Origin: Lentzea tibetensis
GTDB lineage: Bacteria; Actinomycetota; Actinomycetes; Mycobacteriales; Pseudonocardiaceae
Length of the DNA stretch: 64,000 bases
Direction: 5' to 3'
NCBI RefSeq assembly: GCF_007845675.1
Contig: NZ_VOBR01000003.1
Coordinates: forward strand, 1 to 64,000
Numbering within the stretch: the stretch's first letter is position 1; every line of letters starts with the position of its first letter. The translations under genes were made by a program, and so were the position numbers. Below the pieces are notes generated by a model, which saw nothing but the letters and a program-made list of their open reading frames with translations, was not told where the DNA came from and did not search any database. Shown in pieces: positions 1-64,000 of this stretch.

Positions 1-116
1 AGGTCCTCGCTGATCACCTCACGGTCGCCACATCGAAAAGCCCCTGTCAAGGCGGAAAAGCTGCCTTGACAGGGGCTTTTCGATGTGGCAAGGCTGCGCC
101 TGATCAGCGAGGACCT
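1..116. repeat. Long hairpin cassette, copy 1
   Basis: A perfect 27-bp inverted repeat (27-53 with 63-89) surrounds a 9-nt loop (54-62, GGAAAAGCT). A second pair of 16-bp arms, 1-16 with 101-116, encloses it. A related cassette is at 21431-21545. Between the copies the stem differs at three base pairs, each compensated on the other arm, and the loop is inverted. I see no coding role. It may be a non-autonomous mobile palindrome or a strong bidirectional terminator. The window starts at its first base, so it may extend further left. Confidence 0.9.
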
Positions 117-375
117 CCCCACCCCCTGCCCTCCGGGAAAGTTTGTTCTGATCGTTCGGCTGCCGGTTTGTGCTCGGGGGCCGCGCCCGGTTGGCAGTGC
201 GGGGGTTGGGAGTGCGGCGGGCGCTCCTTTCTTTTGGTGCCTGCCGGTTTGGCTGGTGCTCGCTTGGTGCCTGCCGGTTTTCGATCGGCTCTCTTGGTAC
301 CTGCCGGTTTGATCGGTGCTCGCTTGGTTCGCGCCGGTTTCGGCGGTGCTCTCTTGGTATCTGCCGGTTCGGGGG
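117..375. repeat. Conserved flank plus 30-bp tandem repeats, copy 1
   Basis: Bases 117-234 are nearly identical to 21546-21664. They are followed by direct repeats of exact 30-bp period starting at 235, 265, 295, 325 and 355 (last one partial). Each unit begins with a TGGTRCCTGCCGGTTT-like core followed by a GGTGCTCGCT-like tail. All forward frames stay open here because the repeat is GC-rich and its length is a multiple of three, so the apparent proteins in this stretch are probably artefacts. Confidence 0.85.
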
Positions 376-830
376 AACCTCAGGGTTGCTCGGCGTGCTG
401 GCTTCGCTTCGCTCGCGGGGTCTCCGCCGCGCCGCAGAAGTGCTGGCTTTCGCACACCGGTTTCATGGCTGAGGCCGCTTCGCGGCCGGGGATTGTCGGT
501 GTTGGCTGCGAGCATGGATCGGGGGTTCTCACGCGCGGGGGACGCCTGCGTGAGCATGACCGCAACCCCAGGCCGCCACGCTGCTGCTGGTCGGGCTGGT
601 GCTCGCTACTCGCTTGCCGGATCGCTGGTGCTGGCTACGCACGTGCCGGTTGGCTGCTGCTCGCTACTTGCTCGCCGGTTTCGTGGATTGGCGCGGCAAA
701 TGGGCCGGAATTGTCGGAGGCGGCTGGAAGCATCGATTCGGGGGGTTCTCTGCGCAGGGGACGCCTGCGAGAGCCTGGCGCGCTGGCATCGCTTCGCGTG
801 CCGCTCGGCCCAGGGGTGTGGCGCAGGCCG
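376..830. repeat. Gene-free stretch with two diverged ~80-bp repeats
   Basis: No convincing gene. Two related blocks lie at about 487-560 and 700-775. Each runs from a GGCCGG..ATTGTCGG segment through a GGGGGTTCTC segment to the 13-mer GGGGACGCCTGCG (538-550 and 757-769). A near-identical 13-mer recurs in the hutU-amidohydrolase gap at 59396. Degenerate CTGGTGCTCGCT / GCCGGTTT pieces near 598-690 tie this stretch to the 30-bp repeats before it. Confidence 0.6.
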
Positions 831-1217
831 TCACATGCCGTCGGCGGGCTCCCAGAGCTCGATGCGGTTGCCTTCGGGGTCGACGCACCAGCCGAACCGG
901 CCGAACTCGGAGTCCTCCAGCTCGGGCAGCACCTCGACGCCGCGCGCCTTGAGCTTGGTGAGCAGCGCACGCAGGTCGTCCACGCGGAAGTTGAGCATGG
1001 CTCGTTGGCCGGGTTCGCCGAAGTACTCGGTGTCGTTCGCGAACAACGCCATCGTCGTGGTGCCGGGGTTGTCCTCGCTCATGTGGTCGACCCAGTGGAA
1101 GGTGACCGTGCCCTTGTCGCTCATCGGCACGCCGAGGTTCTCGCGGTACCAGGCCGCTAACCGTGCCGGGTCTCTGGAACGAAGGAAAATGCCCCCGATT
1201 CCAGTCACCTGCGCCAT
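831..1217 (-). CDS. VOC-family (glyoxalase/bleomycin-resistance fold) protein
   Basis: The 128-residue product has one VOC module: an N-terminal MAQVTGIGGIFLRSRDPARL strand-helix, an ALFANDTEYFG centre and the family-typical C-terminal DPEGNRIELWEP strand that supplies a metal-binding Glu. VOC proteins dimerise around a divalent metal and are lyases, dioxygenases or antibiotic-binding proteins. Nothing here fixes the substrate. The ATG at 1217 gives the usual family length; an in-frame ATG at 1229 is possible. It is divergent from pruA, with a palindrome between them. Confidence 0.85.
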   Translation of the reverse strand: MAQVTGIGGIFLRSRDPARLAAWYRENLGVPMSDKGTVTFHWVDHMSEDNPGTTTMALFANDTEYFGEPGQRAMLNFRVDDLRALLTKLKARGVEVLPELEDSEFGRFGWCVDPEGNRIELWEPADGM

Positions 1218-1225
1218 CCGACAGA

Positions 1226-1249
1226 CCATAGTGGCGCGTGCCACCATGG
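1226..1249. promoter_or_regulatory. Palindrome between VOC gene and pruA
   Basis: A 24-bp interrupted palindrome has arms CCAT-N-GTGGC and GCCAC-N-ATGG around a GCGT centre. It lies just before the pruA ATG (1254) and over the alternative VOC start. The position suits an operator controlling one or both divergent genes. The regulator is unknown. Confidence 0.45.
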
Positions 1250-1253
1250 GGGA

Positions 1254-2878
<1,625 letters not shown>

Positions 2879-2882
<4 letters not shown>

Positions 2883-3697
2883 GGCCACCGCGTCCAGTCG
2901 TCACTGATGTACCGGGCGTGCTCTGTCGGCTCGGCGAGCCCGCGGGCGGGAAGATTCTCGGTCTTTCGGAGGTCGGTGCCCTTGACCTCCATGAGACCGA
3001 TGAACCCGTCCATGTTCGCGCCGTCCAGCTTGGTCTCGTTCAGGACGGCGGACCACAGGTTCGCACCAGGGAACTGCGCACCCCACGCCACTGCTCGCTC
3101 CAGGTGCGCGCCGTTCAGGCACGCATGCTCGAAGACAGCGCCCTGGAGGTGGGCATCCTCGAAGCGGGTGCCGGTGAGGTTGGCCTTGCGGAAGTTCGCG
3201 TTGGGCAGATGCGCGTGCTGCAACTGCACACCCGGCAGGCTGGCTCCGGACAGGTCGAGCACAAGGCCGTTGTCGTGGGACACGTCGCGGCCGCCGATGA
3301 CGGCGACCGCGTCGAGGACATCCTTGTCCGGCTCCTTGTTCTGGTCGACCGGTAGGCCGTCTTCCCTCAGAACGGCTGGACTGCGTTTGCGGATGAACGC
3401 GGCGAGCGACTCCATGCCGGGCCGGTGCAGGCCTGGACGTTCGCGGGCGATCACCCCGAGCTTCTTGACCGCTTCGCCGCGCACGCCCAGATCCGGGTCA
3501 TCCAACTCGTCCAGCGCCTGCTCGTAGTCGCTGTCGGAGGCGACGGACCAGATGCCGGCCCCCGCAGCGGCGGCCAGTGCGACGCCGATGAAGGACAGTG
3601 CCGTTCGTCGCGACACGCCGCGGCGGATGTGGATGGTGTCGACGTGGTCGGTCTGGACGACGTACTCGGCGATTCCGGAGAACTGGTTCTCAGCCAT
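2879..3697 (-). CDS. Membrane-anchored pentapeptide-repeat protein
   Basis: The 272-residue product has a hydrophobic segment at about residues 32-50 (TALSFIGVALAAAAGAGIW) after a basic stretch, so it is probably an N-in membrane anchor. A short HEAT-like stretch follows (about 58-85, EQALDELDDPDLGVRGEAVK), then about 18 pentapeptide repeats of A(D/N)LXX type from about 145 to 235 (LSGASLPGVQL, ANFRKANLTGTRFEDAH). Pentapeptide repeats form a right-handed quadrilateral helix used for protein contacts. Some members mimic DNA against gyrase, but nothing here shows that role. The stop overlaps the pruA stop. Confidence 0.8.
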
Positions 3698-3755
3698 GGG
3701 CGATCCGCCATGAGATCTCTGCGCTGATCGGAAGAAGCGCAGAACCTAGCAGACC

Positions 3756-4496
3756 TCACAACAGCTCGGTCGCCTCGTGCCGCGGCCGCCACCCCGTTTC
3801 AGCGGTCAGCTTGTGCGTCACGACCCGCTGGGACCGTCCGAACACGAACGCGAACCTCGCGAACACCTGCGGCAGGTGCGGCCGCCGCATGTCGTGCTTG
3901 CGCACCGGGTCCGCGCCGACGTTGTAGACGCCGGGTGACGCGCCGAGTGCGGCCACCGCGGCAGCGGCGGCGTCCGCGGGGTGCACGGCCGACATCCAGC
4001 CGTTGCCGACGAACACCGGCGGCGGCGCGGCCGCGCCGCCCAGCAGCATCCCGATGCGCAGGAACACGCCACCGGGGTGCCGCAGCACGTTCTCCTGCGC
4101 CACGACGGACGACCGGGTCGGTCCGATGGCGTCGATCGGCGCCGTCTCGTCCAGCTCGGCGTCGCCGCCGTCGGCGTAGACGAACGAGATGCCCTCCTGC
4201 ACGACCACGCGCACGCCCGCCTGTTCCGCGGCGCGCGCCAGGACGGCGGTGCCCTCCGTGCGGATGCGGTCGTTGTCCGCCCAGCCGCTCGCGCGCAGCA
4301 TCTTCAGGCCGAGCGGGATGCGGGTCGCGAGGTTGATGACAGCCTCGTACCCGGTCAGCGCGCTGACCATCGCCTGCTCGTCGAACATGCTGGTGGTGTG
4401 CCGATCGAGCACACCGACCTCATGTCCCGCCGCGCGCAGCTGGGGCACGGCCTCTCGTCCGATGACACCGGTCGCACCGATCACGAAAACCTTCAT
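3756..4496 (-). CDS. NAD-dependent epimerase/dehydratase family protein
   Basis: The 246-residue short-chain dehydrogenase (extended, atypical type) starts with the Rossmann glycine motif GATGVIG (residues 7-13) and continues through a YEAVINLATRIP strand and a GISFVYADGG segment. The classical YxxxK catalytic pair is not evident, which fits the NAD(P)H-binding/NmrA-like branch rather than a sugar-nucleotide epimerase. Substrate unknown. The downstream neighbour on the same strand is the pentapeptide protein. Upstream lies a broken gene. Confidence 0.75.
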   Translation of the reverse strand: MKVFVIGATGVIGREAVPQLRAAGHEVGVLDRHTTSMFDEQAMVSALTGYEAVINLATRIPLGLKMLRASGWADNDRIRTEGTAVLARAAEQAGVRVVVQEGISFVYADGGDAELDETAPIDAIGPTRSSVVAQENVLRHPGGVFLRIGMLLGGAAAPPPVFVGNGWMSAVHPADAAAAAVAALGASPGVYNVGADPVRKHDMRRPHLPQVFARFAFVFGRSQRVVTHKLTAETGWRPRHEATELL

Positions 4497-4521
4497 GACC
4501 AGTGGACGAGACAGCGCGGAA

Positions 4522-4948
4522 CTACGTGACAGGCAGCCGCTTCAACATCTTCGGCAGCCACTCCTGCGCAAGCGGCTGGACGCGTTCCGCCGGTGCCTTC
4601 GCCCGCCGCACCGAGACGCTGAGCACGTGTTTCTCGGTCACCGCGGTGGTGGACATGCACCACAACTCCCGGTCGGCGGGCTCGCACGACGACCAGACCG
4701 AGTGGCCGTCGACGATCTCCTCCGACCCCTTCGGCTCCCGGAAGACCACGTCCTCGTACTTCCGGACGATTGTGCGGTCAGCACGCGCGTCACGCCGTCG
4801 TTTCGGCGAAGCCAGGCCGCGGGGAGGTTGGCGAGCACTCGGCACGCCAACTGATCCTGCGGGCTCAAACCGGCGTGGAGGCGAACGGGCCCGTACCCGC
4901 GAAGTCGTCGGGTTTGAGCAGCTGACAGGGCTCGACGACCACGCGCAA
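4522..4948 (-). pseudogene. Frameshifted small gene, DUF3558-like
   Basis: One protein appears split over three minus-strand frames, each with strong G/C third-position bias. Frame one runs from a TTG/GTG at about 4948/4942 to a TGA at 4865 (VVVEPCQLLKPDDFAGTGPF). The second runs from about 4868 to 4770 (DQLACRVLANLPAAWLRRND). The third runs to the TAG at 4522 (GHSVWSSCEPADRELWCMST, then HVLSVSVRRA). The EPCQLL start and later Cys-containing strands recall the actinobacterial DUF3558 lipoproteins. Each junction is a -1 shift, as expected from two single-base losses or sequencing errors. Confidence 0.5.
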
Positions 4949-5121
4949 GCGCGAAAGCGCGGCAGGGCAGCCCCCACCCGTCCCGGGGGGTGCGCCCCGC
5001 TCCAGTCTACCGGTAAATCCGCAGGTCAAGCGGCCGTTCGGCGATCTGTGGACAACTCGGCCACTGTGCACAACTCGCGATCTTGAGCCTGAGGATCTCG
5101 CCAGGCACCGCCCGCATCGCG

Positions 5122-6132
5122 TCAGTCCCCGTGGTCGTCGATACCCGCCCGCGACGCGAGGAGCCTGCGCAGCGACGCCAGCCTGCCCGGCGTCGACGTG
5201 GTCACCTCGTCCAGCATGCAGTCCGGGTCCTCCGGCGCGCCGAGGTGGCCGCAGCCCGGCGGGCACTCCTCGGCGGCCTCGGCGAAGTCCTGGAACGCCT
5301 TCACGATGTCGTCCGGCGTGATGTGCGCCAGCCCGAACGAACGGATGCCCGGCGTGTCGACGACCCAGCCGCCCGCAGGCAGCCGCAGCGCGACGGCCTG
5401 CGTGGACGTGTGCCGTCCCTTGCCGACGCCGCTGACCACGCCGACCGCGCGGTTGGCGTCCGGGACCAGCTTGTTGACCAGCGTGGACTTGCCGACGCCC
5501 GAGTGGCCGATGAACGCGGACACCCGGTTGGTCAGCGTCGCCTCCAGCTCGGACGGCGGCTCGTCGAAGCGCGTCACGACCACCCGCACGTCGAGCTCGG
5601 TGTAGAGCGCGAGCAGCTCGTCCGCCGACGCCAGGTCGGACTTCGTCAGGCACAGCAGCGGTTCCAGGCCGCCCGCGAACGCCGCGACCAGGCAGCGGTC
5701 GATGAAACCGGTGCGCGGCTGCGGGTCCGCGAGCGCGGTGACGATCACGAGCTGCGAGGCGTTCGCGACGACGACCCGCTCGAACGGGTCCGTGTCGTCG
5801 GCGGTGCGGCGCAGCACGGACGTGCGCTCCTCGACGCGCACGATCCTGGCCAGCGTGTCCGTCTGACCGGACACGTCGCCGACCAGGCCGACCTGGTCAC
5901 CGACGACGACCGGCGTGCGGCCCAGTTCACGGGCGCGCATCGCGGTGACGACGGCGCCGGTGTCCATCGCGCACGTCCAGCGGCCGCGGTCGACGCCGAT
6001 GACCATCCCGGTCTCGGCGTCGGCGTGCTCGGGGCGGCGCTTGCTGCGCGGCCTCGTGCCCTTGCCGGGGCGCACCCGGACGTCGGTCTCGTCGAGCTTG
6101 CGCCAGTCCCGCTTAGCCACTTCAGGCCTCAT
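5122..6132 (-). CDS. rsgA: Ribosome small subunit-dependent GTPase RsgA
   Basis: The 336-residue circularly permuted GTPase acts in late 30S maturation. An N-terminal OB-fold region ([18 protein letters not shown]) is followed by G4 (LTKSD), G1 (GHSGVGKST), G2 and G3 (DTPGIRSFG), the permuted order of the family. The C-terminal zinc knuckle is visible ([16 protein letters not shown]). The start ATG at 6132 overlaps the aroA stop in ATGA, so the two genes are probably translationally coupled. Confidence 0.95.
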
Positions 6133-7397
6133 CCATCCTTTTTGGCAAGCATCCGCGTCCACATCCCAGGGAAATCCGGAATCGTCTTGGTGGTGCTGCC
6201 GATGTCGTCGACCGAGACGCCAGGCACCACCAGGCCGATGATGGCACCGGCGGTCGCCATGCGGTGGTCCGCGTAGGCCTTCCACACGCCGCTCGTGAGC
6301 GGCTTCGGGTCGATGGTCAGGCCGTCCTCGGTCTCCGTCGCCGCGCCGCCGAGCCCGTTGATCTCGTTCACCAGCGCGGCGATGCGGTCCGTCTCGTGGC
6401 CGCGGATGTGCGCGACACCGCGGATGCGCGACGGCCCGTCCGCCAGCGCGGCCAGCGCGCACACGGTCGGCGTCAGCTCGCTCTCGTCGTGCAGGTCGAT
6501 GTCCACACCGGACAGTCGATCCGGGCCGCGCACAGTCAGTCCGTTGGAGGACAACGTGACCGTGCAACCCATGCGTTCGAGGATCGTGCGCACGGCGTCG
6601 CCTGCCTGCGTCGTGTGCGACGGCCAGCCGGGGATCGTGACCTCGCCGCCGGTGATCGCGGCCGCCGCCAGGAACACCGTCGCGTTCGACAGGTCCGGCT
6701 CGACGTGCCACTCGCGCCCGGCGATCGGGCCGGGCAGCACGCGCCAGACGTCCTGCTCCGTCTCGACGGTGACGCCCGCGGACCGCAGCACGTCGACCGT
6801 CATGTCGATGTGCGGCAAGGAAGGCACGGGCTTGCCGACGTGGCGCACCGTCACGCCGTCGTCGTACCGCGCGCCGGACAGCAGCAGCCCGGACACGAAC
6901 TGCGACGAGCCGGACGCGTCGATCGTGACCTCGCCGCCGGGCAGCGATCCCTTGCCGTGCAACGTGAACGGCAGCGCGTCGCCGGTGACGTCCGCGCCGA
7001 GCCCGCGCAGCGCGCCGAGCACCGTGCTCATCGGACGCGCGCGCGCGTGCGGGTCGCCGTCGAACCGGATCTCGCCGTCCGCCAGCGCCGCGGCGGGCGG
7101 CAGGAAGCGCATGACCGTGCCCGCGAGGCCGCAGTCGACGTCGACCGGTCCGCGCAGCGCGCCGGGACGCACCAGCCAGCTGCCGTCCGGCCCGTCGGCG
7201 ATCTCGGCGCCGAGACTCGCCAGCGCCTCCGCCATGAGCACCGTGTCGCGACTGCGCAGCGGGGCGTGCACCGTGGACGGTTCGTCGGCGAGCGCCGCCA
7301 GCACCAACACCCGGTTGGTGATCGACTTGGAGCCGGGCACGGGTACCGTCGCGCGGACAGGACCGGGCGCGCTGGGGGCGGACCACTGCGAAGTCAT
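6129..7397 (-). CDS. aroA: 3-phosphoshikimate 1-carboxyvinyltransferase (EPSP synthase)
   Basis: This shikimate-pathway enzyme joins shikimate-3-phosphate and PEP. The 422-residue product is normal length and has the N-terminal [17 protein letters not shown] motif (phosphate and PEP binding), the [12 protein letters not shown] segment and the late HDLxE-like region [20 protein letters not shown]. It is first in an aroA-rsgA unit, an arrangement common in actinobacteria. It is divergent from the SRAP gene, with 86 bp between the starts. Confidence 0.96.
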
Positions 7398-7483
7398 GCC
7401 CCGAATGATCCCGCATCGACCGTAGGGCGGCTCGCACCGGCCTTGATGACGTGCGACGATGACTGCTTCGGAGGTGATCGGAC

Positions 7484-8215
7484 TTGTGCGGTAGGTACGC
7501 CTCCACCAAGGACCCGGCCTTGCTCGCTGCCGAGTTCGACGCGGTGGACGGGACCGGCGAGGAAGCGCCGGGAGCCGACTACAACATCGCTCCCACCAAG
7601 CACGTTCTCGCGGTGGTCGAACGCAAACCGGCGGAAGAAGACGACGTCGAGCGCAGCATCCGCGTGATGCGCTGGGGCCTCGTCCCGCACTGGGCGAAGG
7701 ACCTCTCGGGCGCCGCCAAGATGATCAACGCCCGCTCCGAGAGCGTGCTGGAGAAGCCCGCGTACAAGCAGTCCGCGATGAAGCGGCGCTGCATCCTGCC
7801 CGCCGACGGCTGGTACGAATGGCAGCCGGGCGAGGGGCGCAAGCAGCCGTACTTCATCACCCTCGGCGACGGTGCCACGCTCGCCATGGCGGGCATCTGG
7901 TCGGTGTGGTGGAAGGACGACCAGCCGACCATCACGTGCGCCGTGCTGACGACCGACGCGATCGGCGCGATGACCGAGGTCCACCACCGCATGCCGCTCC
8001 TGCTGCCGCAGGACCGCTGGTCGGCGTGGCTGGACCCGACGTCGCAGGACCCGTCCGCGTTGCTGGCCTCGGAGCCGTCGCTGGTCGACGCGCTCGAGCT
8101 GCGGCCGGTGTCGACCGACGTGAACAGCGTCAAGAACAACAAGCCGTCGCTGATGGAGCGCGTCGGGCTCGCGGAGGACGAGAAACCCGCGCCGACGCTG
8201 TTCGAGCTGTCGTGA
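7484..8215 (+). CDS. SRAP-domain abasic-site DNA-protein crosslinking protein (YedK/HMCES type)
   Basis: The 243-residue product begins MCGRY. Cys2, exposed after Met removal, is the nucleophile that forms a thiazolidine link to abasic sites in single-stranded DNA. The family signatures [38 protein letters not shown] and TTDA...HHRMPLLL are all present in order. The TTG start was chosen because it places Cys at position 2; a GGAGGTGAT ribosome site precedes it. It overlaps the next gene in GTGA. Confidence 0.93.
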
Positions 8216-8823
8216 CGTCCATCCTGGTCGAGACGCCGCACGGCCCCGCGCGGGCCGCGCTGCACTGCGCCCACGAGCCGCGCGCCGCACTCCTGCTGGG
8301 CCACGGCGCCGGCGGTGGCGTCGAAGCACCCGACCTGGTGGCGGCCTGCCACGCCGCCAACGCCGTCGGAGTGCACGTGGCGCTGGTCGAGCAGCCGTAC
8401 CGCGTCGCCGGACGGCGTGCACCCGCTCCCGCCGCCCAGCTCGACGCCGCCTGGCTGGCCGTCGTCGACGACCTCGGCGAACGGTGGTTCGACGGGTTGC
8501 CGCTCGTGTTCGGCGGCCGGTCGTCCGGGGCTCGGGTGGCGTGCCGGACCGCCTCCGAGGGACAGGCCGTCGCGGTGTTGTGCCTGGCCTTTCCCGTGCA
8601 CCCTCCCGGCAAGCCGGAGAAGTCGCGGATGCCCGAGCTGGACGGGGTCGAGGTCGCGACGCTGGTGGTGCAGGGGGAGACCGACCCGTTCGGTCGGCCC
8701 TCGCCCGCTCATCACCGTGAGCTCGTGCTGCTCAAGGGTGACCACTCGTTGAAGGCGTCGATCGACGACGTCGGGCGGGCGGTCGGGGAGTGGCTGGACC
8801 GCGTCCTGCGCCCCCTCGACTGA
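8212..8823 (+). CDS. Alpha/beta-hydrolase family protein (Tex30/KANL3-like)
   Basis: The 203-residue product begins at a GTG overlapping the SRAP gene stop. It has the oxyanion-loop motif LLLGHGAGGG, the nucleophile elbow GGRSSGARVA (Ser in GxSxG) and a late His in LKGDHSLK, the expected order of the triad. The nearest described group is the KANL3/Tex30 dienelactone-hydrolase-like family, whose substrate is unknown. Translational coupling to the SRAP gene suggests co-expression, but a shared function is not evident. Confidence 0.8.
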   Translation: MTSILVETPHGPARAALHCAHEPRAALLLGHGAGGGVEAPDLVAACHAANAVGVHVALVEQPYRVAGRRAPAPAAQLDAAWLAVVDDLGERWFDGLPLVFGGRSSGARVACRTASEGQAVAVLCLAFPVHPPGKPEKSRMPELDGVEVATLVVQGETDPFGRPSPAHHRELVLLKGDHSLKASIDDVGRAVGEWLDRVLRPLD

Positions 8824-8918
8824 GGCCTGCGTGGCTCAGATCACAAATTTTGATCCGACATCTGGCCGGTTCTCACGCCTAGAAGGTAGAAGCACTTCTG
8901 CGTGAGAAGGACAGAACG

Positions 8919-9983
8919 ATGATGACCTCGTGTGGTTGGCCGCCGTCCCTCGTGGACGACCCGCTGCCGAACGCCACCGCGACCTGGCTGGTGCGGACGG
9001 GTTTCGCCGGTGCCGCGCACTTCGCCGACGACCACGTCCCTGTGGGAGTTGGTCTTTTCCAGCCGTACCAGCCGGCATGGCGCCGCAACCGCGACCACGT
9101 GCGTGGAGCTGTGCGCTACACGCTGGCGGACTTGCCGAGCACCGTCCGGTTGAGCGGCTGGTTCGCGTCGAACGATCGCACCTTGCGCGTCTACGCAGAT
9201 GGATGGTCCGCGGGAAAGGCCGATCTGTTCGACTGGTTGTTGAGGCCGTCGATAGCTCAGCCAAGGCGCCCATGGCGTCACGTCTACGCCAGGTGGCACT
9301 CGTTCGCAGTTGACCCTGATGAAGCGGGCGACGCTGTCGGCGACCTCATCCGGCACTGGCTTCGACTGCGCGATGCACCTGCCTCGCTCGCGTGGGACCA
9401 GCCGGCAGCGCAGGTGGCCGTCCGGGCCGCACGAGGTGCGGCCTGTCAGGCGTTGACGGTCCGGAGCCGGATCGTGAAGGGACCGGACTCGGCTGAGACC
9501 CAGAAGGCCGTGGCGGAGTTCGTAGGTGACCTCGGCATGCAGCCCACCCGGCTCGCTGTGCAGACCATGAAGCACGTCCTGCTCACCATGCCTCTCGGTG
9601 ACCTGCCGGACGACGGGGAGTTCGAGCGGCGGCGCAAGGCGGAGGCCAGAGTCCAGTCTCGCGCGTGGCGCCCTCTCGCCGAGACCTGGGCTGACACCGC
9701 CGGATCCACCGAATCGCCCGAAGACCTCGTGGTCGAGCAGTTGACCGCTTTCGCCGCCGATCTCAAGAACTGCACGTGGGACCCCAGGATCACGTCGGTC
9801 CTGTCGTTCCTCAGCATCGAGGACCGGGTCGTCGTGCTGGCGAAGGCCCACTACTCGCTCACCTGGGAAGAGGCCGCGGTCGCGTGCGGCCGTGACGCCC
9901 GCGACGGCGTGCGGATCAAGCACAAGGTCAACGAGCGCAAGCACCAGGTCCTCGCGCGCCAGGCCGCCCGCACCGTCGCCTAG
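8919..9983 (+). CDS. Uncharacterised 354-aa protein with sigma-region-4-like C-terminus
   Basis: I do not recognise the family. Residues 1-150 are Trp-rich and look like a compact enzyme- or ligand-binding fold (YTLADLPSTVRLSGWF, RVYADGW). Residues 155-280 are helical and charged. Residues 285-350 (VLSFLSIEDRVVVLAKAHYS, then LTWEEAAVACGRD) resemble the helix-turn-helix of sigma-70 region 4. A GAAGGA ribosome site precedes the ATG pair at 8919; the second ATG is also possible. A near-palindrome GATCACAAATTTTGATC lies upstream at 8839-8855. A 57-aa membrane-protein gene follows after 15 bp. Confidence 0.7.
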   Translation: MMTSCGWPPSLVDDPLPNATATWLVRTGFAGAAHFADDHVPVGVGLFQPYQPAWRRNRDHVRGAVRYTLADLPSTVRLSGWFASNDRTLRVYADGWSAGKADLFDWLLRPSIAQPRRPWRHVYARWHSFAVDPDEAGDAVGDLIRHWLRLRDAPASLAWDQPAAQVAVRAARGAACQALTVRSRIVKGPDSAETQKAVAEFVGDLGMQPTRLAVQTMKHVLLTMPLGDLPDDGEFERRRKAEARVQSRAWRPLAETWADTAGSTESPEDLVVEQLTAFAADLKNCTWDPRITSVLSFLSIEDRVVVLAKAHYSLTWEEAAVACGRDARDGVRIKHKVNERKHQVLARQAARTVA

Positions 9984-9998
9984 GCAGAGGAGGGCTTC

Positions 9999-10172
9999 GT
10001 GTCCAAGAAATCCGCCGGAGAGCAGCCGCTCCTCAGCCTGCGTGCCTTCGTGCTGCTGGGAGCGGCGGCGGGCGTCGCTGTCCTCATCTACCTCAAGCCC
10101 GCGATCGGCCTGGCCGTCGTCGGCGGCATCACCGTGCTCGGCGTGCTCCGATACGTCATCGGCCGCGACTAA
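9999..10172 (+). CDS. Small two-helix membrane protein (57 aa)
   Basis: The frame begins GTG TCC AAG AAA and ends at TAA 10170-10172. AGAGGAGG stands before the GTG. The product has a basic, polar N-terminus (MSKKSAGEQPLL), one hydrophobic helix (AFVLLGAAAGVAVLIYL) and a second (AIGLAVVGGITVLGVL), ending in RYVIGRD. It probably forms a transcription unit with the gene 15 bp upstream. Function unknown. Its last bases overlap the convergent ybaK-like gene. Confidence 0.75.
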   Translation: MSKKSAGEQPLLSLRAFVLLGAAAGVAVLIYLKPAIGLAVVGGITVLGVLRYVIGRD

Positions 10173-10645
10173 GCGCTGATCGGGGCCACCACGGCACCGG
10201 TGAGCCTGATCAGGTCATCGGGCGCGATCTCCACCTCGAGCCCCCGCCGCCCAGCACTGCAGAAGACGGTCTCAAACCCAACAACAGAAGCGTCGATCAC
10301 CACGGGCAACCGCTTCTTCTGCCCCAACGGCGAGATCCCGCCCGCGACGTACCCGGTGGCCCGCTCAGCGGCCGCGACCTCGGCCATCCGCGCCTTCTTG
10401 CCCTTCAACGCGGCAGCGAGTCCTTTGAGGTCCAGGTGCCCGGTGACCGGCACCACCCCCACGGCGAGCTTCCCGTCCACTTCGGCCACCAGCGTCTTGA
10501 ACACGCGCCCAGGCACGAGCCCCAGAGCCTCGACGGCCTCGTGGCCGTACGACTCGTGCCGAGGGTCGTGCGAGTAGGAGTGCAAGGTGTGCGCCACGCG
10601 CTGCTTCTCCAGCAGAGCTGTGGCGGGCGTCCCACGTCCGGCCAT
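10169..10645 (-). CDS. ybaK: Cys-tRNA(Pro)/Cys-tRNA(Cys) deacylase, YbaK/EbsC type
   Basis: The 158-residue YbaK domain hydrolyses mischarged Cys-tRNA(Pro). Typical features are the N-terminal [18 protein letters not shown] segment, the conserved Lys of VFKTLV, the [20 protein letters not shown] helix and the [17 protein letters not shown] motif. The start ATG at 10645 is 5 bp from the -35 element of the divergent sigR promoter, so the two genes share a very short control region. Confidence 0.93.
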
Positions 10646-10649
10646 GGTG

Positions 10650-10675
10650 GGAATTCCTACCAGCCCCGAGAAGTT
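10650..10675 (+). promoter_or_regulatory. SigR-type promoter (GGAAT-N18-GTT)
   Basis: GGAAT (10650-10654) and GTT (10673-10675) are separated by exactly 18 bases, matching the thiol-stress SigR consensus. It faces sigR, whose GTG start is about 83 bp downstream. SigR autoregulation through such a promoter is well described in Streptomyces, so positive autoregulation is likely here. Confidence 0.85.
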
Positions 10676-10757
10676 GAAACCGCACGTGGTGACAACGTTG
10701 CTCGAGCGCCCCCGCGTATCCTCGGTGCCGACCCTGACCCGGCGGGAAAGGAGCGCG

Positions 10758-11360
10758 GTGCCCGCCACGCAGACGGAGACCTCGGCGGAGCGCGCCGCGC
10801 GGTTCGAGCGCGACGCGATGCCGATGCTGGACCAGTTGTACTCGGCCGCCCTGCGCATGACGCGCAACCCGGCGGACGCCGAGGACCTGGTCCAGGAGAC
10901 GTACCTCAAGGCCTACGCGGCGTTCGCGTCCTTCTCGGAGGGCACGAACCTCAAGGCCTGGCTGTACCGGATCCTGACCAACACCTACATCAACGGCTAC
11001 CGCAAGAAGCAGCGCCAGCCGATCCAGCAGCCGACCGAGGAGATCACGGACTGGCAGCTGGCGCAGGCGGAGAGCCACACCTCGTCCGGGCTGCGCAGCG
11101 CCGAGGTCGAGGCCATGGACAACCTGCCCGACACCGACGTCAAGGAAGCACTGCAGCGGTTGCCGGAGGAGTTCCGGATCGCGGTCTACCTCGCCGATGT
11201 CGAAGGCTTCGCCTACAAGGAGATCGCAGACATCATGGGCACCCCGATCGGCACCGTGATGTCCCGGTTGCACCGGGGCCGCCGCCAGCTTCGCGACCAG
11301 CTCGCCGACGTCGCGCGGGAGCGCGGCTTCCTGCGCAACAACGGGGAGGCGTCGTCATGA
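10758..11360 (+). CDS. sigR: ECF sigma factor SigR (thiol-oxidative stress)
   Basis: The 200-residue group-12 ECF sigma factor has region 2 ([50 protein letters not shown]) and region 4 ([40 protein letters not shown]). The GTG at 10758 follows a GGAAAGGAG ribosome site. The frame stays open 57 codons further upstream, to 10587. This recalls the longer, unstable SigR' isoform made in Streptomyces from an upstream promoter. It overlaps rsrA in ATGA, as expected for a sigma/anti-sigma pair. Confidence 0.94.
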
Positions 11361-11620
11361 ACTGCGGCGAACCCCACGAGACCGACTGCTCCGAAGTGCT
11401 GTCCGAGGTGTGGCTGTTCCTCGACCAGGAGTGCGACCAGACGCGGCGCGAGGCGCTGCAGACGCACCTCGACGAGTGCCACCCGTGCCTCGAGCAGTTC
11501 GGGCTGGAGGAGCACCTCAAGACGCTGCTGGCCCGCAAGTGCGGCGGCGAGCACGCGCCGGAGAACCTGAAGCAACGGATCAGGGCGACGATCGTCGAGA
11601 TCAGAACTGAACCCAGCTGA
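11357..11620 (+). CDS. rsrA: Zinc-binding redox-sensing anti-sigma factor RsrA
   Basis: The 87-residue ZAS-family protein carries the zinc motif HLDECHPC (His37, Cys41, Cys44) and further cysteines at 3, 11 and 26. In Streptomyces RsrA, disulfide formation between Cys11 and a zinc-site cysteine releases zinc and frees SigR. The same layout is seen here. It is translationally coupled to sigR by ATGA. A strong terminator follows at once. Confidence 0.95.
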
Positions 11621-11624
11621 AACA

Positions 11625-11657
11625 AAAGGCCTGGTCACCGCTGGTGACCAGGCCTTT
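11625..11657. terminator. Bidirectional terminator between rsrA and bL37 gene
   Basis: A perfect 15-bp stem (11625-11639 with 11643-11657) has a 3-nt loop and A/T runs on both outer sides. It serves the convergent ends of rsrA and the bL37 gene. Confidence 0.88.
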
Positions 11658-11661
11658 CTTG

Positions 11662-11736
11662 TCAGGCGTTGGGGCGCTTCCCGTGGTTCGCGCCACCCTT
11701 CTTGCGGTCGCGGCGCTTGCGGGCACGCTTCGACAT
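11662..11736 (-). CDS. 50S ribosomal protein bL37 (24 aa)
   Basis: The 24-residue product begins MSKRARKRRDRKKGG and ends ANHGKRPNA, the signature of the actinobacterial ribosomal protein bL37 first seen in mycobacterial ribosome structures. It is extremely basic and sits in the 50S subunit. The ATG at 11736 is preceded by AAGGAGAT at ideal spacing. It is easily missed by gene callers because of its size. It ends 5 bp from the shared terminator. Confidence 0.9.
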   Translation of the reverse strand: MSKRARKRRDRKKGGANHGKRPNA

Positions 11737-11793
11737 CGGTATCTCCTTGAATTTGAACTGCTTCATCCCAGTGTGACATGGAGGGCGGGGCCG

Positions 11794-12012
11794 ATGTCCA
11801 AAGAGGTGCTGGCGGAGATCGTGGGCAACGTGACGAAGGTGCTCGCCCACAAGGGTGACGTCGTGACACTCGACACGGACCTGGTGATCCTGGAGTCGAT
11901 GAAGATGGAGATTCCCGTACGGTCCGAGTACCCGGGAACGCTGGTCGACATCAGGGTGCACCCCGGCGACGTCGTCCAGGAGGGCGACGTGATCGCGGTC
12001 GTTGAGGAGTAG
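11794..12012 (+). CDS. Biotinyl/lipoyl carrier protein (72 aa)
   Basis: The whole product is a single biotinyl domain with the biotinylation motif ESMKME (Lys about residue 33), an N-terminal MSKEVLAEIVGNVTKV strand and a closing GDVVQEGDVIAVVEE strand. Stand-alone carriers of this kind serve acyl-CoA carboxylases in actinobacteria. Which carboxylase is used is unknown, as none is nearby. It ends 3 bp before the CTG start of pdtaS, so the two are probably co-transcribed. Confidence 0.9.
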   Translation: MSKEVLAEIVGNVTKVLAHKGDVVTLDTDLVILESMKMEIPVRSEYPGTLVDIRVHPGDVVQEGDVIAVVEE

Positions 12013-12015
12013 CAC

Positions 12016-13494
12016 CTGAGCACGCTCACGGATCTGCTGGCCGAGCACACCAAGCTCTCCGGCGCGGCGGTGGACCACCTGCAGCTGGTCGTCGCCGAGT
12101 GGCAGCTGCTGTCGGACCTGTCGTTCGCGGACTTCAACCTGTGGGTCCCGCTCGACGACGGTCACTTCCTGTGCGTCGCGCAGGCCCGTCCGACGACGGC
12201 GCCCACCGCGCACCCGGAGGACGTGGTCGGCAGCACCATGACCGTGGAGGAGCACCCGCAGCTGCGGCGCGCCGTCGACGAGTCGCGCATCTGCCGCGAG
12301 GAGGACCCGCGCTGGCACCTGGGCGTGCCGGTGCGGCGCGAGACGATCCCGGTGCGACTCGGCACCCAGGTCATCGCCGTGCTGAGCCGCAGCACGAACC
12401 TGGCGGTCCCGCGCGTGCCCAGCCCGCTGGAGATCTCCTACCTCGGCAGCGCCGCCGACCTGTGCCAGATGATCGCGGACGGCACGTTCCCGACGGCCGA
12501 GCCGTCGCCGGACGTGCACACCAGCCCGCGCGTCGGCGACGGGCTGATCCGGCTCGACCCGTCCGGCGCCGTGGTGTTCGCCTCGCCGAACGCGCTGAGC
12601 GCCTACCACCGCATGGGCCACGCGTCCGACCTGGTCGGCGTGCACCTGGCCCCGCTGACGCGCTCGCTCATCGGCGACCCGTTCGACGCCACCGAGGTCG
12701 CCCAGCGCATCAGGGCCGCGCTCGACGGCCAGGCCTCCATGCGCATGGAGGCCGAGTCGCGGCGTGGCGCGGCAGTCCTGTTCCGCGCGCTGCCCCTGCG
12801 GCCACGTGGCCAGGCCGCCGGCGCGCTGGTGCTGTGCCGCGACGTCACGGACGTCCGCCGCCGCGACCGCGCGCTGATGTCCAAGGACGCGACGATCCGC
12901 GAGATCCACCACCGCGTGAAGAACAACCTGCAGACCGTGGCCGCGTTGCTGCGGCTGCAGTCGCGCCGGATGACCAACCCGGAGGCACGGGAGGCGCTCG
13001 CCGAGTCGGTGCGCCGGGTGACGTCCATCGCGCTCGTGCACGAGACGCTGTCGATGTCCGTCGACGAGCGCGTCGACCTCGACGACGTGGTGGACAAGGT
13101 CATTCCGATGATGGGCGACGTGGCCGTCACCGAGACCCAGGTCGTCGTCCGCCGCGAGGGCGAGTTCGGCATCGTGTCGGCCGAGATCGCGACCCCGCTG
13201 GTGATGGTGCTGACGGAGCTCGTGCAGAACGCGTTCGAGCACGCCTACGCCCCCGGCCAGCGCGGCGAGGTCGTCGTGCAGTCCGAGCGGTCCGCGAAGT
13301 GGCTCGACGTGACGATCTCCGACGACGGCCGCGGCCTGCCGCCGGGCTTCTCGCTGGAGCGCACCGAACGGCTCGGGCTGCAGATCGTCCGCACCCTCGT
13401 CGACTCGGAACTCAGGGGCTCGTTGAGCTTGCGGAGAAGGCCTCGAGGCGGTACTGAGGCGGTCCTGCGCGTGCCCCTGAGAGGCCGACGCTAA
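12016..13494 (+). CDS. pdtaS: Sensor histidine kinase PdtaS, apparent CTG start
   Basis: The product is a soluble HWE/HisKA_2-type kinase (492 aa) of the PdtaS-PdtaR antitermination two-component system, in order GAF-like domain, PAS domain (about 165-290), dimerisation region with the phospho-His motif IREIHHRVKNNLQTVAALLR, then ATPase (ELVQNAFEHAY, DDGRGLPPGF, RLGLQIVRTLV). No ATG or GTG precedes GTG 12070, yet mycobacterial PdtaS begins MSTLxDLLAEHT. The same residues follow CTG 12016 here, behind a GAGGAG site 6 nt upstream and just after an in-frame stop at 12010. PdtaR is not in the window. Confidence 0.88.
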   Translation: MSTLTDLLAEHTKLSGAAVDHLQLVVAEWQLLSDLSFADFNLWVPLDDGHFLCVAQARPTTAPTAHPEDVVGSTMTVEEHPQLRRAVDESRICREEDPRWHLGVPVRRETIPVRLGTQVIAVLSRSTNLAVPRVPSPLEISYLGSAADLCQMIADGTFPTAEPSPDVHTSPRVGDGLIRLDPSGAVVFASPNALSAYHRMGHASDLVGVHLAPLTRSLIGDPFDATEVAQRIRAALDGQASMRMEAESRRGAAVLFRALPLRPRGQAAGALVLCRDVTDVRRRDRALMSKDATIREIHHRVKNNLQTVAALLRLQSRRMTNPEAREALAESVRRVTSIALVHETLSMSVDERVDLDDVVDKVIPMMGDVAVTETQVVVRREGEFGIVSAEIATPLVMVLTELVQNAFEHAYAPGQRGEVVVQSERSAKWLDVTISDDGRGLPPGFSLERTERLGLQIVRTLVDSELRGSLSLRRRPRGGTEAVLRVPLRGRR

Positions 13495-13565
13495 ACTAAC
13501 GCCGTGCACACGTGATGACCTGCCTCAGCGGTAGTCACGTGGTCATGCGGGAGGGTGTGCAAACA

Positions 13566-13603
13566 GAAGAGCCCGACACCTGGCACGGTGTCGGGCCCTT
13601 CTT
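13566..13603. terminator. Terminator after pdtaS
   Basis: A hairpin with stem GCCCGACACC / GGTGTCGGGC (13571-13580 with 13587-13596) and loop TGGCAC is flanked by AAGA and CTTCTT. It lies between the convergent ends of pdtaS and whiB1 and may work in both directions. Confidence 0.82.
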
Positions 13604-13640
13604 ATGTTCAGCTGTGCGCGGCAGACCGCCTGACGGGAGG

Positions 13641-13895
13641 TCAGGCGTTGCTGCGGGCCCGCGTACGGGCGTTGCGGCGCTTGAGTGCGCGTCGCTCGTC
13701 TTCGCTCATCCCGCCCCAGACGCCGGCGTCCTGGCCGCTCTCGAGCGCCCACGCGAGGCAGTCGGAAACGACGGGGCAGCGACGGCAGACGGTCTTCGCC
13801 TCGGCAATCTGCAGGAGCGCAGGACCGCTGTTCCCAACGGGGAAGAACAGCTCGGGGTCCTCGTCGCGGCAGATCGCCGTGTGGCGCCAGTCCAT
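13641..13895 (-). CDS. whiB1: WhiB1-type iron-sulfur transcription regulator
   Basis: The 84-residue Wbl protein has four cluster cysteines, Cys9, Cys37, Cys40 and Cys46 (CxxC between 37 and 40), the GVWGG turn at 58-62 and a basic C-terminal DNA-binding tail (RRALKRRNARTRARSNA). WhiB1 binds a nitric-oxide-sensitive [4Fe-4S] cluster and partners the primary sigma factor. It is essential in M. tuberculosis. The start MDWRH matches the family. Two CRP-like sites lie upstream. Confidence 0.94.
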   Translation of the reverse strand: MDWRHTAICRDEDPELFFPVGNSGPALLQIAEAKTVCRRCPVVSDCLAWALESGQDAGVWGGMSEDERRALKRRNARTRARSNA

Positions 13896-13962
13896 TAGAA
13901 CTACTCCTCAGCTAGGCGCGCTCATGGGCACGCCGGTTGTCAGCGGTCGGTTTTGGGGTGCT

Positions 13963-13978
13963 TGTGAATGCTTTCACG
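13963..13978. promoter_or_regulatory. CRP-like site 1 upstream of whiB1
   Basis: TGTGA-N6-TCACG, one mismatch from the TGTGA-N6-TCACA CRP consensus, is centred about 75 bp before the whiB1 start. Mycobacterial whiB1 is controlled by the CRP homologue Rv3676 through two sites. Confidence 0.55.
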
Positions 13979-14012
13979 AACGGCTGGGATGTCAAGGGGT
14001 TCGCACTAACCC

Positions 14013-14028
14013 GGTGAGTGAACTCACC
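14013..14028. promoter_or_regulatory. CRP-like site 2 upstream of whiB1
   Basis: This is a 16-bp palindrome, GGTGAGTGAACTCACC, containing GTGA-N6-TCAC. Its centre lies 50 bp from that of the site at 13963, about five helical turns away, so both could face the same side of the DNA. Confidence 0.5.
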
Positions 14029-14131
14029 CAAACGATCGACGGTGTTCACCAGCGATTTCACGCTGCGCTGTCGGTCGAGAGCCGAACATCCCGGATGGGT
14101 AGCGAGACGGTCACGCACCGATCACGAACAG

Positions 14132-15112
14132 TCACACACAGACTGTCAGCGCCTCGGGAACCGCCCGGAACTCCACCGCTGTCGTCGTGCCGAGGAAGTC
14201 ACCGTCCACCTGCAGGTTGGCGGGTTCCTCGCACGTCACTCTGACATAGGAAACGTCGTCACGCCGAACGAGATTCCCGCCCTTTGGATTCCCGTGCGCC
14301 AGGACCTGCGTGATGTACCTCGCCACGGTCGGGACGCGCAGCGTGCGCAGTGCGGACAGCCCGAGTCCGCCGTCGAAGCCGGTGCTCGGATTCAGCTGGA
14401 TCGCCTTGTCACCGAAGTACGTCCACGGATCGGTGTTCGAGACGAACACCATGCCGAGATCGGTGAAGGGTTCCTCACCTGGAATTTCAACGGTGAAGTG
14501 CGCGGGAGTCCGCAGGAGCTTCGCGTACGACTTCAGCGCGGTCCGCAGGTAGAGAGCGGGACTGGCCTCGCGGCCTTTCGCGCGCTTGTGCTCGACACCG
14601 GCGACGACGTCCGCGTCCAGGCCGATGCCCGCGTTGAACGTGAACCAGCGGCCGCTGACCTGTTCCTGGTCGGTGGCGATCTGGCCGAGGCTGATCCGGC
14701 GGCTGGTGCCGTGCTCGATGGCCTGGAGCAGCCGGTGGGTGGCCTCGACGGGGTCGCGAGGGAGTCCGAGCGCGCCGGCGAACACGTTCGCCGAGCCGCC
14801 GGGGACCACCCCGATCATCGGGACGCGCGGGCTGATGCCTTCGCGCAGGAGACCGTTGACGACCTCGTTGACCGTGCCGTCTCCGCCGTGGGCGACGACC
14901 AGGTCGAAGCCGTCCTCGACCGCCTGGGCGGCGGCATCGGCCGCGTGCCCGCGGTAGCAGGTTTCGACGATCTCGAGCTTCACGTCGCTCGCGAGGGCGT
15001 GCGCAAGTACGTCACGGCCCGCGGGCGTAGTCGTTGTCGCCTGCGGGTTGACCACTAGTAGAGCGCGCACTACCGAAGAGTAGGACAGTGCGTGACCGTT
15101 CGCGCCCCGCAT
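14132..15112 (-). CDS. Diacylglycerol/lipid kinase family protein (DagK-like)
   Basis: The product is an ATP-dependent lipid kinase of the DAGK_cat family. It shows the opening ALLVVNPQATTT, the nucleotide-binding VVAHGGDGTVNEVVNGLL, the GVVPGGSANVFAGALGLP motif and the C-terminal substrate-domain strands ending in VDGDFLG. The ATG at 15112 (326 aa) has GGGAGG close upstream. A GTG at 15070 would start at VRALLVVNP, as in many homologues, and may be the true start. It is the only gene on this strand between whiB1 and the next divergent gene. Confidence 0.88.
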   Translation of the reverse strand: MRGANGHALSYSSVVRALLVVNPQATTTTPAGRDVLAHALASDVKLEIVETCYRGHAADAAAQAVEDGFDLVVAHGGDGTVNEVVNGLLREGISPRVPMIGVVPGGSANVFAGALGLPRDPVEATHRLLQAIEHGTSRRISLGQIATDQEQVSGRWFTFNAGIGLDADVVAGVEHKRAKGREASPALYLRTALKSYAKLLRTPAHFTVEIPGEEPFTDLGMVFVSNTDPWTYFGDKAIQLNPSTGFDGGLGLSALRTLRVPTVARYITQVLAHGNPKGGNLVRRDDVSYVRVTCEEPANLQVDGDFLGTTTAVEFRAVPEALTVCV

Positions 15113-15325
15113 GTCCTCCCTCAGGGTGGCTCGTCCCTCACGAAAGTGGCGCAAGTCTCCCTTCCGCTCGGTCCTGCTCGCGCCTCGAGGCGAGTGCACC
15201 CCGGCCCGACCGCCGGCTCGCTGAAGGCCCCTTGATCTTCCCCCGAGCGACGTGCGAAGTGAGACCACCAACCGGGTGGCCTACGATCCGTGACCGGTAC
15301 GCAACGTGAAGGAAGGGCCGTTCTC

Positions 15326-15715
15326 GTGCAGGTTCCCCGTGCTGTGCGGATCGCGGCGGCTCTCACCGTTCTGCAGGGAGCGGCAGGGATCGCTCTCGCC
15401 GTCGCCCTCGTCGTCCGGGTCGTGCAGGGCGTGCCGTCCGGCAACAAGATCCTCGGCGCCGCCGGTGTGCTCGTGCTGCTGTTCGCGGGCGTGATCTTCG
15501 CTGCTTCCCTGCTGTGGCGCGGACAACACGCGGCGCGCAGTCCGGTGATCGTCACGCAGCTGCTGCTGCTCGGCTGCGCCTGGTACGCCTACGGCCCTTC
15601 GGGACAGCAGCTGATCGGCTCGCTCGCGGGCTTCTACTGCGCCGCCGTTCTCGTCCTGCTGTTCACAAGGGACGCACGCGCGTGGGCACTGGGACTGACG
15701 GACGAAGCCGACTAA
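15326..15715 (+). CDS. Small integral membrane protein, about four helices
   Basis: The 129-residue product begins at a GTG after a GAAGGAAGGG ribosome site. Four hydrophobic segments are visible: IAAALTVLQGAAGIALAVAL, ILGAAGVLVLLFAGVIFAAS, PVIVTQLLLLGCAWYAYG and IGSLAGFYCAAVLVLLF. The C-terminus is charged (TRDARAWALGLTDEAD). Such proteins are common and unnamed in actinomycetes. An in-frame upstream GTG at 15290 is less likely. Confidence 0.78.
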   Translation: MQVPRAVRIAAALTVLQGAAGIALAVALVVRVVQGVPSGNKILGAAGVLVLLFAGVIFAASLLWRGQHAARSPVIVTQLLLLGCAWYAYGPSGQQLIGSLAGFYCAAVLVLLFTRDARAWALGLTDEAD

Positions 15716-15797
15716 CGGCGGGTGGTCCAGGTCACTCCTTCGAGTGAAGCTGTGCGTGGTGGCTTCACCACTCCCTGCACTCATGAGGTGACCATTC

Positions 15798-16511
15798 ATG
15801 CGCGTACTGACCGCGATCGCGGGCGCCTTCCTGGCGGCGCTCGCACTCACACCGGCCGCGAACGCGGCCCCGGCATCCACCCCGGACGGCGACCTGCAGC
15901 CGTACATCATCGGCGGCGGATTCGCTTCCAGCGCCCCGTGGGCGGCCCGCCTGTTCGTCAACGGGCGGGAGAACTGCTCGGCGACGATCATCGCGCCCAC
16001 GTGGATCCTGACCGCACAGCACTGCGTCGCGTCACAGGGCACGTACACGTTCCGCGTCGGCAGCATCGACCAGACCGCGGGCACGCTCGTCAACGCCACG
16101 CAGATCACCACGCACCCGTCGGCGGACCTGGCGCTGGTGCGGATCAACCGCTCCGTCTCGACGACCTACTCCCCGCTCGGCACGACGACCGACGTGCGCG
16201 TGAACCAGAACGTGCAGCTGTTCGGCTGGGGCGCGACGTGCACCGATCGTCCTGAGATCCAGTGCCAGTCGCGGTACCTCAAGTACGCCAACACGACGGT
16301 GACGTCGGTCGGCTGCAGCGACTACCGCGGCGGCATCGCGGTGTGCGTGCGCCGCGGTGACGGCATCGCGGCGGGCGGCGACTCGGGCGGCCCGATGTTC
16401 GCGTCCGGCAGGCAGGTCGGCGTCGCGTCGACTTCGGACCGCGCGACCCGCTCCGCGTACACCAACATCACCCGCTACCGCCCGTGGATCCGTTCGCTGG
16501 CCGGCGTCTGA
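15798..16511 (+). CDS. Secreted trypsin-like serine protease (S1A)
   Basis: The product (237 aa) has a Sec signal peptide (LTAIAGAFLAALALTPAANA, cleavage after about residue 24), a short propeptide and the mature start YIIGGGFASSAPWAA. The catalytic triad is complete: His in TAQHC, Asp in SADLALVRI and Ser in GDSGGPMF. Six cysteines suggest disulfides. Streptogrisin/trypsin-like enzymes of this kind are exported scavenging proteases. A strong terminator follows. Confidence 0.93.
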   Translation: MRVLTAIAGAFLAALALTPAANAAPASTPDGDLQPYIIGGGFASSAPWAARLFVNGRENCSATIIAPTWILTAQHCVASQGTYTFRVGSIDQTAGTLVNATQITTHPSADLALVRINRSVSTTYSPLGTTTDVRVNQNVQLFGWGATCTDRPEIQCQSRYLKYANTTVTSVGCSDYRGGIAVCVRRGDGIAAGGDSGGPMFASGRQVGVASTSDRATRSAYTNITRYRPWIRSLAGV

Positions 16512-16522
16512 CCTAGGCCGTC

Positions 16523-16563
16523 TTGGGCGCTCTTGCGGACCTCGCGTCCGCAAGAGCGCCCAA
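16523..16563. terminator. Terminator after the S1 protease gene
   Basis: A perfect 18-bp stem (16523-16540 with 16546-16563) has a 5-nt loop and is followed by AACGGAAATTT. Confidence 0.88.
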
Positions 16564-16685
16564 AACGGAAATTTCCCTGTCTCAATCACCCTGCGTGTTC
16601 ACTAATGGTGGATGGACACGAACGGAGTAGCCAGCTACCGTCTTGCCAGCGTTCGCGCCGCTCAGGGAGCAGGGTGAGGTGCGCA

Positions 16686-17492
16686 GTGCAGGACCGCCCG
16701 AAGCGGGTGACGACGAATGGCGATGCCGAGCGCCCGAATGTCGCCCGGTTGTACGACTACTTCCTCGGTGGCGCGCACAACTTCGCCGTGGATCGGAAGC
16801 TGGCCGAGGAGTCCGGTCAGGACTTCCCGGTGGCCGAGATGATCCGCGGTGTCCGCTCGTTCCTGCGGCGCGTGGTGAAGGTCTGCGTCGACCAGGGCGT
16901 CCGCCAGTTCCTCGACCTGGGTAGCGGCATCCCGACCGCGGGCAACGTGCACGAGATCGCGCTCCAGCTGGACCCGACGTGCCGCGTGGTCTACGTGGAC
17001 TTCGACCCGGTGGCCGTGGCGCACGCCCGCACCATGCTGCGGGACAACCTCTCCGCGACGATCGTCGAGGCCGACCTCCGCGACGCCGAGAAGGTCGTCA
17101 ACGCGCCGGAGACGTGCAGTCTCATCGACTTCAGCCAGCCGGTCGCGGTGTTCATGATCGGCGTGCTGCCGTACCTGCTCGAACCCGGTGAGCCCGGCGA
17201 CGTGATCGCCGCGTACCGGGAACTCATCGCGCCCGGCAGCCTGATCGCGCTCACGCACCTGACGAAGGACGTCGAGCCCGAGCTCGTCGACAAGCTCATC
17301 ACGCTGGCGGCCCTCACCGAGACGCCCATCATGCCCCGGTCCAAAAAGGACATCGAGGAGTTCGTCGACGGCCTCGAGCTGCTCGACCCGGGACTGGTGC
17401 TGGCCGCGCAGTGGCGGGCAGACGGGGAGGTCCCCGGTGCCAGCGCCGCCGCTGACGCGACCAGCTACGGAACAGTCGCCGAGATCCGCTAG
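16686..17492 (+). CDS. SAM-dependent methyltransferase, DUF574/SAV2177 type
   Basis: The 268-residue product has the family start PNVARLYDYFLGGAHNFAVD, the SAM-binding FLDLGSGIPTAGNVHEIAL motif, VVYVDFDPVAVAHA and the late DFSQPVAVFMIGVLPYL block. These genes are heavily duplicated in filamentous actinomycetes and their substrates are unknown. The GTG at 16686 follows GGTGAGG; a GTG at 16674 is also possible. The 3' end overlaps the convergent pectinase gene by 4 bp. Confidence 0.9.
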   Translation: MQDRPKRVTTNGDAERPNVARLYDYFLGGAHNFAVDRKLAEESGQDFPVAEMIRGVRSFLRRVVKVCVDQGVRQFLDLGSGIPTAGNVHEIALQLDPTCRVVYVDFDPVAVAHARTMLRDNLSATIVEADLRDAEKVVNAPETCSLIDFSQPVAVFMIGVLPYLLEPGEPGDVIAAYRELIAPGSLIALTHLTKDVEPELVDKLITLAALTETPIMPRSKKDIEEFVDGLELLDPGLVLAAQWRADGEVPGASAAADATSYGTVAEIR

Positions 17493-18967
17493 GACGCCTT
17501 GACCCTCAGCGCCTGGCCGGTCGTGGACGAGCTGTTCGTGATCTGCTGACCACTGCTCTTCCGCCACAGCACGTCGTTCGCACCGGTGCTGCGCTCGACC
17601 TTCACGCCGTCGAGCGTGACGCCCTGCACGTCGTCGGTGACGAACGCGGGGCGGCCGTCGGCCTTGTCGTACTGGATCTCGCTGTTGAGGAACTTGATGT
17701 TCGCCGCGTGGCGCAGCCAGAAGCCGAACGCGGGCCGCACGGCGAAGATGCGCGGCGGGTACTCCTTGGTGACCTCCGGCGGCGACTTCGACGCGTCGGA
17801 CTCCTTGTGGCCACCGGGCACCGTCAGCTTCACGTTGTCGAACGTGATGTTCTCGATGTCGGAGTTGTTGTGACCGTTGATGGTCGTCGCGTACTCCGGG
17901 TCACCGGGGATGTCGCGCGGCGCGGTGAGGTTCGTGCCGGTGATGTTCTTGTACGAGACGTTGCGGATCTTGCCGGCCTTCGGGCTGCCGGGGCACCGGC
18001 CGCGGTCACCGATGTGCAGGAAGATCGGCGACGCCGTCTTGGTCAGCTTGATGTTCTCGTAGGTGATGTCCTCGATGATCGCGCCGTCCATGGACACGAT
18101 GCCGAGACCGGCCTTCGAGGCACCCGTGACGTTGAGGTTCAGGAACTTGATGTTCTTGAAGCTGCCGCACGTCTCGGAGCCGAACTGGATGGCGTTGTTC
18201 TCGGTCGACTGGATCGTCGAGTCGCGCACGACGTTGTTCTGGCTCAGGAACGTCTTGCCGGTCGCGTAGTCGCTCTTGAACGCCACCGCGTCGTCGCTGG
18301 CGATGATCGTCGAGTCGGCCAGCTCGATGTTCGAGCTGTTGATGAAGTTGATGCCGTCGCGGTCGTCCGGGCTGTCGACCTTGATGCGGTTCAGCTTCAT
18401 GCCGTCGCAGCCGTTGACGATGATCGCGAAGTGGCCCGCCTCGCGGAACGTCACGTCGCTGATGTTGACGTTCTTGCAGAACTTCAGCGACAGCATCTTG
18501 TCGCCCTTGCCCGCCGGGATGTTCTCGCCGGTCTCGAGCTTGTTGGCGCCGTCGATGACGCCCTTGCCGGTGAAGTTGATGTTCTCGACGTTCTCGCCCC
18601 ACAGCAGGGCGTTGCGGAAGTGGCTGTGCCCGAAGTCCTGGTACTTGGAGTTCGAGTTGGACTCCGGCGCGTCGATGCCGCTGCCGGACGCGATGATCCG
18701 CGCGCCTTCCTGGATGTTGATCGTGACGTTGCTCTTCAGGTGGATCGAGCGCGAGAGGTAGTTGCCTGCCGGGATCTCGACGGTGCCACCGTTCGCCGCG
18801 CTCGCGGCCGCGATGGCCTTGTCGATCGCGGTCGAGTCGACGGCCTTGCCGTCGCCCTTGGCACCGTAGTCCTTGACGTTGAACGTCGCCGCACTGGCGA
18901 CGCCGGGAACGCACAGAGCCGCACCCGTGATGAGCGCGATCAGCGCTCCCGTCGTTCGACGCCTCAT
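17489..18967 (-). CDS. Secreted GH28-family pectinase (polygalacturonase-like)
   Basis: The 492-residue product has a signal peptide (RRRTTGALIALITGAALCV, then GVASA), the opening FNVKDYGAKGDGKAVDSTAI typical of GH28 and pectate-lyase-3 proteins and a right-handed beta-helix. The active-site region reads RIKVDSPDDRDGINFINSS followed by IIASDDAVAFKSD, i.e. the family NTDG appears as DRDG and GDD as SDD, so all three catalytic Asp positions are kept. The usual GHG loop is not obvious, so the exact substrate (galacturonan or another uronic polymer) is uncertain. A LacI-type operator lies upstream. Confidence 0.85.
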   Translation of the reverse strand: MRRRTTGALIALITGAALCVPGVASAATFNVKDYGAKGDGKAVDSTAIDKAIAAASAANGGTVEIPAGNYLSRSIHLKSNVTINIQEGARIIASGSGIDAPESNSNSKYQDFGHSHFRNALLWGENVENINFTGKGVIDGANKLETGENIPAGKGDKMLSLKFCKNVNISDVTFREAGHFAIIVNGCDGMKLNRIKVDSPDDRDGINFINSSNIELADSTIIASDDAVAFKSDYATGKTFLSQNNVVRDSTIQSTENNAIQFGSETCGSFKNIKFLNLNVTGASKAGLGIVSMDGAIIEDITYENIKLTKTASPIFLHIGDRGRCPGSPKAGKIRNVSYKNITGTNLTAPRDIPGDPEYATTINGHNNSDIENITFDNVKLTVPGGHKESDASKSPPEVTKEYPPRIFAVRPAFGFWLRHAANIKFLNSEIQYDKADGRPAFVTDDVQGVTLDGVKVERSTGANDVLWRKSSGQQITNSSSTTGQALRVKAS

Positions 18968-19025
18968 CGTTGAGAGGTCCTTCCTCGTGTGCGTCGAGGC
19001 GGCGGAGCTCGGCGACGTGAAACAC

Positions 19026-19043
19026 ACTGAAAACGGTTTCAGT
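19026..19043. promoter_or_regulatory. LacI-family operator upstream of GH28 gene
   Basis: ACTGAAAACGGTTTCAGT is a near-perfect palindrome with the central CG typical of LacI/CcpA-type repressors. It is 59 bp from the pectinase start, downstream of a TTGACG -35-like box on the same strand. This suggests substrate-induced or catabolite control. No LacI-type gene is in the window. Confidence 0.6.
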
Positions 19044-19088
19044 GCCGACTCTAACCGACCCGTCAACAGGCGGACCTACGCTGCGGGC

Positions 19089-19385
19089 GTGACTGGGGAG
19101 ACGAAGAAGCGCGGCGAGCTGCCGTTCATGGCGATCCTGGGCCTGCTCGGCACGTGGGCGACCGCGCTGCCGGTGGTCTGGCTGATGCCTTACGCGGAGC
19201 AGGACCCGACGGCGGACGAACTCTCGCTCGGATACCTGTGGCTCGTGGTGTACGCGTGCGGGCTGGTGTGCCCGGCGGCGGCATTGGTGGTGGCGCTGGT
19301 CGTGCGGCGGTGGAACTGGGCGGCCGTCTCGGCCGCCGTGCTGGCGCTGTCGGTCTGGTACGGACTGGCCAACGACGTGCTGTGA
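19089..19385 (+). CDS. Small membrane protein, three hydrophobic segments
   Basis: The 98-residue product begins at GTG (MTGETKKRGELPFMAILG) and has hydrophobic stretches at about 13-33, 47-72 and 77-95, separated by an acidic loop (PYAEQDPTADELS). I do not recognise a family. It is divergent from the pectinase gene and ends just before a terminator. Confidence 0.65.
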   Translation: MTGETKKRGELPFMAILGLLGTWATALPVVWLMPYAEQDPTADELSLGYLWLVVYACGLVCPAAALVVALVVRRWNWAAVSAAVLALSVWYGLANDVL

Positions 19386-19401
19386 GAACGAAATGCGGTG
19401 A

Positions 19402-19426
19402 GGCCGCCCCGGTGCACAGGGCGGCC
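19402..19426. terminator. Terminator between converging membrane-protein genes
   Basis: A GC stem GGCCGCCC / GGGCGGCC (19402-19409 with 19419-19426) has a 9-nt loop. It lies between a forward gene ending at 19385 and a reverse gene ending at 19440. Confidence 0.7.
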
Positions 19427-19439
19427 CCACATCACGTCA

Positions 19440-19814
19440 TCAGGCGGCCGCGGGGCCCTGGTAACGGGAGTCGCCGAAGCCCAGCATCGGGTAGCCGACG
19501 AAGGTGAACAGCCAGAGGCCGAGCACACCGAAGCCGGCGCCCTTGCCGAAGGACTTCGCCATGTCGATCGCAACGATCAGCGAGACGAAGATGTTGACGA
19601 TCGGGATGATGAACAGGATCAGCCACCAGCCGGGGCGGCCCGCGACCTTCAGCATCAGGTAGACGTTGTAGATCGGGATGATCGCGCCCCAGCCCGGCTG
19701 ACCGGCCTTGCTGAAGATCTTCCACAGACCCGCGATCACCAGCACGGCGAACGCCAGGCTGATGATGATCGGGAAGACGCCGATCGAGGCGTCAGGTGCA
19801 GTCGTCGTGTCCAC
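19440..19814 (-). CDS. DUF5684-type membrane protein
   Basis: The 124-residue product has helices at about 12-34 (FPIIISLAFAVLVIAGLWKI), 42-58 (WGAIIPIYNVYLML), 62-86 (WWLILFIIPIVNIFVSLIVA) and 92-110. The KAGQPGWGAIIPIYNVYLML and AGRPGWWLILFIIPIVNIF repeats, with their Pro-Gly-Trp motif, are the DUF5684 signature. Function unknown. No partner gene is evident. Confidence 0.8.
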   Translation of the reverse strand: MDTTTAPDASIGVFPIIISLAFAVLVIAGLWKIFSKAGQPGWGAIIPIYNVYLMLKVAGRPGWWLILFIIPIVNIFVSLIVAIDMAKSFGKGAGFGVLGLWLFTFVGYPMLGFGDSRYQGPAAA

Positions 19815-19968
19815 AGTGGGTCCTTCCGAAATTACCCGGTCAGCAGGAACGCGGACGCTGCTCGTCCGCGGTCGGGGTCCCGCTACCAGGCCCGGCGCGG
19901 GACGCTGCCAGTACGGTGGACCCGCCCGTTGAGGAATGCCCGTTTCGTGAGCCTTTCGAGATCAGTTG

Positions 19969-20445
19969 TCAACCTTGCGGGTGACCCAGTTCCTTCAAGG
20001 CCTGGTCAGAGAGCCGCATGACGGTCCACTCATCCATCGGCACAGCGCCCAGCGAGCGATAGAAACCGATCGACGGCTCGTTCCAGTTCAGCACCCACCA
20101 CTGCAGCCGCGTGTAGCCCCGGCGCACGCATTCGGCGGCCAGTTCGGCGAGCAGCGCCTTGCCCAGCCCGTCGCCGCGCTGGTCCGGATGGACGTACAGG
20201 TCCTCCAGGTAGATGCCGTGGACCCCGCCCCAGGTCGAGAAGTTGAGGAACCACAACGCCATGCCCACGACCCGGCCGTCCACTTCGGCCACGTGCCCGA
20301 AGAGCGCCGGGTGCTCGCAGAACAGCGCCTCTCGCAGTTGCGCTTCGGTGAGGTGGCACTCGTCGAGCGCCTTCTCGTACTCGGCGAGGTCGTAGACGAG
20401 CTGCACGACCGCCTCGACGTCGCTCTCCCGGATACGCCTGATCAT
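19969..20445 (-). CDS. GNAT-family N-acetyltransferase
   Basis: The 158-residue product has motif A (LYVHPDQRGDGLGKALLAEL) with the acetyl-CoA pyrophosphate loop QRGDGLG, motif B (RLQWWVLNWNEPSIGFYRSL) and an IYLEDLYV strand. It resembles the diamine (spermidine/thialysine) acetyltransferase branch (RxxDxxxVVQLVYDLAEYEK opening, FEDLYV-like strand). The substrate is inferred only. Its ATG overlaps the stop of the phosphatase gene by one base (TGATG), so they form one operon. Confidence 0.87.
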   Translation of the reverse strand: MIRRIRESDVEAVVQLVYDLAEYEKALDECHLTEAQLREALFCEHPALFGHVAEVDGRVVGMALWFLNFSTWGGVHGIYLEDLYVHPDQRGDGLGKALLAELAAECVRRGYTRLQWWVLNWNEPSIGFYRSLGAVPMDEWTVMRLSDQALKELGHPQG

Positions 20446-21041
20446 CACACCTCCCACGCGGGCACGTTGAGCCTGCGCACCTGCGGATCGCCGCGTTCGT
20501 CACCCAGCACGCAGATGCCTGCCGGGTCGAGTCCGAAGTGGACCCCGTTCTCCGGTGAGAGCTCGAGCCACGCCGCGATCAGCACGCGGCTGAAGTGACC
20601 GTGCCCCACCAGCACGACGTCACCACCCTCCAACGCCTTCCTGGCCCGGCCGAGCGTCGCGCGCGCCCGTTCGGCGACCTGCGCGGCCGTCTCGCCGTTC
20701 GGCACCGGGTGGCTCCACACCGTCCAACCGGGAACGGTCTCCCTGATCTCCGGCGTGGTGATGCCCTCGTAGTCGCCGTAGTCCCACTCCGACAACAGCT
20801 CGCTGGTCTCGGTGATCTCGAGCCCGGCGAGCTCGGCGGTCCTTTTCGCCCGCGTCCGAGGGCTGGTCATGACCAGCACGGGCGGCACGTCGGTGGCGCG
20901 CAGCCTGGCGAGCACGGCGCCCGCTCTCCGCGCCTGCTGCTCACCCTCTTCCGTCAGCGGGATGTCGGTCCGGCCCGTGTGCCTGCCGCTTTCCGACCAC
21001 TCGGTCTGGCCGTGTCGCAGCAGGTAGAGGTGAGTGCTCAC
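20445..21041 (-). CDS. Histidine phosphatase family protein (GpmB-like)
   Basis: The 198-residue branch-1 phosphatase has the catalytic LLRHGQTEWSESGRHTGRTD motif (phospho-accepting His in RHG), TSPRTRAKRTAELAG, SEWDYGDYEG and the second catalytic His in VVLVGHGHFSRVLIAAWL. Family members range from phosphoglycerate mutases to broad phosphatases. The WDYGDYEG signature fits the acid-phosphatase/alpha-ribazole-phosphatase-like group. It is the first gene of a two-gene unit with the acetyltransferase. Confidence 0.9.
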   Translation of the reverse strand: MSTHLYLLRHGQTEWSESGRHTGRTDIPLTEEGEQQARRAGAVLARLRATDVPPVLVMTSPRTRAKRTAELAGLEITETSELLSEWDYGDYEGITTPEIRETVPGWTVWSHPVPNGETAAQVAERARATLGRARKALEGGDVVLVGHGHFSRVLIAAWLELSPENGVHFGLDPAGICVLGDERGDPQVRRLNVPAWEV

Positions 21042-21108
21042 GTTCTGAGTCTAGGAAGTTGCCGCGTTCACGTTTGGGCGCCACCTGATCGGAGGTATAC
21101 CGCCGGTT

Positions 21109-21285
21109 ATGACCGCCGATCACCCCGATCACGGAGCGCCCGACGAGGTGGACGCCCGTGAGATCCGCGAAGCCTTCGGAGTGCGCATCGCCCGCATCCG
21201 CGCTGAGCTGACCTCGACCTGGAACAAGTTGCGCCAGGTCGAGGGTGAGCACGGTGACGAGGACAAGAGCGAGAGATCCGCCTGA
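21109..21285 (+). CDS. Small charged helical protein (58 aa)
   Basis: The 58-residue product has an acidic N-terminus (MTADHPDHGAPDEVDAREIR) and a long amphipathic helix (EAFGVRIARIRAELTSTWNK, then LRQVEGEHGDED). Third positions are strongly G/C-rich. GGAGG lies upstream with a rather long spacer. It is divergent from the phosphatase gene and followed by a strong terminator. No family recognised. Confidence 0.55.
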   Translation: MTADHPDHGAPDEVDAREIREAFGVRIARIRAELTSTWNKLRQVEGEHGDEDKSERSA

Positions 21286-21332
21286 CACCTGACTTGGGGG
21301 TACCCACCTGCTCTGTCGGGAACCACCCGGCA

Positions 21333-21370
21333 CGAAACGGCGCCGACCCGCGTGGGTCGGCGCCGTTTCG
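21333..21370. terminator. Repeated-type terminator, copy 1
   Basis: A perfect 17-bp stem (21333-21349 with 21354-21370) has a GCGT loop. The core CGGCGCCGACCC-GCGT-GGG recurs after two other genes at 22262 and 22839. Confidence 0.88.
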
Positions 21371-21430
21371 CTGTGCTGGGGCTGACGTGTTTCGTGCTTT
21401 CGTGTGCGGTTTGGGGTTCGTGGGGCGGGG

Positions 21431-21545
21431 AGGTCCTCGCTGATCACCAGAGGTCGCCACATCGAAAATGCCTTGTCAAGGCAGCTTTTCCGCCTTGACA
21501 AGGCATTTTCGATGTGGCAAGGCTTCGCCTGATCAGTGAGCCCCT
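21431..21545. repeat. Long hairpin cassette, copy 2
   Basis: A perfect 27-bp stem (21456-21482 with 21492-21518) surrounds a 9-nt loop, AGCTTTTCC, the exact reverse complement of the loop of copy 1 (positions 54-62). The outer left arm is identical to copy 1 (21431-21446); the outer right arm is degraded. Three stem pairs differ from copy 1, all compensated. Confidence 0.9.
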
Positions 21546-21744
21546 CCCCACCCCCTGCCCTCCGGGAAAGTTTGCTCGGGATCGTTCGGCCGCCGGTTTG
21601 TGCTCGGGGGCCGCGCCCGTTGGGCAGTGCGGGGGTTGGGAGTGTGGCGGGCGCTCCTTTCTTTTGGTGCCTGCCGGTTTCGGCGGTGCTCGCTTGGTAC
21701 CTGCCGGTTGGGCGGTGCTCCCTGGGTACGTGCCGGTTTCGCCG
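21546..21744. repeat. Conserved flank and 30-bp tandem repeats, copy 2
   Basis: The sequence matches 117-264 with few changes. It then has two and a half tandem units (21665-21694, 21695-21723, 21724-21744). The repeat ends about 85 bp before a secreted-protein gene. The rest of the 21286-21829 gap holds only a terminator, the hairpin and this repeat. Confidence 0.85.
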
Positions 21745-21829
21745 TTGGGCCGCGTCCGTTTCTCATGGCCATTCGGTCTGGAATCGCAGGCGTACAGTTT
21801 GGTCGCGTCCAAACGAAACGGAGAAGGTC

Positions 21830-22252
21830 ATGCGCCGAAGAATCGCCGCCACCACGTCCGTCGGATGTCTCGTGGCCTCATTGATGATCCTGTCGCCTCC
21901 CGCTGCTTCCGCCGCCGTGCTCGGCTCGGCGACCTTCCTCAGCGGGGTCACGGGCGAGCTCGCCTTCACCCATCTGCCGCTGCTCCCGGACAAGATCACG
22001 GGCGTGTTCAACACCGGCTTCAACAACCCCGACACCAGTCTGTACACGTTCGAGATCGTCGACCCGAGCACCAACGCGGTTCGGGCTGATCTGACGCCGT
22101 TCATCGAGCCGAACTACTCGATCAACGTTCCGGGCACGTCCGGTTTCCAGGCCGACTTCGACGGGTTCACCCTCGAAGAGGTCATGCACGACTACGTCAT
22201 CGTCAAGATGGGCGGCGCGGTGATCGGCGCTGCGGAGATCAAGGGCGTCTGA
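21830..22252 (+). CDS. Secreted protein of unknown function (140 aa)
   Basis: An N-terminal signal peptide (RRRIAATTSVGCLVASLMIL, cleavage near ASAAV, about residue 28) precedes a roughly 110-residue beta-rich, acidic mature domain without cysteines (LLPDKITGVFNTGFNNPDTS; FIEPNYSINVPGTSGF). The ATG at 21830 follows GGAGAAGG. No family recognised. A repeated-type terminator follows. Confidence 0.75.
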   Translation: MRRRIAATTSVGCLVASLMILSPPAASAAVLGSATFLSGVTGELAFTHLPLLPDKITGVFNTGFNNPDTSLYTFEIVDPSTNAVRADLTPFIEPNYSINVPGTSGFQADFDGFTLEEVMHDYVIVKMGGAVIGAAEIKGV

Positions 22253-22261
22253 CACGAAAAA

Positions 22262-22290
22262 CGGCGCCGACCCGCGTGGGGTCGGCGCCG
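22262..22290. terminator. Repeated-type terminator, copy 2
   Basis: The stem CGGCGCCGACCC / GGTCGGCGCCG around GCGT has the same core as at 21333 and 22839. It lies between the convergent ends of two secreted-protein genes. Confidence 0.85.
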
Positions 22291-22313
22291 ATTCGTTGGA
22301 CCGCTGGGGTCGA

Positions 22314-22748
22314 CTACTGCACGTTGACGCACTTGCCGTTGCGCCGCACGTTGCCGCTCGACTGCCGCCAGATGACCACCGGGTAGGCGACACAGCCACG
22401 ACCGATCCACGAGGACCGAAGCTGCGTTCCGGTGTTCTCCCCGTTGGACAGAACGCCGTTCCACACCGCCACGGGCGGGTTCGGGTTGCCCACGTAGTCG
22501 TTGGCCAGGGTGAGCGCCCTCGGTGAAGGGCTGTGGTGGAAGTACGCCGTGCCGATCGTGCCCTGGCCGCCGATGTTGCCGCGAACGTCCATGCACACGT
22601 CGCCCGCGTACCGGCCCGATGGGTCGTTGATCGGCGTACAGGCCTGCCAGTAACCCTCCTCGGTGCTCGTACCCGCAGATGCCGCGGGCACCAGTGAGAC
22701 GAAGGCTGCGGACACCAGAGCCAAAACCGCGATTGCGCGACCGCGCAT
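22314..22748 (-). CDS. Small secreted Cys-containing protein (144 aa)
   Basis: The product has a signal peptide (RGRAIAVLALVSAAFVSLVP, cleavage after ASA at about residue 25) and a mature domain of about 119 residues with four cysteines (ACTPIND, DVCMDV, RGCVAYP, KCVNVQ), probably two disulfides. It is Gly/Asn-rich and predicted beta. I recognise no family. Its start is about 90 bp from the original sodN terminator at the element's left boundary. Confidence 0.72.
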   Translation of the reverse strand: MRGRAIAVLALVSAAFVSLVPAASAGTSTEEGYWQACTPINDPSGRYAGDVCMDVRGNIGGQGTIGTAYFHHSPSPRALTLANDYVGNPNPPVAVWNGVLSNGENTGTQLRSSWIGRGCVAYPVVIWRQSSGNVRRNGKCVNVQ

Positions 22749-22838
22749 GATTTCCCCCTTGTTCGTTGTTCACCTGCCACATCAAGATCCAGGAGAAACC
22801 GGCACGGCACCAGCTATTCGTTCATGCCCAAAAGGACA

Positions 22839-22879
22839 CGAAAAACGGCGCCGACCCGCGTGGGGTCGGCGCCGTTTCG
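22839..22879 (-). terminator. Repeated-type terminator, copy 3: original sodN terminator
   Basis: It has the same core hairpin as at 21333 and 22262. Read on the minus strand it is followed by TTTTTCG and CCTTTT and lies 10 bp beyond the remnant sodN stop codon at 22889. Before the element inserted it would have ended sodN transcription. Confidence 0.75.
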
Positions 22880-22888
22880 CGGCAAGGC

Positions 22889-22927
22889 TCAGCCCTGCTT
22901 GGTCTCCCAGAAAATCTTGTCGATTTG
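22889..22927. repeat. attL: left copy of the sodN 3'-end attachment sequence
   Basis: These 39 bp encode QIDKIFWETKQG-stop on the minus strand, exactly the SodN C-terminus, and match 37111-37149 except for three synonymous third-base changes. The uninterrupted identical core is 22902-22924 (23 bp). Bases 22889-22901 should be original chromosome. Bases from 22925 on should belong to the element. Confidence 0.92.
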
Positions 22928-22954
22928 TCCACAAGTGGCTTCTGACCTGGCCTT

Positions 22955-24205
22955 TCAGGCCGTTGGATCTTCATGGGCCGTCTCTGGGCCGTTGCGCCGC
23001 GAGTAGAGGCCGTCGATAACGCCTCTCGTGCGGCTGTCGCTACTGGGCATCAGGTGGGTGTAGGTCCCGAGCGTGAACGCCGGATCCGCGTGACCCAGCC
23101 ACTCAGCAACCGCCTTGATCGACTCGCCCTGATCGAGCAGCACCGAGGCGAAGAAGTGCCGTAGATCGTGCATGCCGTTCTCGTACCGGCCGCACGGCAC
23201 GCCAGCCGCCTTAAGCGCCTTCTTCCAGTAGTTCCGGTCGAAGTCGTTCGCGCGGACGGCGAGGCCGCGAACGGAGGTGACGATCAGGCTCGCGGTCACG
23301 AGCTTGCCGCCCGGCTTTCCCCACGGCAGCGTGACCTTCACCGGCGGGAACAGCTCCATGTGGTCCTTGATCGCAGCGAGCACGTGGTCACCAAGCGGTA
23401 CGTCGCGCTCCTTCTCGTACTTCGGCAGTGCGAACACAAGCTGATTCCGGACAGTCTTGATCTGGCGACACACGGTCACCTTGCCGCGATCAGGGGCCAG
23501 GTCCTCCACGCCCAGTCCAAGGCACTCGCCCTGCCGCAGCCCGAGCCCCGCACCCAGGTCGGTGAGCACCTGGAACCGGTCAGGCAGGTGACTCCGTACC
23601 GACCAAATACGCGCCTCAGGCCAGGGGATGATCTTCTTTTTGGTCGGCTTTGGCTTCTTGACTGACTTGCCCTCGCACGGGTTCTTGTCGATCAGGCCGT
23701 CGTCGACTGCCGCGTTGAGTGCGGCCAGCAGATTCATGAACAGCGTGTGGCGATACTGGTCGGACAGATCCGCCTTGCGGAGCTTGCTGTCCCACGAGCG
23801 CAGATGAGACGCCTTGATCTCTGGTATCTCTTCCTGACCGAGGTGCGGGAAGATGTGCTTGCGGAACCGCATTTCCATGATCTCGCGGGACGCCTCGTCG
23901 ACATCGAGATCTTCGAGGTACGTCTTCCCGAATGGCTCCAGGAAGACCACGGCGCGTGCCTTCGCGGCCTTCGGGGGCACGTAGATACCAAGGGTGATCT
24001 TGGCTTCAGTTGTGTCGACCCAGTTCTGGGCAGCCTTGTCCTGCCCGTCTGCGAAGCTCTCAGAGATCTCACCGCCATCCGGTCCGATTACCCGAGCGCG
24101 GTAACGCTTCCCGACGCCGTTGCGGGCTGTCGGTTCGAGCAGGTGCTTGCCGGGCTTGCTCGGGTCCGGCACCTTGCGAAACCATCGGTCCTGGACGTGC
24201 CCCAT
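22955..24205 (-). CDS. int: Tyrosine recombinase (site-specific integrase)
   Basis: The 416-residue product has an N-terminal arm-binding region, a core-binding SAM-like domain (about 90-190) and a catalytic domain with Arg224 (LGLRQGE), the His346-x-x-Arg349 box (HDLRH), His372 (LGHAD) and nucleophile Tyr382 (LGTYTHLM). The ATG at 24205 overlaps the xis stop in ATGA. It lies 31 bp from attL, as expected for an integrase acting on its own site. The last codons cover an arm-type repeat at 22974-22991. Confidence 0.96.
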   Translation of the reverse strand: MGHVQDRWFRKVPDPSKPGKHLLEPTARNGVGKRYRARVIGPDGGEISESFADGQDKAAQNWVDTTEAKITLGIYVPPKAAKARAVVFLEPFGKTYLEDLDVDEASREIMEMRFRKHIFPHLGQEEIPEIKASHLRSWDSKLRKADLSDQYRHTLFMNLLAALNAAVDDGLIDKNPCEGKSVKKPKPTKKKIIPWPEARIWSVRSHLPDRFQVLTDLGAGLGLRQGECLGLGVEDLAPDRGKVTVCRQIKTVRNQLVFALPKYEKERDVPLGDHVLAAIKDHMELFPPVKVTLPWGKPGGKLVTASLIVTSVRGLAVRANDFDRNYWKKALKAAGVPCGRYENGMHDLRHFFASVLLDQGESIKAVAEWLGHADPAFTLGTYTHLMPSSDSRTRGVIDGLYSRRNGPETAHEDPTA

Positions 24206-24387
24206 CAGGCCACCTCCGCAGGTTGCGCAGCGAACCAGTCCTTGACCACCTGCGGGTCCCAACGGACGTGCTTGCCGACACGGCGTCCCACCGGTCCGTA
24301 CTTTTTGGTCCGCCAGGTGTAAATCGTCGCGACCGCGACGCCGAGGTACGCGGCAACTTGGTCGATGTTCCAAAGCGACTCGTTCAT
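24205..24387 (-). CDS. xis: Excisionase, winged-helix MerR/AlpA type
   Basis: The 60-residue product is one helix-turn-helix (WNIDQVAAYLGVAVATIYTW), with a basic wing (RRVGKHVRWDPQVVKDWFA). Small proteins of this kind direct AICE integrases toward excision. It overlaps both repSA (4 bp) and int (ATGA), forming a rep-xis-int unit. Confidence 0.92.
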   Translation of the reverse strand: MNESLWNIDQVAAYLGVAVATIYTWRTKKYGPVGRRVGKHVRWDPQVVKDWFAAQPAEVA

Positions 24388-25742
24388 GCCGCTACCTCCT
24401 GTTCGTACCTGCGTCGTCGTTGTTCCTTGTGTCCTTCTGCGATGGCGAGGGCCAGTTCGCGTTCTGCGTCAGTGCTGTAGCCGGAGCCGGTGTAGGCCCA
24501 GTCGTTGACGACCGTGACGGCGTCGGGGGCGTAGCCGAGGCGATCGAGGACTTCGAGCGTGCGGAACGCGCGCCGTTCCTCGCGGATCGCTTTGAACGTG
24601 GTGCTGTAGTACTTGCTCTTGCTGAGGAAGTGGCCACGGAAGCCGAGCATGTGCGCCCACTTCCGTAGGTTCAGCGACTCGTACTCGTCGCGGCCGCCGA
24701 GGTCCCACGCGGTTTGGATCATGCGTCGGTGATGGTCGGAGACCTTCAGGTGATCGAGGTGGAGCTGGGAGAGGATGCGACGGTCGGCCGCTTCGCTCTT
24801 GCCGGTGCCCTTGGTGGCGTACTTGGCCACGTAGCCCGCCAGGCGCGCCTCACTAATCTCGCCGTCCTCTTCGACCTCGTGCGCGTTGCTGGGCCGGATC
24901 GAGCGGCAGTCGATCTGGTCGCCCCAGCGCAGCACCAGCGGCGTGCCGTCCGGCCGGACGACCTCCAGGTGTACCGAGCGTGCCGCTGCGTGAATCGCTG
25001 ACTCGAGGAGCTCGGCGGTGACCCAGTGGGGTGTGGGATCAGTCGGCCCGTCGGGTCCGTCGACGCGCATGACGCCGTGGAAGTGCACGAGGCCGCGCCG
25101 CTGGTACTCGGCGACCTTGGCGTAGGACAGGCGGGCGTGGTCGGTGAAGGCCCGCACCGGCAGCCGGGCCGCCTTCATCAGCTCGCGCTTGAGGTTGGTG
25201 ATGAACCGGTGCCACAGCTCGCCCGCGTTGGCCTGCCAGAGGATCGCGCCGACGTAGTCGTAGGTGCCGGGGTCGACCGGGGTGCCGATGCGCGGGTCGT
25301 CCGGGTGGTGCCAGGCGCCGCAGGAACACGGGATGGTCTTACCGCGGCTGCTTTGGCGGGCGCTGTGGACCTTGCCGAACGAGGGTGCGGTGACCGTGGT
25401 GAAGGTCCGGGGCTTCTCGGTGACCGTCTCGGGGATGCCCTTGGCGCCGCCTGCGAGACCGGCGTGCATCAGGTGGTAGGCATCGGCCGCGTAGCGGTCG
25501 GAGCAGGCCGGGCAGACGCTCTGACGGCGGTTACCGCAGGGGACGAGGATGTCGCCGCCGTGGTGCTCCAGGACGACGCCGGAGGGACTGTGGAGCTGCC
25601 AGGCGCCGAACATGTGGATGGGCTGGGCACAGCCGCCGATCGCTGCCACGCGGTCGCGCCAGTCGCGGTAGTCGACCGAGCGCAGCTTGCGGACGATGCG
25701 GTCTTCGAGCGTGCCGGGCTGGTAGTAGTCGGCTCGCGCCAC
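24384..25742 (-). CDS. repSA: RepSA-type replication initiator
   Basis: The 452-residue rolling-circle initiator is of the pSAM2 family. A Cys-rich stretch (VCPACSDRYAADAYHLMHAG) precedes the initiator domain with the metal-binding HFHGVMRV (HUH-like) motif after YQRRGLV. Candidate catalytic tyrosines follow in GYVAKYATKGTGKSE. AICE initiators allow a transient circular form to replicate before transfer. The operator-like palindrome at 25852 is 110 bp upstream. It is first in the rep-xis-int operon. Confidence 0.92.
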   Translation of the reverse strand: MARADYYQPGTLEDRIVRKLRSVDYRDWRDRVAAIGGCAQPIHMFGAWQLHSPSGVVLEHHGGDILVPCGNRRQSVCPACSDRYAADAYHLMHAGLAGGAKGIPETVTEKPRTFTTVTAPSFGKVHSARQSSRGKTIPCSCGAWHHPDDPRIGTPVDPGTYDYVGAILWQANAGELWHRFITNLKRELMKAARLPVRAFTDHARLSYAKVAEYQRRGLVHFHGVMRVDGPDGPTDPTPHWVTAELLESAIHAAARSVHLEVVRPDGTPLVLRWGDQIDCRSIRPSNAHEVEEDGEISEARLAGYVAKYATKGTGKSEAADRRILSQLHLDHLKVSDHHRRMIQTAWDLGGRDEYESLNLRKWAHMLGFRGHFLSKSKYYSTTFKAIREERRAFRTLEVLDRLGYAPDAVTVVNDWAYTGSGYSTDAERELALAIAEGHKEQRRRRYEQEVAA

Positions 25743-25851
25743 GGGCGTACCTCCTTTCCTTGCGGGACAACGAGGAGCGGGGCGCGGCTCAGGGGAGTGG
25801 CCACGCCCCGCTCATGTGGGGCGGCAGGTGCCGCCCGGAGTCAGGGAGGTG

Positions 25852-25869
25852 TTGACGCTTAAGCGTCAA
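25852..25869. promoter_or_regulatory. Element operator, copy 1 (upstream of repSA)
   Basis: TTGACGCTTAAGCGTCAA is a perfect 18-bp palindrome, the same family as at 30338 and 34765. It lies between the DUF2637 gene end and repSA, so it probably regulates the rep-xis-int unit. Confidence 0.8.
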
Positions 25870-25875
25870 AGCGAG

Positions 25876-26724
25876 TCAGGTGAGTGCGTGCCCGTTGCGC
25901 GTGTACAGGTCGGTGACGATCTGGGTGGCGATCTCGGGGGAGACCCGCACGACTGCGCGGACGTCGTCGGCGGTCAGTTCGCGGCCGTCGCGGGCGGCGT
26001 CGGCGGCCTTGGCGCGGATCTGTTCGAGCACCGGTTCGGGCAGCCGCACGCCGGTGGCCAGTGCCGCCGTTGTCGTCGCGGAGGTACGCGGGGCCGAGGG
26101 AGTCGGGGGTGCGGGTTCGGCCGGCTGTTTCTGGGCGACCTGGTTGGCGTCGCGGTAGGCGCGGGTGACTGCTTCGTTGAACTTCTGATGGATCACCGGC
26201 ATGACTTCCGCGACGCCGAACACGACCACTGGGACGATGAGGTGGATGGCGAGGTTGCCGCCGTCGAACCGTTCGCGTCCGCTCAGCCATGGTGCGAGCG
26301 CGGGCCACACGTTCATCACGAGCGTGGAGGTCAGCAGGATCTTCTTAAGGCGGCGCACCCACCGGTCGGTGATCGCGATACCGCGCGAGAGGATCTCCGC
26401 TTCGAACATCAGCAGCATGATGAGGATTCCGGCGAGCATCGGTTCGGCCAACCACGCCGCCCACCACAGCGGGTCGGTGACGGCGCGGTGTCCGGCCAGG
26501 AACTCCTGAACCCCGGCGGTGGTGAAGCCGAGGCCCAGGGCGAGGAAGAACCACATGCCGCGCGTGATCACGCGGCGTTGGGACTCGATCCGCACCGCCA
26601 GCATGTCCGGGTCGTCGACCAGGCCGCGCAGGTGGGCGGATTCGGCCTTCTTACGGCGCAGGTCTACGACTCGTTTCGTGACCCCAGCCTCTTCGTTGAT
26701 CTCATCGGAGTCGTGTCCCTGCAT
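25876..26724 (-). CDS. DUF2637-type membrane protein (Spd-like transfer protein)
   Basis: The 282-residue product starts at the ATG at 26724. Four hydrophobic segments lie between about 55 and 180 (WFFLALGLGFTTAGVQEFL, WWAAWLAEPMLAGILIMLLM, ILLTSTLVMNVWPALAPWL, LAIHLIVPVVVFGVAEVMPV), the DUF2637 pattern of Streptomyces mobile elements. The cytosolic C-terminus is Pro/Ala-rich and then helical. Such proteins are linked to plasmid spread in the mycelium. The inference is from family and place. Confidence 0.8.
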   Translation of the reverse strand: MQGHDSDEINEEAGVTKRVVDLRRKKAESAHLRGLVDDPDMLAVRIESQRRVITRGMWFFLALGLGFTTAGVQEFLAGHRAVTDPLWWAAWLAEPMLAGILIMLLMFEAEILSRGIAITDRWVRRLKKILLTSTLVMNVWPALAPWLSGRERFDGGNLAIHLIVPVVVFGVAEVMPVIHQKFNEAVTRAYRDANQVAQKQPAEPAPPTPSAPRTSATTTAALATGVRLPEPVLEQIRAKAADAARDGRELTADDVRAVVRVSPEIATQIVTDLYTRNGHALT

Positions 26725-26759
26725 GGGGTTCTCAGCTCCTTTCGTGGGTCCGGAGCGAG

Positions 26760-26966
26760 TCAGTCGCGTAGCTGACCCGCACGGGTGCGGTGGAAGTCGG
26801 CCAGGTCCTCGTGTGCGCGGACGAGCCGGTCGCAGACATCGGCGATCTCGGCCTTCTGCTCCGGGGTCCGCGTATTCGATCCGTACCGGTAGACGAGGGT
26901 CAGGTACTCCTCGGTGAGGCGGTCTGCGATCTCCCACGTGGACAGGTCAGAGTCGTTTTCCCACAT
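26760..26966 (-). CDS. Small acidic helical protein of the AICE (68 aa)
   Basis: The ATG at 26966 follows GAGGAG at 8 nt. The product is helical and charged (WEIADRLTEEYLTLVYRYGS; EIADVCDRLVRAHEDLADFH). It is similar in style to the 71-aa neighbour, and both may derive from one ancestor. Function unknown; it lies in the transfer operon. Confidence 0.65.
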   Translation of the reverse strand: MWENDSDLSTWEIADRLTEEYLTLVYRYGSNTRTPEQKAEIADVCDRLVRAHEDLADFHRTRAGQLRD

Positions 26967-26995
26967 CGGGTTCAGCTCCTCTTGAGGCACCGGGC

Positions 26996-27211
26996 TCACC
27001 TTCCTTCTCGGTGTTCGCGCGACAGGCGTTGGTAGTGGTCGGCCAGCTCGGCGTGGTGTTCGTAGATGCGGTGTGCGAGTTCGGCCGCGTCGACTGCTTT
27101 GCCGTCGGCCAGGACGCCGTTGTGGTCCGCGTGGCGGCGTACGAGGTCGTCGTACTCGTCGTGCAGGTGCCGGGCTTGGACGTCGGTGTCGACGCGGTGC
27201 GCGGTGGTCAT
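26996..27211 (-). CDS. Small His-rich helical protein of the AICE (71 aa)
   Basis: The product has a high His content (RHLHDEYDDLVRRHADHNGV; HRIYEHHAELADHYQRLSRE). Predicted to be two long helices. Its start overlaps the upstream gene in ATGA. Function unknown. Confidence 0.68.
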   Translation of the reverse strand: MTTAHRVDTDVQARHLHDEYDDLVRRHADHNGVLADGKAVDAAELAHRIYEHHAELADHYQRLSREHREGR

Positions 27212-27612
27212 CGCTTCACGACCTTGAGCCGCGACCAGCGGATGCGCAGTCCGTCACCACCGGGCGTCAGCTTGATCAGGTAGACGTCCTTGCGGATCAC
27301 GCCCTGCAGTTGGGTGGTGACGGGGCCGAGGATCGCGTATCGCTGCGCCAGCAACGATTCCACGGCCTCAGCGTCCCCGTCCGGGGCGTGGCGGCAGTGC
27401 CCGTCCCCGTCCAGCCAGACGATGCGATCCGTCGCGTCCAGCCGCCCATAGCGGCCGTCGTGGATCTCGCCGAGGACTTCGGCGACGGTGTCGACCTGCC
27501 CGCCGAACCCTGCGCTGATCTCCTTGCGCGATTCCGGGGTCGCTGGCGCCGGAGCGACGGAGTCGGCGGTGAACAAGTCGAGCTGGCCGGGGCTCGTGCG
27601 TCGGCGGCTCAT
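27208..27612 (-). CDS. Uncharacterised AICE protein (134 aa)
   Basis: The N-terminus is polar (SRRRTSPGQLDLFTADSVAP), with a LDLF motif. The remaining about 90 residues look globular (GRLDATDRIVWLDGDGHCRH; LLAQRYAILGPVTTQLQGVI). It overlaps genes on both sides (TGATG at the start, ATGA at the end), so it is embedded in the transfer operon. No family recognised. Confidence 0.68.
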   Translation of the reverse strand: MSRRRTSPGQLDLFTADSVAPAPATPESRKEISAGFGGQVDTVAEVLGEIHDGRYGRLDATDRIVWLDGDGHCRHAPDGDAEAVESLLAQRYAILGPVTTQLQGVIRKDVYLIKLTPGGDGLRIRWSRLKVVKR

Positions 27613-27962
27613 CACCGATCACCCCGCAGCTCATCGCGGAACGTGCGGCCGGTGACCGAGGTGATGAACAGCATCGGGACGTACAGCCGAGGCGGCCAGC
27701 CGTCCACCGCGAGGTAGCGGAAGTGGCCGTACATCACGATCCGCGCGCCGACCAGAGCGGTGATCGCGTGCTGCTGGTCGGGGTTGCCGCGGTGCGCGGT
27801 CTTGGTCGTCTCCAGGCAGTACGCGCGGTCCAGGGTGGTGGAGTACGCCCACTGGTCGGCGTCGACCTGGTCCAGCAGCTCCAGAACCACAGCCGGGTCC
27901 AGCTCACGGCACACCGCCATCCACTTCTCCCGGGAGGCGGCGGTCCTCGTGTCGGTGACCAT
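27612..27962 (-). CDS. Uncharacterised AICE protein (116 aa)
   Basis: The globular product has an N-terminal helical part (REKWMAVCRELDPAVVLELL) and a C-terminal hydrophobic beta-like part (WPPRLYVPMLFITSVTGRTF). The ATG at 27962 overlaps the stop of the preceding gene by one base; a GTG one codon earlier is also possible. No family recognised. Confidence 0.65.
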   Translation of the reverse strand: MVTDTRTAASREKWMAVCRELDPAVVLELLDQVDADQWAYSTTLDRAYCLETTKTAHRGNPDQQHAITALVGARIVMYGHFRYLAVDGWPPRLYVPMLFITSVTGRTFRDELRGDR

Positions 27963-28180
27963 CACAGCCTCCCGATCGCGCGGTGGCCGATCTCGCGGCG
28001 CACGAGGTCACGCAGTGCCCAGTACACGGCGACCGTGCAGCCGAGCAGGATGAGCAGGGCCCAGCCGAAGACCTTGCCGATGCCGTCGACGCGGTAGATG
28101 ACGTAGAGCACGCCACCGGCCAGCGCGAGGAACAGCGTGAACCGCCACGCCGCCCACAGCCGGATTCCCAAGTTCCACAT
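27962..28180 (-). CDS. Small membrane protein of the AICE (72 aa)
   Basis: Two transmembrane helices are visible (FTLFLALAGGVLYVIYRV and VFGWALLILLGCTVAVYWAL), with a basic tail (RREIGHRAIGRL). Its size and position next to traB recall the Spd proteins of Streptomyces elements. It starts 59 bp after the traB stop, in the same operon. Confidence 0.7.
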   Translation of the reverse strand: MWNLGIRLWAAWRFTLFLALAGGVLYVIYRVDGIGKVFGWALLILLGCTVAVYWALRDLVRREIGHRAIGRL

Positions 28181-28238
28181 GACAGACCTCCCAGAGTTGG
28201 ACGTGTTTTCCTTGCTGTGTAATGACTTTGTGGCGCGG

Positions 28239-29606
28239 TCAGGCGACCGAGCGCAGCGGGCGGCGGCCCTTGGTGACGAAGTCGACGAGTTCGCGGATGT
28301 CCTCGTCGGACTGGTAGCTGGCGCGAACACGCAGCGGGGAGCGGGAGCCTTGCTCCGCGACGAACCCGATACCGGCGTGCGCGGGGTCCAGCGGGATCTC
28401 GTCGGCCAGCGCACCGCGTAGCCGCATCCCGTCGCCGAGGGTCATGTCCACCTGGCTTTGAGAGGTGACCGAGAGGCAGACGCGGGCGGTGAACAGCTCG
28501 CGGATCGGGACGGTGTCCTTGGTCGGTTCCTGCACGTACCCGCAGACGCCGAACCCCGCCGCACGGCCCTGGGTCATGATCTCGGCGAGGAGCTTGAGCA
28601 CCGAGCGGACTTCGGCCGAGGGACCGTAGGCGGTGAGCATGCCCAGCTCATCGATCATCAGCAGCCGCAACGGCGTCTCGGCCGACGGCGAGAACTTCCG
28701 CTTGCGCTCACCCCGTAGCAACGCCTGGCGTTCCTTGAGCTCGTCGCGGAACGCCTCCACGATCTCCGCTGCGGTGTCCCAGTCGGTCGCGCGGCGGTGA
28801 AACAGGTCCGCGCCGACCTCGGTCTCCATTCCTTCCTTGAGGTCGATGACGTCCGGCTTGACGACACCGTCGCGCAGCAAGGGGGCCATGCCGCGCAGCG
28901 GAGACCACAGCAGCGAGCCCTTGCCCGACCCGGTGGCACCGGCCACGAACAGGTGCTGACCCACGAAGGACTGGGTCCACGGCTGCCCGTACTCGGTGTC
29001 ACCCAGCTCGATCGCGGACAGGTCGATCTCGTCCGCGTCGTAGGGGAGATCGATCGGCGGGATCGCGTCGGCGTTGAACGGGTTCTCCCGCTCGATCACC
29101 AGAGCGACCACCTGGGGCTTGACCTTGACCACCGCGACGCGTTCGGCCAGCAGGGCGTGCGCGAGGGCGTCGGCCTTGTCCTCGAACATCGAGGGTGTCT
29201 GTCCCCGGTTGATCCGCACGTGGATCGTGTCGATCGACGGCGACGCGGCTCGGACCTCCAGGATGCGCGGGACGATCACGTCCCCGGTGCGCCGGTTGAA
29301 GCTGACCAGCTCGCAGTCCAGCAGGATGTCCGACCAGCGCCCACCCACATACGACCACCAGCGGCGATGCAGCGAACGAAGCCGCGGCAAGGCCACCGTG
29401 TCGAAGCTGTCCGGGTGTCCCCGGTACCAGCCCGCCAGCCCGAGCACGGCACCGCCGAGGACACCACCCGTGGTCGGCAAGCCGAAGTCCAAGACGCTCT
29501 TGGTGACGCAGGCCGCCAGCGCTGCCGGGACCGTGACCATGCCGGGGTGCTGGCAGCTCCACTTCAGCGCCCGCCATTCCAGCGCTGGTTTCCGAGTCGT
29601 CGGCAT
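28239..29606 (-). CDS. traB: FtsK/SpoIIIE-type DNA translocase TraB (conjugal transfer)
   Basis: The 455-residue product has two N-terminal hydrophobic segments (about 22-60), then an FtsK ATPase with Walker A GATGSGKG (residues 223-230), Walker B LRLLMIDEL (about 306-314) and the late TQGRAAGFGVCGYVQEPTKD segment. In Streptomyces elements a single TraB hexamer moves double-stranded DNA between mycelia by recognising clt repeats. The start ATG at 29606 gives the family length. A clt site was not identified with confidence. Confidence 0.92.
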   Translation of the reverse strand: MPTTRKPALEWRALKWSCQHPGMVTVPAALAACVTKSVLDFGLPTTGGVLGGAVLGLAGWYRGHPDSFDTVALPRLRSLHRRWWSYVGGRWSDILLDCELVSFNRRTGDVIVPRILEVRAASPSIDTIHVRINRGQTPSMFEDKADALAHALLAERVAVVKVKPQVVALVIERENPFNADAIPPIDLPYDADEIDLSAIELGDTEYGQPWTQSFVGQHLFVAGATGSGKGSLLWSPLRGMAPLLRDGVVKPDVIDLKEGMETEVGADLFHRRATDWDTAAEIVEAFRDELKERQALLRGERKRKFSPSAETPLRLLMIDELGMLTAYGPSAEVRSVLKLLAEIMTQGRAAGFGVCGYVQEPTKDTVPIRELFTARVCLSVTSQSQVDMTLGDGMRLRGALADEIPLDPAHAGIGFVAEQGSRSPLRVRASYQSDEDIRELVDFVTKGRRPLRSVA

Positions 29607-29686
29607 CGCTGACTCCTTTCCATGAGACGCCAGAGGCCCGACCAGCAATCGCGTGATCGGGCCCCCGGCAGAATCGAAATTGGGAT

Positions 29687-29875
29687 CTAGTCGTCGAGGT
29701 ACGGTTTGACGTCTTCCATCGCGACCAACAGCGCAGCCATCGCCTTGGTCACCTTCTTGTGCTGCCCGCTGAACCTGTGCCGAGCGAAGGTCATCTGCTC
29801 CAGTGCCTCCCGGAGCTGGCTCATCGCCATGTCCACGTCAGCGGTCACCGTCTCGACCGCGAAGCGCACCGCCAT
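29687..29875 (-). CDS. Small helical protein of the AICE (62 aa)
   Basis: The ATG at 29875 follows GGAGGG at 6 nt. The product is helical (MAMSQLREALEQMTFARHRF; KAMAALLVAMEDVKPYLDD). It starts 1 bp after the upstream gene ends. No family recognised. Confidence 0.65.
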   Translation of the reverse strand: MAVRFAVETVTADVDMAMSQLREALEQMTFARHRFSGQHKKVTKAMAALLVAMEDVKPYLDD

Positions 29876-29876
29876 G

Positions 29877-30146
29877 TCAGACCCTCCACCCACGAGCGAT
29901 CAGAACGACCTCGTACTTCTTCGCGTCCTCGGTCAGCTCCTCGATCTCCCGGATCGCCTTGTTGGCCAAGGACTTCAGCTCGTCAGCACTCGGCACGCTC
30001 CACGCCTCCGACGGGATCTTCGCGTCCTCGGCTTTGTCGATGAACCCGCGCACCTGCTCATCGATCACCTCGTGCAGAAGCGTGATCGCCGCACGGAACG
30101 TCGCGTAGTTCTCTTTCGCCTTCACATTCACCACGCCATCAGCCAT
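29877..30146 (-). CDS. Small helical protein, first gene of the AICE transfer operon (89 aa)
   Basis: The ATG at 30146 is preceded by GGGGAGG. The product is helical and acidic (AAITLLHEVIDEQVRGFIDK; LKSLANKAIREIEELTEDAK). The operator-like palindrome 190 bp upstream (30338) and the absence of another gene in between make this the probable start of the transfer operon running to 25876. Confidence 0.68.
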   Translation of the reverse strand: MADGVVNVKAKENYATFRAAITLLHEVIDEQVRGFIDKAEDAKIPSEAWSVPSADELKSLANKAIREIEELTEDAKKYEVVLIARGWRV

Positions 30147-30337
30147 AACCTCCCCTTTCCTTTCCGTAGCTACGGGAGAGACCAAGACCCCCGGTATGCG
30201 GACACGCCGTGTCCGAGGGTCAAGGAAACTCCCGGTACCGAATAGTCGGCACTGGAAAAGGCATGGATTGGCCCACTGTGGAATTCTCAAAGAACAAACA
30301 GCCCACGAAAACGGCTTGAGGTAATTCATTCGAACCC

Positions 30338-30355
30338 TTGACGCTTAAGTGTCAA
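30338..30355. promoter_or_regulatory. Element operator, copy 2 (upstream of transfer operon)
   Basis: TTGACGCTTAAGTGTCAA is the same operator with one asymmetric base and is flanked by an ACCC/GGGT extension of the palindrome. On the minus strand it reads TTGACA, a perfect -35 box, pointing to the transfer operon. Confidence 0.78.
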
Positions 30356-30374
30356 AGGGTGTTGGTTGGCGCGA

Positions 30375-30707
30375 TCAGGCGACCTTGATCAAGCCCATCG
30401 CGCGGTAGGCGACGCCGGACACGGTCTCGCCCCGGCCGTTCTTGAACGAGTAGAACGAAGCGCGCGGCTCGACCAGGTCCACGATGTCGCCCTCGTCGAA
30501 AGCGTCGCCGGGGTCAGTCCCGAGCGTCACCTTGATCTCCTCACCCTTCTCGCCCTTGGCCTTCATAAACACCACGGCCACGAACTGCTGAGCACCGTCC
30601 TTGTCCGTGACGATCTCCGTGTGACCGTCCACCTCGCGCACCTTCAGCGTCGGCAGCTCGGTGAGCATCAGACGACGGTCGCCGAGGTCGATCTTCATGT
30701 TCTTCAC
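30375..30707 (-). CDS. AICE regulatory-position protein, possibly Pra-like (110 aa)
   Basis: The GTG at 30707 follows GGAGG. The product is a compact beta-rich protein (KIDLGDRRLMLTELPTLKV; QFVAVVFMKAKGEKGEEIKV; FYSFKNGRGETVSGVAYRAM). In pSAM2 this place, between korSA and the transfer genes, is held by pra, the activator of replication and integration. Size and place fit, but sequence similarity cannot be shown here. Confidence 0.6.
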   Translation of the reverse strand: MKNMKIDLGDRRLMLTELPTLKVREVDGHTEIVTDKDGAQQFVAVVFMKAKGEKGEEIKVTLGTDPGDAFDEGDIVDLVEPRASFYSFKNGRGETVSGVAYRAMGLIKVA

Positions 30708-30728
30708 GAGTGCCTCCAGGTGGTCTGA

Positions 30729-30757
30729 TATAGACTAATATAGATCAGTATGAGTCA
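30729..30757. promoter_or_regulatory. 10-bp-period direct repeats between divergent AICE genes
   Basis: Three related words, TATAGAC, TATAGAT and TATGAGT, start at 30729, 30739 and 30749, exactly one helical turn apart. They lie in the intergenic region of the divergent Pra-like and GntR genes. They suggest cooperative binding by a regulator, perhaps the GntR protein itself. Confidence 0.5.
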
Positions 30758-30818
30758 GTTGGCGATGCGCCGAACGGGTGACCTATGTCAGATTGCGTCA
30801 GTCGCCTAGGATTGGCTC

Positions 30819-31160
30819 ATGAACGCGACACCGGGGTTGGCCGCCTACCAGCGAGTAGTGGAGAAGATCAAAGACGACATCCGCAGCAGACGGTTGGTGG
30901 CGGGGGAGAAGCTTCCTGGCAACCGCGCCCTTGCGGACGACCACTCGGTCGCTCTCGGGACCCTCCAAAAGGCCTTGAAGATCCTTGAGGACGAGGGCTG
31001 GGTGACTGCGACGCCCGCGGTCGGTGTTTTCGTGAACGAGCCACCGGTCGAGGCGGAGCCGACGGACGTCGCTGCCGTCGTTAAGCGACTCGACGACCTT
31101 CAGGGCACAGTGGAGGCCCTCACCGAGAGGGTTCGAAGGCTGGAGGGGGTCGAAGGCTGA
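30819..31160 (+). CDS. GntR-family repressor (KorSA-like)
   Basis: The 113-residue product has a winged helix of the GntR type (YQRVVEKIKDDIRSRRLVAG, EKLPGNRALADDHSVALGTL, ALKILEDEGWVTATPAVGVF), then a short coiled coil (VVKRLDDLQGTVEALTERVR), with no large effector domain. KorSA of pSAM2 is a GntR protein that keeps the element silent by repressing pra. It is the best candidate for binding the palindromes or the 10-bp repeats nearby. Confidence 0.88.
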   Translation: MNATPGLAAYQRVVEKIKDDIRSRRLVAGEKLPGNRALADDHSVALGTLQKALKILEDEGWVTATPAVGVFVNEPPVEAEPTDVAAVVKRLDDLQGTVEALTERVRRLEGVEG

Positions 31161-31223
31161 GCTCCTGATGGCGGTCACTGCGGTGTTCATGCCACTAACT
31201 CTCACCCTGCCGTTGGCGAGCTA

Positions 31224-31242
31224 CCCGGAAAATCCTTCCGGG
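31224..31242. terminator. Small hairpin between GntR and XRE genes
   Basis: A 7-bp stem CCCGGAA / TTCCGGG (31224-31230 with 31236-31242) has a 5-nt loop and no clear T run. It may be a weak terminator. Confidence 0.4.
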
Positions 31243-31274
31243 GTCGTACGCCCGGAGTCCGGGAGGCTTGTTCC

Positions 31275-32501
31275 ATGCGCGGAATGACGGAGTCCCTGAC
31301 CATCGGTGAACGTGTTGCGTGGTACCGACGCCGACGCGGTATGTCGCAAGAGGTGTTGTCCGGACTCGTCGGCCGCACCGAGGACTGGCTGCAGAAGGCT
31401 GAAAACAACCGCATCCAGCTCGACAGGCTGTCGCTCATTCGAGGCCTAGCTGAAGCGTTGGACGTCTCCGTCGGAGACCTGCTCGGTGAGCCGACGTTGC
31501 TCGAATGGACCGCCGAGTCCAGCGTCCAAACCGTGCCCGCGCTTCGTGCTGCACTCATGGACTACAGCCAGCTCTCGCCCGTCCTGTTCACGGGGCACGT
31601 AGACCGAGAACCCGTTGCAGTGCAGACACTTCAGCGTCAGGTGGCGGAGATCTTCGCTGCCTACCAGGGGTCGCGGTTCGGATACGTCACTGCTCGCCTG
31701 CCCGAGCTGCTGAAGAATGCGATCGCTGCTAGTCGCACCTATGACGGTCCCGATCTCCAAGCTGTGCGCGTTCAGCTCGCTCTCTGCTACCAGGCAGCAG
31801 CGTCAGTTCTGAGCAAATTGGGCGAAGCCGACCTGGCGTGGGTCGCCGCCGAACGTGGCCTTCGGGAAGCCGAGGTGGCTGGCGATCCAGTCATCCTCGG
31901 ATCCTTGCTGCGGTCTGTTGCGCACAGCCTCCTGGCGACCGGCCAGTTCGTGCCGGCCGTGCAACTGGTGGAGCGGGCATCCGAGGTCTTGCGCCCTGAG
32001 CTGAGTACCGCGGACGGTCGCCTTCTCTCGGTCTACGGGTCGCTGTTCCTCGCGGGGGCCATGGCGGCCTCGCGCAACGAAGACCGTGCAACGACGCGGA
32101 CCTTCCTCAACGAGGCACAGCACGCCGCCGACAGGCAGGGGAGCGACGCCAACCACCTCTGGACAGCGTTCGGGCCGACCAACGTTGCGATTCACCGCGT
32201 GAACACGGCTATGGAGCTCGGCGACGTCCAGCTCGCGTTGGACCTCGGCCCCGAGATCGACACGTCCGCGTTGCCCACGGAGCGTCAGGTGCGCCACGCG
32301 CTCGATCTCGCCCGTGCGTACAGCTTGCGGAACCGCGCGGACGATGCCCTTGCAGTGGTCCTCGATGCCGAGCGGATCGCTCCAGAGCAGGTGCGGCATC
32401 ACTACATCAGCCGCCAGCTCGTCCTCACGTGGATGCGCAACCAGCGAAGTCAGCCGAGTTCGTTGCTCACTGGTCTGGTCGACCGGATGAAGCTCAGCTA
32501 G
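31275..32501 (+). CDS. XRE-family regulator with TPR-like C-terminal domain
   Basis: The 408-residue product has an N-terminal HTH_31-type helix-turn-helix (RVAWYRRRRGMSQEVLSGLV) and about 300 residues of helical TPR-like repeats (AALCYQAAASVL-type units; ADLAWVAAERGLREAEVAGD; GQFVPAVQLVERASEVLRPE). Proteins of this plan act as peptide- or ligand-sensing regulators in actinomycetes and are frequent in AICEs. The Nudix gene starts 18 bp after its stop, so they form an operon. Confidence 0.88.
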   Translation: MRGMTESLTIGERVAWYRRRRGMSQEVLSGLVGRTEDWLQKAENNRIQLDRLSLIRGLAEALDVSVGDLLGEPTLLEWTAESSVQTVPALRAALMDYSQLSPVLFTGHVDREPVAVQTLQRQVAEIFAAYQGSRFGYVTARLPELLKNAIAASRTYDGPDLQAVRVQLALCYQAAASVLSKLGEADLAWVAAERGLREAEVAGDPVILGSLLRSVAHSLLATGQFVPAVQLVERASEVLRPELSTADGRLLSVYGSLFLAGAMAASRNEDRATTRTFLNEAQHAADRQGSDANHLWTAFGPTNVAIHRVNTAMELGDVQLALDLGPEIDTSALPTERQVRHALDLARAYSLRNRADDALAVVLDAERIAPEQVRHHYISRQLVLTWMRNQRSQPSSLLTGLVDRMKLS

Positions 32502-32519
32502 CCGCGTAGGGTCTTCGAC

Positions 32520-32993
32520 GTGGGCAACGCAGCAGACAAGTTCGCAACGCCTCGCATGGCTGCCGGGGCGTTGTTCGTTGATGGCGACCGCGTTCTGATG
32601 GTGCGCAAGACGTACGGCGAACGCTGGGACCTACCGGGAGGCTACGTCGACATCGGCGAGTCGCCAGGCGCAGCGTGCAAGCGTGAGGTGGCCGAAGAAC
32701 TCGGTCTTGACCGGCAGGCCGTCAGACCGCTGGTGATCGACTGGGCGCCACGTGAGTCCGAGGGCGACAAGGTTCTGTGGATCTTCGACTGCGGAGCGCT
32801 CGGTGAGGACGCTCAGCGCATCCGCCTGGACCAGACCGAGCTTGACCGCTGGGAGTGGGTGCCCATCGATGAGGTTGCCGCCCGGACGATTCCGCGGCTT
32901 GCTCGTCGCATCCAGCGCGCTTACGACGCCTATCAGACGGGTGCGGTCGCGTACCTCGAGCACGGCGAGTCGCCCGCGATGACCTCACGCTGA
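32520..32993 (+). CDS. Nudix hydrolase, candidate Pif-like immunity factor
   Basis: The 157-residue product has the Nudix box GYVDIGESPGAACKREVAEE, followed by LG (consensus GX5EX7REUXEEXGU, complete). In pSAM2 the Nudix protein Pif, encoded near traSA and korSA, stops redundant entry of the same element. The equivalent place here suggests the same job. A housekeeping nucleotide-sanitising role is the alternative. Confidence 0.85.
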   Translation: MGNAADKFATPRMAAGALFVDGDRVLMVRKTYGERWDLPGGYVDIGESPGAACKREVAEELGLDRQAVRPLVIDWAPRESEGDKVLWIFDCGALGEDAQRIRLDQTELDRWEWVPIDEVAARTIPRLARRIQRAYDAYQTGAVAYLEHGESPAMTSR

Positions 32994-33041
32994 TCCACTT
33001 CGGCGTGCTCGCTGTGTCCCAAGTTTCTTTTCTTCATCAAG

Positions 33042-33061
33042 GCGGCCCCTGCCGGGGCCGC
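33042..33061. terminator. Terminator between Nudix gene and convergent orphan gene
   Basis: A perfect 8-bp GC stem GCGGCCCC / GGGGCCGC has a TGCC loop. It serves the ends at 32993 (plus) and 33238 (minus). The rest of 32994-33237 shows no gene. Confidence 0.65.
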
Positions 33062-33237
33062 TCGCGCCGCAGTGCTTGAGCCCGTTCGGCAAGGCCCAGG
33101 GGCCCGGCTCCGCCACCCTGGCCCGCCGACGGGCGAAGGCGCGACCGACCCCGGCAGACGCCGCGAACGACGGGCTGGGACGGTAGAACTCGTAGGTCCG
33201 CTGAATCAGCCGGTGCGGCGAGCGAGCGCGGCTCCTG

Positions 33238-34044
33238 CTACTTCGCCTCGATCGAGTCATTCTTGCCTTCCGGTAGTGCTGGCGGATCGATCACCTTCTG
33301 GATCTCAATTACGATTGGCGAAGAACGCGGCGGATCGCCAGCGATTAGCTCGTGAGTGTTGGCCGACAGGTTTATCGCCAAGTCGAGTGCTACGACAAAG
33401 GTCATCAGGTTCTTTCCTGTGACGGTTTTGGTCAACGAGCGTAGGACTTTGAGTTTTCGCCGTAGGCCGCCCAACAATACGTCAAGCGCGTGCTCGGTGT
33501 CTTCGGTGCTGAAAAGATGTGCGTTAAACAGAGTATCGCGAATCTTAGAGAGTCGGCGAAGAACCCAGTCTTTTGTCTCTTGATCTAGGTCGCCATCCTG
33601 CACCACCTCATCGATCAGCCTGTCCAGCCTGCTGAGCAGGGACTCGCGTTCATCTGGGTCCAGTGACGGCTCTGCGCGTTGACTGTGTAGAAGGTGTGCG
33701 CAAATCTCCAAGCAGTACTCTCCAGAGTTCGGATGGATCGGCGTCAAGAACTGCTCAACCTGCAGCTCGCGCACGGCCAGGAAGTTACTCAAGGCATTCT
33801 GTACTTCCCCAAAGTGCTTCAAGTGAATCCTGGGATCCGCGGTGGGTGAATCATTTATCATTTCTTGTGTCTGCTCGGCCCACTCGTATAGTTTTGATAC
33901 CCTCTGCATGAAGGCGTTCATGTCGCCCGAATCGATGTTGAAAACTGAGGACCACGCTTGGAGCGCGCGCGTCGCAGGTGCTTGTTGGCGTACCAATTGA
34001 AAGTTCATCAAGAGTCGCCCGGCGGGATTGTTCAGGTAAGTCAC
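33238..34044 (-). CDS. Orphan AICE cargo protein (268 aa)
   Basis: I do not recognise it. The product is mostly helical (VSKLYEWAEQTQEMINDSPT; LLSRLDRLIDEVVQDGDLDQ; VLLGGLRRKLKVLRSLTKTV), with a mildly hydrophobic stretch near the C-terminus (LMTFVVALDLAINLSANTHE). Third positions are clearly less G/C-rich than in neighbouring genes (codons such as ATT, TTT and AAA), which suggests recent gain from a lower-GC source. A GTG at 34044 is the start used. Lone low-GC genes in AICE cargo zones are often defence or immunity genes, but no motif supports that here. Confidence 0.65.
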   Translation of the reverse strand: MTYLNNPAGRLLMNFQLVRQQAPATRALQAWSSVFNIDSGDMNAFMQRVSKLYEWAEQTQEMINDSPTADPRIHLKHFGEVQNALSNFLAVRELQVEQFLTPIHPNSGEYCLEICAHLLHSQRAEPSLDPDERESLLSRLDRLIDEVVQDGDLDQETKDWVLRRLSKIRDTLFNAHLFSTEDTEHALDVLLGGLRRKLKVLRSLTKTVTGKNLMTFVVALDLAINLSANTHELIAGDPPRSSPIVIEIQKVIDPPALPEGKNDSIEAK

Positions 34045-34182
34045 TTGGCGATCCTACTTGCGCGTCGCAGGGTGCCGTTGAGGATGGCGGTGTCGCTGGG
34101 GATCGCGGGCGTTCGCCACCCCGCACCCCGGCAGATCAACAGGATGCCGAGAATGCGGCCGACTCGCGTCCGTGTGTGGCCG

Positions 34183-34316
34183 TGTGACATCCCGTCGACC
34201 TCCACGAGGGCAACCACACGCGTCAAGGGGGCAGTCCCGGCGAACGGTCCCGTGTGGACGGAAGTGCCCCCTTGACACGCGCGGTTGGGGCGGGGCCAGG
34301 TCGACGGGATGTCACA
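34183..34316. repeat. Nested inverted repeats in a gene-poor AICE region
   Basis: A perfect 19-bp inverted repeat (34183-34201 with 34298-34316) encloses a second one (TCAAGGGGGCA at 34223-34233 with TGCCCCCTTGA at 34265-34275). A further AAGGGGGCA word lies at 34333-34341. The whole 34045-34403 gap holds no convincing gene. The structure suits an origin (double- or single-strand) or a transfer locus. No direct evidence decides between them. Confidence 0.7.
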
Positions 34317-34403
34317 AGGGCCACCCACTTGTAAGGGGGCAAAGGAAAGCCTCGTGCTGGCATTGGTTGCGGCGCTGTCCGGTCGCGCCGCACAATCGCA
34401 CGC

Positions 34404-34727
34404 ATGTTCGAGACTACGGTGCACCGCGCACTGGCCAGGCCGCATGATCCACCGCTGGACGTGTGGGTGGAGCTCGGGAAGTTCTACAAGCCCTGGCTCA
34501 AGCAGGCAGATTCACCTGGGGTGCTGGTCGAGGAGAAGGGTTTGAGCTTCCCGCTGCGACTGCCGGGCGTGCTGCACGGGTGGCTCCGCTCTCGTCGGGG
34601 ACCTTGGTTGGCGCTCGTGTCCTACAGCCTGCCGACGAACTCGGGTGTTGGCCCTCTGCGGCTGCAGCACCTCCTGCCGAGGCAGGCCGTGTCACGGCGA
34701 TGGCCGAACGACGAAGTACCGTACTAG
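34404..34727 (+). CDS. Orphan AICE protein (107 aa)
   Basis: The product begins at ATG 34404 and has an N-terminal polar part (TTVHRALARPHDPPLDVWVE), a Trp-rich middle (LPGVLHGWLRSRRGPWLALV) and a basic tail (RRWPNDEVPY). No clear ribosome site. Codon use is plausible. No family recognised. It lies just after the nested inverted repeats. Confidence 0.45.
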   Translation: MFETTVHRALARPHDPPLDVWVELGKFYKPWLKQADSPGVLVEEKGLSFPLRLPGVLHGWLRSRRGPWLALVSYSLPTNSGVGPLRLQHLLPRQAVSRRWPNDEVPY

Positions 34728-34764
34728 TAGATCTTCTGAACCGGTGTTTACCTGCAAGAATGCC

Positions 34765-34793
34765 TTGACACTTAAGTGTCAAATTGAGAGAAT
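34765..34793 (+). promoter_or_regulatory. Element operator, copy 3, overlapping the SprT-like gene promoter
   Basis: TTGACACTTAAGTGTCAA (34765-34782) is a perfect palindrome whose first half is a consensus -35 box. After 17 bp comes GAGAAT (34788-34793), a fair -10. A bound repressor would cover the -35 box of the SprT-like gene at 34824. Confidence 0.78.
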
Positions 34794-34823
34794 GGAGGTA
34801 CAACGGAGAGGTGAGAACAGAGA

Positions 34824-35495
34824 ATGACTACGCTGGCGATCCGACCCGAAACTGCCGAGGCGGAGAACGTGGCAACCGAGCTGGTCCGTGCGATCGACCT
34901 TGTGTGGCAAGGGATTTGCCGCCGTCACCCGGACGTCCCCGACATCATGATCACTGTTGGATCGGGCACCATGGGGGCCAAGCCCGGACAGACAACCTTC
35001 GGCCACTTCGCAGCAGCAAGGTGGCAGCGCGACGGCGAGACGCTTCCCGAGTTGTTCGTGTCCGGGGAGGGATTAAGGCGTGGCGCGGCTGCGACGCTCG
35101 GGACGTTGCTGCACGAGGCCGCGCATGGTGTGGCGCATGTGCGGGGGATCAAGGACACGTCGCGCCAGGGTCGGTACCACAACCGCAAGTTCAAGGACGT
35201 CGGTACCGAGCTGGGCCTGATCCTCGAAGAGGACCCGAAGATCGGCTGGAGCATCACCACGGTGCCGCCGTCGACCGCCGCCGAGTACGCAGCCGAGCTG
35301 GAGGCGCTGGCCGCCGCCCTTGTGATCTACCGTCACGCCGAGGTCCACGCGCCGTCGAAGCCCAAGAGCAGCAACCTTGCGGTCGCCCAGTGCGCCTGCC
35401 CCCGCAAGATTCGAGTCGCCCGCAGCACTCTCGCCGAGGCGCCGATCACGTGCGGTCAGTGCAGTGAGGAGTTCGTCGCTGAAGACGACGAGTGA
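34824..35495 (+). CDS. SprT-like zinc metalloprotease-fold protein
   Basis: The 223-residue product has the zinc-binding HEAAH motif (His97, Glu98, His101) in GTLLHEAAHGVAHVRGIKDT and a likely third ligand His119 in GRYHNRKF. A C-terminal zinc ribbon follows (CACPRKIRV ... CGQC). This is the SprT-like layout: protease domain plus Cys4 ribbon. Similar proteins are common in AICEs and plasmids, and host relatives (Spartan) cut DNA-protein crosslinks. It is the only gene in the window's AICE with a promoter overlapping the shared operator, which suggests co-induction with transfer. Confidence 0.85.
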   Translation: MTTLAIRPETAEAENVATELVRAIDLVWQGICRRHPDVPDIMITVGSGTMGAKPGQTTFGHFAAARWQRDGETLPELFVSGEGLRRGAAATLGTLLHEAAHGVAHVRGIKDTSRQGRYHNRKFKDVGTELGLILEEDPKIGWSITTVPPSTAAEYAAELEALAAALVIYRHAEVHAPSKPKSSNLAVAQCACPRKIRVARSTLAEAPITCGQCSEEFVAEDDE

Positions 35496-35555
35496 CCACA
35501 GCGCGGTCAAGATCACTGCGGCCCGCAATCTCCAGCTTGCTGGACGGCGGGCCGC

Positions 35556-36032
35556 TCAGAACATAGTGGTCTGGCCGTGGTCGGGAGGCTCTTCAATGCT
35601 CAGACCTGGGAGGGCGTCTCCGATCTTGAGGATGCCCTTATCCCACGTGTATAGCTTGGGGCACATCCACGCGACCGCGACCGCCACGATGCACGCGTCA
35701 GCCCCCTTCAGGTTGTAGTCCGACGCTAGTCGTGCAGCCTGTGTCGCGATCCGCTCAGTGATGTCGGCGACGAGATACTCACTGTCCTTGATCCACTGAT
35801 GCGCGAGCGTGATACGCCTCGTGCGTTCGGCAGCCCCACCGTCATCGCCTCGAATCTGCCCGGACCCGGCCACTTCAGCCAATACCAGTGCCGGGAGCAA
35901 GACGCGGTGACTAGTCCCGTCAACCCGGAACACCTGAACAGACCGGACATGACGCTCCGGATCGCCGGGTGCAAGCACATCGATGATCACGCAGCTATCG
36001 ACCACCACCAGCGGTGGCGCCGTCTTAGCCAC
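35556..36032 (-). CDS. PIN-domain ribonuclease-like protein
   Basis: The 158-residue PIN fold has the acidic set intact: Asp12 (VVDSCVIID), Glu53 (LAEV), Asp112 (LKGADACIVA) and Asp131 (YTWDKGIL). PIN proteins are metal-dependent endoribonucleases, often VapC-type toxins. Its 5' end overlaps the upstream partner gene by 8 bp. The partner is far larger than a VapB antitoxin. Confidence 0.82.
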   Translation of the reverse strand: MAKTAPPLVVVDSCVIIDVLAPGDPERHVRSVQVFRVDGTSHRVLLPALVLAEVAGSGQIRGDDGGAAERTRRITLAHQWIKDSEYLVADITERIATQAARLASDYNLKGADACIVAVAVAWMCPKLYTWDKGILKIGDALPGLSIEEPPDHGQTTMF

Positions 36033-36813
36033 GTTGCCGCCTAATCCAGTCCGCAGAGTCCATTCCCTCTGTCCAGTCAGGACCGAACAAGCCGATCACA
36101 TCGTCTAGCGCAACCCTCGACTCGGGCGCGCCGAGCGCGGTGAGCCCTTCCAACGCAATCGACTCGACTTGATCGTAAATGTTCCGGGTCACCCGTCCCC
36201 ACACTTCGACTTCCTGATCGAGCGCCTGGCGGACCATCGCAGCGTGCTTCGCGGGGAACGTCACCGTGACGATCTTCCCGGTTCGGTAATCGCGGAGCGC
36301 TGCGGTGTGCTGGTGGCCGTTGTAGCGGTACAGCTCGCCTCGTACCGACCCCAGGGATGGAGGTGGTGGCTGGATGCTCTCGCGCGCGTGCAGAGCCAAC
36401 TGCTCGTCAACAGGAGTGAGTGCATCGCTGATCCGGAGCCAGATCCCTTCAACGCCCGATCGCTTACGCACCTGATCGAGTTCAAGTAACCCGGCGACCG
36501 TCTCCACTGACCAGCCTGCTGGAACCGCAGACTCATGGAAGAGGTCACGCAGCCCGCTGCGTATCACGGCGGCAGCACGCTCGTTCGTGCGGATGCCGAC
36601 CTTCGCGCTACCCACAGAGAGGCTGCTGATGCTGGCTGGCACCGGTTCGTCTTGAGGGAGACTGCGGATGATCTTATCCAGTGCAACGATCGCTTCTGCG
36701 AGCGCACGGGGGTCGATCTCTCCGTGGGGGCCCTGCAGCTCGATCTTGATCTCGTCCTTGTGCTCGACTTGCACGTCGTCACTGAACTCGGCCTGAATGG
36801 CGTCGTGTTCCAC
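36025..36813 (-). CDS. Partner of the PIN protein (262 aa), unknown family
   Basis: The GTG at 36813 has GGGGAGG at 5 nt; an open frame continues to 36870 but without a ribosome site. The N-terminus is acidic (AIQAEFSDDVQVEHKDEIKI), followed by a helical middle (LAEAIVALDKIIRSLPQDEP) and a C-terminal beta-rich part (YRTGKIVTVTFPAKHAAMVR; EVEVWGRVTRNIYDQVESIA). It is overlapped by the PIN gene, so the two are made together and may form a toxin-antitoxin or defence pair. No HTH or AbrB-type DNA-binding motif is visible. Confidence 0.72.
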   Translation of the reverse strand: MEHDAIQAEFSDDVQVEHKDEIKIELQGPHGEIDPRALAEAIVALDKIIRSLPQDEPVPASISSLSVGSAKVGIRTNERAAAVIRSGLRDLFHESAVPAGWSVETVAGLLELDQVRKRSGVEGIWLRISDALTPVDEQLALHARESIQPPPPSLGSVRGELYRYNGHQHTAALRDYRTGKIVTVTFPAKHAAMVRQALDQEVEVWGRVTRNIYDQVESIALEGLTALGAPESRVALDDVIGLFGPDWTEGMDSADWIRRQRG

Positions 36814-37009
36814 GTCTGCCTCCCCTCGACTTCTCACGCCTGCTGTCAGCTCCAACAACCAGGATGGCACTAACCCACCTGATCGGTGAACGTATCGACA
36901 TACAGTCGTCGGCTCGTTACGTCGGTTACTGGATCACCCGGACGAGCATCGGCCACAGTCTCGTCACCCCGCGCCTAGGTGGACGACCCGCAGCCAGAGT
37001 GACCGACAT

Positions 37010-37027
37010 TGGGCCGTCTGTGGGCCG
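37010..37027. repeat. Arm-type direct repeat, right end (with 22974-22991)
   Basis: TGGGCCGTCTGTGGGCCG here and TGGGCCGTCTCTGGGCCG at 22974-22991 differ by one base. They flank the joined att core in the circular form at about 97 and 50 bp. They are candidate integrase or Xis arm sites. The left copy is inside the int coding end. Otherwise 36814-37110 has no gene. Confidence 0.6.
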
Positions 37028-37050
37028 CGAGGTGACGCCAAACAACGAAA

Positions 37051-37095
37051 AGCGACGCTGACCATCGCGAAGAGTTTTCGCAGGTCAGCGCCGCT
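37051..37095 (-). terminator. Element-borne replacement terminator for sodN
   Basis: A 13-bp stem (37051-37063 with 37083-37095, one G-T pair) is topped by a second short stem GCGAA / TTCGC. It lies 16 bp beyond the sodN stop, on the element side of the junction. It takes the place of the original terminator now 14 kb away at 22839. Confidence 0.72.
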
Positions 37096-37110
37096 CTTAG
37101 GGCTGTGACC

Positions 37111-37149
37111 TCAGCCTTGCTTCGTCTCCCAGAAAATCTTGTCGATCTG
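37111..37149. repeat. attR: right copy of the sodN 3'-end attachment sequence
   Basis: It matches 22889-22927 with three synonymous differences (codons for Gln at 37117-37119, Thr at 37123-37125 and Gln at 37147-37149). The core 37124-37146 is identical. Here it forms the true end of the intact sodN gene. Bases 37111-37123 should be element-derived. Confidence 0.92.
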
Positions 37150-37518
37150 GGCGATCAGGTCGAGCAGCGTCTGTCCGGAAGCCGGGTCCATGGAGCCCTT
37201 GGTGCCACCGGCACCCGCGGCCTTGGTGGCACGGTTGAACAGGTCGTGCAGCTCGGGGTACTTCTCGAAGTGCGGTGGCTTGAAGTAGTCCGTCCACAGC
37301 ACCCACAGGTGGTGCTTGACGAGCTCGCTGCGCTGCTCCTTGATGAGAACGGCGCGCTCCCGGAACTCCGGGTCCTCGTTCGCCTGGTACTTCTCCTGGA
37401 CCGCCTTGATGGACTCCGCCTCGATGCGAGCCTGTGCGGGGTCGTAGACGCCGCAGGGGAGGTCGCAGTGCGCGGTGGCCTCGAGACGGGGGCGGAGAAT
37501 GCGCGACAAGAGTCGCAT
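37111..37518 (-). CDS. sodN: Nickel superoxide dismutase precursor
   Basis: The 135-residue product starts with a 16-residue leader (MRLLSRILRPRLEATA) that is cut off to expose His17 as the new N-terminus. The nickel hook HCDLPCGVYDPAQ follows, with Cys18 and Cys22 as ligands. The four-helix body includes HHLWVLWTDYFKP and ends IDKIFWETKQG. GGGAGG precedes the ATG. The gene is intact although an AICE sits in its 3' end, because the element restores the same C-terminus. Divergent from sodX. Confidence 0.96.
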   Translation of the reverse strand: MRLLSRILRPRLEATAHCDLPCGVYDPAQARIEAESIKAVQEKYQANEDPEFRERAVLIKEQRSELVKHHLWVLWTDYFKPPHFEKYPELHDLFNRATKAAGAGGTKGSMDPASGQTLLDLIAQIDKIFWETKQG

Positions 37519-37586
37519 CGTTCCTCCCTGACAAGTGGATGCTCCGACGTAACGGACCCTACTCCGGCTACCCCAGGTGGTGATCG

Positions 37587-37892
37587 TTGACACCGGCGTT
37601 CAGACGCGTCCTGATCAAAGGCCCGTCGATGGTTCCGACGCTGTACGACGGCGACGTCGTGCTGGTCAGGTGGAGTGCGCCCGCGCGGGAGAACGACGTG
37701 GTGCTGGTGCGGTGGGGATCACGGCCGGGGCAGCTGTCGGTGAAGCGCGCGTCTCACGAGGTGGAAGGCGGGTGGTTCGTGCGCAGCGACAACCCGCTCG
37801 GCCACACCACGGACTCGCACGACCTCGGGGCCGCCGAGGTCGTGGCCAGAGTCGTCTGCCGGCTCTGGCCACGGCCGAAGGTCAGGCTGTGA
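37587..37892 (+). CDS. sodX: Nickel SOD maturation protease SodX
   Basis: The 101-residue member of the S24/S26 signal-peptidase-like family processes the SodN leader. It shows the catalytic Ser in IKGPSMVPTLYDGDVVLV and the Lys region SVKRA, then the closing SDNPLGHTTDSHDLG motif. A TTG at 37587 gives the usual length. It is divergent from sodN with 68 bp between starts, and the pairing is the strongest support for its role. Confidence 0.92.
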   Translation: MTPAFRRVLIKGPSMVPTLYDGDVVLVRWSAPARENDVVLVRWGSRPGQLSVKRASHEVEGGWFVRSDNPLGHTTDSHDLGAAEVVARVVCRLWPRPKVRL

Positions 37893-37895
37893 GGA

Positions 37896-38495
37896 TCAAG
37901 CCTTGAGCGACTCGTAGAGCGCCAGGCAGTCCTCGTAGCGGGGCAGCAGGCCGGTCGACGCGGCCTCGGCGAGCGTCGGCGCGTCGCGGTCCTTGTCGGA
38001 CAGCACGAACTCGAGGTCCGACGGCCACGGCAGCTCCAGCGCCGGGTCCAGCGGGTTGATCCCGTGCTCGGCGCCGGGGTTGTAGCCCGTCGAGCACAGG
38101 TAGGTCATCGTCGTGTCGTCCTCGAGCGCGATCATCGCGTGGCCGAGTCCCTCTGGCAGGTACATGGCGTTGCACGCGTCCGCGGACAGCACCACGGAGT
38201 CGCACTGGCCGAACGTGGGTGAGCCGACGCGGATGTCGACGACCACGTCGAGCAGCGCGCCGCGCGGGCAGTAGACGTACTTCGACTGCGACGGCGGCAC
38301 GTCGGAGAAGTGGACGCCGCGGATCGTGCCGCGCCGCGACACGCTGTGGTTGGTCTGCCCCAGCCGCAGCGGGTGGCCGACAGCCGCCTCGAACACCGCC
38401 GACTGGAACGGGGCCACGAAGACGCCGCGGTCGTCGGGGAACGTCCGGGGAGTGAACTCGAATACCCCGGCGATTTTCAGTTCACTCGCTTGCAT
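37896..38495 (-). CDS. dTDP-4-dehydrorhamnose 3,5-epimerase family protein
   Basis: The 199-residue RmlC-like cupin acts on dTDP-4-keto-6-deoxy sugars. It shows RTFPDDRGVFVAPFQ, LGQTNHSVSRRGTIRGVHF with the catalytic His in RGVHF, GALLDVVVDIRVGSPTFGQ and the substrate-site LPEGLGHAMIALEDDTTMTY. It fits both rhamnose RmlC and the 3- or 5-epimerases of antibiotic sugars. No other sugar genes are adjacent, so its pathway is open. ATG 38495 has AGGGTG at 6 nt; ATG 38501 is also possible. Confidence 0.9.
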   Translation of the reverse strand: MQASELKIAGVFEFTPRTFPDDRGVFVAPFQSAVFEAAVGHPLRLGQTNHSVSRRGTIRGVHFSDVPPSQSKYVYCPRGALLDVVVDIRVGSPTFGQCDSVVLSADACNAMYLPEGLGHAMIALEDDTTMTYLCSTGYNPGAEHGINPLDPALELPWPSDLEFVLSDKDRDAPTLAEAASTGLLPRYEDCLALYESLKA

Positions 38496-38828
38496 GAACA
38501 TCACCCTAAGGGGCACCGGAATCTTGACCGATCGGGTGCTCTCTGCCTGCGGAAACCGACTGGTCGGTGCAGAAAACCGGACAGACGTCTTGGTAAAACC
38601 GCCTCTGACCTGCGGATAGGTGTGATCCCCACCGCAGACAGGCGGGCCGCGTCCTGTCACACTTCCTCTCACCGCAGCGCCCGGTGGGCGGTGAGGCACA
38701 CCTCGAGCCGAGCCGTTGACCGATTTTCCAGGCCCCGTGGATCCAGTGCGACAACGCTGGAACGGTGCGCCGACTGGTGATGAACCCGAGCCCTTGGGTT
38801 CCGCCGCCCGCACCGCAGGAGGGACCCC
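38496..38828. other. Intergenic region before malic enzyme, no gene seen
   Basis: This is the 333-bp region between the divergent epimerase and malic enzyme genes. It contains a GAACCC...GGGTTC inverted repeat (38782-38801) and the ribosome site GCAGGAGGG before the GTG at 38829. No open frame with good codon use and no further repeat was seen. Confidence 0.5.
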
Positions 38829-40016
38829 GTGACCGCATTGAACGAAGCCGCTACCGACCCGACGCAGCTCACCGACGAGGAGATCTTCTCCGCGCACGTC
38901 GGTGGCAAGCTCGAGATCGGTGTGACCGCCTCGCTGGCCGACCCGAAGGCGTTGTCCATCGCGTACACCCCCGGTGTCGCGAAGGTCAGCAGGGCGATCG
39001 CCGACGACCCGTCGCTCGCCGCGAAGTACACCTGGGCGCACCGGCTCGTCGCCGTCGTCAGCGACGGCACCGCCGTCCTGGGTCTCGGTGACATCGGCGC
39101 GGCCGCCTCGCTCCCCGTCATGGAGGGCAAGGCCGCGCTGTTCAAGACCTTCGGCGGGCTCGACTCCATCCCGCTCGTGCTGAACACGACCGACGTCGAC
39201 GAGATCGTCGAGACGCTGGTGCGGCTGCGGCCGTCGTTCGGCGCGGTCAACCTGGAGGACGTCTCCGCGCCGCGCTGCTTCGAGCTCGAGGCGCGGCTCA
39301 TCGAGGCGCTCGACTGCCCGGTCATGCACGACGACCAGCACGGCACCGCGGTCGTCGGCCTGGCCGCGCTGCGCGGCGCGAACACCGTGCTGGGCAAGGA
39401 CATCGCGAACCAGCGCGTAGTCATCTCCGGTGCCGGCGCGGCGGGCATCGCGATCGCCAAGATCCTCATCGCGGCGGGCGCGGGCGAGATCACGCTGGTC
39501 GACTCGCGCGGCATCGTCTACGACGGCCGCGACGGGCTGAACCCGGTGAAGGCGCAGATCGCCGCCGCCACCAACGGCAGCGGGCTCAAGGGTGGCATCG
39601 CCGAGGCGCTCGCCGGTGCGGACGTCTTCATCGGCGTCTCGTCGTCGAAGGTGTCCGAGGACATCATCGCGAGCATGGCGAAGGACTCGATCGTCTTCGC
39701 ACTGTCCAACCCGGACCCCGAGGTTCACCCGGACGTGGCTTCCCGCCACGCGGCGATCGTCGCGACCGGTCGCAGCGACTTCCCGAACCAGATCAACAAC
39801 GTGCTGGCGTTCCCGGGAATCTTCCGCGGCGCGCTGGACGCGGGCGCGCGCCGGATCACCGAGGGCATGAAGCTCGCCGCCGCCGAGGCCATCGCGGCCG
39901 TCGCCAGCGACGACCTCGGTCCGGACCGGATCGTGCCGAGCGCTCTCGACCCGCGCGTCGGTCCCGAGGTCGCCGCGGCCGTCGCGGCCGCCGCCAAGAA
40001 CGACGGAGTCGCCTGA
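38829..40016 (+). CDS. NAD(P)-dependent malic enzyme (short form)
   Basis: The 395-residue product converts malate to pyruvate and CO2. The N-terminal malic domain has SIAYTPGVAKVSRAIADDPS with the catalytic Tyr, LVLNTTDVDEIVETLVRLRP, INLEDVSAPRCFELE (here VNLEDVSAPRCFELE) and MHDDQHGTAVV for metal binding. The Rossmann domain has VVISGAGAAGIAIAKILIAAG. Length fits the short bacterial class without a phosphotransacetylase tail. Confidence 0.94.
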   Translation: MTALNEAATDPTQLTDEEIFSAHVGGKLEIGVTASLADPKALSIAYTPGVAKVSRAIADDPSLAAKYTWAHRLVAVVSDGTAVLGLGDIGAAASLPVMEGKAALFKTFGGLDSIPLVLNTTDVDEIVETLVRLRPSFGAVNLEDVSAPRCFELEARLIEALDCPVMHDDQHGTAVVGLAALRGANTVLGKDIANQRVVISGAGAAGIAIAKILIAAGAGEITLVDSRGIVYDGRDGLNPVKAQIAAATNGSGLKGGIAEALAGADVFIGVSSSKVSEDIIASMAKDSIVFALSNPDPEVHPDVASRHAAIVATGRSDFPNQINNVLAFPGIFRGALDAGARRITEGMKLAAAEAIAAVASDDLGPDRIVPSALDPRVGPEVAAAVAAAAKNDGVA

Positions 40017-40129
40017 AGATCACCTTAAGAACGCCATCGCAATACATTCACCCATCGGCGCGGAACCACGGACGTGGCTGTTCGTTAACCCGTCAAGGGG
40101 TGGGCGATGACGCTTTGAAGCGCTACCGT

Positions 40130-40161
40130 CCCTCTCCTCGGGAGAACACCCGAGGAGAGGG
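40130..40161. terminator. Hairpin between malic enzyme and the PAS/GGDEF/EAL gene
   Basis: A perfect 13-bp stem (40130-40142 with 40149-40161) has a 6-nt loop and is followed by TTCGTATTT. It probably ends the malic enzyme transcript. It is 113 bp past the stop and 22 bp before the next possible start, so it may also act on the following leader. Confidence 0.7.
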
Positions 40162-40182
40162 TTCGTATTTGCCGCCGTTCGG

Positions 40183-43100
40183 GTGTCGCCAATCCGGCTA
40201 CCCCGTTTGCCGTGGGCGGCGAATGCGGGAGAGGGTGGGCCGGTGCCCAAAGGGGTAGGACGCACTCCGGTCGTGGACGGACGCGGTCGCCGGACCGCGA
40301 GCCGTGCCTCGGTCACGCTCGACGGAGTGACACTCCCCGACGCGCCGTCGCTTCTGGTCGACCCCAAGGGCGTTGTCATGCAGGCCAACCCGGCGGTCGT
40401 CGAGGCCACCGGCGTCGGCTCCGCCGAGGAGCTGGTCGGCCGCCCGCTCGGCGAGGTGCTCGTCGGCAACCAGTCCGACCTGCGGCTGGTGCGCGCCAAC
40501 GGCACCGAGATGCCCGTCCGCGTCGCCAGGCACCCCGTTCCCGGCACGAGCCTGCAGGCCGTGCTGCTCATCGACGTCTCGGACCTCTCGGCCGCCGCGG
40601 ACACCTTGCGGGACGAGCAGCGCAGGCTGCACGAGGTGCAGCGGGTCGCGGAGATCGGCTCCTGGGAGTTCGACCCGGCGACCGGCGCGACTGTTTGGTC
40701 CCTCACGCACTACGACCTCCTCGGGCTCGGTCCCGGCACGGTCGTCCCCGGCGCGCAGGCCGTGCTGGACGTCGTGCACCCGGACGACCTCGAGATGGTG
40801 TCGAGCTACTGGGCGAACCGCGAGATCACCGGCGACCCCATCGACATCGAGTACCGGGTGATCCGCCCGGACGGCGAACTGCGCTGGATCCAGGGCGTCG
40901 CCGAGGCGAAGCTGACCGTCGACGGCAAGCTGCACCGCATCACCGGCTACATCCGCGACATCACCGAGTCCAAGCGCGCCGCGACCGAGCTGGCGACGGA
41001 ACGGGCGAGGTTGCTGGAGGCGCAGCGGATCGCGCGCATCGGCAGCTGGTCCTACGAGTTCGGCACCCGCGCCGTGCACCGCAGCGAAGTGCTGATGGAG
41101 ATGTACGCGGACATCGACCACACGCCGGACAACGACCTGCTGTCCGGCGTCCACCCGGACGACCGCCCCGCGCTGGAGGAGTTGCGGCACAAGCTGTTGC
41201 ACGCCGAGGACGGTTCGCCGCTCGAGGCCGAGGTGCGCAGCGAGTTCGGCGACCGCGTGTACATCTGCCGCGCTCGCGCCGAGCTCTCGTCGTCCGGCCA
41301 GATCGAACGCGTCCACGGCACCATCCAGGACGTCACCGAGGCCCGCGCGCTGGAACGGCAGATGCGCGACGACCGCAGGCGGCTCGCGGACGCGCAGCAG
41401 GCCGCGCGGCTGGGCACGTGGGAGTGGAACCCCGCCACCGACGACGTCGTGTGGTCGGACATGCTCTTCGAGCTCTACGGCGTGCCTCCCGAGGAGCCCG
41501 GCGGGTACGAGGCCTATCTCGCGCTCGTGCACCCGGAGGACCGCGGCTGGGTCGACGACCTGTGGAAGCAACTCGCCGTCGACGAGGTGCCCGTGCAGTG
41601 CGAGCACCGGGTCGTGCGCCGCGACGGCGTGGTGCGCGTGTTCCGCTGTCACGGCATGGTCGTGCACGACAAGCACGGCAAGCAGCTGGCCGTCGGCACC
41701 GCGCAGGACATCACCGAGCAGCGCGCCGCCGAGGCCCGCATGAAGCGCTCGTCGCAGCGGTTCGCGGACCTGGTGTCCGTGACGCCGGTCGGCATCGGCC
41801 TGTTCGACGAGGCCGAGCGGCTCGTCGACGCGAACGACGCGCTGTGCGACCTGCTCGGCATGGAGCTGGAGCAGTTGCGCGGCATGACCGCCGAGCAGCT
41901 GACGCACCCGGACGACACGTCGGCGTCGCTGCGGTCGGTCGACTGGGCGGCGTCGGACCGCACGCACAAGATCCCGCAGCGGATACTGGTCAGACCCGAC
42001 GGCGAGCGCGTCTACTGCGAGCTGCACATCGCGTTGTCCGTGCAGGACGACGGCCGCCGCTTCTGGCTGATCGCGTTCCTCGACATCACCGAACGCCGCC
42101 GCACCGCCGAGGCGCTGCGCCACCAGGCGACGCACGACGAGCTGACCGGCCTGCCGAACCGCTCGCTGGTCAAGGAGATCCTCGCCAAGCTGCTGGAGGG
42201 CGAGAAGCGCTCCAAGGTCGCCGTCTTCTTCTGCGACATCGACAACTTCAAGCGCGTCAACGACTCGCTCGGCCACGACGCCGGCGACGAGCTGCTGGTC
42301 GCGCTCGCACGTCGTCTCGAAGGCGGCCTGCCGGAGACCTGCACCGCGGCCCGTCTGTCCGGCGACGAGTACGTGATCATCTGCTCGGACATCGACGCGG
42401 TCGGCGGTGTCGACGCACTGGCGACGCGCGTCGCTTCGTTGCTGCGCACCGCTGTTCCCGTGCACGGCCAGCTGGTCAGGGTGTCCGCGTCCATCGGCGC
42501 CGCGGTGCCGAACGGCTCCCGCGCGAACGGCGCGGACCTGCTGCGCTTCGCCGACGCCGCGATGTTCGAGGCCAAGCGCTCCGGCGCCGGCCGCGTCTCG
42601 CTGGCGTCCGCCGCGCTGATCGCGTCCGCCGACCGCCAGGTGCACCTCGAAGGCCAGCTGCGCGACGCGATTCAGAACGACGGCCTGACGCTGCACTTCC
42701 AGCCCGTGGTCGGTGTGGACGGTGCCGTGCTGACGGCCGAGGCGCTGGTGCGCTGGCCGCACCCCGACCGCGGTCTCCTGCCGCCGGACGTGTTCCTGCC
42801 GGTCGCCGAGCAGGGCGACCTCATGCGCGAACTGGACCGCTGGGTGCTGCGCACGGCGCTGCGCGAGGCTTCGACGTGGCCCGCACCCGACGGCAGGCCC
42901 GTTTCGGTCGCGGTCAACCTCGCCGGCCTCGTGCCCGGCGACCCCGAGTTCGTGGACATCGTGTCCAACGCGATCATCGAGTCCGGCGTGCCGTGGGACC
43001 GGGTCGTGCTGGAACTGGTCGAGACCGCGCTGGTCGACCTGCCGTCGCGGGTGCGTCAGTCGATGGACGAGCTGGTGCAGCGCGGCGTGCAGTTCGCCGT

Positions 43101-43422
43101 CGACGACTTCGGCACCGGCTACTCGTCGCTGGCCCGCTTGAAGGACCTGCCCGCGCAGATCATCAAGGTGGACCGGCGGTTCGTCTCCGGCGTGGGCAAC
43201 GACTCCTCCGACTTCGCCGTCGCCCGTGCCGTCGTCGACATGGCTCGGGCCATGGGGCGCAAGTGCGTCGCCGAAGGCGTTGAGACGGCCACGCAGTTCC
43301 ACGTGTTGCGCGGGGTCGGTGTGGACGCCTATCAGGGATGGTTGTTCTCGCGTCCGGTGCCGCCCAAGGAGTTCCGCGCCGTGCTGGCCCTCGGCCCCTT
43401 GCACATCCCGCGCGCCGGCTAG
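40183..43422 (+). CDS. Multi-PAS diguanylate cyclase/phosphodiesterase (GGDEF-EAL)
   Basis: The 1079-residue product turns over or senses c-di-GMP. It has about five PAS/PAC domains (about 45-640; repeated WEFDPATGATVW, WSYEFGTRAV, WEWNPATDDVVWSD), a GGDEF domain (about 655-810) whose signature reads SGDEY, and an EAL domain (about 825-1065) with the intact TAEALVRW and DDFGTGYSSL motifs. The cyclase half may be weak or inactive, while the phosphodiesterase half looks complete. No membrane segment. GTG 40243 behind GAGAGGGTG is an equally good start. Confidence 0.93.
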   Translation: MSPIRLPRLPWAANAGEGGPVPKGVGRTPVVDGRGRRTASRASVTLDGVTLPDAPSLLVDPKGVVMQANPAVVEATGVGSAEELVGRPLGEVLVGNQSDLRLVRANGTEMPVRVARHPVPGTSLQAVLLIDVSDLSAAADTLRDEQRRLHEVQRVAEIGSWEFDPATGATVWSLTHYDLLGLGPGTVVPGAQAVLDVVHPDDLEMVSSYWANREITGDPIDIEYRVIRPDGELRWIQGVAEAKLTVDGKLHRITGYIRDITESKRAATELATERARLLEAQRIARIGSWSYEFGTRAVHRSEVLMEMYADIDHTPDNDLLSGVHPDDRPALEELRHKLLHAEDGSPLEAEVRSEFGDRVYICRARAELSSSGQIERVHGTIQDVTEARALERQMRDDRRRLADAQQAARLGTWEWNPATDDVVWSDMLFELYGVPPEEPGGYEAYLALVHPEDRGWVDDLWKQLAVDEVPVQCEHRVVRRDGVVRVFRCHGMVVHDKHGKQLAVGTAQDITEQRAAEARMKRSSQRFADLVSVTPVGIGLFDEAERLVDANDALCDLLGMELEQLRGMTAEQLTHPDDTSASLRSVDWAASDRTHKIPQRILVRPDGERVYCELHIALSVQDDGRRFWLIAFLDITERRRTAEALRHQATHDELTGLPNRSLVKEILAKLLEGEKRSKVAVFFCDIDNFKRVNDSLGHDAGDELLVALARRLEGGLPETCTAARLSGDEYVIICSDIDAVGGVDALATRVASLLRTAVPVHGQLVRVSASIGAAVPNGSRANGADLLRFADAAMFEAKRSGAGRVSLASAALIASADRQVHLEGQLRDAIQNDGLTLHFQPVVGVDGAVLTAEALVRWPHPDRGLLPPDVFLPVAEQGDLMRELDRWVLRTALREASTWPAPDGRPVSVAVNLAGLVPGDPEFVDIVSNAIIESGVPWDRVVLELVETALVDLPSRVRQSMDELVQRGVQFAVDDFGTGYSSLARLKDLPAQIIKVDRRFVSGVGNDSSDFAVARAVVDMARAMGRKCVAEGVETATQFHVLRGVGVDAYQGWLFSRPVPPKEFRAVLALGPLHIPRAG

Positions 43423-44984
43423 TTCACCCTGTCCGCGCTGGCTGTGATCGCCGGCAGCAGTGCGGCGATCCGGTGCAACGGCAGGTCGATCAACCGCAGC
43501 TCCAGGTCCTCGTCATCGGGTGCCGCACCCTCGACGACCTCACGCGCTTGACGCTTGGTCACCGCACCCTGGGAAGCGGTGATCAACGCCTCCCGCCACA
43601 CGTTGCCGAGCTTGCCGTGCGCCCGCATCAGCACCTCGCGCACCACGAGGTCACCGGGCGACAAGGTCCCGGCCAGCACCTGGTCCGCCACCACGATCGT
43701 GTGCTTGTTGTCCGGCGTGTTGCGCAGGAACTTCAACGCGAACCGCGTCCGCACCAGGGACTGCAGCTCCTGCTGCCCGGCGGCCGACGACACGGCGGGG
43801 TGGTTGTTGGCCACCAATGCAGCGAGCCGTGCGGGTGAGGAGGCCAGCAGTGACCGCAGCAGCCAGGGGCCGGGGTCCGCGGTCAGGTCCAGCGCGAGGG
43901 ACGCGGCACCCTTGCCGATGGGATCGGCCCAGCCGGGGCCGCGCGGCTTCGGTGGCGGCGAGGACTCGGGGCGGGGAGCCAGGTCGCTCAACGTGGACAG
44001 CGCTTCCCGCGGCGGCCCTGACGACTCGACGGACTGCGCGCCGTGCGTGTAGATGCGGGTTCCGGCGGACACCGAACGGCGTGCGGTGGGGCGGCACACG
44101 TACAGGTCCGCGGCGCTGCCGATGGCCTGTGCGCCGTCGAAGCGGTGGAACGCGGGCAGGATCGCCTCGAACACCAGGCCCAGCTTCTGCAGCTCCTGCT
44201 GCACCTTCAGGCCCAGTGCGGGCGTGCGGTCGCTGAAGCCGTACGCCAGCAGCACGCGGCCGGCCGAGGTGTCCGCCAGCGCCTCGACCGCGCGGCCCGC
44301 GAACAACCCCATGCCCTCCGGCGTGTACGGCGGGTCGCTGAACACCAGGTCTGCCGTTTCCACCAGGGCGGGCGGCAGGCCGAAGCGGAAGTCGGCGTGC
44401 AGGGTGCGGACGCGCCAGCCGTGTTCAGCAGCGCGTTTGTCGATGTAAGCGAGCAAACGGTCGTCGACGTCCACCACGGTGACCGTCACGTCCGGGTTGA
44501 CCGCGCACACCGCGAGCGACGTGAGGTCGTGGTCACCCAGGCACAGCAGGTGCCTGCCGCGCAGCTCGTAGGTGTTGTTGAGCCAGAGCGCGCGCTTCAG
44601 CGCCGTCTCGGCCGTCGCCTGGACGTGGTCCAGCGCGGACAGCGGCGCGGGCACGTCGGCTGTGAACGAAAGAATCAGGCGCAGCGCGTCGGTGTGCCGG
44701 GAGACCAGCGCGTCGACCGGGTCGACGAGGTCTTCGGACGGCGCGAAAGCGGTGCGGTAGTCGGCCGCGCGCGACGGCGTGATGCGGTAGCGCTCGCCGT
44801 CGACGTCCAGGTCGGATTCGACGGCCTTCAGCAGCTCCTGCACCGTGCGGCGGGGCACCGCGGGCAGCCTGACCAGCTCGGCGAGCGGATGCCAGTCCTC
44901 GCTGAGCAGGGCGAGCACGCGGCGGAGCTTGCGCGCGTGCACGCCGCGCTCGGAGAGCAGCAGCCGCACCTCATCGATAGTCAC
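43419..44984 (-). CDS. Bis-aminopropyl spermidine synthase-family protein (BpsA-like)
   Basis: The 521-residue product has an N-terminal winged-helix-like region, then the aminopropyltransferase Rossmann domain with LLCLGDHDLTSLAVCAVNPD, VTVVDVDDRLLAYIDKRAAE and the catalytic FSDPPYTPEGMGLFAGRAVE motif. A C-terminal helical extension of about 190 residues follows a Pro-rich linker. BpsA makes branched polyamines in thermophiles; actinomycete members are uncharacterised. The acidic GDDD of thermophile BpsA reads GDHD. The stop overlaps the convergent neighbour. Confidence 0.85.
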   Translation of the reverse strand: MTIDEVRLLLSERGVHARKLRRVLALLSEDWHPLAELVRLPAVPRRTVQELLKAVESDLDVDGERYRITPSRAADYRTAFAPSEDLVDPVDALVSRHTDALRLILSFTADVPAPLSALDHVQATAETALKRALWLNNTYELRGRHLLCLGDHDLTSLAVCAVNPDVTVTVVDVDDRLLAYIDKRAAEHGWRVRTLHADFRFGLPPALVETADLVFSDPPYTPEGMGLFAGRAVEALADTSAGRVLLAYGFSDRTPALGLKVQQELQKLGLVFEAILPAFHRFDGAQAIGSAADLYVCRPTARRSVSAGTRIYTHGAQSVESSGPPREALSTLSDLAPRPESSPPPKPRGPGWADPIGKGAASLALDLTADPGPWLLRSLLASSPARLAALVANNHPAVSSAAGQQELQSLVRTRFALKFLRNTPDNKHTIVVADQVLAGTLSPGDLVVREVLMRAHGKLGNVWREALITASQGAVTKRQAREVVEGAAPDDEDLELRLIDLPLHRIAALLPAITASADRVN

Positions 44985-45111
44985 AAGCGGGAAACCATAC
45001 GGCCTGCCACATCGTGGAACGCTGTGCCGGGGTACGCCGAACGAGTTAAGGTCTCAGGGATCTACATCCAGGGCGGCCGGCGAGTGGCCGTCACGACCGG
45101 AGGGATCTCGG

Positions 45112-46194
45112 GTGATCGAGTTCCGGGCCGTCACCAAGCGGTTCGAGGACGGGACCATCGCTGTCGACGAGCTCGACCTCGTGGTCGAGGCCGGGACGAT
45201 CACGGTGTTCGTCGGGCCCTCCGGCTGCGGCAAGACCACGTCGCTGCGCATGGTGAACCGCATGATCGACTCCACGTCGGGGACCATCCTGGTGGACGGC
45301 AAGGACGTCATGTCCGTCGATCCGCCCACGTTGCGCCTCGGCATCGGCTACGTCATCCAGCAGGCCGGCCTGTTCCCGCACCGCACGGTGCTGGACAACG
45401 TCGCGACCGTGCCGCTGCTGTCCGGTTGGGACAGAAAGCGCGCCCGCACGCGTGCGGCTGAGCTGCTCGAGACCGTCGGGCTCGACTCCGGTTTCGCGAA
45501 GCGCTATCCCGCGCAGCTCTCCGGTGGTCAGCAGCAACGCGTCGGCGTCGCCCGCGCGCTCGCGGCGGACCCGCCGGTGCTGCTGATGGACGAGCCGTTC
45601 AGCGCCGTCGACCCGATCGTGCGCGAAGGCCTGCAGGACGAACTGCTGAGGCTGCAAGGAGAACTTGGCAAGACGATCGTGTTCGTCACGCACGACATCG
45701 ACGAGGCGCTCAAGCTCGGCGACCGGGTCGCGGTGTTCCGCGAGGGCGGTCACCTGGCGCAGTACGCCAAGCCGGCCGAGCTGTTGAGCGCGCCCGCCAA
45801 CGACTTCGTCGCGAGCTTCGCCGGACGCGACCGCGGCTACCGAACGCTCACGTTCCTCCGCGCAGACGTTCCGGTGCGCGAGGTGACCACGGCGACGCTG
45901 GGCAGCACGGTCACGTCGAACGGCTGGGTGCTGGCCGTCGACGAGAACCGGCGCCCGGTCGGCTGGCTGTCCCCTGTGGACGGTGCGACCGAGGTGACGG
46001 CCGACAAGCTGATCTCCGGCGGGTCGCTGTACGACGGCAGCTCGCTGCGCGCCGCGCTGGACGCCGCGCTCAGCTCGCCGTCCGCGCTCGGCGTGACGGT
46101 GGACCCCGACGGCGCGGTCGTCGGCGTGGTGCAGGCGGACGACGTGCTGAAGGCGCTCGCCACCGCACGCGCCGCGGGTGAGGTCCCGTCGTGA
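45112..46194 (+). CDS. ABC importer ATPase, glycine-betaine/choline (OpuA/ProV) type
   Basis: The 360-residue product has Walker A GPSGCGKTTSL, the Q-loop VIQQAGLFPH, the signature LSGGQQQRVGVARALA, Walker B VLLMDEPFSAVD and the H-loop THD. Two C-terminal CBS-like segments (about 250-355) are typical of osmolyte importers that sense ionic strength. GTG 45112 follows GGAGGGATC. First gene of a four-gene unit; it overlaps the first permease in GTGA. Confidence 0.92.
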   Translation: MIEFRAVTKRFEDGTIAVDELDLVVEAGTITVFVGPSGCGKTTSLRMVNRMIDSTSGTILVDGKDVMSVDPPTLRLGIGYVIQQAGLFPHRTVLDNVATVPLLSGWDRKRARTRAAELLETVGLDSGFAKRYPAQLSGGQQQRVGVARALAADPPVLLMDEPFSAVDPIVREGLQDELLRLQGELGKTIVFVTHDIDEALKLGDRVAVFREGGHLAQYAKPAELLSAPANDFVASFAGRDRGYRTLTFLRADVPVREVTTATLGSTVTSNGWVLAVDENRRPVGWLSPVDGATEVTADKLISGGSLYDGSSLRAALDAALSSPSALGVTVDPDGAVVGVVQADDVLKALATARAAGEVPS

Positions 46195-46826
46195 CCTGGA
46201 TCTTCGAGAACTGGGACAAGTTCTTGGAGCTGACCGCCGTGCACCTGAGGCTGGCGGTGGTGCCGGTCCTGATCGGCCTGGTGATCTCGATCCCGCTCGG
46301 CTGGGTCGCCAGCCGGTCGCGGGTCGCGAGCGCGGTGCTCCTGCCGCTGTCCAACATCCTCTACACGATCCCGTCGCTCGCGATGATCGTGATCATGCCC
46401 GCGCTGATCGGCAGCAAGATCCTCGACGAGATCAACGTCGTGATCCCGCTGGCGATCTACACGGTGGCGCTGCTGATCCGCGGCATCTCCGACGCGCTGC
46501 GCGCGGTGCCCGGTCACGTCGTCGCCGCCGCGACCGCCATGGGGTTCCGGCCGCTGCGCCGGTTCATCACCGTCGAGTTCCCGCTGGCCGTGCCGGTCAC
46601 GATCGCCGGCCTGCGGGTCGCGATGGTGTCGAACATCAGCATGGTGAGCATCGGCGCGCTGGTCGGGCTCGGCGGGTACGGGCAGCTGTTCATCGAGGGC
46701 TACCAGTCGAACCAGGACAAGGTGTGGGCCGGCCTGATCGCGACGATCGTGCTCGCGCTGATCGCCGACACCCTGCTGCAGGTGGCCGGACGCGTGCTCA
46801 CGCCGTGGGTGCGGGCGGGGAGGTGA
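46191..46826 (+). CDS. ABC importer permease 1, osmolyte type
   Basis: The 211-residue permease has about five membrane helices. The EAA-type loop is at VVAAATAMGFRPLRRFITVE. The GTG overlaps the ATPase gene stop, and the product ends 3 bp before the second permease. It matches the OpuBB/OpuBD permease pair. Confidence 0.9.
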   Translation: MTWIFENWDKFLELTAVHLRLAVVPVLIGLVISIPLGWVASRSRVASAVLLPLSNILYTIPSLAMIVIMPALIGSKILDEINVVIPLAIYTVALLIRGISDALRAVPGHVVAAATAMGFRPLRRFITVEFPLAVPVTIAGLRVAMVSNISMVSIGALVGLGGYGQLFIEGYQSNQDKVWAGLIATIVLALIADTLLQVAGRVLTPWVRAGR

Positions 46827-46829
46827 GCG

Positions 46830-47492
46830 ATGGGCTGGCTGTTCGACGCTGAGAACTGGAGCGGCGCGACCGGGATTCCGGTGCGGCTGCTGGAACACCT
46901 CGCGTACACGTGGCTGACGCTGCTGATCGCCGCGGTGATCGCGGTGCCGCTCGGCGCGTACGTCGGGCACACCGGGCGCGGCGGGTTCCTGATCGTGGGA
47001 CTCACCAACGGTCTGCGCGCGCTGCCGACCATGGCCGTGCTGATCCTCGTCGTGCTGTGGGCGGGCATCGGCGACCTGCCGGTGTACACGGCGCTGGTGC
47101 TGCTGGCGATCCCGCCGATCATGGCCGGTACCTACGCGGGCATCCGCGCGGTCGAACCGGCCACTGTGGACGCCGCTCGCGGTGTGGGCATGCGCGAGCG
47201 CGCGGTCCTGCTGCAGGTGGAGCTCCCGAACTCGCTGCCGCTGGTGTTCGGCGGTTTCCGCAGCGCCGCGCTGCAGGTCGTCGCGACGGCGACCATCGCG
47301 GCCTACGTGGGTGCGGGAGGGCTTGGCCGGTACGTCTTCGACGGGCTGGCGTTTCAGGAGTACGACCAGATGCTCGGTGGTGCGGTGCTCGTCGCCGTGC
47401 TCGCCGTGCTCGTGGACCTGGTGTTCGTCGGGCTGCAACGACTGACGGTGTCGCCCGGACTTCGTCCAGTGGGAACCGGAGGAAAATCATGA
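46830..47492 (+). CDS. ABC importer permease 2, osmolyte type
   Basis: The 220-residue permease is homologous to the preceding one, with the EAA-like loop TVDAARGVGMRERAVLLQVE and the GGLGRYVFDGLAFQEYDQML segment of OpuB permeases. Its stop overlaps the binding-protein start in ATGA. Confidence 0.9.
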   Translation: MGWLFDAENWSGATGIPVRLLEHLAYTWLTLLIAAVIAVPLGAYVGHTGRGGFLIVGLTNGLRALPTMAVLILVVLWAGIGDLPVYTALVLLAIPPIMAGTYAGIRAVEPATVDAARGVGMRERAVLLQVELPNSLPLVFGGFRSAALQVVATATIAAYVGAGGLGRYVFDGLAFQEYDQMLGGAVLVAVLAVLVDLVFVGLQRLTVSPGLRPVGTGGKS

Positions 47493-48385
47493 AGCGCATC
47501 GCCACGGCCGTAGCGGCGGTCATGCTGCTCTCGGCTTGCGGGGGCGACCCGCTGTCCAACGGCGGTTCCGGGCAGTCGTCCTCCGACACGATCGTCGTGG
47601 GTTCCGCGAACTTCCCGGAGTCGCGGCTGATCGCCGAGATCTACGCGGAGGCGTTGAGCGCCAAGGGCGTCAAGGTCACCAAGAAGCTCAACATCGGCAA
47701 CCGCGAGCTGTACTACAAGGGCGTGCAGGACGGGTCGATCGACCTCATCCCCGAGTACAGCGGCGTGCTCCTCAAGCACATCAAGAAGGACGCGGTCGAG
47801 GTCGCCCCGGACGAGGTGTACGAGGCGCTGAAGAAGGCGCTGCCCGCCGGGCTGATCGTGCTGGACAAGTCGTCCGCCGAGGACAAGGACGCCGTGGTCG
47901 TCACCAAGGCGACCGTCGCGCAGTACAGCCTGAAGTCGATCGAGGACCTCGTGCCGTACTGCAAGGACCTCGTGTTCGGCGGCCCGCCCGAGTTCCAGCA
48001 GCGCCCGGACGGCCTGCCCGGTCTCAAAGAGAAGTACAAGTGCGAGTTCAAGGAGTTCAAGGCGCTCGACGTCGGCGGCCCGCTGACCGTCGCCGCGCTG
48101 AAGGACAACTCCGTCCAGGCCGCTGACCTGTTCACGACGGACGTCGCGATCACGGCCAACGAGTTCGTCGTGCTCGAGGACCCGAAGAGCGTCTTCGCCG
48201 CGCAGAACGTGCTGCCGCTGATCAACGAGAAGAAGGCGTCGGAGAACGTGCGCAGCGTCCTCAACGCGATCTCGAAGAAGCTCGACACCAAGACGCTGCT
48301 GGAGCTGAACGCCAAGTTGTCGTCGCCGGACAAGCCGGAGGCCGACAAGGTGGCCAAGGAGTGGCTGGCGTCGGCAGGAATCTGA
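47489..48385 (+). CDS. ABC importer substrate-binding lipoprotein, OpuBC type
   Basis: The 298-residue product has a lipoprotein signal peptide with lipobox LSAC (Cys about residue 18), then IVVGSANFPESRLIAEIYAE, LIPEYSGVLLKHIKK and ITANEFVVLEDPKSVFAAQN, the pattern of osmoprotectant-binding OpuBC/OpuCC proteins. Substrates in this group include betaine, choline, carnitine and, in the related EgtU system, ergothioneine. The sequence alone does not choose among them. Last gene of the transporter unit. Confidence 0.9.
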   Translation: MKRIATAVAAVMLLSACGGDPLSNGGSGQSSSDTIVVGSANFPESRLIAEIYAEALSAKGVKVTKKLNIGNRELYYKGVQDGSIDLIPEYSGVLLKHIKKDAVEVAPDEVYEALKKALPAGLIVLDKSSAEDKDAVVVTKATVAQYSLKSIEDLVPYCKDLVFGGPPEFQQRPDGLPGLKEKYKCEFKEFKALDVGGPLTVAALKDNSVQAADLFTTDVAITANEFVVLEDPKSVFAAQNVLPLINEKKASENVRSVLNAISKKLDTKTLLELNAKLSSPDKPEADKVAKEWLASAGI

Positions 48386-48443
48386 CCTCGAAGTTGTAAC
48401 ACGTTCTTCCTCCCCACGATCATGGTGCGTGGGGAGGAGAACG

Positions 48444-48875
48444 GTGATCGACACCGAGACCGACCAGGTGCTGCGGTTCGCCGCTGTCATCGGCGGGTCC
48501 TTCGAGAAACCCTTGCTGCGGCACGTGGTCCATCGGGCCGAGGACTCGCTCGACCGAATGCTGCACACCGCGACGAGCAGCGGTGTGCTCCGCGCGGAGG
48601 CGACGCGCTACCGGTTCCGCGACAACGCGATCAGGCTCGAGTTCTACCGCGGGCTGGACGAGGCGGTCCGCTGCGGCGTGCACCGGCGCGTGGCCGTCGT
48701 GCTCAAGTCGACCGGCGCCGACGCCGCGCGGATCGCGCACCACCTCGTGGCCGCGCTGCCGTACAGCTCGGCCGAGGAAGCGTTGCGGTACACGCTGGAG
48801 GCCGGGCGAGCCTCGCTCGATCACAGCGAAGCCGTCGCTCTCTTCGCGCAGGCGTTGAAGCTGGTGGAGCGGTGA
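48444..48875 (+). CDS. Stand-alone helical regulator domain (143 aa)
   Basis: The GTG at 48444 follows GGGGAGGAG. The whole product matches the piece that normally follows the ATPase in large AfsR/adenylate-cyclase-like regulators: a winged-helix start (VLRFAAVIGGSFEKPLLRHV), the RYRFRDNAIRLEFYRGL motif and TPR-like helices (HHLVAALPYSSAEEALRYTL). It has no P-loop of its own. It overlaps the MalT-SARP gene in GTGA, so the two are probably made together and may work as a split regulator. Confidence 0.75.
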   Translation: MIDTETDQVLRFAAVIGGSFEKPLLRHVVHRAEDSLDRMLHTATSSGVLRAEATRYRFRDNAIRLEFYRGLDEAVRCGVHRRVAVVLKSTGADAARIAHHLVAALPYSSAEEALRYTLEAGRASLDHSEAVALFAQALKLVER

Positions 48876-51800
48876 TCCGGCGGCCGAGGCTCGAGGACCT
48901 GCTGTGCTCGGCGCGACTGACCGCGGTCGTCGCGCCCGCCGGTTACGGCAAGACCACGCTGCTCACGCAGACGCCGACCGAACGCCCGGTCGTCTGGCAC
49001 ACCTGCCAGGAGAGCGACCGGCTGCTGGGGCCGATGGCCGACGCGCTCGCCTCGACGTGGACGCGCGTGCCCGCGATCTCCGGTGACGTCGACGCCGACC
49101 AGACGGCGCGGGCGCAGGCCATCGCGGGCATGTTGTGCGACGCGCTGCCGTCCGACGTGGTGATCGTCCTCGACGACGTGCACGTGATCGAGTCCGGCGA
49201 TCCGGCCGCGAAACTCCTGGAGGCGTTGTGCCTCCAGCTGCCGCCCACCGCGCGGCTCGTGCTGTCCGGCCGTTGCCAGCCGCCGTTCTCGTTGCGGCGC
49301 TTGAGGTTCGACGACGAGCTGGTGGAGATCACCGCGGCGCAGCTGGCGTTCACCGAGGACGAGGCCGCCGCGCTGCTCGACGAGCCGGGTGAGGTGCACC
49401 GGATCACCGGCGGCTGGCCGATCGCGGTGCGCCTGATGGCCGAGGCCGGCGCGGTCGACCACCCGCGGCCCGAGCCGCTGTTCGACTACCTCGCGGACGA
49501 AGTCGTTGGCAGGGAACCGTTCTCCACTCGTGAGCTGTTGCGCACCGCGACCGCGTTCGACCGGTTCACCGCCGAACTGCTGGAGGAGCTGGGACATCCC
49601 AGCGCGCGCACGGTGCTGGTGGATCTGGTGCGGCGCGGGCTGTTCGTCGAGCAGGTGCGGTCCGCGCCGGGCTGGTTCACGCTCGTGCCGCTGGCCCGCG
49701 AGTTCACCGCGGACCGGCTGCCGATGGACGAGTGGGAGCGCGGCGAGGTGCACGCGGTCGCCGCGCGCTGGTTCGTCGAACGGGGTGAGGTCGCCAGGGC
49801 GGTCGACTCGCTGGCCGTGCTGCGCAACTGGCCCGCGATCACGGACCTGCTCGCGGATCTGTTGCGCACCAAGGGAGCCGACGCGCTGCTCGCCGCGACG
49901 GCCAAGGTGCCGCACGACGCGCGGACGCCGCGGGTGTGGCAGTGGGAGGGCGTCGCGCACCAGGTGCGCGGTGACTGGCGGCTCGCGGCGAACCGGTTCG
50001 AGCGCGCGGCCGCGGTGGACGGGCTCACCGCCGAACTGGCGTGGCGCATGGCGTGGATCCAGCACCTGCGCGGCGGACCGGAAGACGCGCTGCGGATCTG
50101 CGACTCGTGTCCGCTGACCGGTGCTGATCCCGTTGCGGAGTCGCTGTTGCTGAGCACGGCGGCCGGCGCGCACTGGGCGTTGGGCGATCTCAAGGCGGCC
50201 GAGTCGACCGCTTCCGAGGCGTTGGAGCGCGCGTCCGGTGACGACACGGCACTGGGCATGGCGCACACGGTGCTCGCCATGATCGCCGCGGCGCACGGCA
50301 GACGTGACGAGCTCACCGAGCACAACGACCTCGCACTCGACCACGCTCAGCGCGCGGGAGACGTGCTGGGGCTGATCCGGATCCGCTCCAACCAGGCGTC
50401 GCACCTCGTCGAGGCGGGGGAGCACGAGTCCGCGCTGGCGGAGATCGAGGCGATGCTGCCGCTCGCGGACGTCACCGGGTTCGCGACGTACCGCGCGATC
50501 GGGTTGCACAACCGCGGTGAGGCGCTGCTCGGCCTCGGCAGGCTGGACGAGGCCGCCGCGGACTTCCACGCCGCGCAGAAGGCCTTTGAGAAAGCCGGTT
50601 CCTGGCTCGCCGCGGCGCCACTGGTGTACCTCGGTGAGGTGCATCGGCTGCGGGGCGATCGCGCGCTGGCCGGTTTCGCGTTGCTGGAGGCACTGCGCCT
50701 CGCGTCGGCCAAGAACACCGTGCCGCACCTGGTGCTCGCGCACGTCAGGCTCGCGAACCTCTACCGGCACGACGATCCCGAGCGCGCTCGGGAGCACGCC
50801 GCGAAGGCCGTCGAACTGGGTGAAGGTGTGGGCCGCGTGTCGGCGTTGCTGGCCGCCGCGCGCGTGGGTGACGCGAAGGACCTGTGCCACGAGGCGTACG
50901 CCGTCGCCACCCGCCGCGGTGACCGCGCGGGCCTCGCGGAGTCGTTGGAACTGCTGGGACAACTGGAGAACGACAGGATCCTGCTCGACCAGGCGCTGAC
51001 GTTGTGGCGCGAGGTGGGCGACCCGCTCGGGGAGGTCAGGGTGCGGACCGCGCAGGCGGTGCTGGTCGGTGGAGCGGCGGGGGAGCGTCTCGCGGTCGAG
51101 GCGCAGCACAAGGCGGCCGGGCTCGGCGCGCGGCTGCTGGCCGAGGCCGCGGCCGGTGCGGCGGAGACGTGTCGCCGCGCGAGCCGTCCGGCGGTGTTCA
51201 TCCAGACGCTGGGCGGGTTCCGCGTGCTGCGCGACGGCGAACCCGTGCCGCCGACGGCCTGGCAGTCGCGCAAGGCGCGCGACCTGGTGAAGATCCTCAT
51301 CGCCCGGTGCGGGCGGCCGATCACCCGTGAGGCGCTCGGCGGTCTGCTGTGGCCCGATGAGGAACCCGAACGCGTCGCCAACCGGCTGGCCGTGGCGTTG
51401 TCGACCGCGCGGAGCGTGCTGCGCGCCGGTGCGGGCGTGGTGGCCGAAGGCGACGCGGTGCGCCTCGATCCGTCCCTGCTGCCGGTCGACGTCGTGCTGT
51501 TCCTGGCCGATGCGCGTGCTGGACTCGCCGCGGCGCACCGGAAGTCGTCCGAGGCGCTGTCGTTGCTGACGGCGGCGGAGTCCGCGTACCACGGTGACTT
51601 CCTGGAGGAGGACCCGTACGAGGACTGGGCCGTGCGGCTGCGCGAGGAGGCCCGGTTGATCTACTTGCAAGTCGTTGCCGTGCTCGCCGAACACGCCGAG
51701 CGGGCCGGCGAGTTCCCGTTGGCGAGCCGGTACTGCCTGCGGGTGCTGGAACGCGATCCGTACGACGAGAACGCGCATCTGACGCTGGTGCGCGTCCTCG

Positions 51801-51916
51801 CCGCGGCGGGGAGCCACGGCGAGGCACGGCGGTGCTACCAGACCTACGTGACGCGGATGCGCGAGATCGAGGTCGATCCGCGGCCGTTCACAGCGAACAG
51901 ACCGCGTACGGCGTGA
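48872..51916 (+). CDS. Large STAND regulator: MalT-like ATPase, TPRs and C-terminal SARP
   Basis: The 1014-residue product has an N-terminal P-loop (VVAPAGYGKTTLL), a Walker B-type VVIVLDDVH and MalT-like sensor segments up to about residue 330. Helical TPR repeats run from about 360 to 760. The end is an OmpR-type winged helix and BTAD (about 770-1005; FIQTLGGFRVLRDGEPVPPT; KARDLVKILIARCGRPITRE; ALGGLLWPDEEPERVANRLA), the SARP plan. SARPs normally sit at the N-terminus; here it is C-terminal. Targets may include the adjacent transporter. Its 3' end overlaps the opposite-strand gene by 29 bp. Confidence 0.88.
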   Translation: MIRRPRLEDLLCSARLTAVVAPAGYGKTTLLTQTPTERPVVWHTCQESDRLLGPMADALASTWTRVPAISGDVDADQTARAQAIAGMLCDALPSDVVIVLDDVHVIESGDPAAKLLEALCLQLPPTARLVLSGRCQPPFSLRRLRFDDELVEITAAQLAFTEDEAAALLDEPGEVHRITGGWPIAVRLMAEAGAVDHPRPEPLFDYLADEVVGREPFSTRELLRTATAFDRFTAELLEELGHPSARTVLVDLVRRGLFVEQVRSAPGWFTLVPLAREFTADRLPMDEWERGEVHAVAARWFVERGEVARAVDSLAVLRNWPAITDLLADLLRTKGADALLAATAKVPHDARTPRVWQWEGVAHQVRGDWRLAANRFERAAAVDGLTAELAWRMAWIQHLRGGPEDALRICDSCPLTGADPVAESLLLSTAAGAHWALGDLKAAESTASEALERASGDDTALGMAHTVLAMIAAAHGRRDELTEHNDLALDHAQRAGDVLGLIRIRSNQASHLVEAGEHESALAEIEAMLPLADVTGFATYRAIGLHNRGEALLGLGRLDEAAADFHAAQKAFEKAGSWLAAAPLVYLGEVHRLRGDRALAGFALLEALRLASAKNTVPHLVLAHVRLANLYRHDDPERAREHAAKAVELGEGVGRVSALLAAARVGDAKDLCHEAYAVATRRGDRAGLAESLELLGQLENDRILLDQALTLWREVGDPLGEVRVRTAQAVLVGGAAGERLAVEAQHKAAGLGARLLAEAAAGAAETCRRASRPAVFIQTLGGFRVLRDGEPVPPTAWQSRKARDLVKILIARCGRPITREALGGLLWPDEEPERVANRLAVALSTARSVLRAGAGVVAEGDAVRLDPSLLPVDVVLFLADARAGLAAAHRKSSEALSLLTAAESAYHGDFLEEDPYEDWAVRLREEARLIYLQVVAVLAEHAERAGEFPLASRYCLRVLERDPYDENAHLTLVRVLAAAGSHGEARRCYQTYVTRMREIEVDPRPFTANRPRTA

Positions 51917-52667
51917 TCGACCACCGGATCTGCTGCGTCTGAGCATCCCTGGCCTGCCCGGTCAGCCACGCGGCGGACTCGTACGGCAGCACGTCGCCGA
52001 TGATCGCCTTGCCCGCGACCGAACCACCCGCGCTGATGACCTTCTCGTCGCCCTGGCAGGAAACGGACTTGCTGCCGTTCGGCCCGATCACGACGGACGA
52101 GCCGCCGCTGCGCAGCACCGCGCCGGAGCTCTTGCCGCAGATCGCGTACGCCGTGACGCTCCAGGTGCCCGCGGGTCCCTCGGCCTCGGCCGTCGCGCCC
52201 TTGAGGTTGCCCTGCGGGGCGAGGTGGGTGAGGTGAACGCCGTTGACGGCGTCGACGATCTCGGCGCCGACGCCGAGCGACTTGGTGCCGGTGGGGCACG
52301 ACGCCTCGGCGGTCTGCGCGCCGTTCTTGCTGGCCAGGCTGAAGTCGCCGGGCGCGCAGTTCGCGCGGGCGGTCACGGTCCACGGCAGGGGAGTGCCGCT
52401 GCCGAACTCGGTCGCGTGCACCTCGACCCCGCTGAGGTCGGCTTTCGGCTTGATGCGGGTGATGGCGGTGCGGTCGCCCGTGACCGCACCGCCCGTCCCG
52501 ACCACCTTCCAGCCGTTCGGGCAGGTGACCGTGACCGACTTGGCGGACGACGTGCTCGCGCTGGTGGCGCTGTGCGGCTCGACGTCCTCGCCGACGCCCG
52601 CCATCGCCGTGGCGGGGTTGATGCTGGTCAGGCTCAACGCCAGCACCGCCGTGCTGAACAACTTCAC
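51888..52667 (-). CDS. Secreted protein with three ~65-residue repeats
   Basis: The GTG at 52667 follows AAGGGG. The 259-residue product has a signal peptide (KLFSTAVLALSLTSINPATA) and a mature part of three related units, each beginning with a Cys-containing strand (VTCPNGWKVVGTGG, ASCPTGTKSLGVGAE, VSCQGDEKVISAGG) and each later containing WTVTARANCA / WSVTAYAICG / WSITPYAVCS. The six cysteines fit one disulfide per unit. Function unknown; probably a beta-repeat cell-surface or secreted binder. Confidence 0.78.
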   Translation of the reverse strand: MKLFSTAVLALSLTSINPATAMAGVGEDVEPHSATSASTSSAKSVTVTCPNGWKVVGTGGAVTGDRTAITRIKPKADLSGVEVHATEFGSGTPLPWTVTARANCAPGDFSLASKNGAQTAEASCPTGTKSLGVGAEIVDAVNGVHLTHLAPQGNLKGATAEAEGPAGTWSVTAYAICGKSSGAVLRSGGSSVVIGPNGSKSVSCQGDEKVISAGGSVAGKAIIGDVLPYESAAWLTGQARDAQTQQIRWSITPYAVCSL

Positions 52668-52746
52668 GATGAACGCCCCTTCGGGTTCCGCGGGCCGGTG
52701 CCCGCGGAACCCGAGCATGTCGAGCCGGATTAGAGCGAGATTAAGG

Positions 52747-53559
52747 TCAGGGGCAGCTGACGATCGTCTCGCCGGCGACGGCGTCGAGGCAGGTGTCCAC
52801 ACCGTCGCCGCCGTTGAGCGTGTCCACGCCGCCCTGGCCCCACAGGAAGTCGTTGCCGCCCAGCGCCGAGATGCTGTTCACGCCCGCGCTGCCGACGAGG
52901 TGGTCGACGTTGTTCGTGCCGGTGACGTTCTCCACGTCGGCGTGGACGTTGTCCTTCGCCGCGACCGTGTCGTAGCCGTCGTCAGCGCCCGCGCCGATGG
53001 TCACCGAGACACCGGAGCCGGGGTTCAGCGCGCTGCCGTTCAGGTAGTCGACCCGGTCCACGCCGAGGCCGCCGAACACCGCGACGCCGCCCCGCTTGGG
53101 CCGCAGGAGGTCGTTGCCCGCACCACCGTTGATCGTGCCCTTGGCGCGGGTCTCGATGACGTCGGCGCCGTCGCCGGTGCTCACGTTCGCGGGCACGTCG
53201 TCGGTCGAGTTGGCGTCCATCAGCACGTTGACCCGGTCGTTGAGGTCGCCGGTGGTCACCGAGATGGAGTTGATGAAGCGGGTGTTGAGCGGGGCCGGTG
53301 CCTTGTAGACGCACTGCACCTGCGTGCCGACCAGCGTGCACCCCGCGCCTGCCGCGAGCAGGTCACCGCTGTCGGTGACGGTGTACTTGCGGTTGACCGT
53401 GTCCATGCCGACGGTGACGTTGTTCGTGTGGCCTGCTTCGGCCTCCACGATCATCACGCCGTTCTGCACGTAGACCGTCGTGTGCGGGGTGGCGTGGGCG
53501 ATGGCGGGCATGGCGACCGCGGCCAGTGCGGCGGCGCTGATGGCGATGAGCAGTCTCAC
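52747..53559 (-). CDS. Secreted RTX-like calcium-binding repeat protein
   Basis: The 270-residue product has a signal peptide (RLLIAISAAALAAVAMPAIA) and a C-terminal beta-roll region with GGxGxDxL-type nonapeptides (INGGAGNDLLRP, SALGGNDFLWGQGGVDTLNG, GDGVDTCLD), typical of hemolysin-type calcium-binding repeats. In actinomycetes these are exported by Sec rather than type I secretion. It may pair with the adjacent secreted repeat protein (same strand, 79 bp apart). Function unknown. Confidence 0.82.
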   Translation of the reverse strand: MRLLIAISAAALAAVAMPAIAHATPHTTVYVQNGVMIVEAEAGHTNNVTVGMDTVNRKYTVTDSGDLLAAGAGCTLVGTQVQCVYKAPAPLNTRFINSISVTTGDLNDRVNVLMDANSTDDVPANVSTGDGADVIETRAKGTINGGAGNDLLRPKRGGVAVFGGLGVDRVDYLNGSALNPGSGVSVTIGAGADDGYDTVAAKDNVHADVENVTGTNNVDHLVGSAGVNSISALGGNDFLWGQGGVDTLNGGDGVDTCLDAVAGETIVSCP

Positions 53560-53686
53560 TTCGGTTTCCCCTTTGTGGCTGGTGCCTTGTGGGGAAACAG
53601 CCTGCTCAGGGGGCTTCGGGTGAGCTGTGGGCGTGCTTAGGGCAGGGCTAAGGTGATGATCTCCGCGCTGGTCGGGCCACCGGTTT

Positions 53687-54514
53687 TCACTCCGCGGCCG
53701 CGGGATGCCCTCCGATGCGCGTGGTCAGCTCGTCCGCCGACCGGCGCACCTCACCGGCCAGATCGGGCCAGGTCTGCCCGCACAACGTGTCGCACACGTG
53801 CCGGAACGTGAGCGTGATGGCGGCGATGGGCCGTTCCCCGTGGTCGAAGACGGGAGCGGCGACGGAGGCGAACCCGGCGGTCACGAACCCGTCCTCGACC
53901 GCCCACCCCTGCCGTCGCTCGGCCTGCAACAACCGCCGCAGAGCGGGCAGGTTGTGCGGCCCTCGCCCGGTCCGGTCGACGAACCCGTCCACGGTCGGGA
54001 ACAACGCCCGGACCTGGGCGGGCGGCAGGTGGGCCAGCATGGCCCGGCCGGACGCGGTGAGGTGCGCCGGCAACCGCACGCCGACGTCGGACACGATCGT
54101 CTGCGGCTGCCGCGGCTGCTCCCTGACCAGGTACAACGACTCGGCCCCGTGCAGCACGCCCAGGTGCGCCGTCTTCTCGGCCCGGTCGACGAGCTTGCGC
54201 AGCAGTGGCCGCGCGAGGCGTTCCAGCGGGTCGTGCCGGAGGTACGCCGAACCGAGCTCGAACGCCGCCACTCCCAGTCCGTACCGCTTCTCCTCCGGGA
54301 AGTGCGTGGCGAACCCGGCGTCGGTCAGTTCGGAAAGCAGGTGGTAGGTCGTCGACCTCGGTAGATTGAGCTCACGCGCGACGGAAGCGGCCGACACGGG
54401 TCCTGGTCGGCTCGCCAACAGACGCAGTACCGCGAGGCCTCGCCGCAGCGCGGGTACGTCACTGCTGCTGCCCACCTGTGGATTTTCGCACTTTGCAGGC
54501 GTGACGAAGTCCAT
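53687..54514 (-). CDS. IclR-family regulator, candidate hut regulator
   Basis: The 275-residue product has an N-terminal winged helix (ALRRGLAVLRLLASRPGPVS, AASVARELNLPRSTTYHLLS) and the C-terminal IclR effector domain with HLTASGRAMLAHL and AAPVFDHGERPIAAITL. Its nearest metabolic neighbours are the hut genes 1.6 kb away on the other strand, so it may sense urocanate or another histidine catabolite. That link is inference. The start may be a later GTG (VGSSSDVPALR). Confidence 0.88.
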   Translation of the reverse strand: MDFVTPAKCENPQVGSSSDVPALRRGLAVLRLLASRPGPVSAASVARELNLPRSTTYHLLSELTDAGFATHFPEEKRYGLGVAAFELGSAYLRHDPLERLARPLLRKLVDRAEKTAHLGVLHGAESLYLVREQPRQPQTIVSDVGVRLPAHLTASGRAMLAHLPPAQVRALFPTVDGFVDRTGRGPHNLPALRRLLQAERRQGWAVEDGFVTAGFASVAAPVFDHGERPIAAITLTFRHVCDTLCGQTWPDLAGEVRRSADELTTRIGGHPAAAE

Positions 54515-54585
54515 CCAACGGGCGACTCAACAAATGTCGCCCCCGGTGCGTTGGAGCGGCGTGACAGTGAACGAGGGGGTCGGGA

Positions 54586-55113
54586 TTGACACCGAGTTTC
54601 GATGACTTCGTGGCCGCACAGGTAACCCCGTTGCTGCGGTACGCGACCGTGCTGACCTGCGATCCCTACCTGGCGCAGGACGTGGTCCAGGAGGTTCTGC
54701 TGCGCGCTCAACAGCGGTGGGACCGGATCGGCGCCGTCGATCTGCCCGCCGCGTACGTGAAGCGGATGGTCACGAACGAGTACCTGTCCTGGCGCAGGCG
54801 CCGGGAGGCGAAGAACGTGGCCCTCTCCACGGCGACGCTGGAACACATCAGCCCGGCCGTCCCCGACACGAGTCACCACTACGACGAGCGCGAGGCGATG
54901 CTGCAGCGGATCGCGCAGCTGCCCCGCAAGCAGCGGGCCGCCATCGTGCTCCGTTATTACGAGCACTACACCGACTCGGAGATCGCACGGGAGCTCGGCT
55001 GCGCCGAGGGAACCGTGCGCAGCCACATCTCCCGTGCGCTGGCCACGCTCCGTCTCGAACATTCACCGGAACCTGCCGCCGCAGGGCTTCGGGTGCGGGA
55101 GGGCCTTTCGTGA
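54586..55113 (+). CDS. SigE-family (ECF41/SigE-like) RNA polymerase sigma factor
   Basis: The 175-residue ECF sigma has region 2 (LLRYATVLTCDPYLAQDVVQ, EVLLRAQQRWDRIGAVDLPA, AYVKRMVTNEYLSWRRRR) and region 4 (LPRKQRAAIVLRYYEHYTDS, EIARELGCAEGTVRSHISRA). This is the SigE family of actinomycetes, usually paired with a membrane anti-sigma-like protein. The TTG at 54586 follows GAGGGGGTCGGGA. Its stop overlaps the next gene in GTGA. Confidence 0.9.
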   Translation: MTPSFDDFVAAQVTPLLRYATVLTCDPYLAQDVVQEVLLRAQQRWDRIGAVDLPAAYVKRMVTNEYLSWRRRREAKNVALSTATLEHISPAVPDTSHHYDEREAMLQRIAQLPRKQRAAIVLRYYEHYTDSEIARELGCAEGTVRSHISRALATLRLEHSPEPAAAGLRVREGLS

Positions 55114-56045
55114 ACGACACCGAGCAGTTGATCAAAGAAGCGCTGAACCGGCAGGCCGACCGCGCGCCGCATCCGGGGCCGACGTTGTCCGCGTTGCGCC
55201 GCCCCGCGCGCAGGCGCAGCCGGTCGTCGCTGTTCCTGACGGTCGGCACGGCCGTCGCGGCGGCAGCGGTGCTGTTCGCCGCGGGTGTCCTGGTCGGCAA
55301 GGGGCCGAGTCCGGACAACGGGGCGGCCGCGTTGCTGCCGACGACGACGCCGAGCGCGTCGACGCACGTCAAGTTCAGTCCCGGCTGGTTGCCGGACGGG
55401 TTCGTCGAGGTCTACCGGTCCGCCGGACCGGACGGCATCGTCCGCGTCTGGACGACCGAGCCGAGCGCCGACCCGCCGTTCGCCACCGCCAAGCCGATGG
55501 TGTCGCTCAGCGTCGACGGCAACCCCGAGGGCTTCGAGACCTGGGAACAGGTCGCGCTCGCCAACGGTGCCACCGGCTACGTGCAGGTCACCCAGGGGCA
55601 GACCGGTCCGGGCGCCACGATCGTCTGGCGCGCGCCGGACGTGCTGCGGGTGACCGTGCGCGGCGTGCCGGACGTGCGTGCGACGGCCGTGCAGATCGCC
55701 GGGGCCGTGCAGCCGGACGACAAGAGCGTCGTGCGGTCCGCCGTCGAGTACCAGGGCCTGTCGCTGCCGCGCGTGTGGGGCGCCTCGCCGTCGCGGTGGA
55801 CGTCCGAGATCCGGGTCGACCCGTTCACCGCGCAGGTGTCGACGGATCCGCCGGACCTCACCGGCGGCAAGCCGGTCGACGTGCGCGGCAAGCAGGGCAC
55901 GTACGTGCCGGGCAAGTACGTCGCCGTGCTGGACCGGGGCGTGTGGCTGACGGTCACCGGGCAGCTCACCGAGGGCCAGCTCGTCAAGATCGCCAACGAC
56001 ATCAAGATCGATCCGAAGCCGGGGTACGACTGGATCGGTCACTGA
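55110..56045 (+). CDS. Membrane-anchored anti-sigma-like protein
   Basis: The 311-residue product begins with a short cytosolic part (NDTEQLIKEALNRQADRAPH), has a basic stretch and one membrane helix (SLFLTVGTAVAAAAVLFAAG, about 41-62) and a 250-residue outside domain (SPGWLPDGFVEVYRSAGPDG; LPRVWGASPSRWTSEIRVDP). It has no zinc ZAS motif. The coupling to the ECF gene suggests that it holds the sigma factor at the membrane. It ends 87 bp before hutH. Confidence 0.8.
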   Translation: MNDTEQLIKEALNRQADRAPHPGPTLSALRRPARRRSRSSLFLTVGTAVAAAAVLFAAGVLVGKGPSPDNGAAALLPTTTPSASTHVKFSPGWLPDGFVEVYRSAGPDGIVRVWTTEPSADPPFATAKPMVSLSVDGNPEGFETWEQVALANGATGYVQVTQGQTGPGATIVWRAPDVLRVTVRGVPDVRATAVQIAGAVQPDDKSVVRSAVEYQGLSLPRVWGASPSRWTSEIRVDPFTAQVSTDPPDLTGGKPVDVRGKQGTYVPGKYVAVLDRGVWLTVTGQLTEGQLVKIANDIKIDPKPGYDWIGH

Positions 56046-56078
56046 GTCTGGTCGAACACCTAGTCTCGGATACCAGAC
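56046..56078. promoter_or_regulatory. Inverted repeat upstream of hutH
   Basis: GTCTGGT (56046-56052) and ACCAGAC (56072-56078) are 19 bp apart, immediately after the anti-sigma-like gene and 55 bp before the hutH ATG. The spacing of two full turns suits a dimeric regulator such as the IclR protein. Unproven. Confidence 0.4.
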
Positions 56079-56132
56079 AGCATCGCGCGCCCCGGGGTCG
56101 CTGGAACGGCTCCAGGGCGCTGTGATGTCCCC

Positions 56133-57637
56133 ATGCGACAACTGGTTGAGCTGGGTCCGAAACCACTGACCCGTGAGGACGTGCAGGCCGTCGCACGCGA
56201 CGGCGCCTCGGTGACGATCACCGAGGCCGCGCGCGAGGCGGTCACCACCGCCCGCCGCCACATCGACCAGCTCGCCACCGCCGAGCGCCCCACGTACGGC
56301 GTGTCGACCGGCTTCGGCGCGCTCGCCGTCCGGCACATCCCGCCGGACCGCCGCGCGCAGCTGCAGCGGTCGCTGGTCCGCTCGCACGCCGCGGGCTCCG
56401 GCCCCGAGGTGGAGCGCGAGGTCGTGCGCGCGTTGCAGCTGCTGCGGCTGCGCACGCTGGCCACCGGCCACACCGGCGTCCGGTTGTCCACTGTGGAAGC
56501 ACTGGCCGGGATGATCAACGCGGGCATCACGCCGATCATCAACGAGTACGGCTCGCTCGGCTGCTCCGGCGACCTCGCCCCGCTGTCCGCGTCCGCGCTC
56601 GCGCTGATGGGCGAGGGCCTGGTCCGCGACGCCGCCGGCGACCTCGTCCCGGCGCTCGATGCGTTGACGGCCGCGGGCATCGAGCCCGTCCAGCTGGCCG
56701 AGAAGGAAGGCCTCGCGCTGATCAACGGCACCGACGGCATGCTCGGCATGCTGGTGCTCGCGATCGCCGACCTGGAGCGGCTGCTCGACATCGCCGACCT
56801 CACCGCCGCGATGAGCGTCGAGGCGCTGCTCGGTACGGACCGCGTGTTCCAGCCCGAGCTGCACGCGTTGCGCCCGCACCCCGGCCAGACCGTGTCCGCC
56901 GCGCGGATGCTCGCGTTCCTGCGCGACTCCGACATCGTCGCGTCGCACCGCGGCCCGGACTGCACGCGCGTCCAGGACGCCTACTCGCTGCGCTGCGCAC
57001 CCCAGGTGCACGGCGCCGCCCGTGACACCGTCGCCTACGCCGCCGTGGTCGCCGAGCGCGAGCTCGCCTCCGCGGTGGACAACCCGGTCGTGCTGTCCGA
57101 CGGCCGCGTCGAGTCCAACGGCAACTTCCACGGCGCGCCCGTCGCGTACGTGCTGGACTTCCTCGCCATCCCGCTGGCCGACGTCGCGTCGATGGCCGAG
57201 CGCCGCACGGACCGGATGCTCGACGTGTCCCGCTCGCACGGCCTGCCGCCGTTCCTCGCCGACGACCCCGGTGTCGACTCCGGCCACATGATCGCCCAGT
57301 ACACGCAGGCGGCGATCGTGTCCGAGCTCAAGCGCCTGGCCGTGCCGGCGTCCGTCGACTCGATCCCGTCGTCGGCGATGCAGGAGGACCACGTCTCCAT
57401 GGGCTGGTCCGCCGCGCGCAAGCTGCGCAAGGCCGTCGACGGTCTGACGACCGTGCTGGCCATCGAGCTGCTCACCGCTGCTCGTGCTCTCGACCTGCGG
57501 GCGCCTCTCAAGCCCGCTCCCGCGACCGCTGCCGCGGTGGCTCGGCTGCGCGAGACCGTTCAGGGCCCCGGCCCCGACCGCCACCTCGCACCCGAGATCG
57601 CCGCCGCCGAGGCCCTGATTCGAAGTGGAGCTCTGTA

Positions 57638-57638
<1 letters not shown>
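56133..57638 (+). CDS. hutH: Histidine ammonia-lyase
   Basis: The first step of histidine use: histidine to urocanate and ammonia. The 501-residue product carries the MIO-forming tripeptide as Cys144-Ser145-Gly146 ([14 protein letters not shown]) instead of the commoner Ala-Ser-Gly. Also present are the catalytic Tyr region [10 protein letters not shown] (Tyr55), [31 protein letters not shown] and the late QEDHVSMGW. First gene of the hut operon. Its TAA overlaps the hutU ATG by one base (TAATG). Confidence 0.95.
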
Positions 57639-59278
<1,640 letters not shown>

Positions 59279-59287
59279 TGTCGTCGA

Positions 59288-59304
59288 GTCAACGGGCCGT
59301 TGAC
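59288..59304. promoter_or_regulatory. 17-bp palindrome in the hutU-amidohydrolase gap
   Basis: GTCAACGG-G-CCGTTGAC is a perfect palindrome just after the hutU stop. It has almost no loop, so it is more operator-like than terminator-like. The 160-bp gap also contains a GCTCCCCC / GGGGGCGC hairpin (59372-59388) and the repeat-family 13-mer at 59396-59408. Confidence 0.45.
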
Positions 59305-59438
59305 CTCGCGAGAGCTCCGGAACTGTCGGTGCCGCGTGGGACGATTGGAGTGGGGACCTCGTGCTCCCCCTCCCACGGGGGCGCGCTCGTTCGGCGGGGA
59401 CGCTTGCGTCAGCGTGCCGGTGGGCTGGTGGTGGGCTC

Positions 59439-60608
59439 GTGCTGAACGACATCGCGGATGTCGGGCGCGACGCGCGTCGCGGCGGCTACTCGCGGCACGC
59501 GTTCGACGGGCCCGAACTGGAGCTGCGGCACTGGTTCGTCGAACAGGCCGTCCGCCGCGGCCTCAACGTCGAGACCGACCGCAACGGCAACCTGTGGGCC
59601 TGGTGGGGCGAGCGCGGCGCGAACGCGGTCGTCACCGGCAGCCACCTCGACTCGGTGCCCGGCGGCGGCGCGTTCGACGGGCCGCTGGGCGTGACGTCAG
59701 CTCTGGAGGCCGTCGACCTGTTGCAGGCGCGCGGGTTCACGCCGAAGCGGCCGCTGGCGATCGCCGTGTTCGCCGAGGAGGAAGGCGGCCGGTTCGGCGT
59801 CGCGTGCCTCGGGTCGCGGCTGTTGACCGGCGCGATCGCACCCGAGACGGCGCTCAACCTCAAAGACCCCGACGGCATCACGTTCGGCGAGGCCATGGCC
59901 AAGGCCGGCTACGACCCGGCCACGGCAGGCCGCGACGACAAGGTGCTCGGTCGCATCGGGAAGTTCGTCGAGCTGCACGTCGAGCAGGGCCGCGGGCTGA
60001 GCGTGCCGGTCGGCGTCGCCAGCTCGATCCTCGCGCACGGCCGATGGCGCTTCACGTTCACCGGCGAGGGCAACCACGCCGGCGCCACGCTGATCGAAGA
60101 TCGGCGCGACCCGATGCTCCCCGCGTCGCAACTCGTGCTGGCCGCACGGAAAGCGGCACGGGACGGCGGCCGCGCCACGGTCGGCAGGCTGGTGCCCAAC
60201 CCCGGCGGCACGAACGTCATCGCGTCCACTGTGGACGTCTGGCTCGACGCGCGCGACGCCGACGACGCCCGCACCCGCGCGATGGTCGCGGAGATCACCG
60301 AATCGGCCACCCGCGCGGCCGAAGAAGAGGGCTGCGAGGTCCGCGTCACCGAGGAGTCGTACGGCGACACCGTGCACTTCGACGCCGCGCTCCGCGACGA
60401 GCTCGCGGGCGTGCTCGGCGGCGTGCCCGCGCTGCCGACCGGTGCCGGTCACGACGCGGGCATCCTCGCCGCGCACGTGCCGACCGCGATGCTGTTCGTG
60501 CGCAACCCGACCGGGGTGAGCCATGCGCCAGAAGAGTTCGCTGAACAGAGCGATTGCGACGAGGGCACCAAGGCGCTGGCCAGCACCCTCGAACATCTGT
60601 GTTCGTAG
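59439..60608 (+). CDS. M20-family amidohydrolase, probable N-formylglutamate hydrolase of hut
   Basis: The 389-residue allantoate-amidohydrolase-like enzyme has the metal ligands TGSHLDSVPGGGAFDGPLGV, AVFAEEEGGRFG, FVELHVEQGRGL and the late TGAGHDAGILAAHVPTAM. By sequence it resembles AllC/N-carbamoyl hydrolases. Between hutU and hutF in an operon without hutG, the likely substrate is N-formylglutamate from HutF. The GTG at 59439 gives a rather short N-terminus, which begins directly at the conserved IADVGRDARRGGYSRHAF. Confidence 0.85.
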   Translation: MLNDIADVGRDARRGGYSRHAFDGPELELRHWFVEQAVRRGLNVETDRNGNLWAWWGERGANAVVTGSHLDSVPGGGAFDGPLGVTSALEAVDLLQARGFTPKRPLAIAVFAEEEGGRFGVACLGSRLLTGAIAPETALNLKDPDGITFGEAMAKAGYDPATAGRDDKVLGRIGKFVELHVEQGRGLSVPVGVASSILAHGRWRFTFTGEGNHAGATLIEDRRDPMLPASQLVLAARKAARDGGRATVGRLVPNPGGTNVIASTVDVWLDARDADDARTRAMVAEITESATRAAEEEGCEVRVTEESYGDTVHFDAALRDELAGVLGGVPALPTGAGHDAGILAAHVPTAMLFVRNPTGVSHAPEEFAEQSDCDEGTKALASTLEHLCS

Positions 60609-60642
60609 GACGAGGCCGCACTGTGCTCGCTACGGTCCGCCC

Positions 60643-61527
60643 ATGCGCTACTGGGTGCTGTTGTTGCTGGTGCTCACCTTGACGGCCTGCGGGGCGTCGG
60701 GCAGCTACGACCGCGACGCCGAGCCGACGACCAAGGCCGTGGAGCCGCCCCCGCTGGGGTCGCTCTACGGCCGGGTCATGCACCCGTCGGGCACGGCCGC
60801 GTCCAAAGCGACGGTCGGCCTGCGCCGGTGGCGAGCCGCGGAGGCGTTCACGACCGCGGCCGCCGGTGGCGTCTCGTGCCTCGGGCAGACGTGCCTGACC
60901 GGCCAGTACGTCGAGCAGACCCCGGAGGGCACCTACAGCTTCCCCGACGACGCGGCGAAGTCCGGTGACGTCTCGGTCGTGGCGTCGTACCCGAGCGGTG
61001 CGGAAGCCGAGGTGTTCTTCAAGAAGACCGGGGAACGGCAGCGCGTGCCGGACCTCGTCCTGTGGGAGGAGCAGCCGCGCGTCCGGCAGATCGGCGGCCT
61101 GTTGTTCATCCGCTGGCCGCAGCAGTCGGGCACCGCGCGGTACGCCGTGCACACCAAGGACAACGGCCAGGTCAGCGCCGCGTCACGGGCCACGACGCGG
61201 TTCGTGCCCGCGTGGCAGGTCAGCGGCGAGCTGTCGGTGGTCGCGACGAGCGACGGCACGAACGCGAAGTTCCGGTACACCGCGGTGCCGGCGAAGATCC
61301 AGGTCGCGAAGCCCGAGCAGCACCCGGTGCAGCTGGACGGCCGCAGCTGCCTCCAGGTGCGCGACCGGCACCGCGCGGTGCTCCCGGCGGGCGACAAGGT
61401 CGAGGTGTCGAGGGACGGCGTGACGTTCACGGCGATCCCGGTGCCCTCGCCCCGGTGGGGAGTGCGGAACACTCTGCTGGGCAACGACATCCGTTACGTG
61501 TGCGGTCGAGAGGTGTCCCTGTGGTGA
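60643..61527 (+). CDS. Lipoprotein of unknown function within the hut operon
   Basis: The 294-residue product has a lipoprotein signal peptide (MRYWVLLLLVLTLTAC, Cys16) and a Gly/Ser linker. An MSCRAMM/transthyretin-like opening follows (GSLYGRVMHPSGTAASKATV), then beta-rich segments (YVEQTPEGTYSFPDDA; QIGGLLFIRWPQQSGTARYA). Its last bases overlap hutF in GTGA, so it is co-translated with histidine-degradation enzymes. No role in the pathway is known. Sensing or surface capture of a substrate is one possibility. Confidence 0.82.
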   Translation: MRYWVLLLLVLTLTACGASGSYDRDAEPTTKAVEPPPLGSLYGRVMHPSGTAASKATVGLRRWRAAEAFTTAAAGGVSCLGQTCLTGQYVEQTPEGTYSFPDDAAKSGDVSVVASYPSGAEAEVFFKKTGERQRVPDLVLWEEQPRVRQIGGLLFIRWPQQSGTARYAVHTKDNGQVSAASRATTRFVPAWQVSGELSVVATSDGTNAKFRYTAVPAKIQVAKPEQHPVQLDGRSCLQVRDRHRAVLPAGDKVEVSRDGVTFTAIPVPSPRWGVRNTLLGNDIRYVCGREVSLW

Positions 61528-62801
61528 ACTTCTGGTGCGAGCGGGCGTGGTTGCCGGACGGCGTGGCCGACCGGGTGCTGATCCGCGTGGACGACGGCAC
61601 CATCACGAGCGTGTCCACAGTGGACACCATTCCACTCGGCGTGCGCAGGCTGCACGGCGTCGTGCTGCCCGGCTTCGCCAACGCGCACTCGCACGCGTTC
61701 CACCGGGCGCTGCGCGGGCGGACGCACGACGGCGGCGGCACGTTCTGGACGTGGCGCGACGGCATGTACTCGCTCGCGGCCAAGCTCACGCCCAAGAGCT
61801 ACTACCGGCTGGCCCGCGCCGTCTACGCGGAGATGGCCGTCGCCGGGGTGTCGTGCGTCGGCGAGTTCCACTACCTGCACGACCGGTCCAACGAGTTCGG
61901 CCACGCGCTGCGCCAGGCCGCCGAGGACGCGGGCATCCGGCTCACCCTGCTGGACACCTGCTACCTGAGCGGCGGCATCGACACGCCGCTCAACGAGGTG
62001 CAGGAGCGCTTCTCCGACGGCAGCGCCGAGGCGTGGGCGTCGCGCGTCGGCGAACTGAAGGACGACGCCGTCATGCGGGTCGGCGCGGCGATCCACTCGG
62101 TGCGCGCCGTGCCGCGCGACGAGATCGCCGTGGTGGCGCGGGCGTTCCCGGACAAGCCGCTGCACGTGCACCTCTCCGAGCAGCCGGCCGAGAACGAGGC
62201 GTGCCTGCTCGCGCACGGCCTCACACCGACCGAGCTGCTGTCCGAGGAAGGTGCGCTCTCGACCCGCACGACCGCCGTGCACGCCACGCACCTGACGTCG
62301 CACGACATCGCGCTGCTCGGCGAGTCCGGCACCGGCGCGTGCTTCTGCCCGACGACCGAGGCCGACCTCGCCGACGGCATCGGCCCGGCCCGCGAGCTGG
62401 CGAACGCCGAGGTCCCGCTGTCGCTGGGCAGCGACCAGCACGCCGTCATCGACCCGTTGCTGGAGGCGCGGGCGCTGGAGCACGGCGAACGCCTGCGCAC
62501 CGGCGAGCGCGGCCGGTTCTCGCCGCGGGAACTGCTGGCCGCGCTGACGAACCACAAGGCGCTCGGCTGGTCCGAGGCCGGGCGCATCGAGGTGGGCGCG
62601 CCAGCGGACTTCGTCGCCGTGCGGATGGACTCGCCGCGCACCGCGGGATCGTTGCCGGAACAGGTGATGCTGTCCGCGACGGCGTCCGATGTGGACACCG
62701 TGGTCGTCGGCGGCCGGGTGGTCGCCGCGCAGGGCGTGCACGAGACTCTGGGTGACACGGGCAGGTTGCTGGCCGACGCGATCGAGGAGCTGTGGGCGTG
62801 A
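61524..62801 (+). CDS. hutF: Formimidoylglutamate deiminase
   Basis: Converts N-formimino-glutamate to N-formyl-glutamate and ammonia (the five-step hut route). The 425-residue amidohydrolase-superfamily enzyme has [20 protein letters not shown] (metal His pair), [33 protein letters not shown] and [20 protein letters not shown], all typical of HutF. GTG 61524 overlaps the lipoprotein stop. Coupled to hutI by GTGA. Confidence 0.94.
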
Positions 62802-63934
62802 GCGTGCTGATCACCAGCATCGGTGAGCTGACCACCAACGATCCCGAGACCGGCGGGAACGCGCTGGTGCTCGACGGTGCGGAGGTCGCCTGGGTCGGCG
62901 ACGCGGCCAGTGCGCCGCAGGCCGACGAACAGGTCGACGTCGGCGGCCGGGCCGTGCTGCCCGGCTGGGTCGACAGCCACACGCACCTGGTCTTCGCGGG
63001 CGACCGCACCGAGGAGTTCGGCGCGCGCATGGCCGGAAAGCCTTACCGCGCGGGTGGAATCGCCGTCACGGTCGGTGCGACGCGTGCGGCGAGCGACGCC
63101 CAGCTGGAGGCCGTCGTCGCGCGGCACGTCGCCGAGGCGGTCGCGCAGGGCACGACGTTCGTCGAGACGAAGACCGGCTACGGACTGACCGTCGCGGACG
63201 AGCTGCGCTCCGCGCTCGTCGCCGCGAAGCACGCCGACGAGGTCACGTTCCTCGGCGCGCACCTGGTGCCGCCGGGCGCCGACGCCGACGAGTACACCGC
63301 GCTGGTCTGCGGCGACATGCTCGACGCAGTCGCGCCGCACGTCCGCTGGGCCGACGTGTTCTGCGAGACGGGCGCGTTCGACGAGGACCAGTCGCGGGCG
63401 GTGCTGACCGCCGCAGCGAAGCACGGGCTGGGCCTGCGCGTGCACGGCAACCAGCTCGGCGAGGGGCCCGGCGTGCGGCTCGCGGTCGAGCTGGGCGCGG
63501 CTTCGGTCGACCACTGCACCTACCTCGCACAGTCCGATGTGGACGCTCTCGCGTCGTCGGACACGGTCGCCACGTTGCTGCCCGCGTGCGATCTGTCGAC
63601 CAGGCAACCGCTTCCGGACGCGCGCAAGCTGCTCGACGCGGGCGCGACCGTCGCGCTGGCGTCGAACTGCAACCCCGGCTCGTCCTACACGTCGTCCATC
63701 GCGTTCTGCGTCGCCACCGCCGTGCTGCAGATGCGGATGAGCGTCGAGGAGGCCGTCCGCGCGGCCACGCTCGGCGGTGCGCAGGCGCTGCGGCGCGACG
63801 ACGTCGGCGTGCTGCGGCCGGGTGCGCGAGCGGACGTGCACGTGCTGGACGCACCGTCGGTCACGCATCTGGCGTACCGGCCGGGGGTGCCGTTGACGCA
63901 CGCGGTGTGGCGCAAGGGCGCACGTGTGAGATGA
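62798..63934 (+). CDS. hutI: Imidazolonepropionase
   Basis: Hydrolyses imidazolone-propionate to formimino-glutamate. The 378-residue product has the metal motif [68 protein letters not shown] and [20 protein letters not shown], with the catalytic Asp position held by the NCNPG segment. GTG 62798 overlaps the hutF stop. Last gene of the operon in the window. Confidence 0.95.
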
Positions 63935-63939
63935 GTTCG

Positions 63940-63970
63940 GCCTTTTCCGGGCGAAAACCGGAAAGAAGGC
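63940..63970. terminator. Possible terminator after hutI
   Basis: Imperfect stem GCCTTTTCCGG / CCGGAAAGAAGGC with a GCGAAAA loop, 6 bp after the hutI stop. The stem has a bulge and there is no T run. Confidence 0.5.
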
Positions 63971-64000
63971 TCACAATCCACCTGTGAAAACCCGCGGGCC

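Follow-up and report, generated by a model that had tools for sequence, protein, structure and literature searches.

A pSAM2-type AICE at the 3′ end of the nickel superoxide dismutase gene sodN in Lentzea tibetensis: probable restoration of the gene's tail and terminator

Introduction

In the window (the whole stretch of DNA analysed here, 64,000 nucleotides from the soil bacterium Lentzea tibetensis), the end of sodN, the gene for nickel superoxide dismutase, occurs twice: once in the gene itself and once some 14 kb away. This raises the question of how the second copy came about, and what it means for the gene. The initial annotation proposed an AICE integrated in the 3′ end of sodN; a 40-nt direct repeat, a set of AICE genes between its copies and empty sites in two congeners bear this out.

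Attachment sites and crossover

The gene and the junctions are located as follows.

37111..37518, minus strand: sodN, nickel superoxide dismutase (PF09055, 6.4e-45; TIGR02753, 161.8 bits, cut-off 90)
37110..37149, minus strand: near att junction, at which host sodN (left of the crossover) meets element attP (right) (40-nt repeat; junction comparison)
22888..22927, minus strand: far att junction, at which element sequence (left of the crossover) meets the host's original SodN codons (right) (repeat; junction comparison)
37136..37143, minus strand: putative crossover interval GACAAGAT, near copy (bracketing codon differences)

The two copies found by the repeat search are 14,222 bp apart and identical at 37 of 40 positions (93%). 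In the whole 9.36-Mb genome, the sole match to the last 39 nt of sodN, beside sodN itself, is the far repeat copy (E 1.2e-8). The repeat and its genome-wide uniqueness rule out a chance repeat; a reversed control pattern gave 0 matches among the matches listed. Both copies encode QIDKIFWETKQG-stop and, as had been claimed, differ at three synonymous third bases: CAG/CAA (a Gln codon), ACG/ACC and CAA/CAG.

The crossover probably falls within GACAAGAT, because this interval is bracketed by a difference at codon 1 (G159) and by differences at codon 4 (G154, G138). The element supplies the last sodN codons, starting at about the Ile-Phe-Trp codons. The corresponding initial claim needs one refinement: the expressed sodN holds only the ACG and CAA of the three differing codons, and the Gln CAA, at the far end, belongs to the left arm of the element and is outside SodN.

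Gene content of the element

The repeats enclose a set of AICE genes: tyrosine integrase, Xis-like HTH protein, RepSA, FtsK-type Tra, GntR and NUDIX.

22955..24190, minus strand: tyrosine integrase, grouped with the sodN integrases (PF00589, 3.5e-15; longer frame 22955-24373)
24205..24387, minus strand: excisionase-like 60-aa HTH protein (PF12728 HTH_17, 1.4e-8)
24384..25742, minus strand: RepSA-type replication initiator (PF20199, 2.3e-147)
28239..29648, minus strand: FtsK/SpoIIIE-type transfer protein, Tra (PF01580, 3.2e-7, above cut-off)
30819..31160, plus strand: GntR-type regulator, presumably KorSA-like (PF00392, 1.1e-16)
31275..32501, plus strand: HTH regulator (PF13560, 8.2e-10)
32520..32993, plus strand: NUDIX protein (PF00293, 3.9e-20)
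35556..36032, minus strand: PIN-domain protein (PF01850, 1.1e-11)
36025..36870, minus strand: first element gene past the near end (ORF)

The integrase gene stops 30 bp short of the far core. Its small HTH neighbour may be the excisionase, judging by size and place. The NCBIfam RepSA model gives the replication initiator 440.6 bits, under the equivalog cut-off of 700; an NCBIfam search returned no match for Tra, and the product of 36025..36870 has none in Pfam or NCBIfam. With a recombinase beside one att site, an AICE-type replication initiator, a single transfer protein of FtsK/SpoIIIE type and flanking att repeats, the 14-kb element is, judged by its genes, an AICE of the pSAM2 type. AICEs of this type, which are surveyed in PMC3218068, likewise combine a tyrosine integrase at att with a replication initiator, FtsK-type Tra, GntR and NUDIX proteins. 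Pif of pSAM2 is a NUDIX protein according to that survey, and the product of 32520..32993 shares this domain type.

The integrase group and its target

The searches by integrase, by pattern and by model took in 298 genomes, all from one bacterial family. Among these, nine full-length integrase matches are at least 60% identical, and the next stands at 48%. All nine, from five genera, adjoin a SodN C-terminal remnant (in G175 2.4 kb past int, L085), so that the suggested check for related integrases beside sodN came out positive; the G017 integrase, cut at a contig edge, likewise adjoins one. In the tree, the nine fall together on one side of a branch supported at 94/100, and 0 of 21 full-length relatives at 48% identity or less (L062–L082) have a SodN remnant within 1.5 kb.

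In all eight single-contig cases, window included, sodN and the remnant flank the element; in G005 and G017, sodN is on a different contig from the integrase. Altogether the arrangement is repeated in ten integrase-bearing elements of five genera, most of which have the arm spacing in common. One partial integrase match (G077, 56%) is flanked by a SodN tail on either side. No clear SodN tail was found near the partial matches of G095 (C26; 66% over 125 aa), G317 (C206; 52%) and G223 (two, 50% and 49%); at the expected place, G095 has a mere 23/36 resemblance to a SodN tail. A phage or plasmid home of the integrase group was ruled out, as 665 phage and 68 plasmid records match the integrase and none does so at 60% identity or more.

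Empty sites, relics and mobility

An uninterrupted sodN, which the initial annotation had suggested looking for in relatives, is present in G012 and G024, where the gene beyond the window's far end follows after 227 and 388 bp, respectively. Element-type right ends adjoin sodN in 10 of 25 Lentzea genomes (8 clear, 2 degenerate), and among these ten the integrase accompanies the right end only in G000, G005 and G017. The G019 contig stops 1.1 kb past the right end, and no such integrase lies within about 20 kb in G001, G003, G009, G011, G014 and G016. Many copies are therefore relics, and their activity is uncertain.

The element in the window might itself be dead, retained since its removal would break sodN, with the synonymous differences as post-integration drift. 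Several congeners do retain only the sodN-side end, and in G016 about 1 kb remains as a relic, its far copy decayed to IDKIFEETEQG; in the window, however, int, the xis-like gene, rep and tra all have open reading frames, int without an internal stop, and on balance a dead element is the less likely state. The integrated AICE may be mobile at present. Element-like hairpins at the far ends of G005, G017 and G079 add a complication: the ‘host’ codons there may therefore stem from an earlier element.

Terminators and arm-type repeats

Four further features lie around the two cores.

37048..37098, minus strand: predicted terminator replacing the host's, a hairpin carried by the element shortly after the sodN stop, with a T-rich tail behind it (folding energy, compensatory changes)
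22837..22881, minus strand: original host sodN terminator hairpin, moved 14.2 kb away (−36.2 kcal/mol, z −5.0)
37011..37028, minus strand: right arm-type repeat of attP (+118 from core)
22975..22992, minus strand: left arm-type repeat of attP (−68 from core)

The 84-nt stretch 37030-37113 folds at −45.6 kcal/mol (z −6.2). Two-sided changes occur in 7 of the 25 pairs of the block's consensus structure, all seven within the element-borne hairpin, which is thus predicted to act as the sodN terminator. Hairpins of the host-terminator type are found 3′ of sodN in 12 of 24 congeners. G006 and G008 carry an element-like hairpin without an arm repeat, so the hairpin by itself is no marker of an element.

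Across the 12 far ends examined, the left arm lies at −68/−69 in nine and at −63 in one more (G158); none scored in G175 and G077. The right arm is at +117 to +119, with 0–5 mismatches, in all 21 sodN-adjacent high scorers, an agreement that is inflated because these loci were picked with a model containing the arm. Other sodN ends, used as controls, have 6–10 mismatches (20/20), and two of them (L031 and L032, with 6 and 7) may be decayed arms. The right arm is damaged or missing in G158, G011 and G016. The repeats at −68/−69 and +118 are probably the arm-binding sites of the integrase.

Off-site half-sites

Right half-sites without sodN and without the left arm are found elsewhere; three of them lie within AICEs whose integrases are of another kind or unrecognised. 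All nine off-site high scorers retain the spacing and an intact or almost intact core; in the off-site copies of genus g3, the spacing is shifted by about one helical turn. Eight of 14 tails equal the host SodN ending (KQAS in three G026 copies and in G230, KAAA in G081, KQAA in G221, KQG in G014 and G018). The other six have been altered or differ from the host ending (G013, G023, G066 with a stop, L178, L180, L181; the host tails of L180 and L181 were themselves not read). At the left-arm distance, 0 of 14 copies have an arm repeat, L178 having just 81 bp of left sequence; weak arm matches lie elsewhere in G023 (5 mismatches, −269) and L181 (4 mismatches, other strand, −184).

The intact cores, the kept spacing and the eight host-matching tails would suit working second half-sites, through which AICEs with a different specificity gain access to sodN, the integrase being provided in trans. 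The missing left-arm repeats and the six deviating tails argue against this, and it appears unlikely. The wider proposal, that the SodN-tail half-site (core, C-terminus, terminator, arm) is a portable module maintained by AICEs across the family, is similarly doubtful; if true, AICEs in tRNA or other genes would gain sodN as an alternative home via a helper integrase, and the persistence of host-matching SodN endings far from sodN would be explained.

Full fossil attP sites were ruled out, since none of the 14 copies has an arm repeat where the left arm would be expected. Secondary-site integration by the sodN integrase is a weak candidate in view of the units' own repeats and constant left bases. 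Four off-site units have direct repeats of their own outside the SodN tail (G066, 46 bp; G081, 81 bp; G013, 45 bp; G023, 40 bp), and ARAGORN places those of G066 and G081 over tRNA-Gly and tRNA-Asn, respectively. In 14/14 aligned copies, A-G/A-A-T-C/T stands left of the crossover; L167, outside that alignment, has differing bases there. Right half-sites in AICEs are most likely fossils of a swap of the integrase and attP module, and might help to trace integrase swapping in AICE history. By eye, the G013 repeat is tRNA-like; a tRNA-Tyr-like 3′ half can also be read after the block in the g3 copies (G026 c10, c12), although ARAGORN found no tRNA in the searched C12 and C10 loci.

Relation to known systems

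The E. coli icd gene, in which e14 and phage 21 reside, is a case of a metabolic enzyme gene given an alternative 3′ end; there the element is a prophage, and the replaced tail is longer than that of the sodN element. In gene-restoring genomic islands, as described in the available parts of PMC3715440 and PMC12884075, attP completes the broken gene and function is retained. The sodN element resembles them in completing an interrupted gene, but its attP also contributes a structured terminator, which is placed between the core and the arm repeat. AICEs with tyrosine integrases lie in their vast majority in tRNA 3′ ends, one subfamily excepted (PMC3218068, available part), whereas the sodN group uses a protein-coding gene; the word ‘superoxide’ is absent from the main text of that survey. 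A protein-coding site is less unusual than first proposed, since 14 of 51 integrative elements of sympatric Streptomyces occupy such sites (PMC9513070, available part). That part also reports that integrase switching alters the integration site, as the off-site copies recall, and does not describe the rebuilding of gene ends; ‘sodN’ and ‘superoxide’ are absent from the main text.

Among the papers listed in literature searches, mostly outside subscription journals, none dealt with sodN as an integration site. Gene-end rebuilding is known; the sodN target and this integrase group are new. A conserved metal-enzyme gene is added to the sites at which actinobacterial conjugative elements integrate. 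With attB mapped to about 23 bp of sodN and the layout of attP mapped as well, the integrase group is a candidate integration tool in Lentzea, Kibdelosporangium, Actinophytocola and their relatives.

Mode of integration and constraint on the SodN tail

Junctions, empty sites, target conservation, arm spacing and coding constraint, all read from sequence, are best explained by an integrated pSAM2-type AICE, its tyrosine integrase recombining attP and the terminal sodN codons and so restoring tail and terminator (probability roughly 0.9). The integrase would join attP to these codons with the crossover in GACAAGAT, fusing host sodN up to that point to the element-borne tail, IFWETKQG-stop, after which the element-borne hairpin terminator would come; the original tail and terminator would be displaced to the far end, beside int. 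As the element supplies both tail and terminator, sodN would retain the ends of both its protein and its transcript. The sodN end might instead have been duplicated by chance or by homologous recombination, with an AICE merely nearby; this reading could draw on the further duplicated hairpins beside the far end, but is refuted by the recurrence of the arrangement across genera, in most cases with a common arm spacing, and by the E value given above.

The 3′ end of the target gene is carried on attP in 12 near/far pairs. Counted from the Ile codon onward, the near and far ends of these elements or relics show 17 codon differences that are synonymous and 2 that are not; these two are both in G079, where SodN ends in KSA instead of KQG. 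The protein is unaltered in the window and in 11 of the 12, so insertion usually, though not always, leaves SodN as it was; the initial claim of an unchanged enzyme holds for the window strain and fails as a rule. This shows purifying selection on an enzyme piece carried by a mobile element, with G079 as a natural exception. An attP acquired from a host with another sodN allele, also proposed initially, is one reading of the three synonymous changes. Host capture and long co-evolution fit equally well because the element has a sodN-like terminator and its tails match host genera, and drift inside attP under coding constraint may also account for the changes. Element tails end in KAAA in g43 and in KQG in Lentzea.

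The direct repeat and its position in sodN

The 14.2-kb element sits in the 3' end of sodN, a gene whose identity is certain. A repeat search of the window gave the following ends, beside which lies one further gene:

22888-22927, first copy of the direct repeat
37110-37149, second copy of the direct repeat
37587-37892, gene divergent from sodN, with an S24/S26 peptidase domain

The two copies match at 37 of 40 positions, 14,222 bp apart, and all three differences are synonymous; the repeat proposed in the initial annotation is real. That the element supplies its own last SodN codons holds for two of these differences (ACG and CAA), which fall within the working sodN, but not for the third, which lies in the left arm of the element. 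The sodN end has no further match elsewhere in the whole 9.36-Mb genome (105 contigs, the window belonging to C33). The S24/S26 domain is the one expected of the SodN maturation peptidase.

Such a site was initially called unusual for AICEs. According to one survey, tyrosine-recombinase AICEs use tRNA 3' ends in the vast majority, with one subfamily excepted (PMC3218068). Another counts 14 protein-coding sites beside 36 tRNA sites and one intergenic site (PMC9513070). The gene-restoring kind of element is already known, because integrative elements are described as often preserving or restoring the gene entered (PMC3715440, PMC12884075), and protein-coding sites are on record. None of the literature matches listed gives sodN as an integration site.

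Related integrases and their target

An integrase search of 298 family genomes (E <= 1e-40) gave matches in 111. Nine full-length matches have at least 60% identity; the next full-length ones reach at most 48%. Loci L053-L082, with 1.5 kb on each side, and loci from named contigs were scanned for the SodN tail, the copy of the last SodN codons. As had been expected of related integrases, sodN sequence adjoins them: the tail lies near int in all nine of the closer group, and within 1.5 kb in 0/21 loci with integrases at <= 48%. In genome G175 it lies 2.4 kb past int, visible in locus L085 (L059 ends short of that distance); an integrase in G017, cut by a contig edge, likewise has one. One of the 21 lower loci (L082, G026) has an off-site tail about 14 kb distant. 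Partial matches above 48% are mixed: that of G077 sits between two tails 7.6 kb apart, and no clear tail was seen at G095:C26 (66%, 125 aa), at G317:C206 or at two in G223. Directly past the G095 match there is a 23/36 resemblance, nothing more.

In G154, G212, G079, G159, G175, G189, G138 and the window, one contig carries both the integrase and, at the opposite end of the element, sodN; in G005 and G017 sodN is on a different contig. The nine integrases form a single group in the tree (support 94/100), some outside branches being very long. Integrase pairs sharing a host genus are sisters, so the spread of these elements appears to be largely intrageneric. G138 and G189 are placed in one genus.

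Inferred crossover interval, attP arms and predicted replacement terminator

Both ends were compared in 12 elements or relics (ten integrase-bearing elements, G077 and G158). From the Ile codon onward, near (sodN-side) and far (int-side) copies differ at 17 synonymous and two non-synonymous codons; G189 and G175 show no difference. The enzyme, held to be left unchanged, is so in the window but not in G079, which has both non-synonymous differences: its element-supplied SodN end is KSA, the displaced tail KQG (L105, L056). Codon 1 in G159 is ATC at sodN and ATT at the far end, and ATC in other genomes of its genus among the matches listed. G158 is consistent with this pattern, but its genus has both alleles. 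Codon 4 is ATT at sodN in G154 and G138, and ATC in other genomes of their genera among the matches listed. On these allele patterns, the exchange would lie within GACAAGAT.

Arm positions are counted from the core, the att segment holding the crossover. The far-side repeat ACGGCCC-AGACGGCCC stands at -68/-69 in 9/12 far ends scored and at -63 in G158; none was found at <= 5 mismatches in G175 and G077. The near-side repeat, at +117 to +119, is present in 21/21 sodN-adjacent loci among the 30 best of a model that included the arm itself; comparison sodN ends have 6-10 mismatches to it in 20/20, and the controls L031 and L032 may be decayed arms. G154 and G212 have about 11 additional bases ahead of this arm, and in G158, G011 and G016 it is damaged or missing.

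From core to arm, the interval runs through the SodN tail and its stop to a hairpin in which compensatory changes affect both sides of pairs. The computed folding energy is -45.6 kcal/mol (z -6.2) for the 84-nt stretch of the window that includes this hairpin, and -36.2 kcal/mol for the host hairpin displaced to the far end. With all three parts inside attP, the element replaces the coding signals of sodN and, by prediction, its termination signals. A generic terminator scan gave no excess (7 sites vs 7.3 in shuffles); one site falls in the element hairpin.

Empty and occupied sites in Lentzea

The sequence after sodN was compared in 25 Lentzea genomes (24 congeners and the window). In 12 it is a terminator of host type, resembling the one at the window's far end, and in G024 it is another hairpin. 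An element-type end occurs in ten, the arm repeat being clear in eight and degenerate in G011 and G016; in G006 and G008 the hairpin is element-like but no arm accompanies it. The predicted uninterrupted sodN does exist: the gene region from beyond the window's far end, which includes a histidine phosphatase gene, begins 227 bp after sodN in G012 and 388 bp after it in G024. Across the 20 remaining genomes in which it can be measured, window included, this distance ranges from 3.0 to 18.9 kb (G005, G017 and G019, split over contigs, are excluded). The sodN 3' locus appears to be a hot spot for insertions. A relic of about 1 kb remains in G016, where the far tail has degenerated to IDKIFEETEQG; G017 has an additional decayed tail 1.1 kb beyond the first.

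Some further features of the window were noted:

21335-21373, third, shorter copy of a 45-nt hairpin terminator
21402-21755, repeat containing a perfect 27-bp inverted repeat (21456-21518)
22251-22295 and 22835-22879, the 45-nt hairpin terminator in duplicate (98% identity)
22314-22748, small ORF between these two, with a signal-peptide-like start

The 21402-21755 repeat has about eleven more matches in the same genome, three at contig starts (including window 1-310), and a single weak congener match among those listed.

Gene content of the element

The element carries the AICE gene set. From int outward, it encodes the integrase (PF00589), a 60-aa HTH_17 protein whose gene overlaps the rep end, RepSA (PF20199) and an FtsK-type protein (PF01580), as well as GntR and HTH regulators, NUDIX and PIN proteins and several without a match. 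A tRNA search found no tRNA gene in the whole 64-kb window. The palindrome ~TTGACrCTTAAGyGTCAA has three near-copies, each directly upstream of an element frame and possibly an operator of the GntR regulator:

25852-25876, upstream of rep at 25742
30338-30362, upstream of the frame at 30329
34765-34789, upstream of the frame at 34824, overlapping a -35-like box

SodN-tail copies away from sodN

The core pattern matches in 178/298 genomes, some with extra copies distant from sodN. With a model of the whole block (core, tail, hairpin and right arm), which also matches ordinary sodN ends at weaker score, nine of the best 30 loci lie away from sodN. Four genomes (G066, G081, G013 and G023) have the block within a unit that has direct repeats of its own, at a depth of 0.6 to 2.9 kb; the repeats lie at tRNA-Gly in G066, at tRNA-Asn in G081, at a sequence that is tRNA-like by eye in G013 and, on our reading, at the 3' end of another gene in G023. 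An AICE backbone is present in G066, G081 and G023, with an integrase unlike the window's or none recognised. The G023 block begins about 13 bp after a TIR-NB-ARC-TPR gene (L152:9727-12255), likely a defence gene, inside the AICE.

Off-site copies keep block length and right arm, although those of one genus (g3) are longer by 10-12 bp, roughly a turn of the helix; none of 14 has an arm repeat at left-arm distance. Their tails equal the host's SodN ending in 8/14 and are altered or unlike in six (E to K in G013, Q to L in G023, a stop in G066, and L178, L180 and L181). In every copy the core forms the left edge; in g3 (L154-L156, L166, L178, L180, L181) the block is accompanied by up to about 100 bp leftward, with several copies per genome in some. 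We judge the off-site copies to be probable fossils of integrase-module exchange. A tRNA-Tyr-like 3' half follows the block in G026 (c10, c12) and L166.
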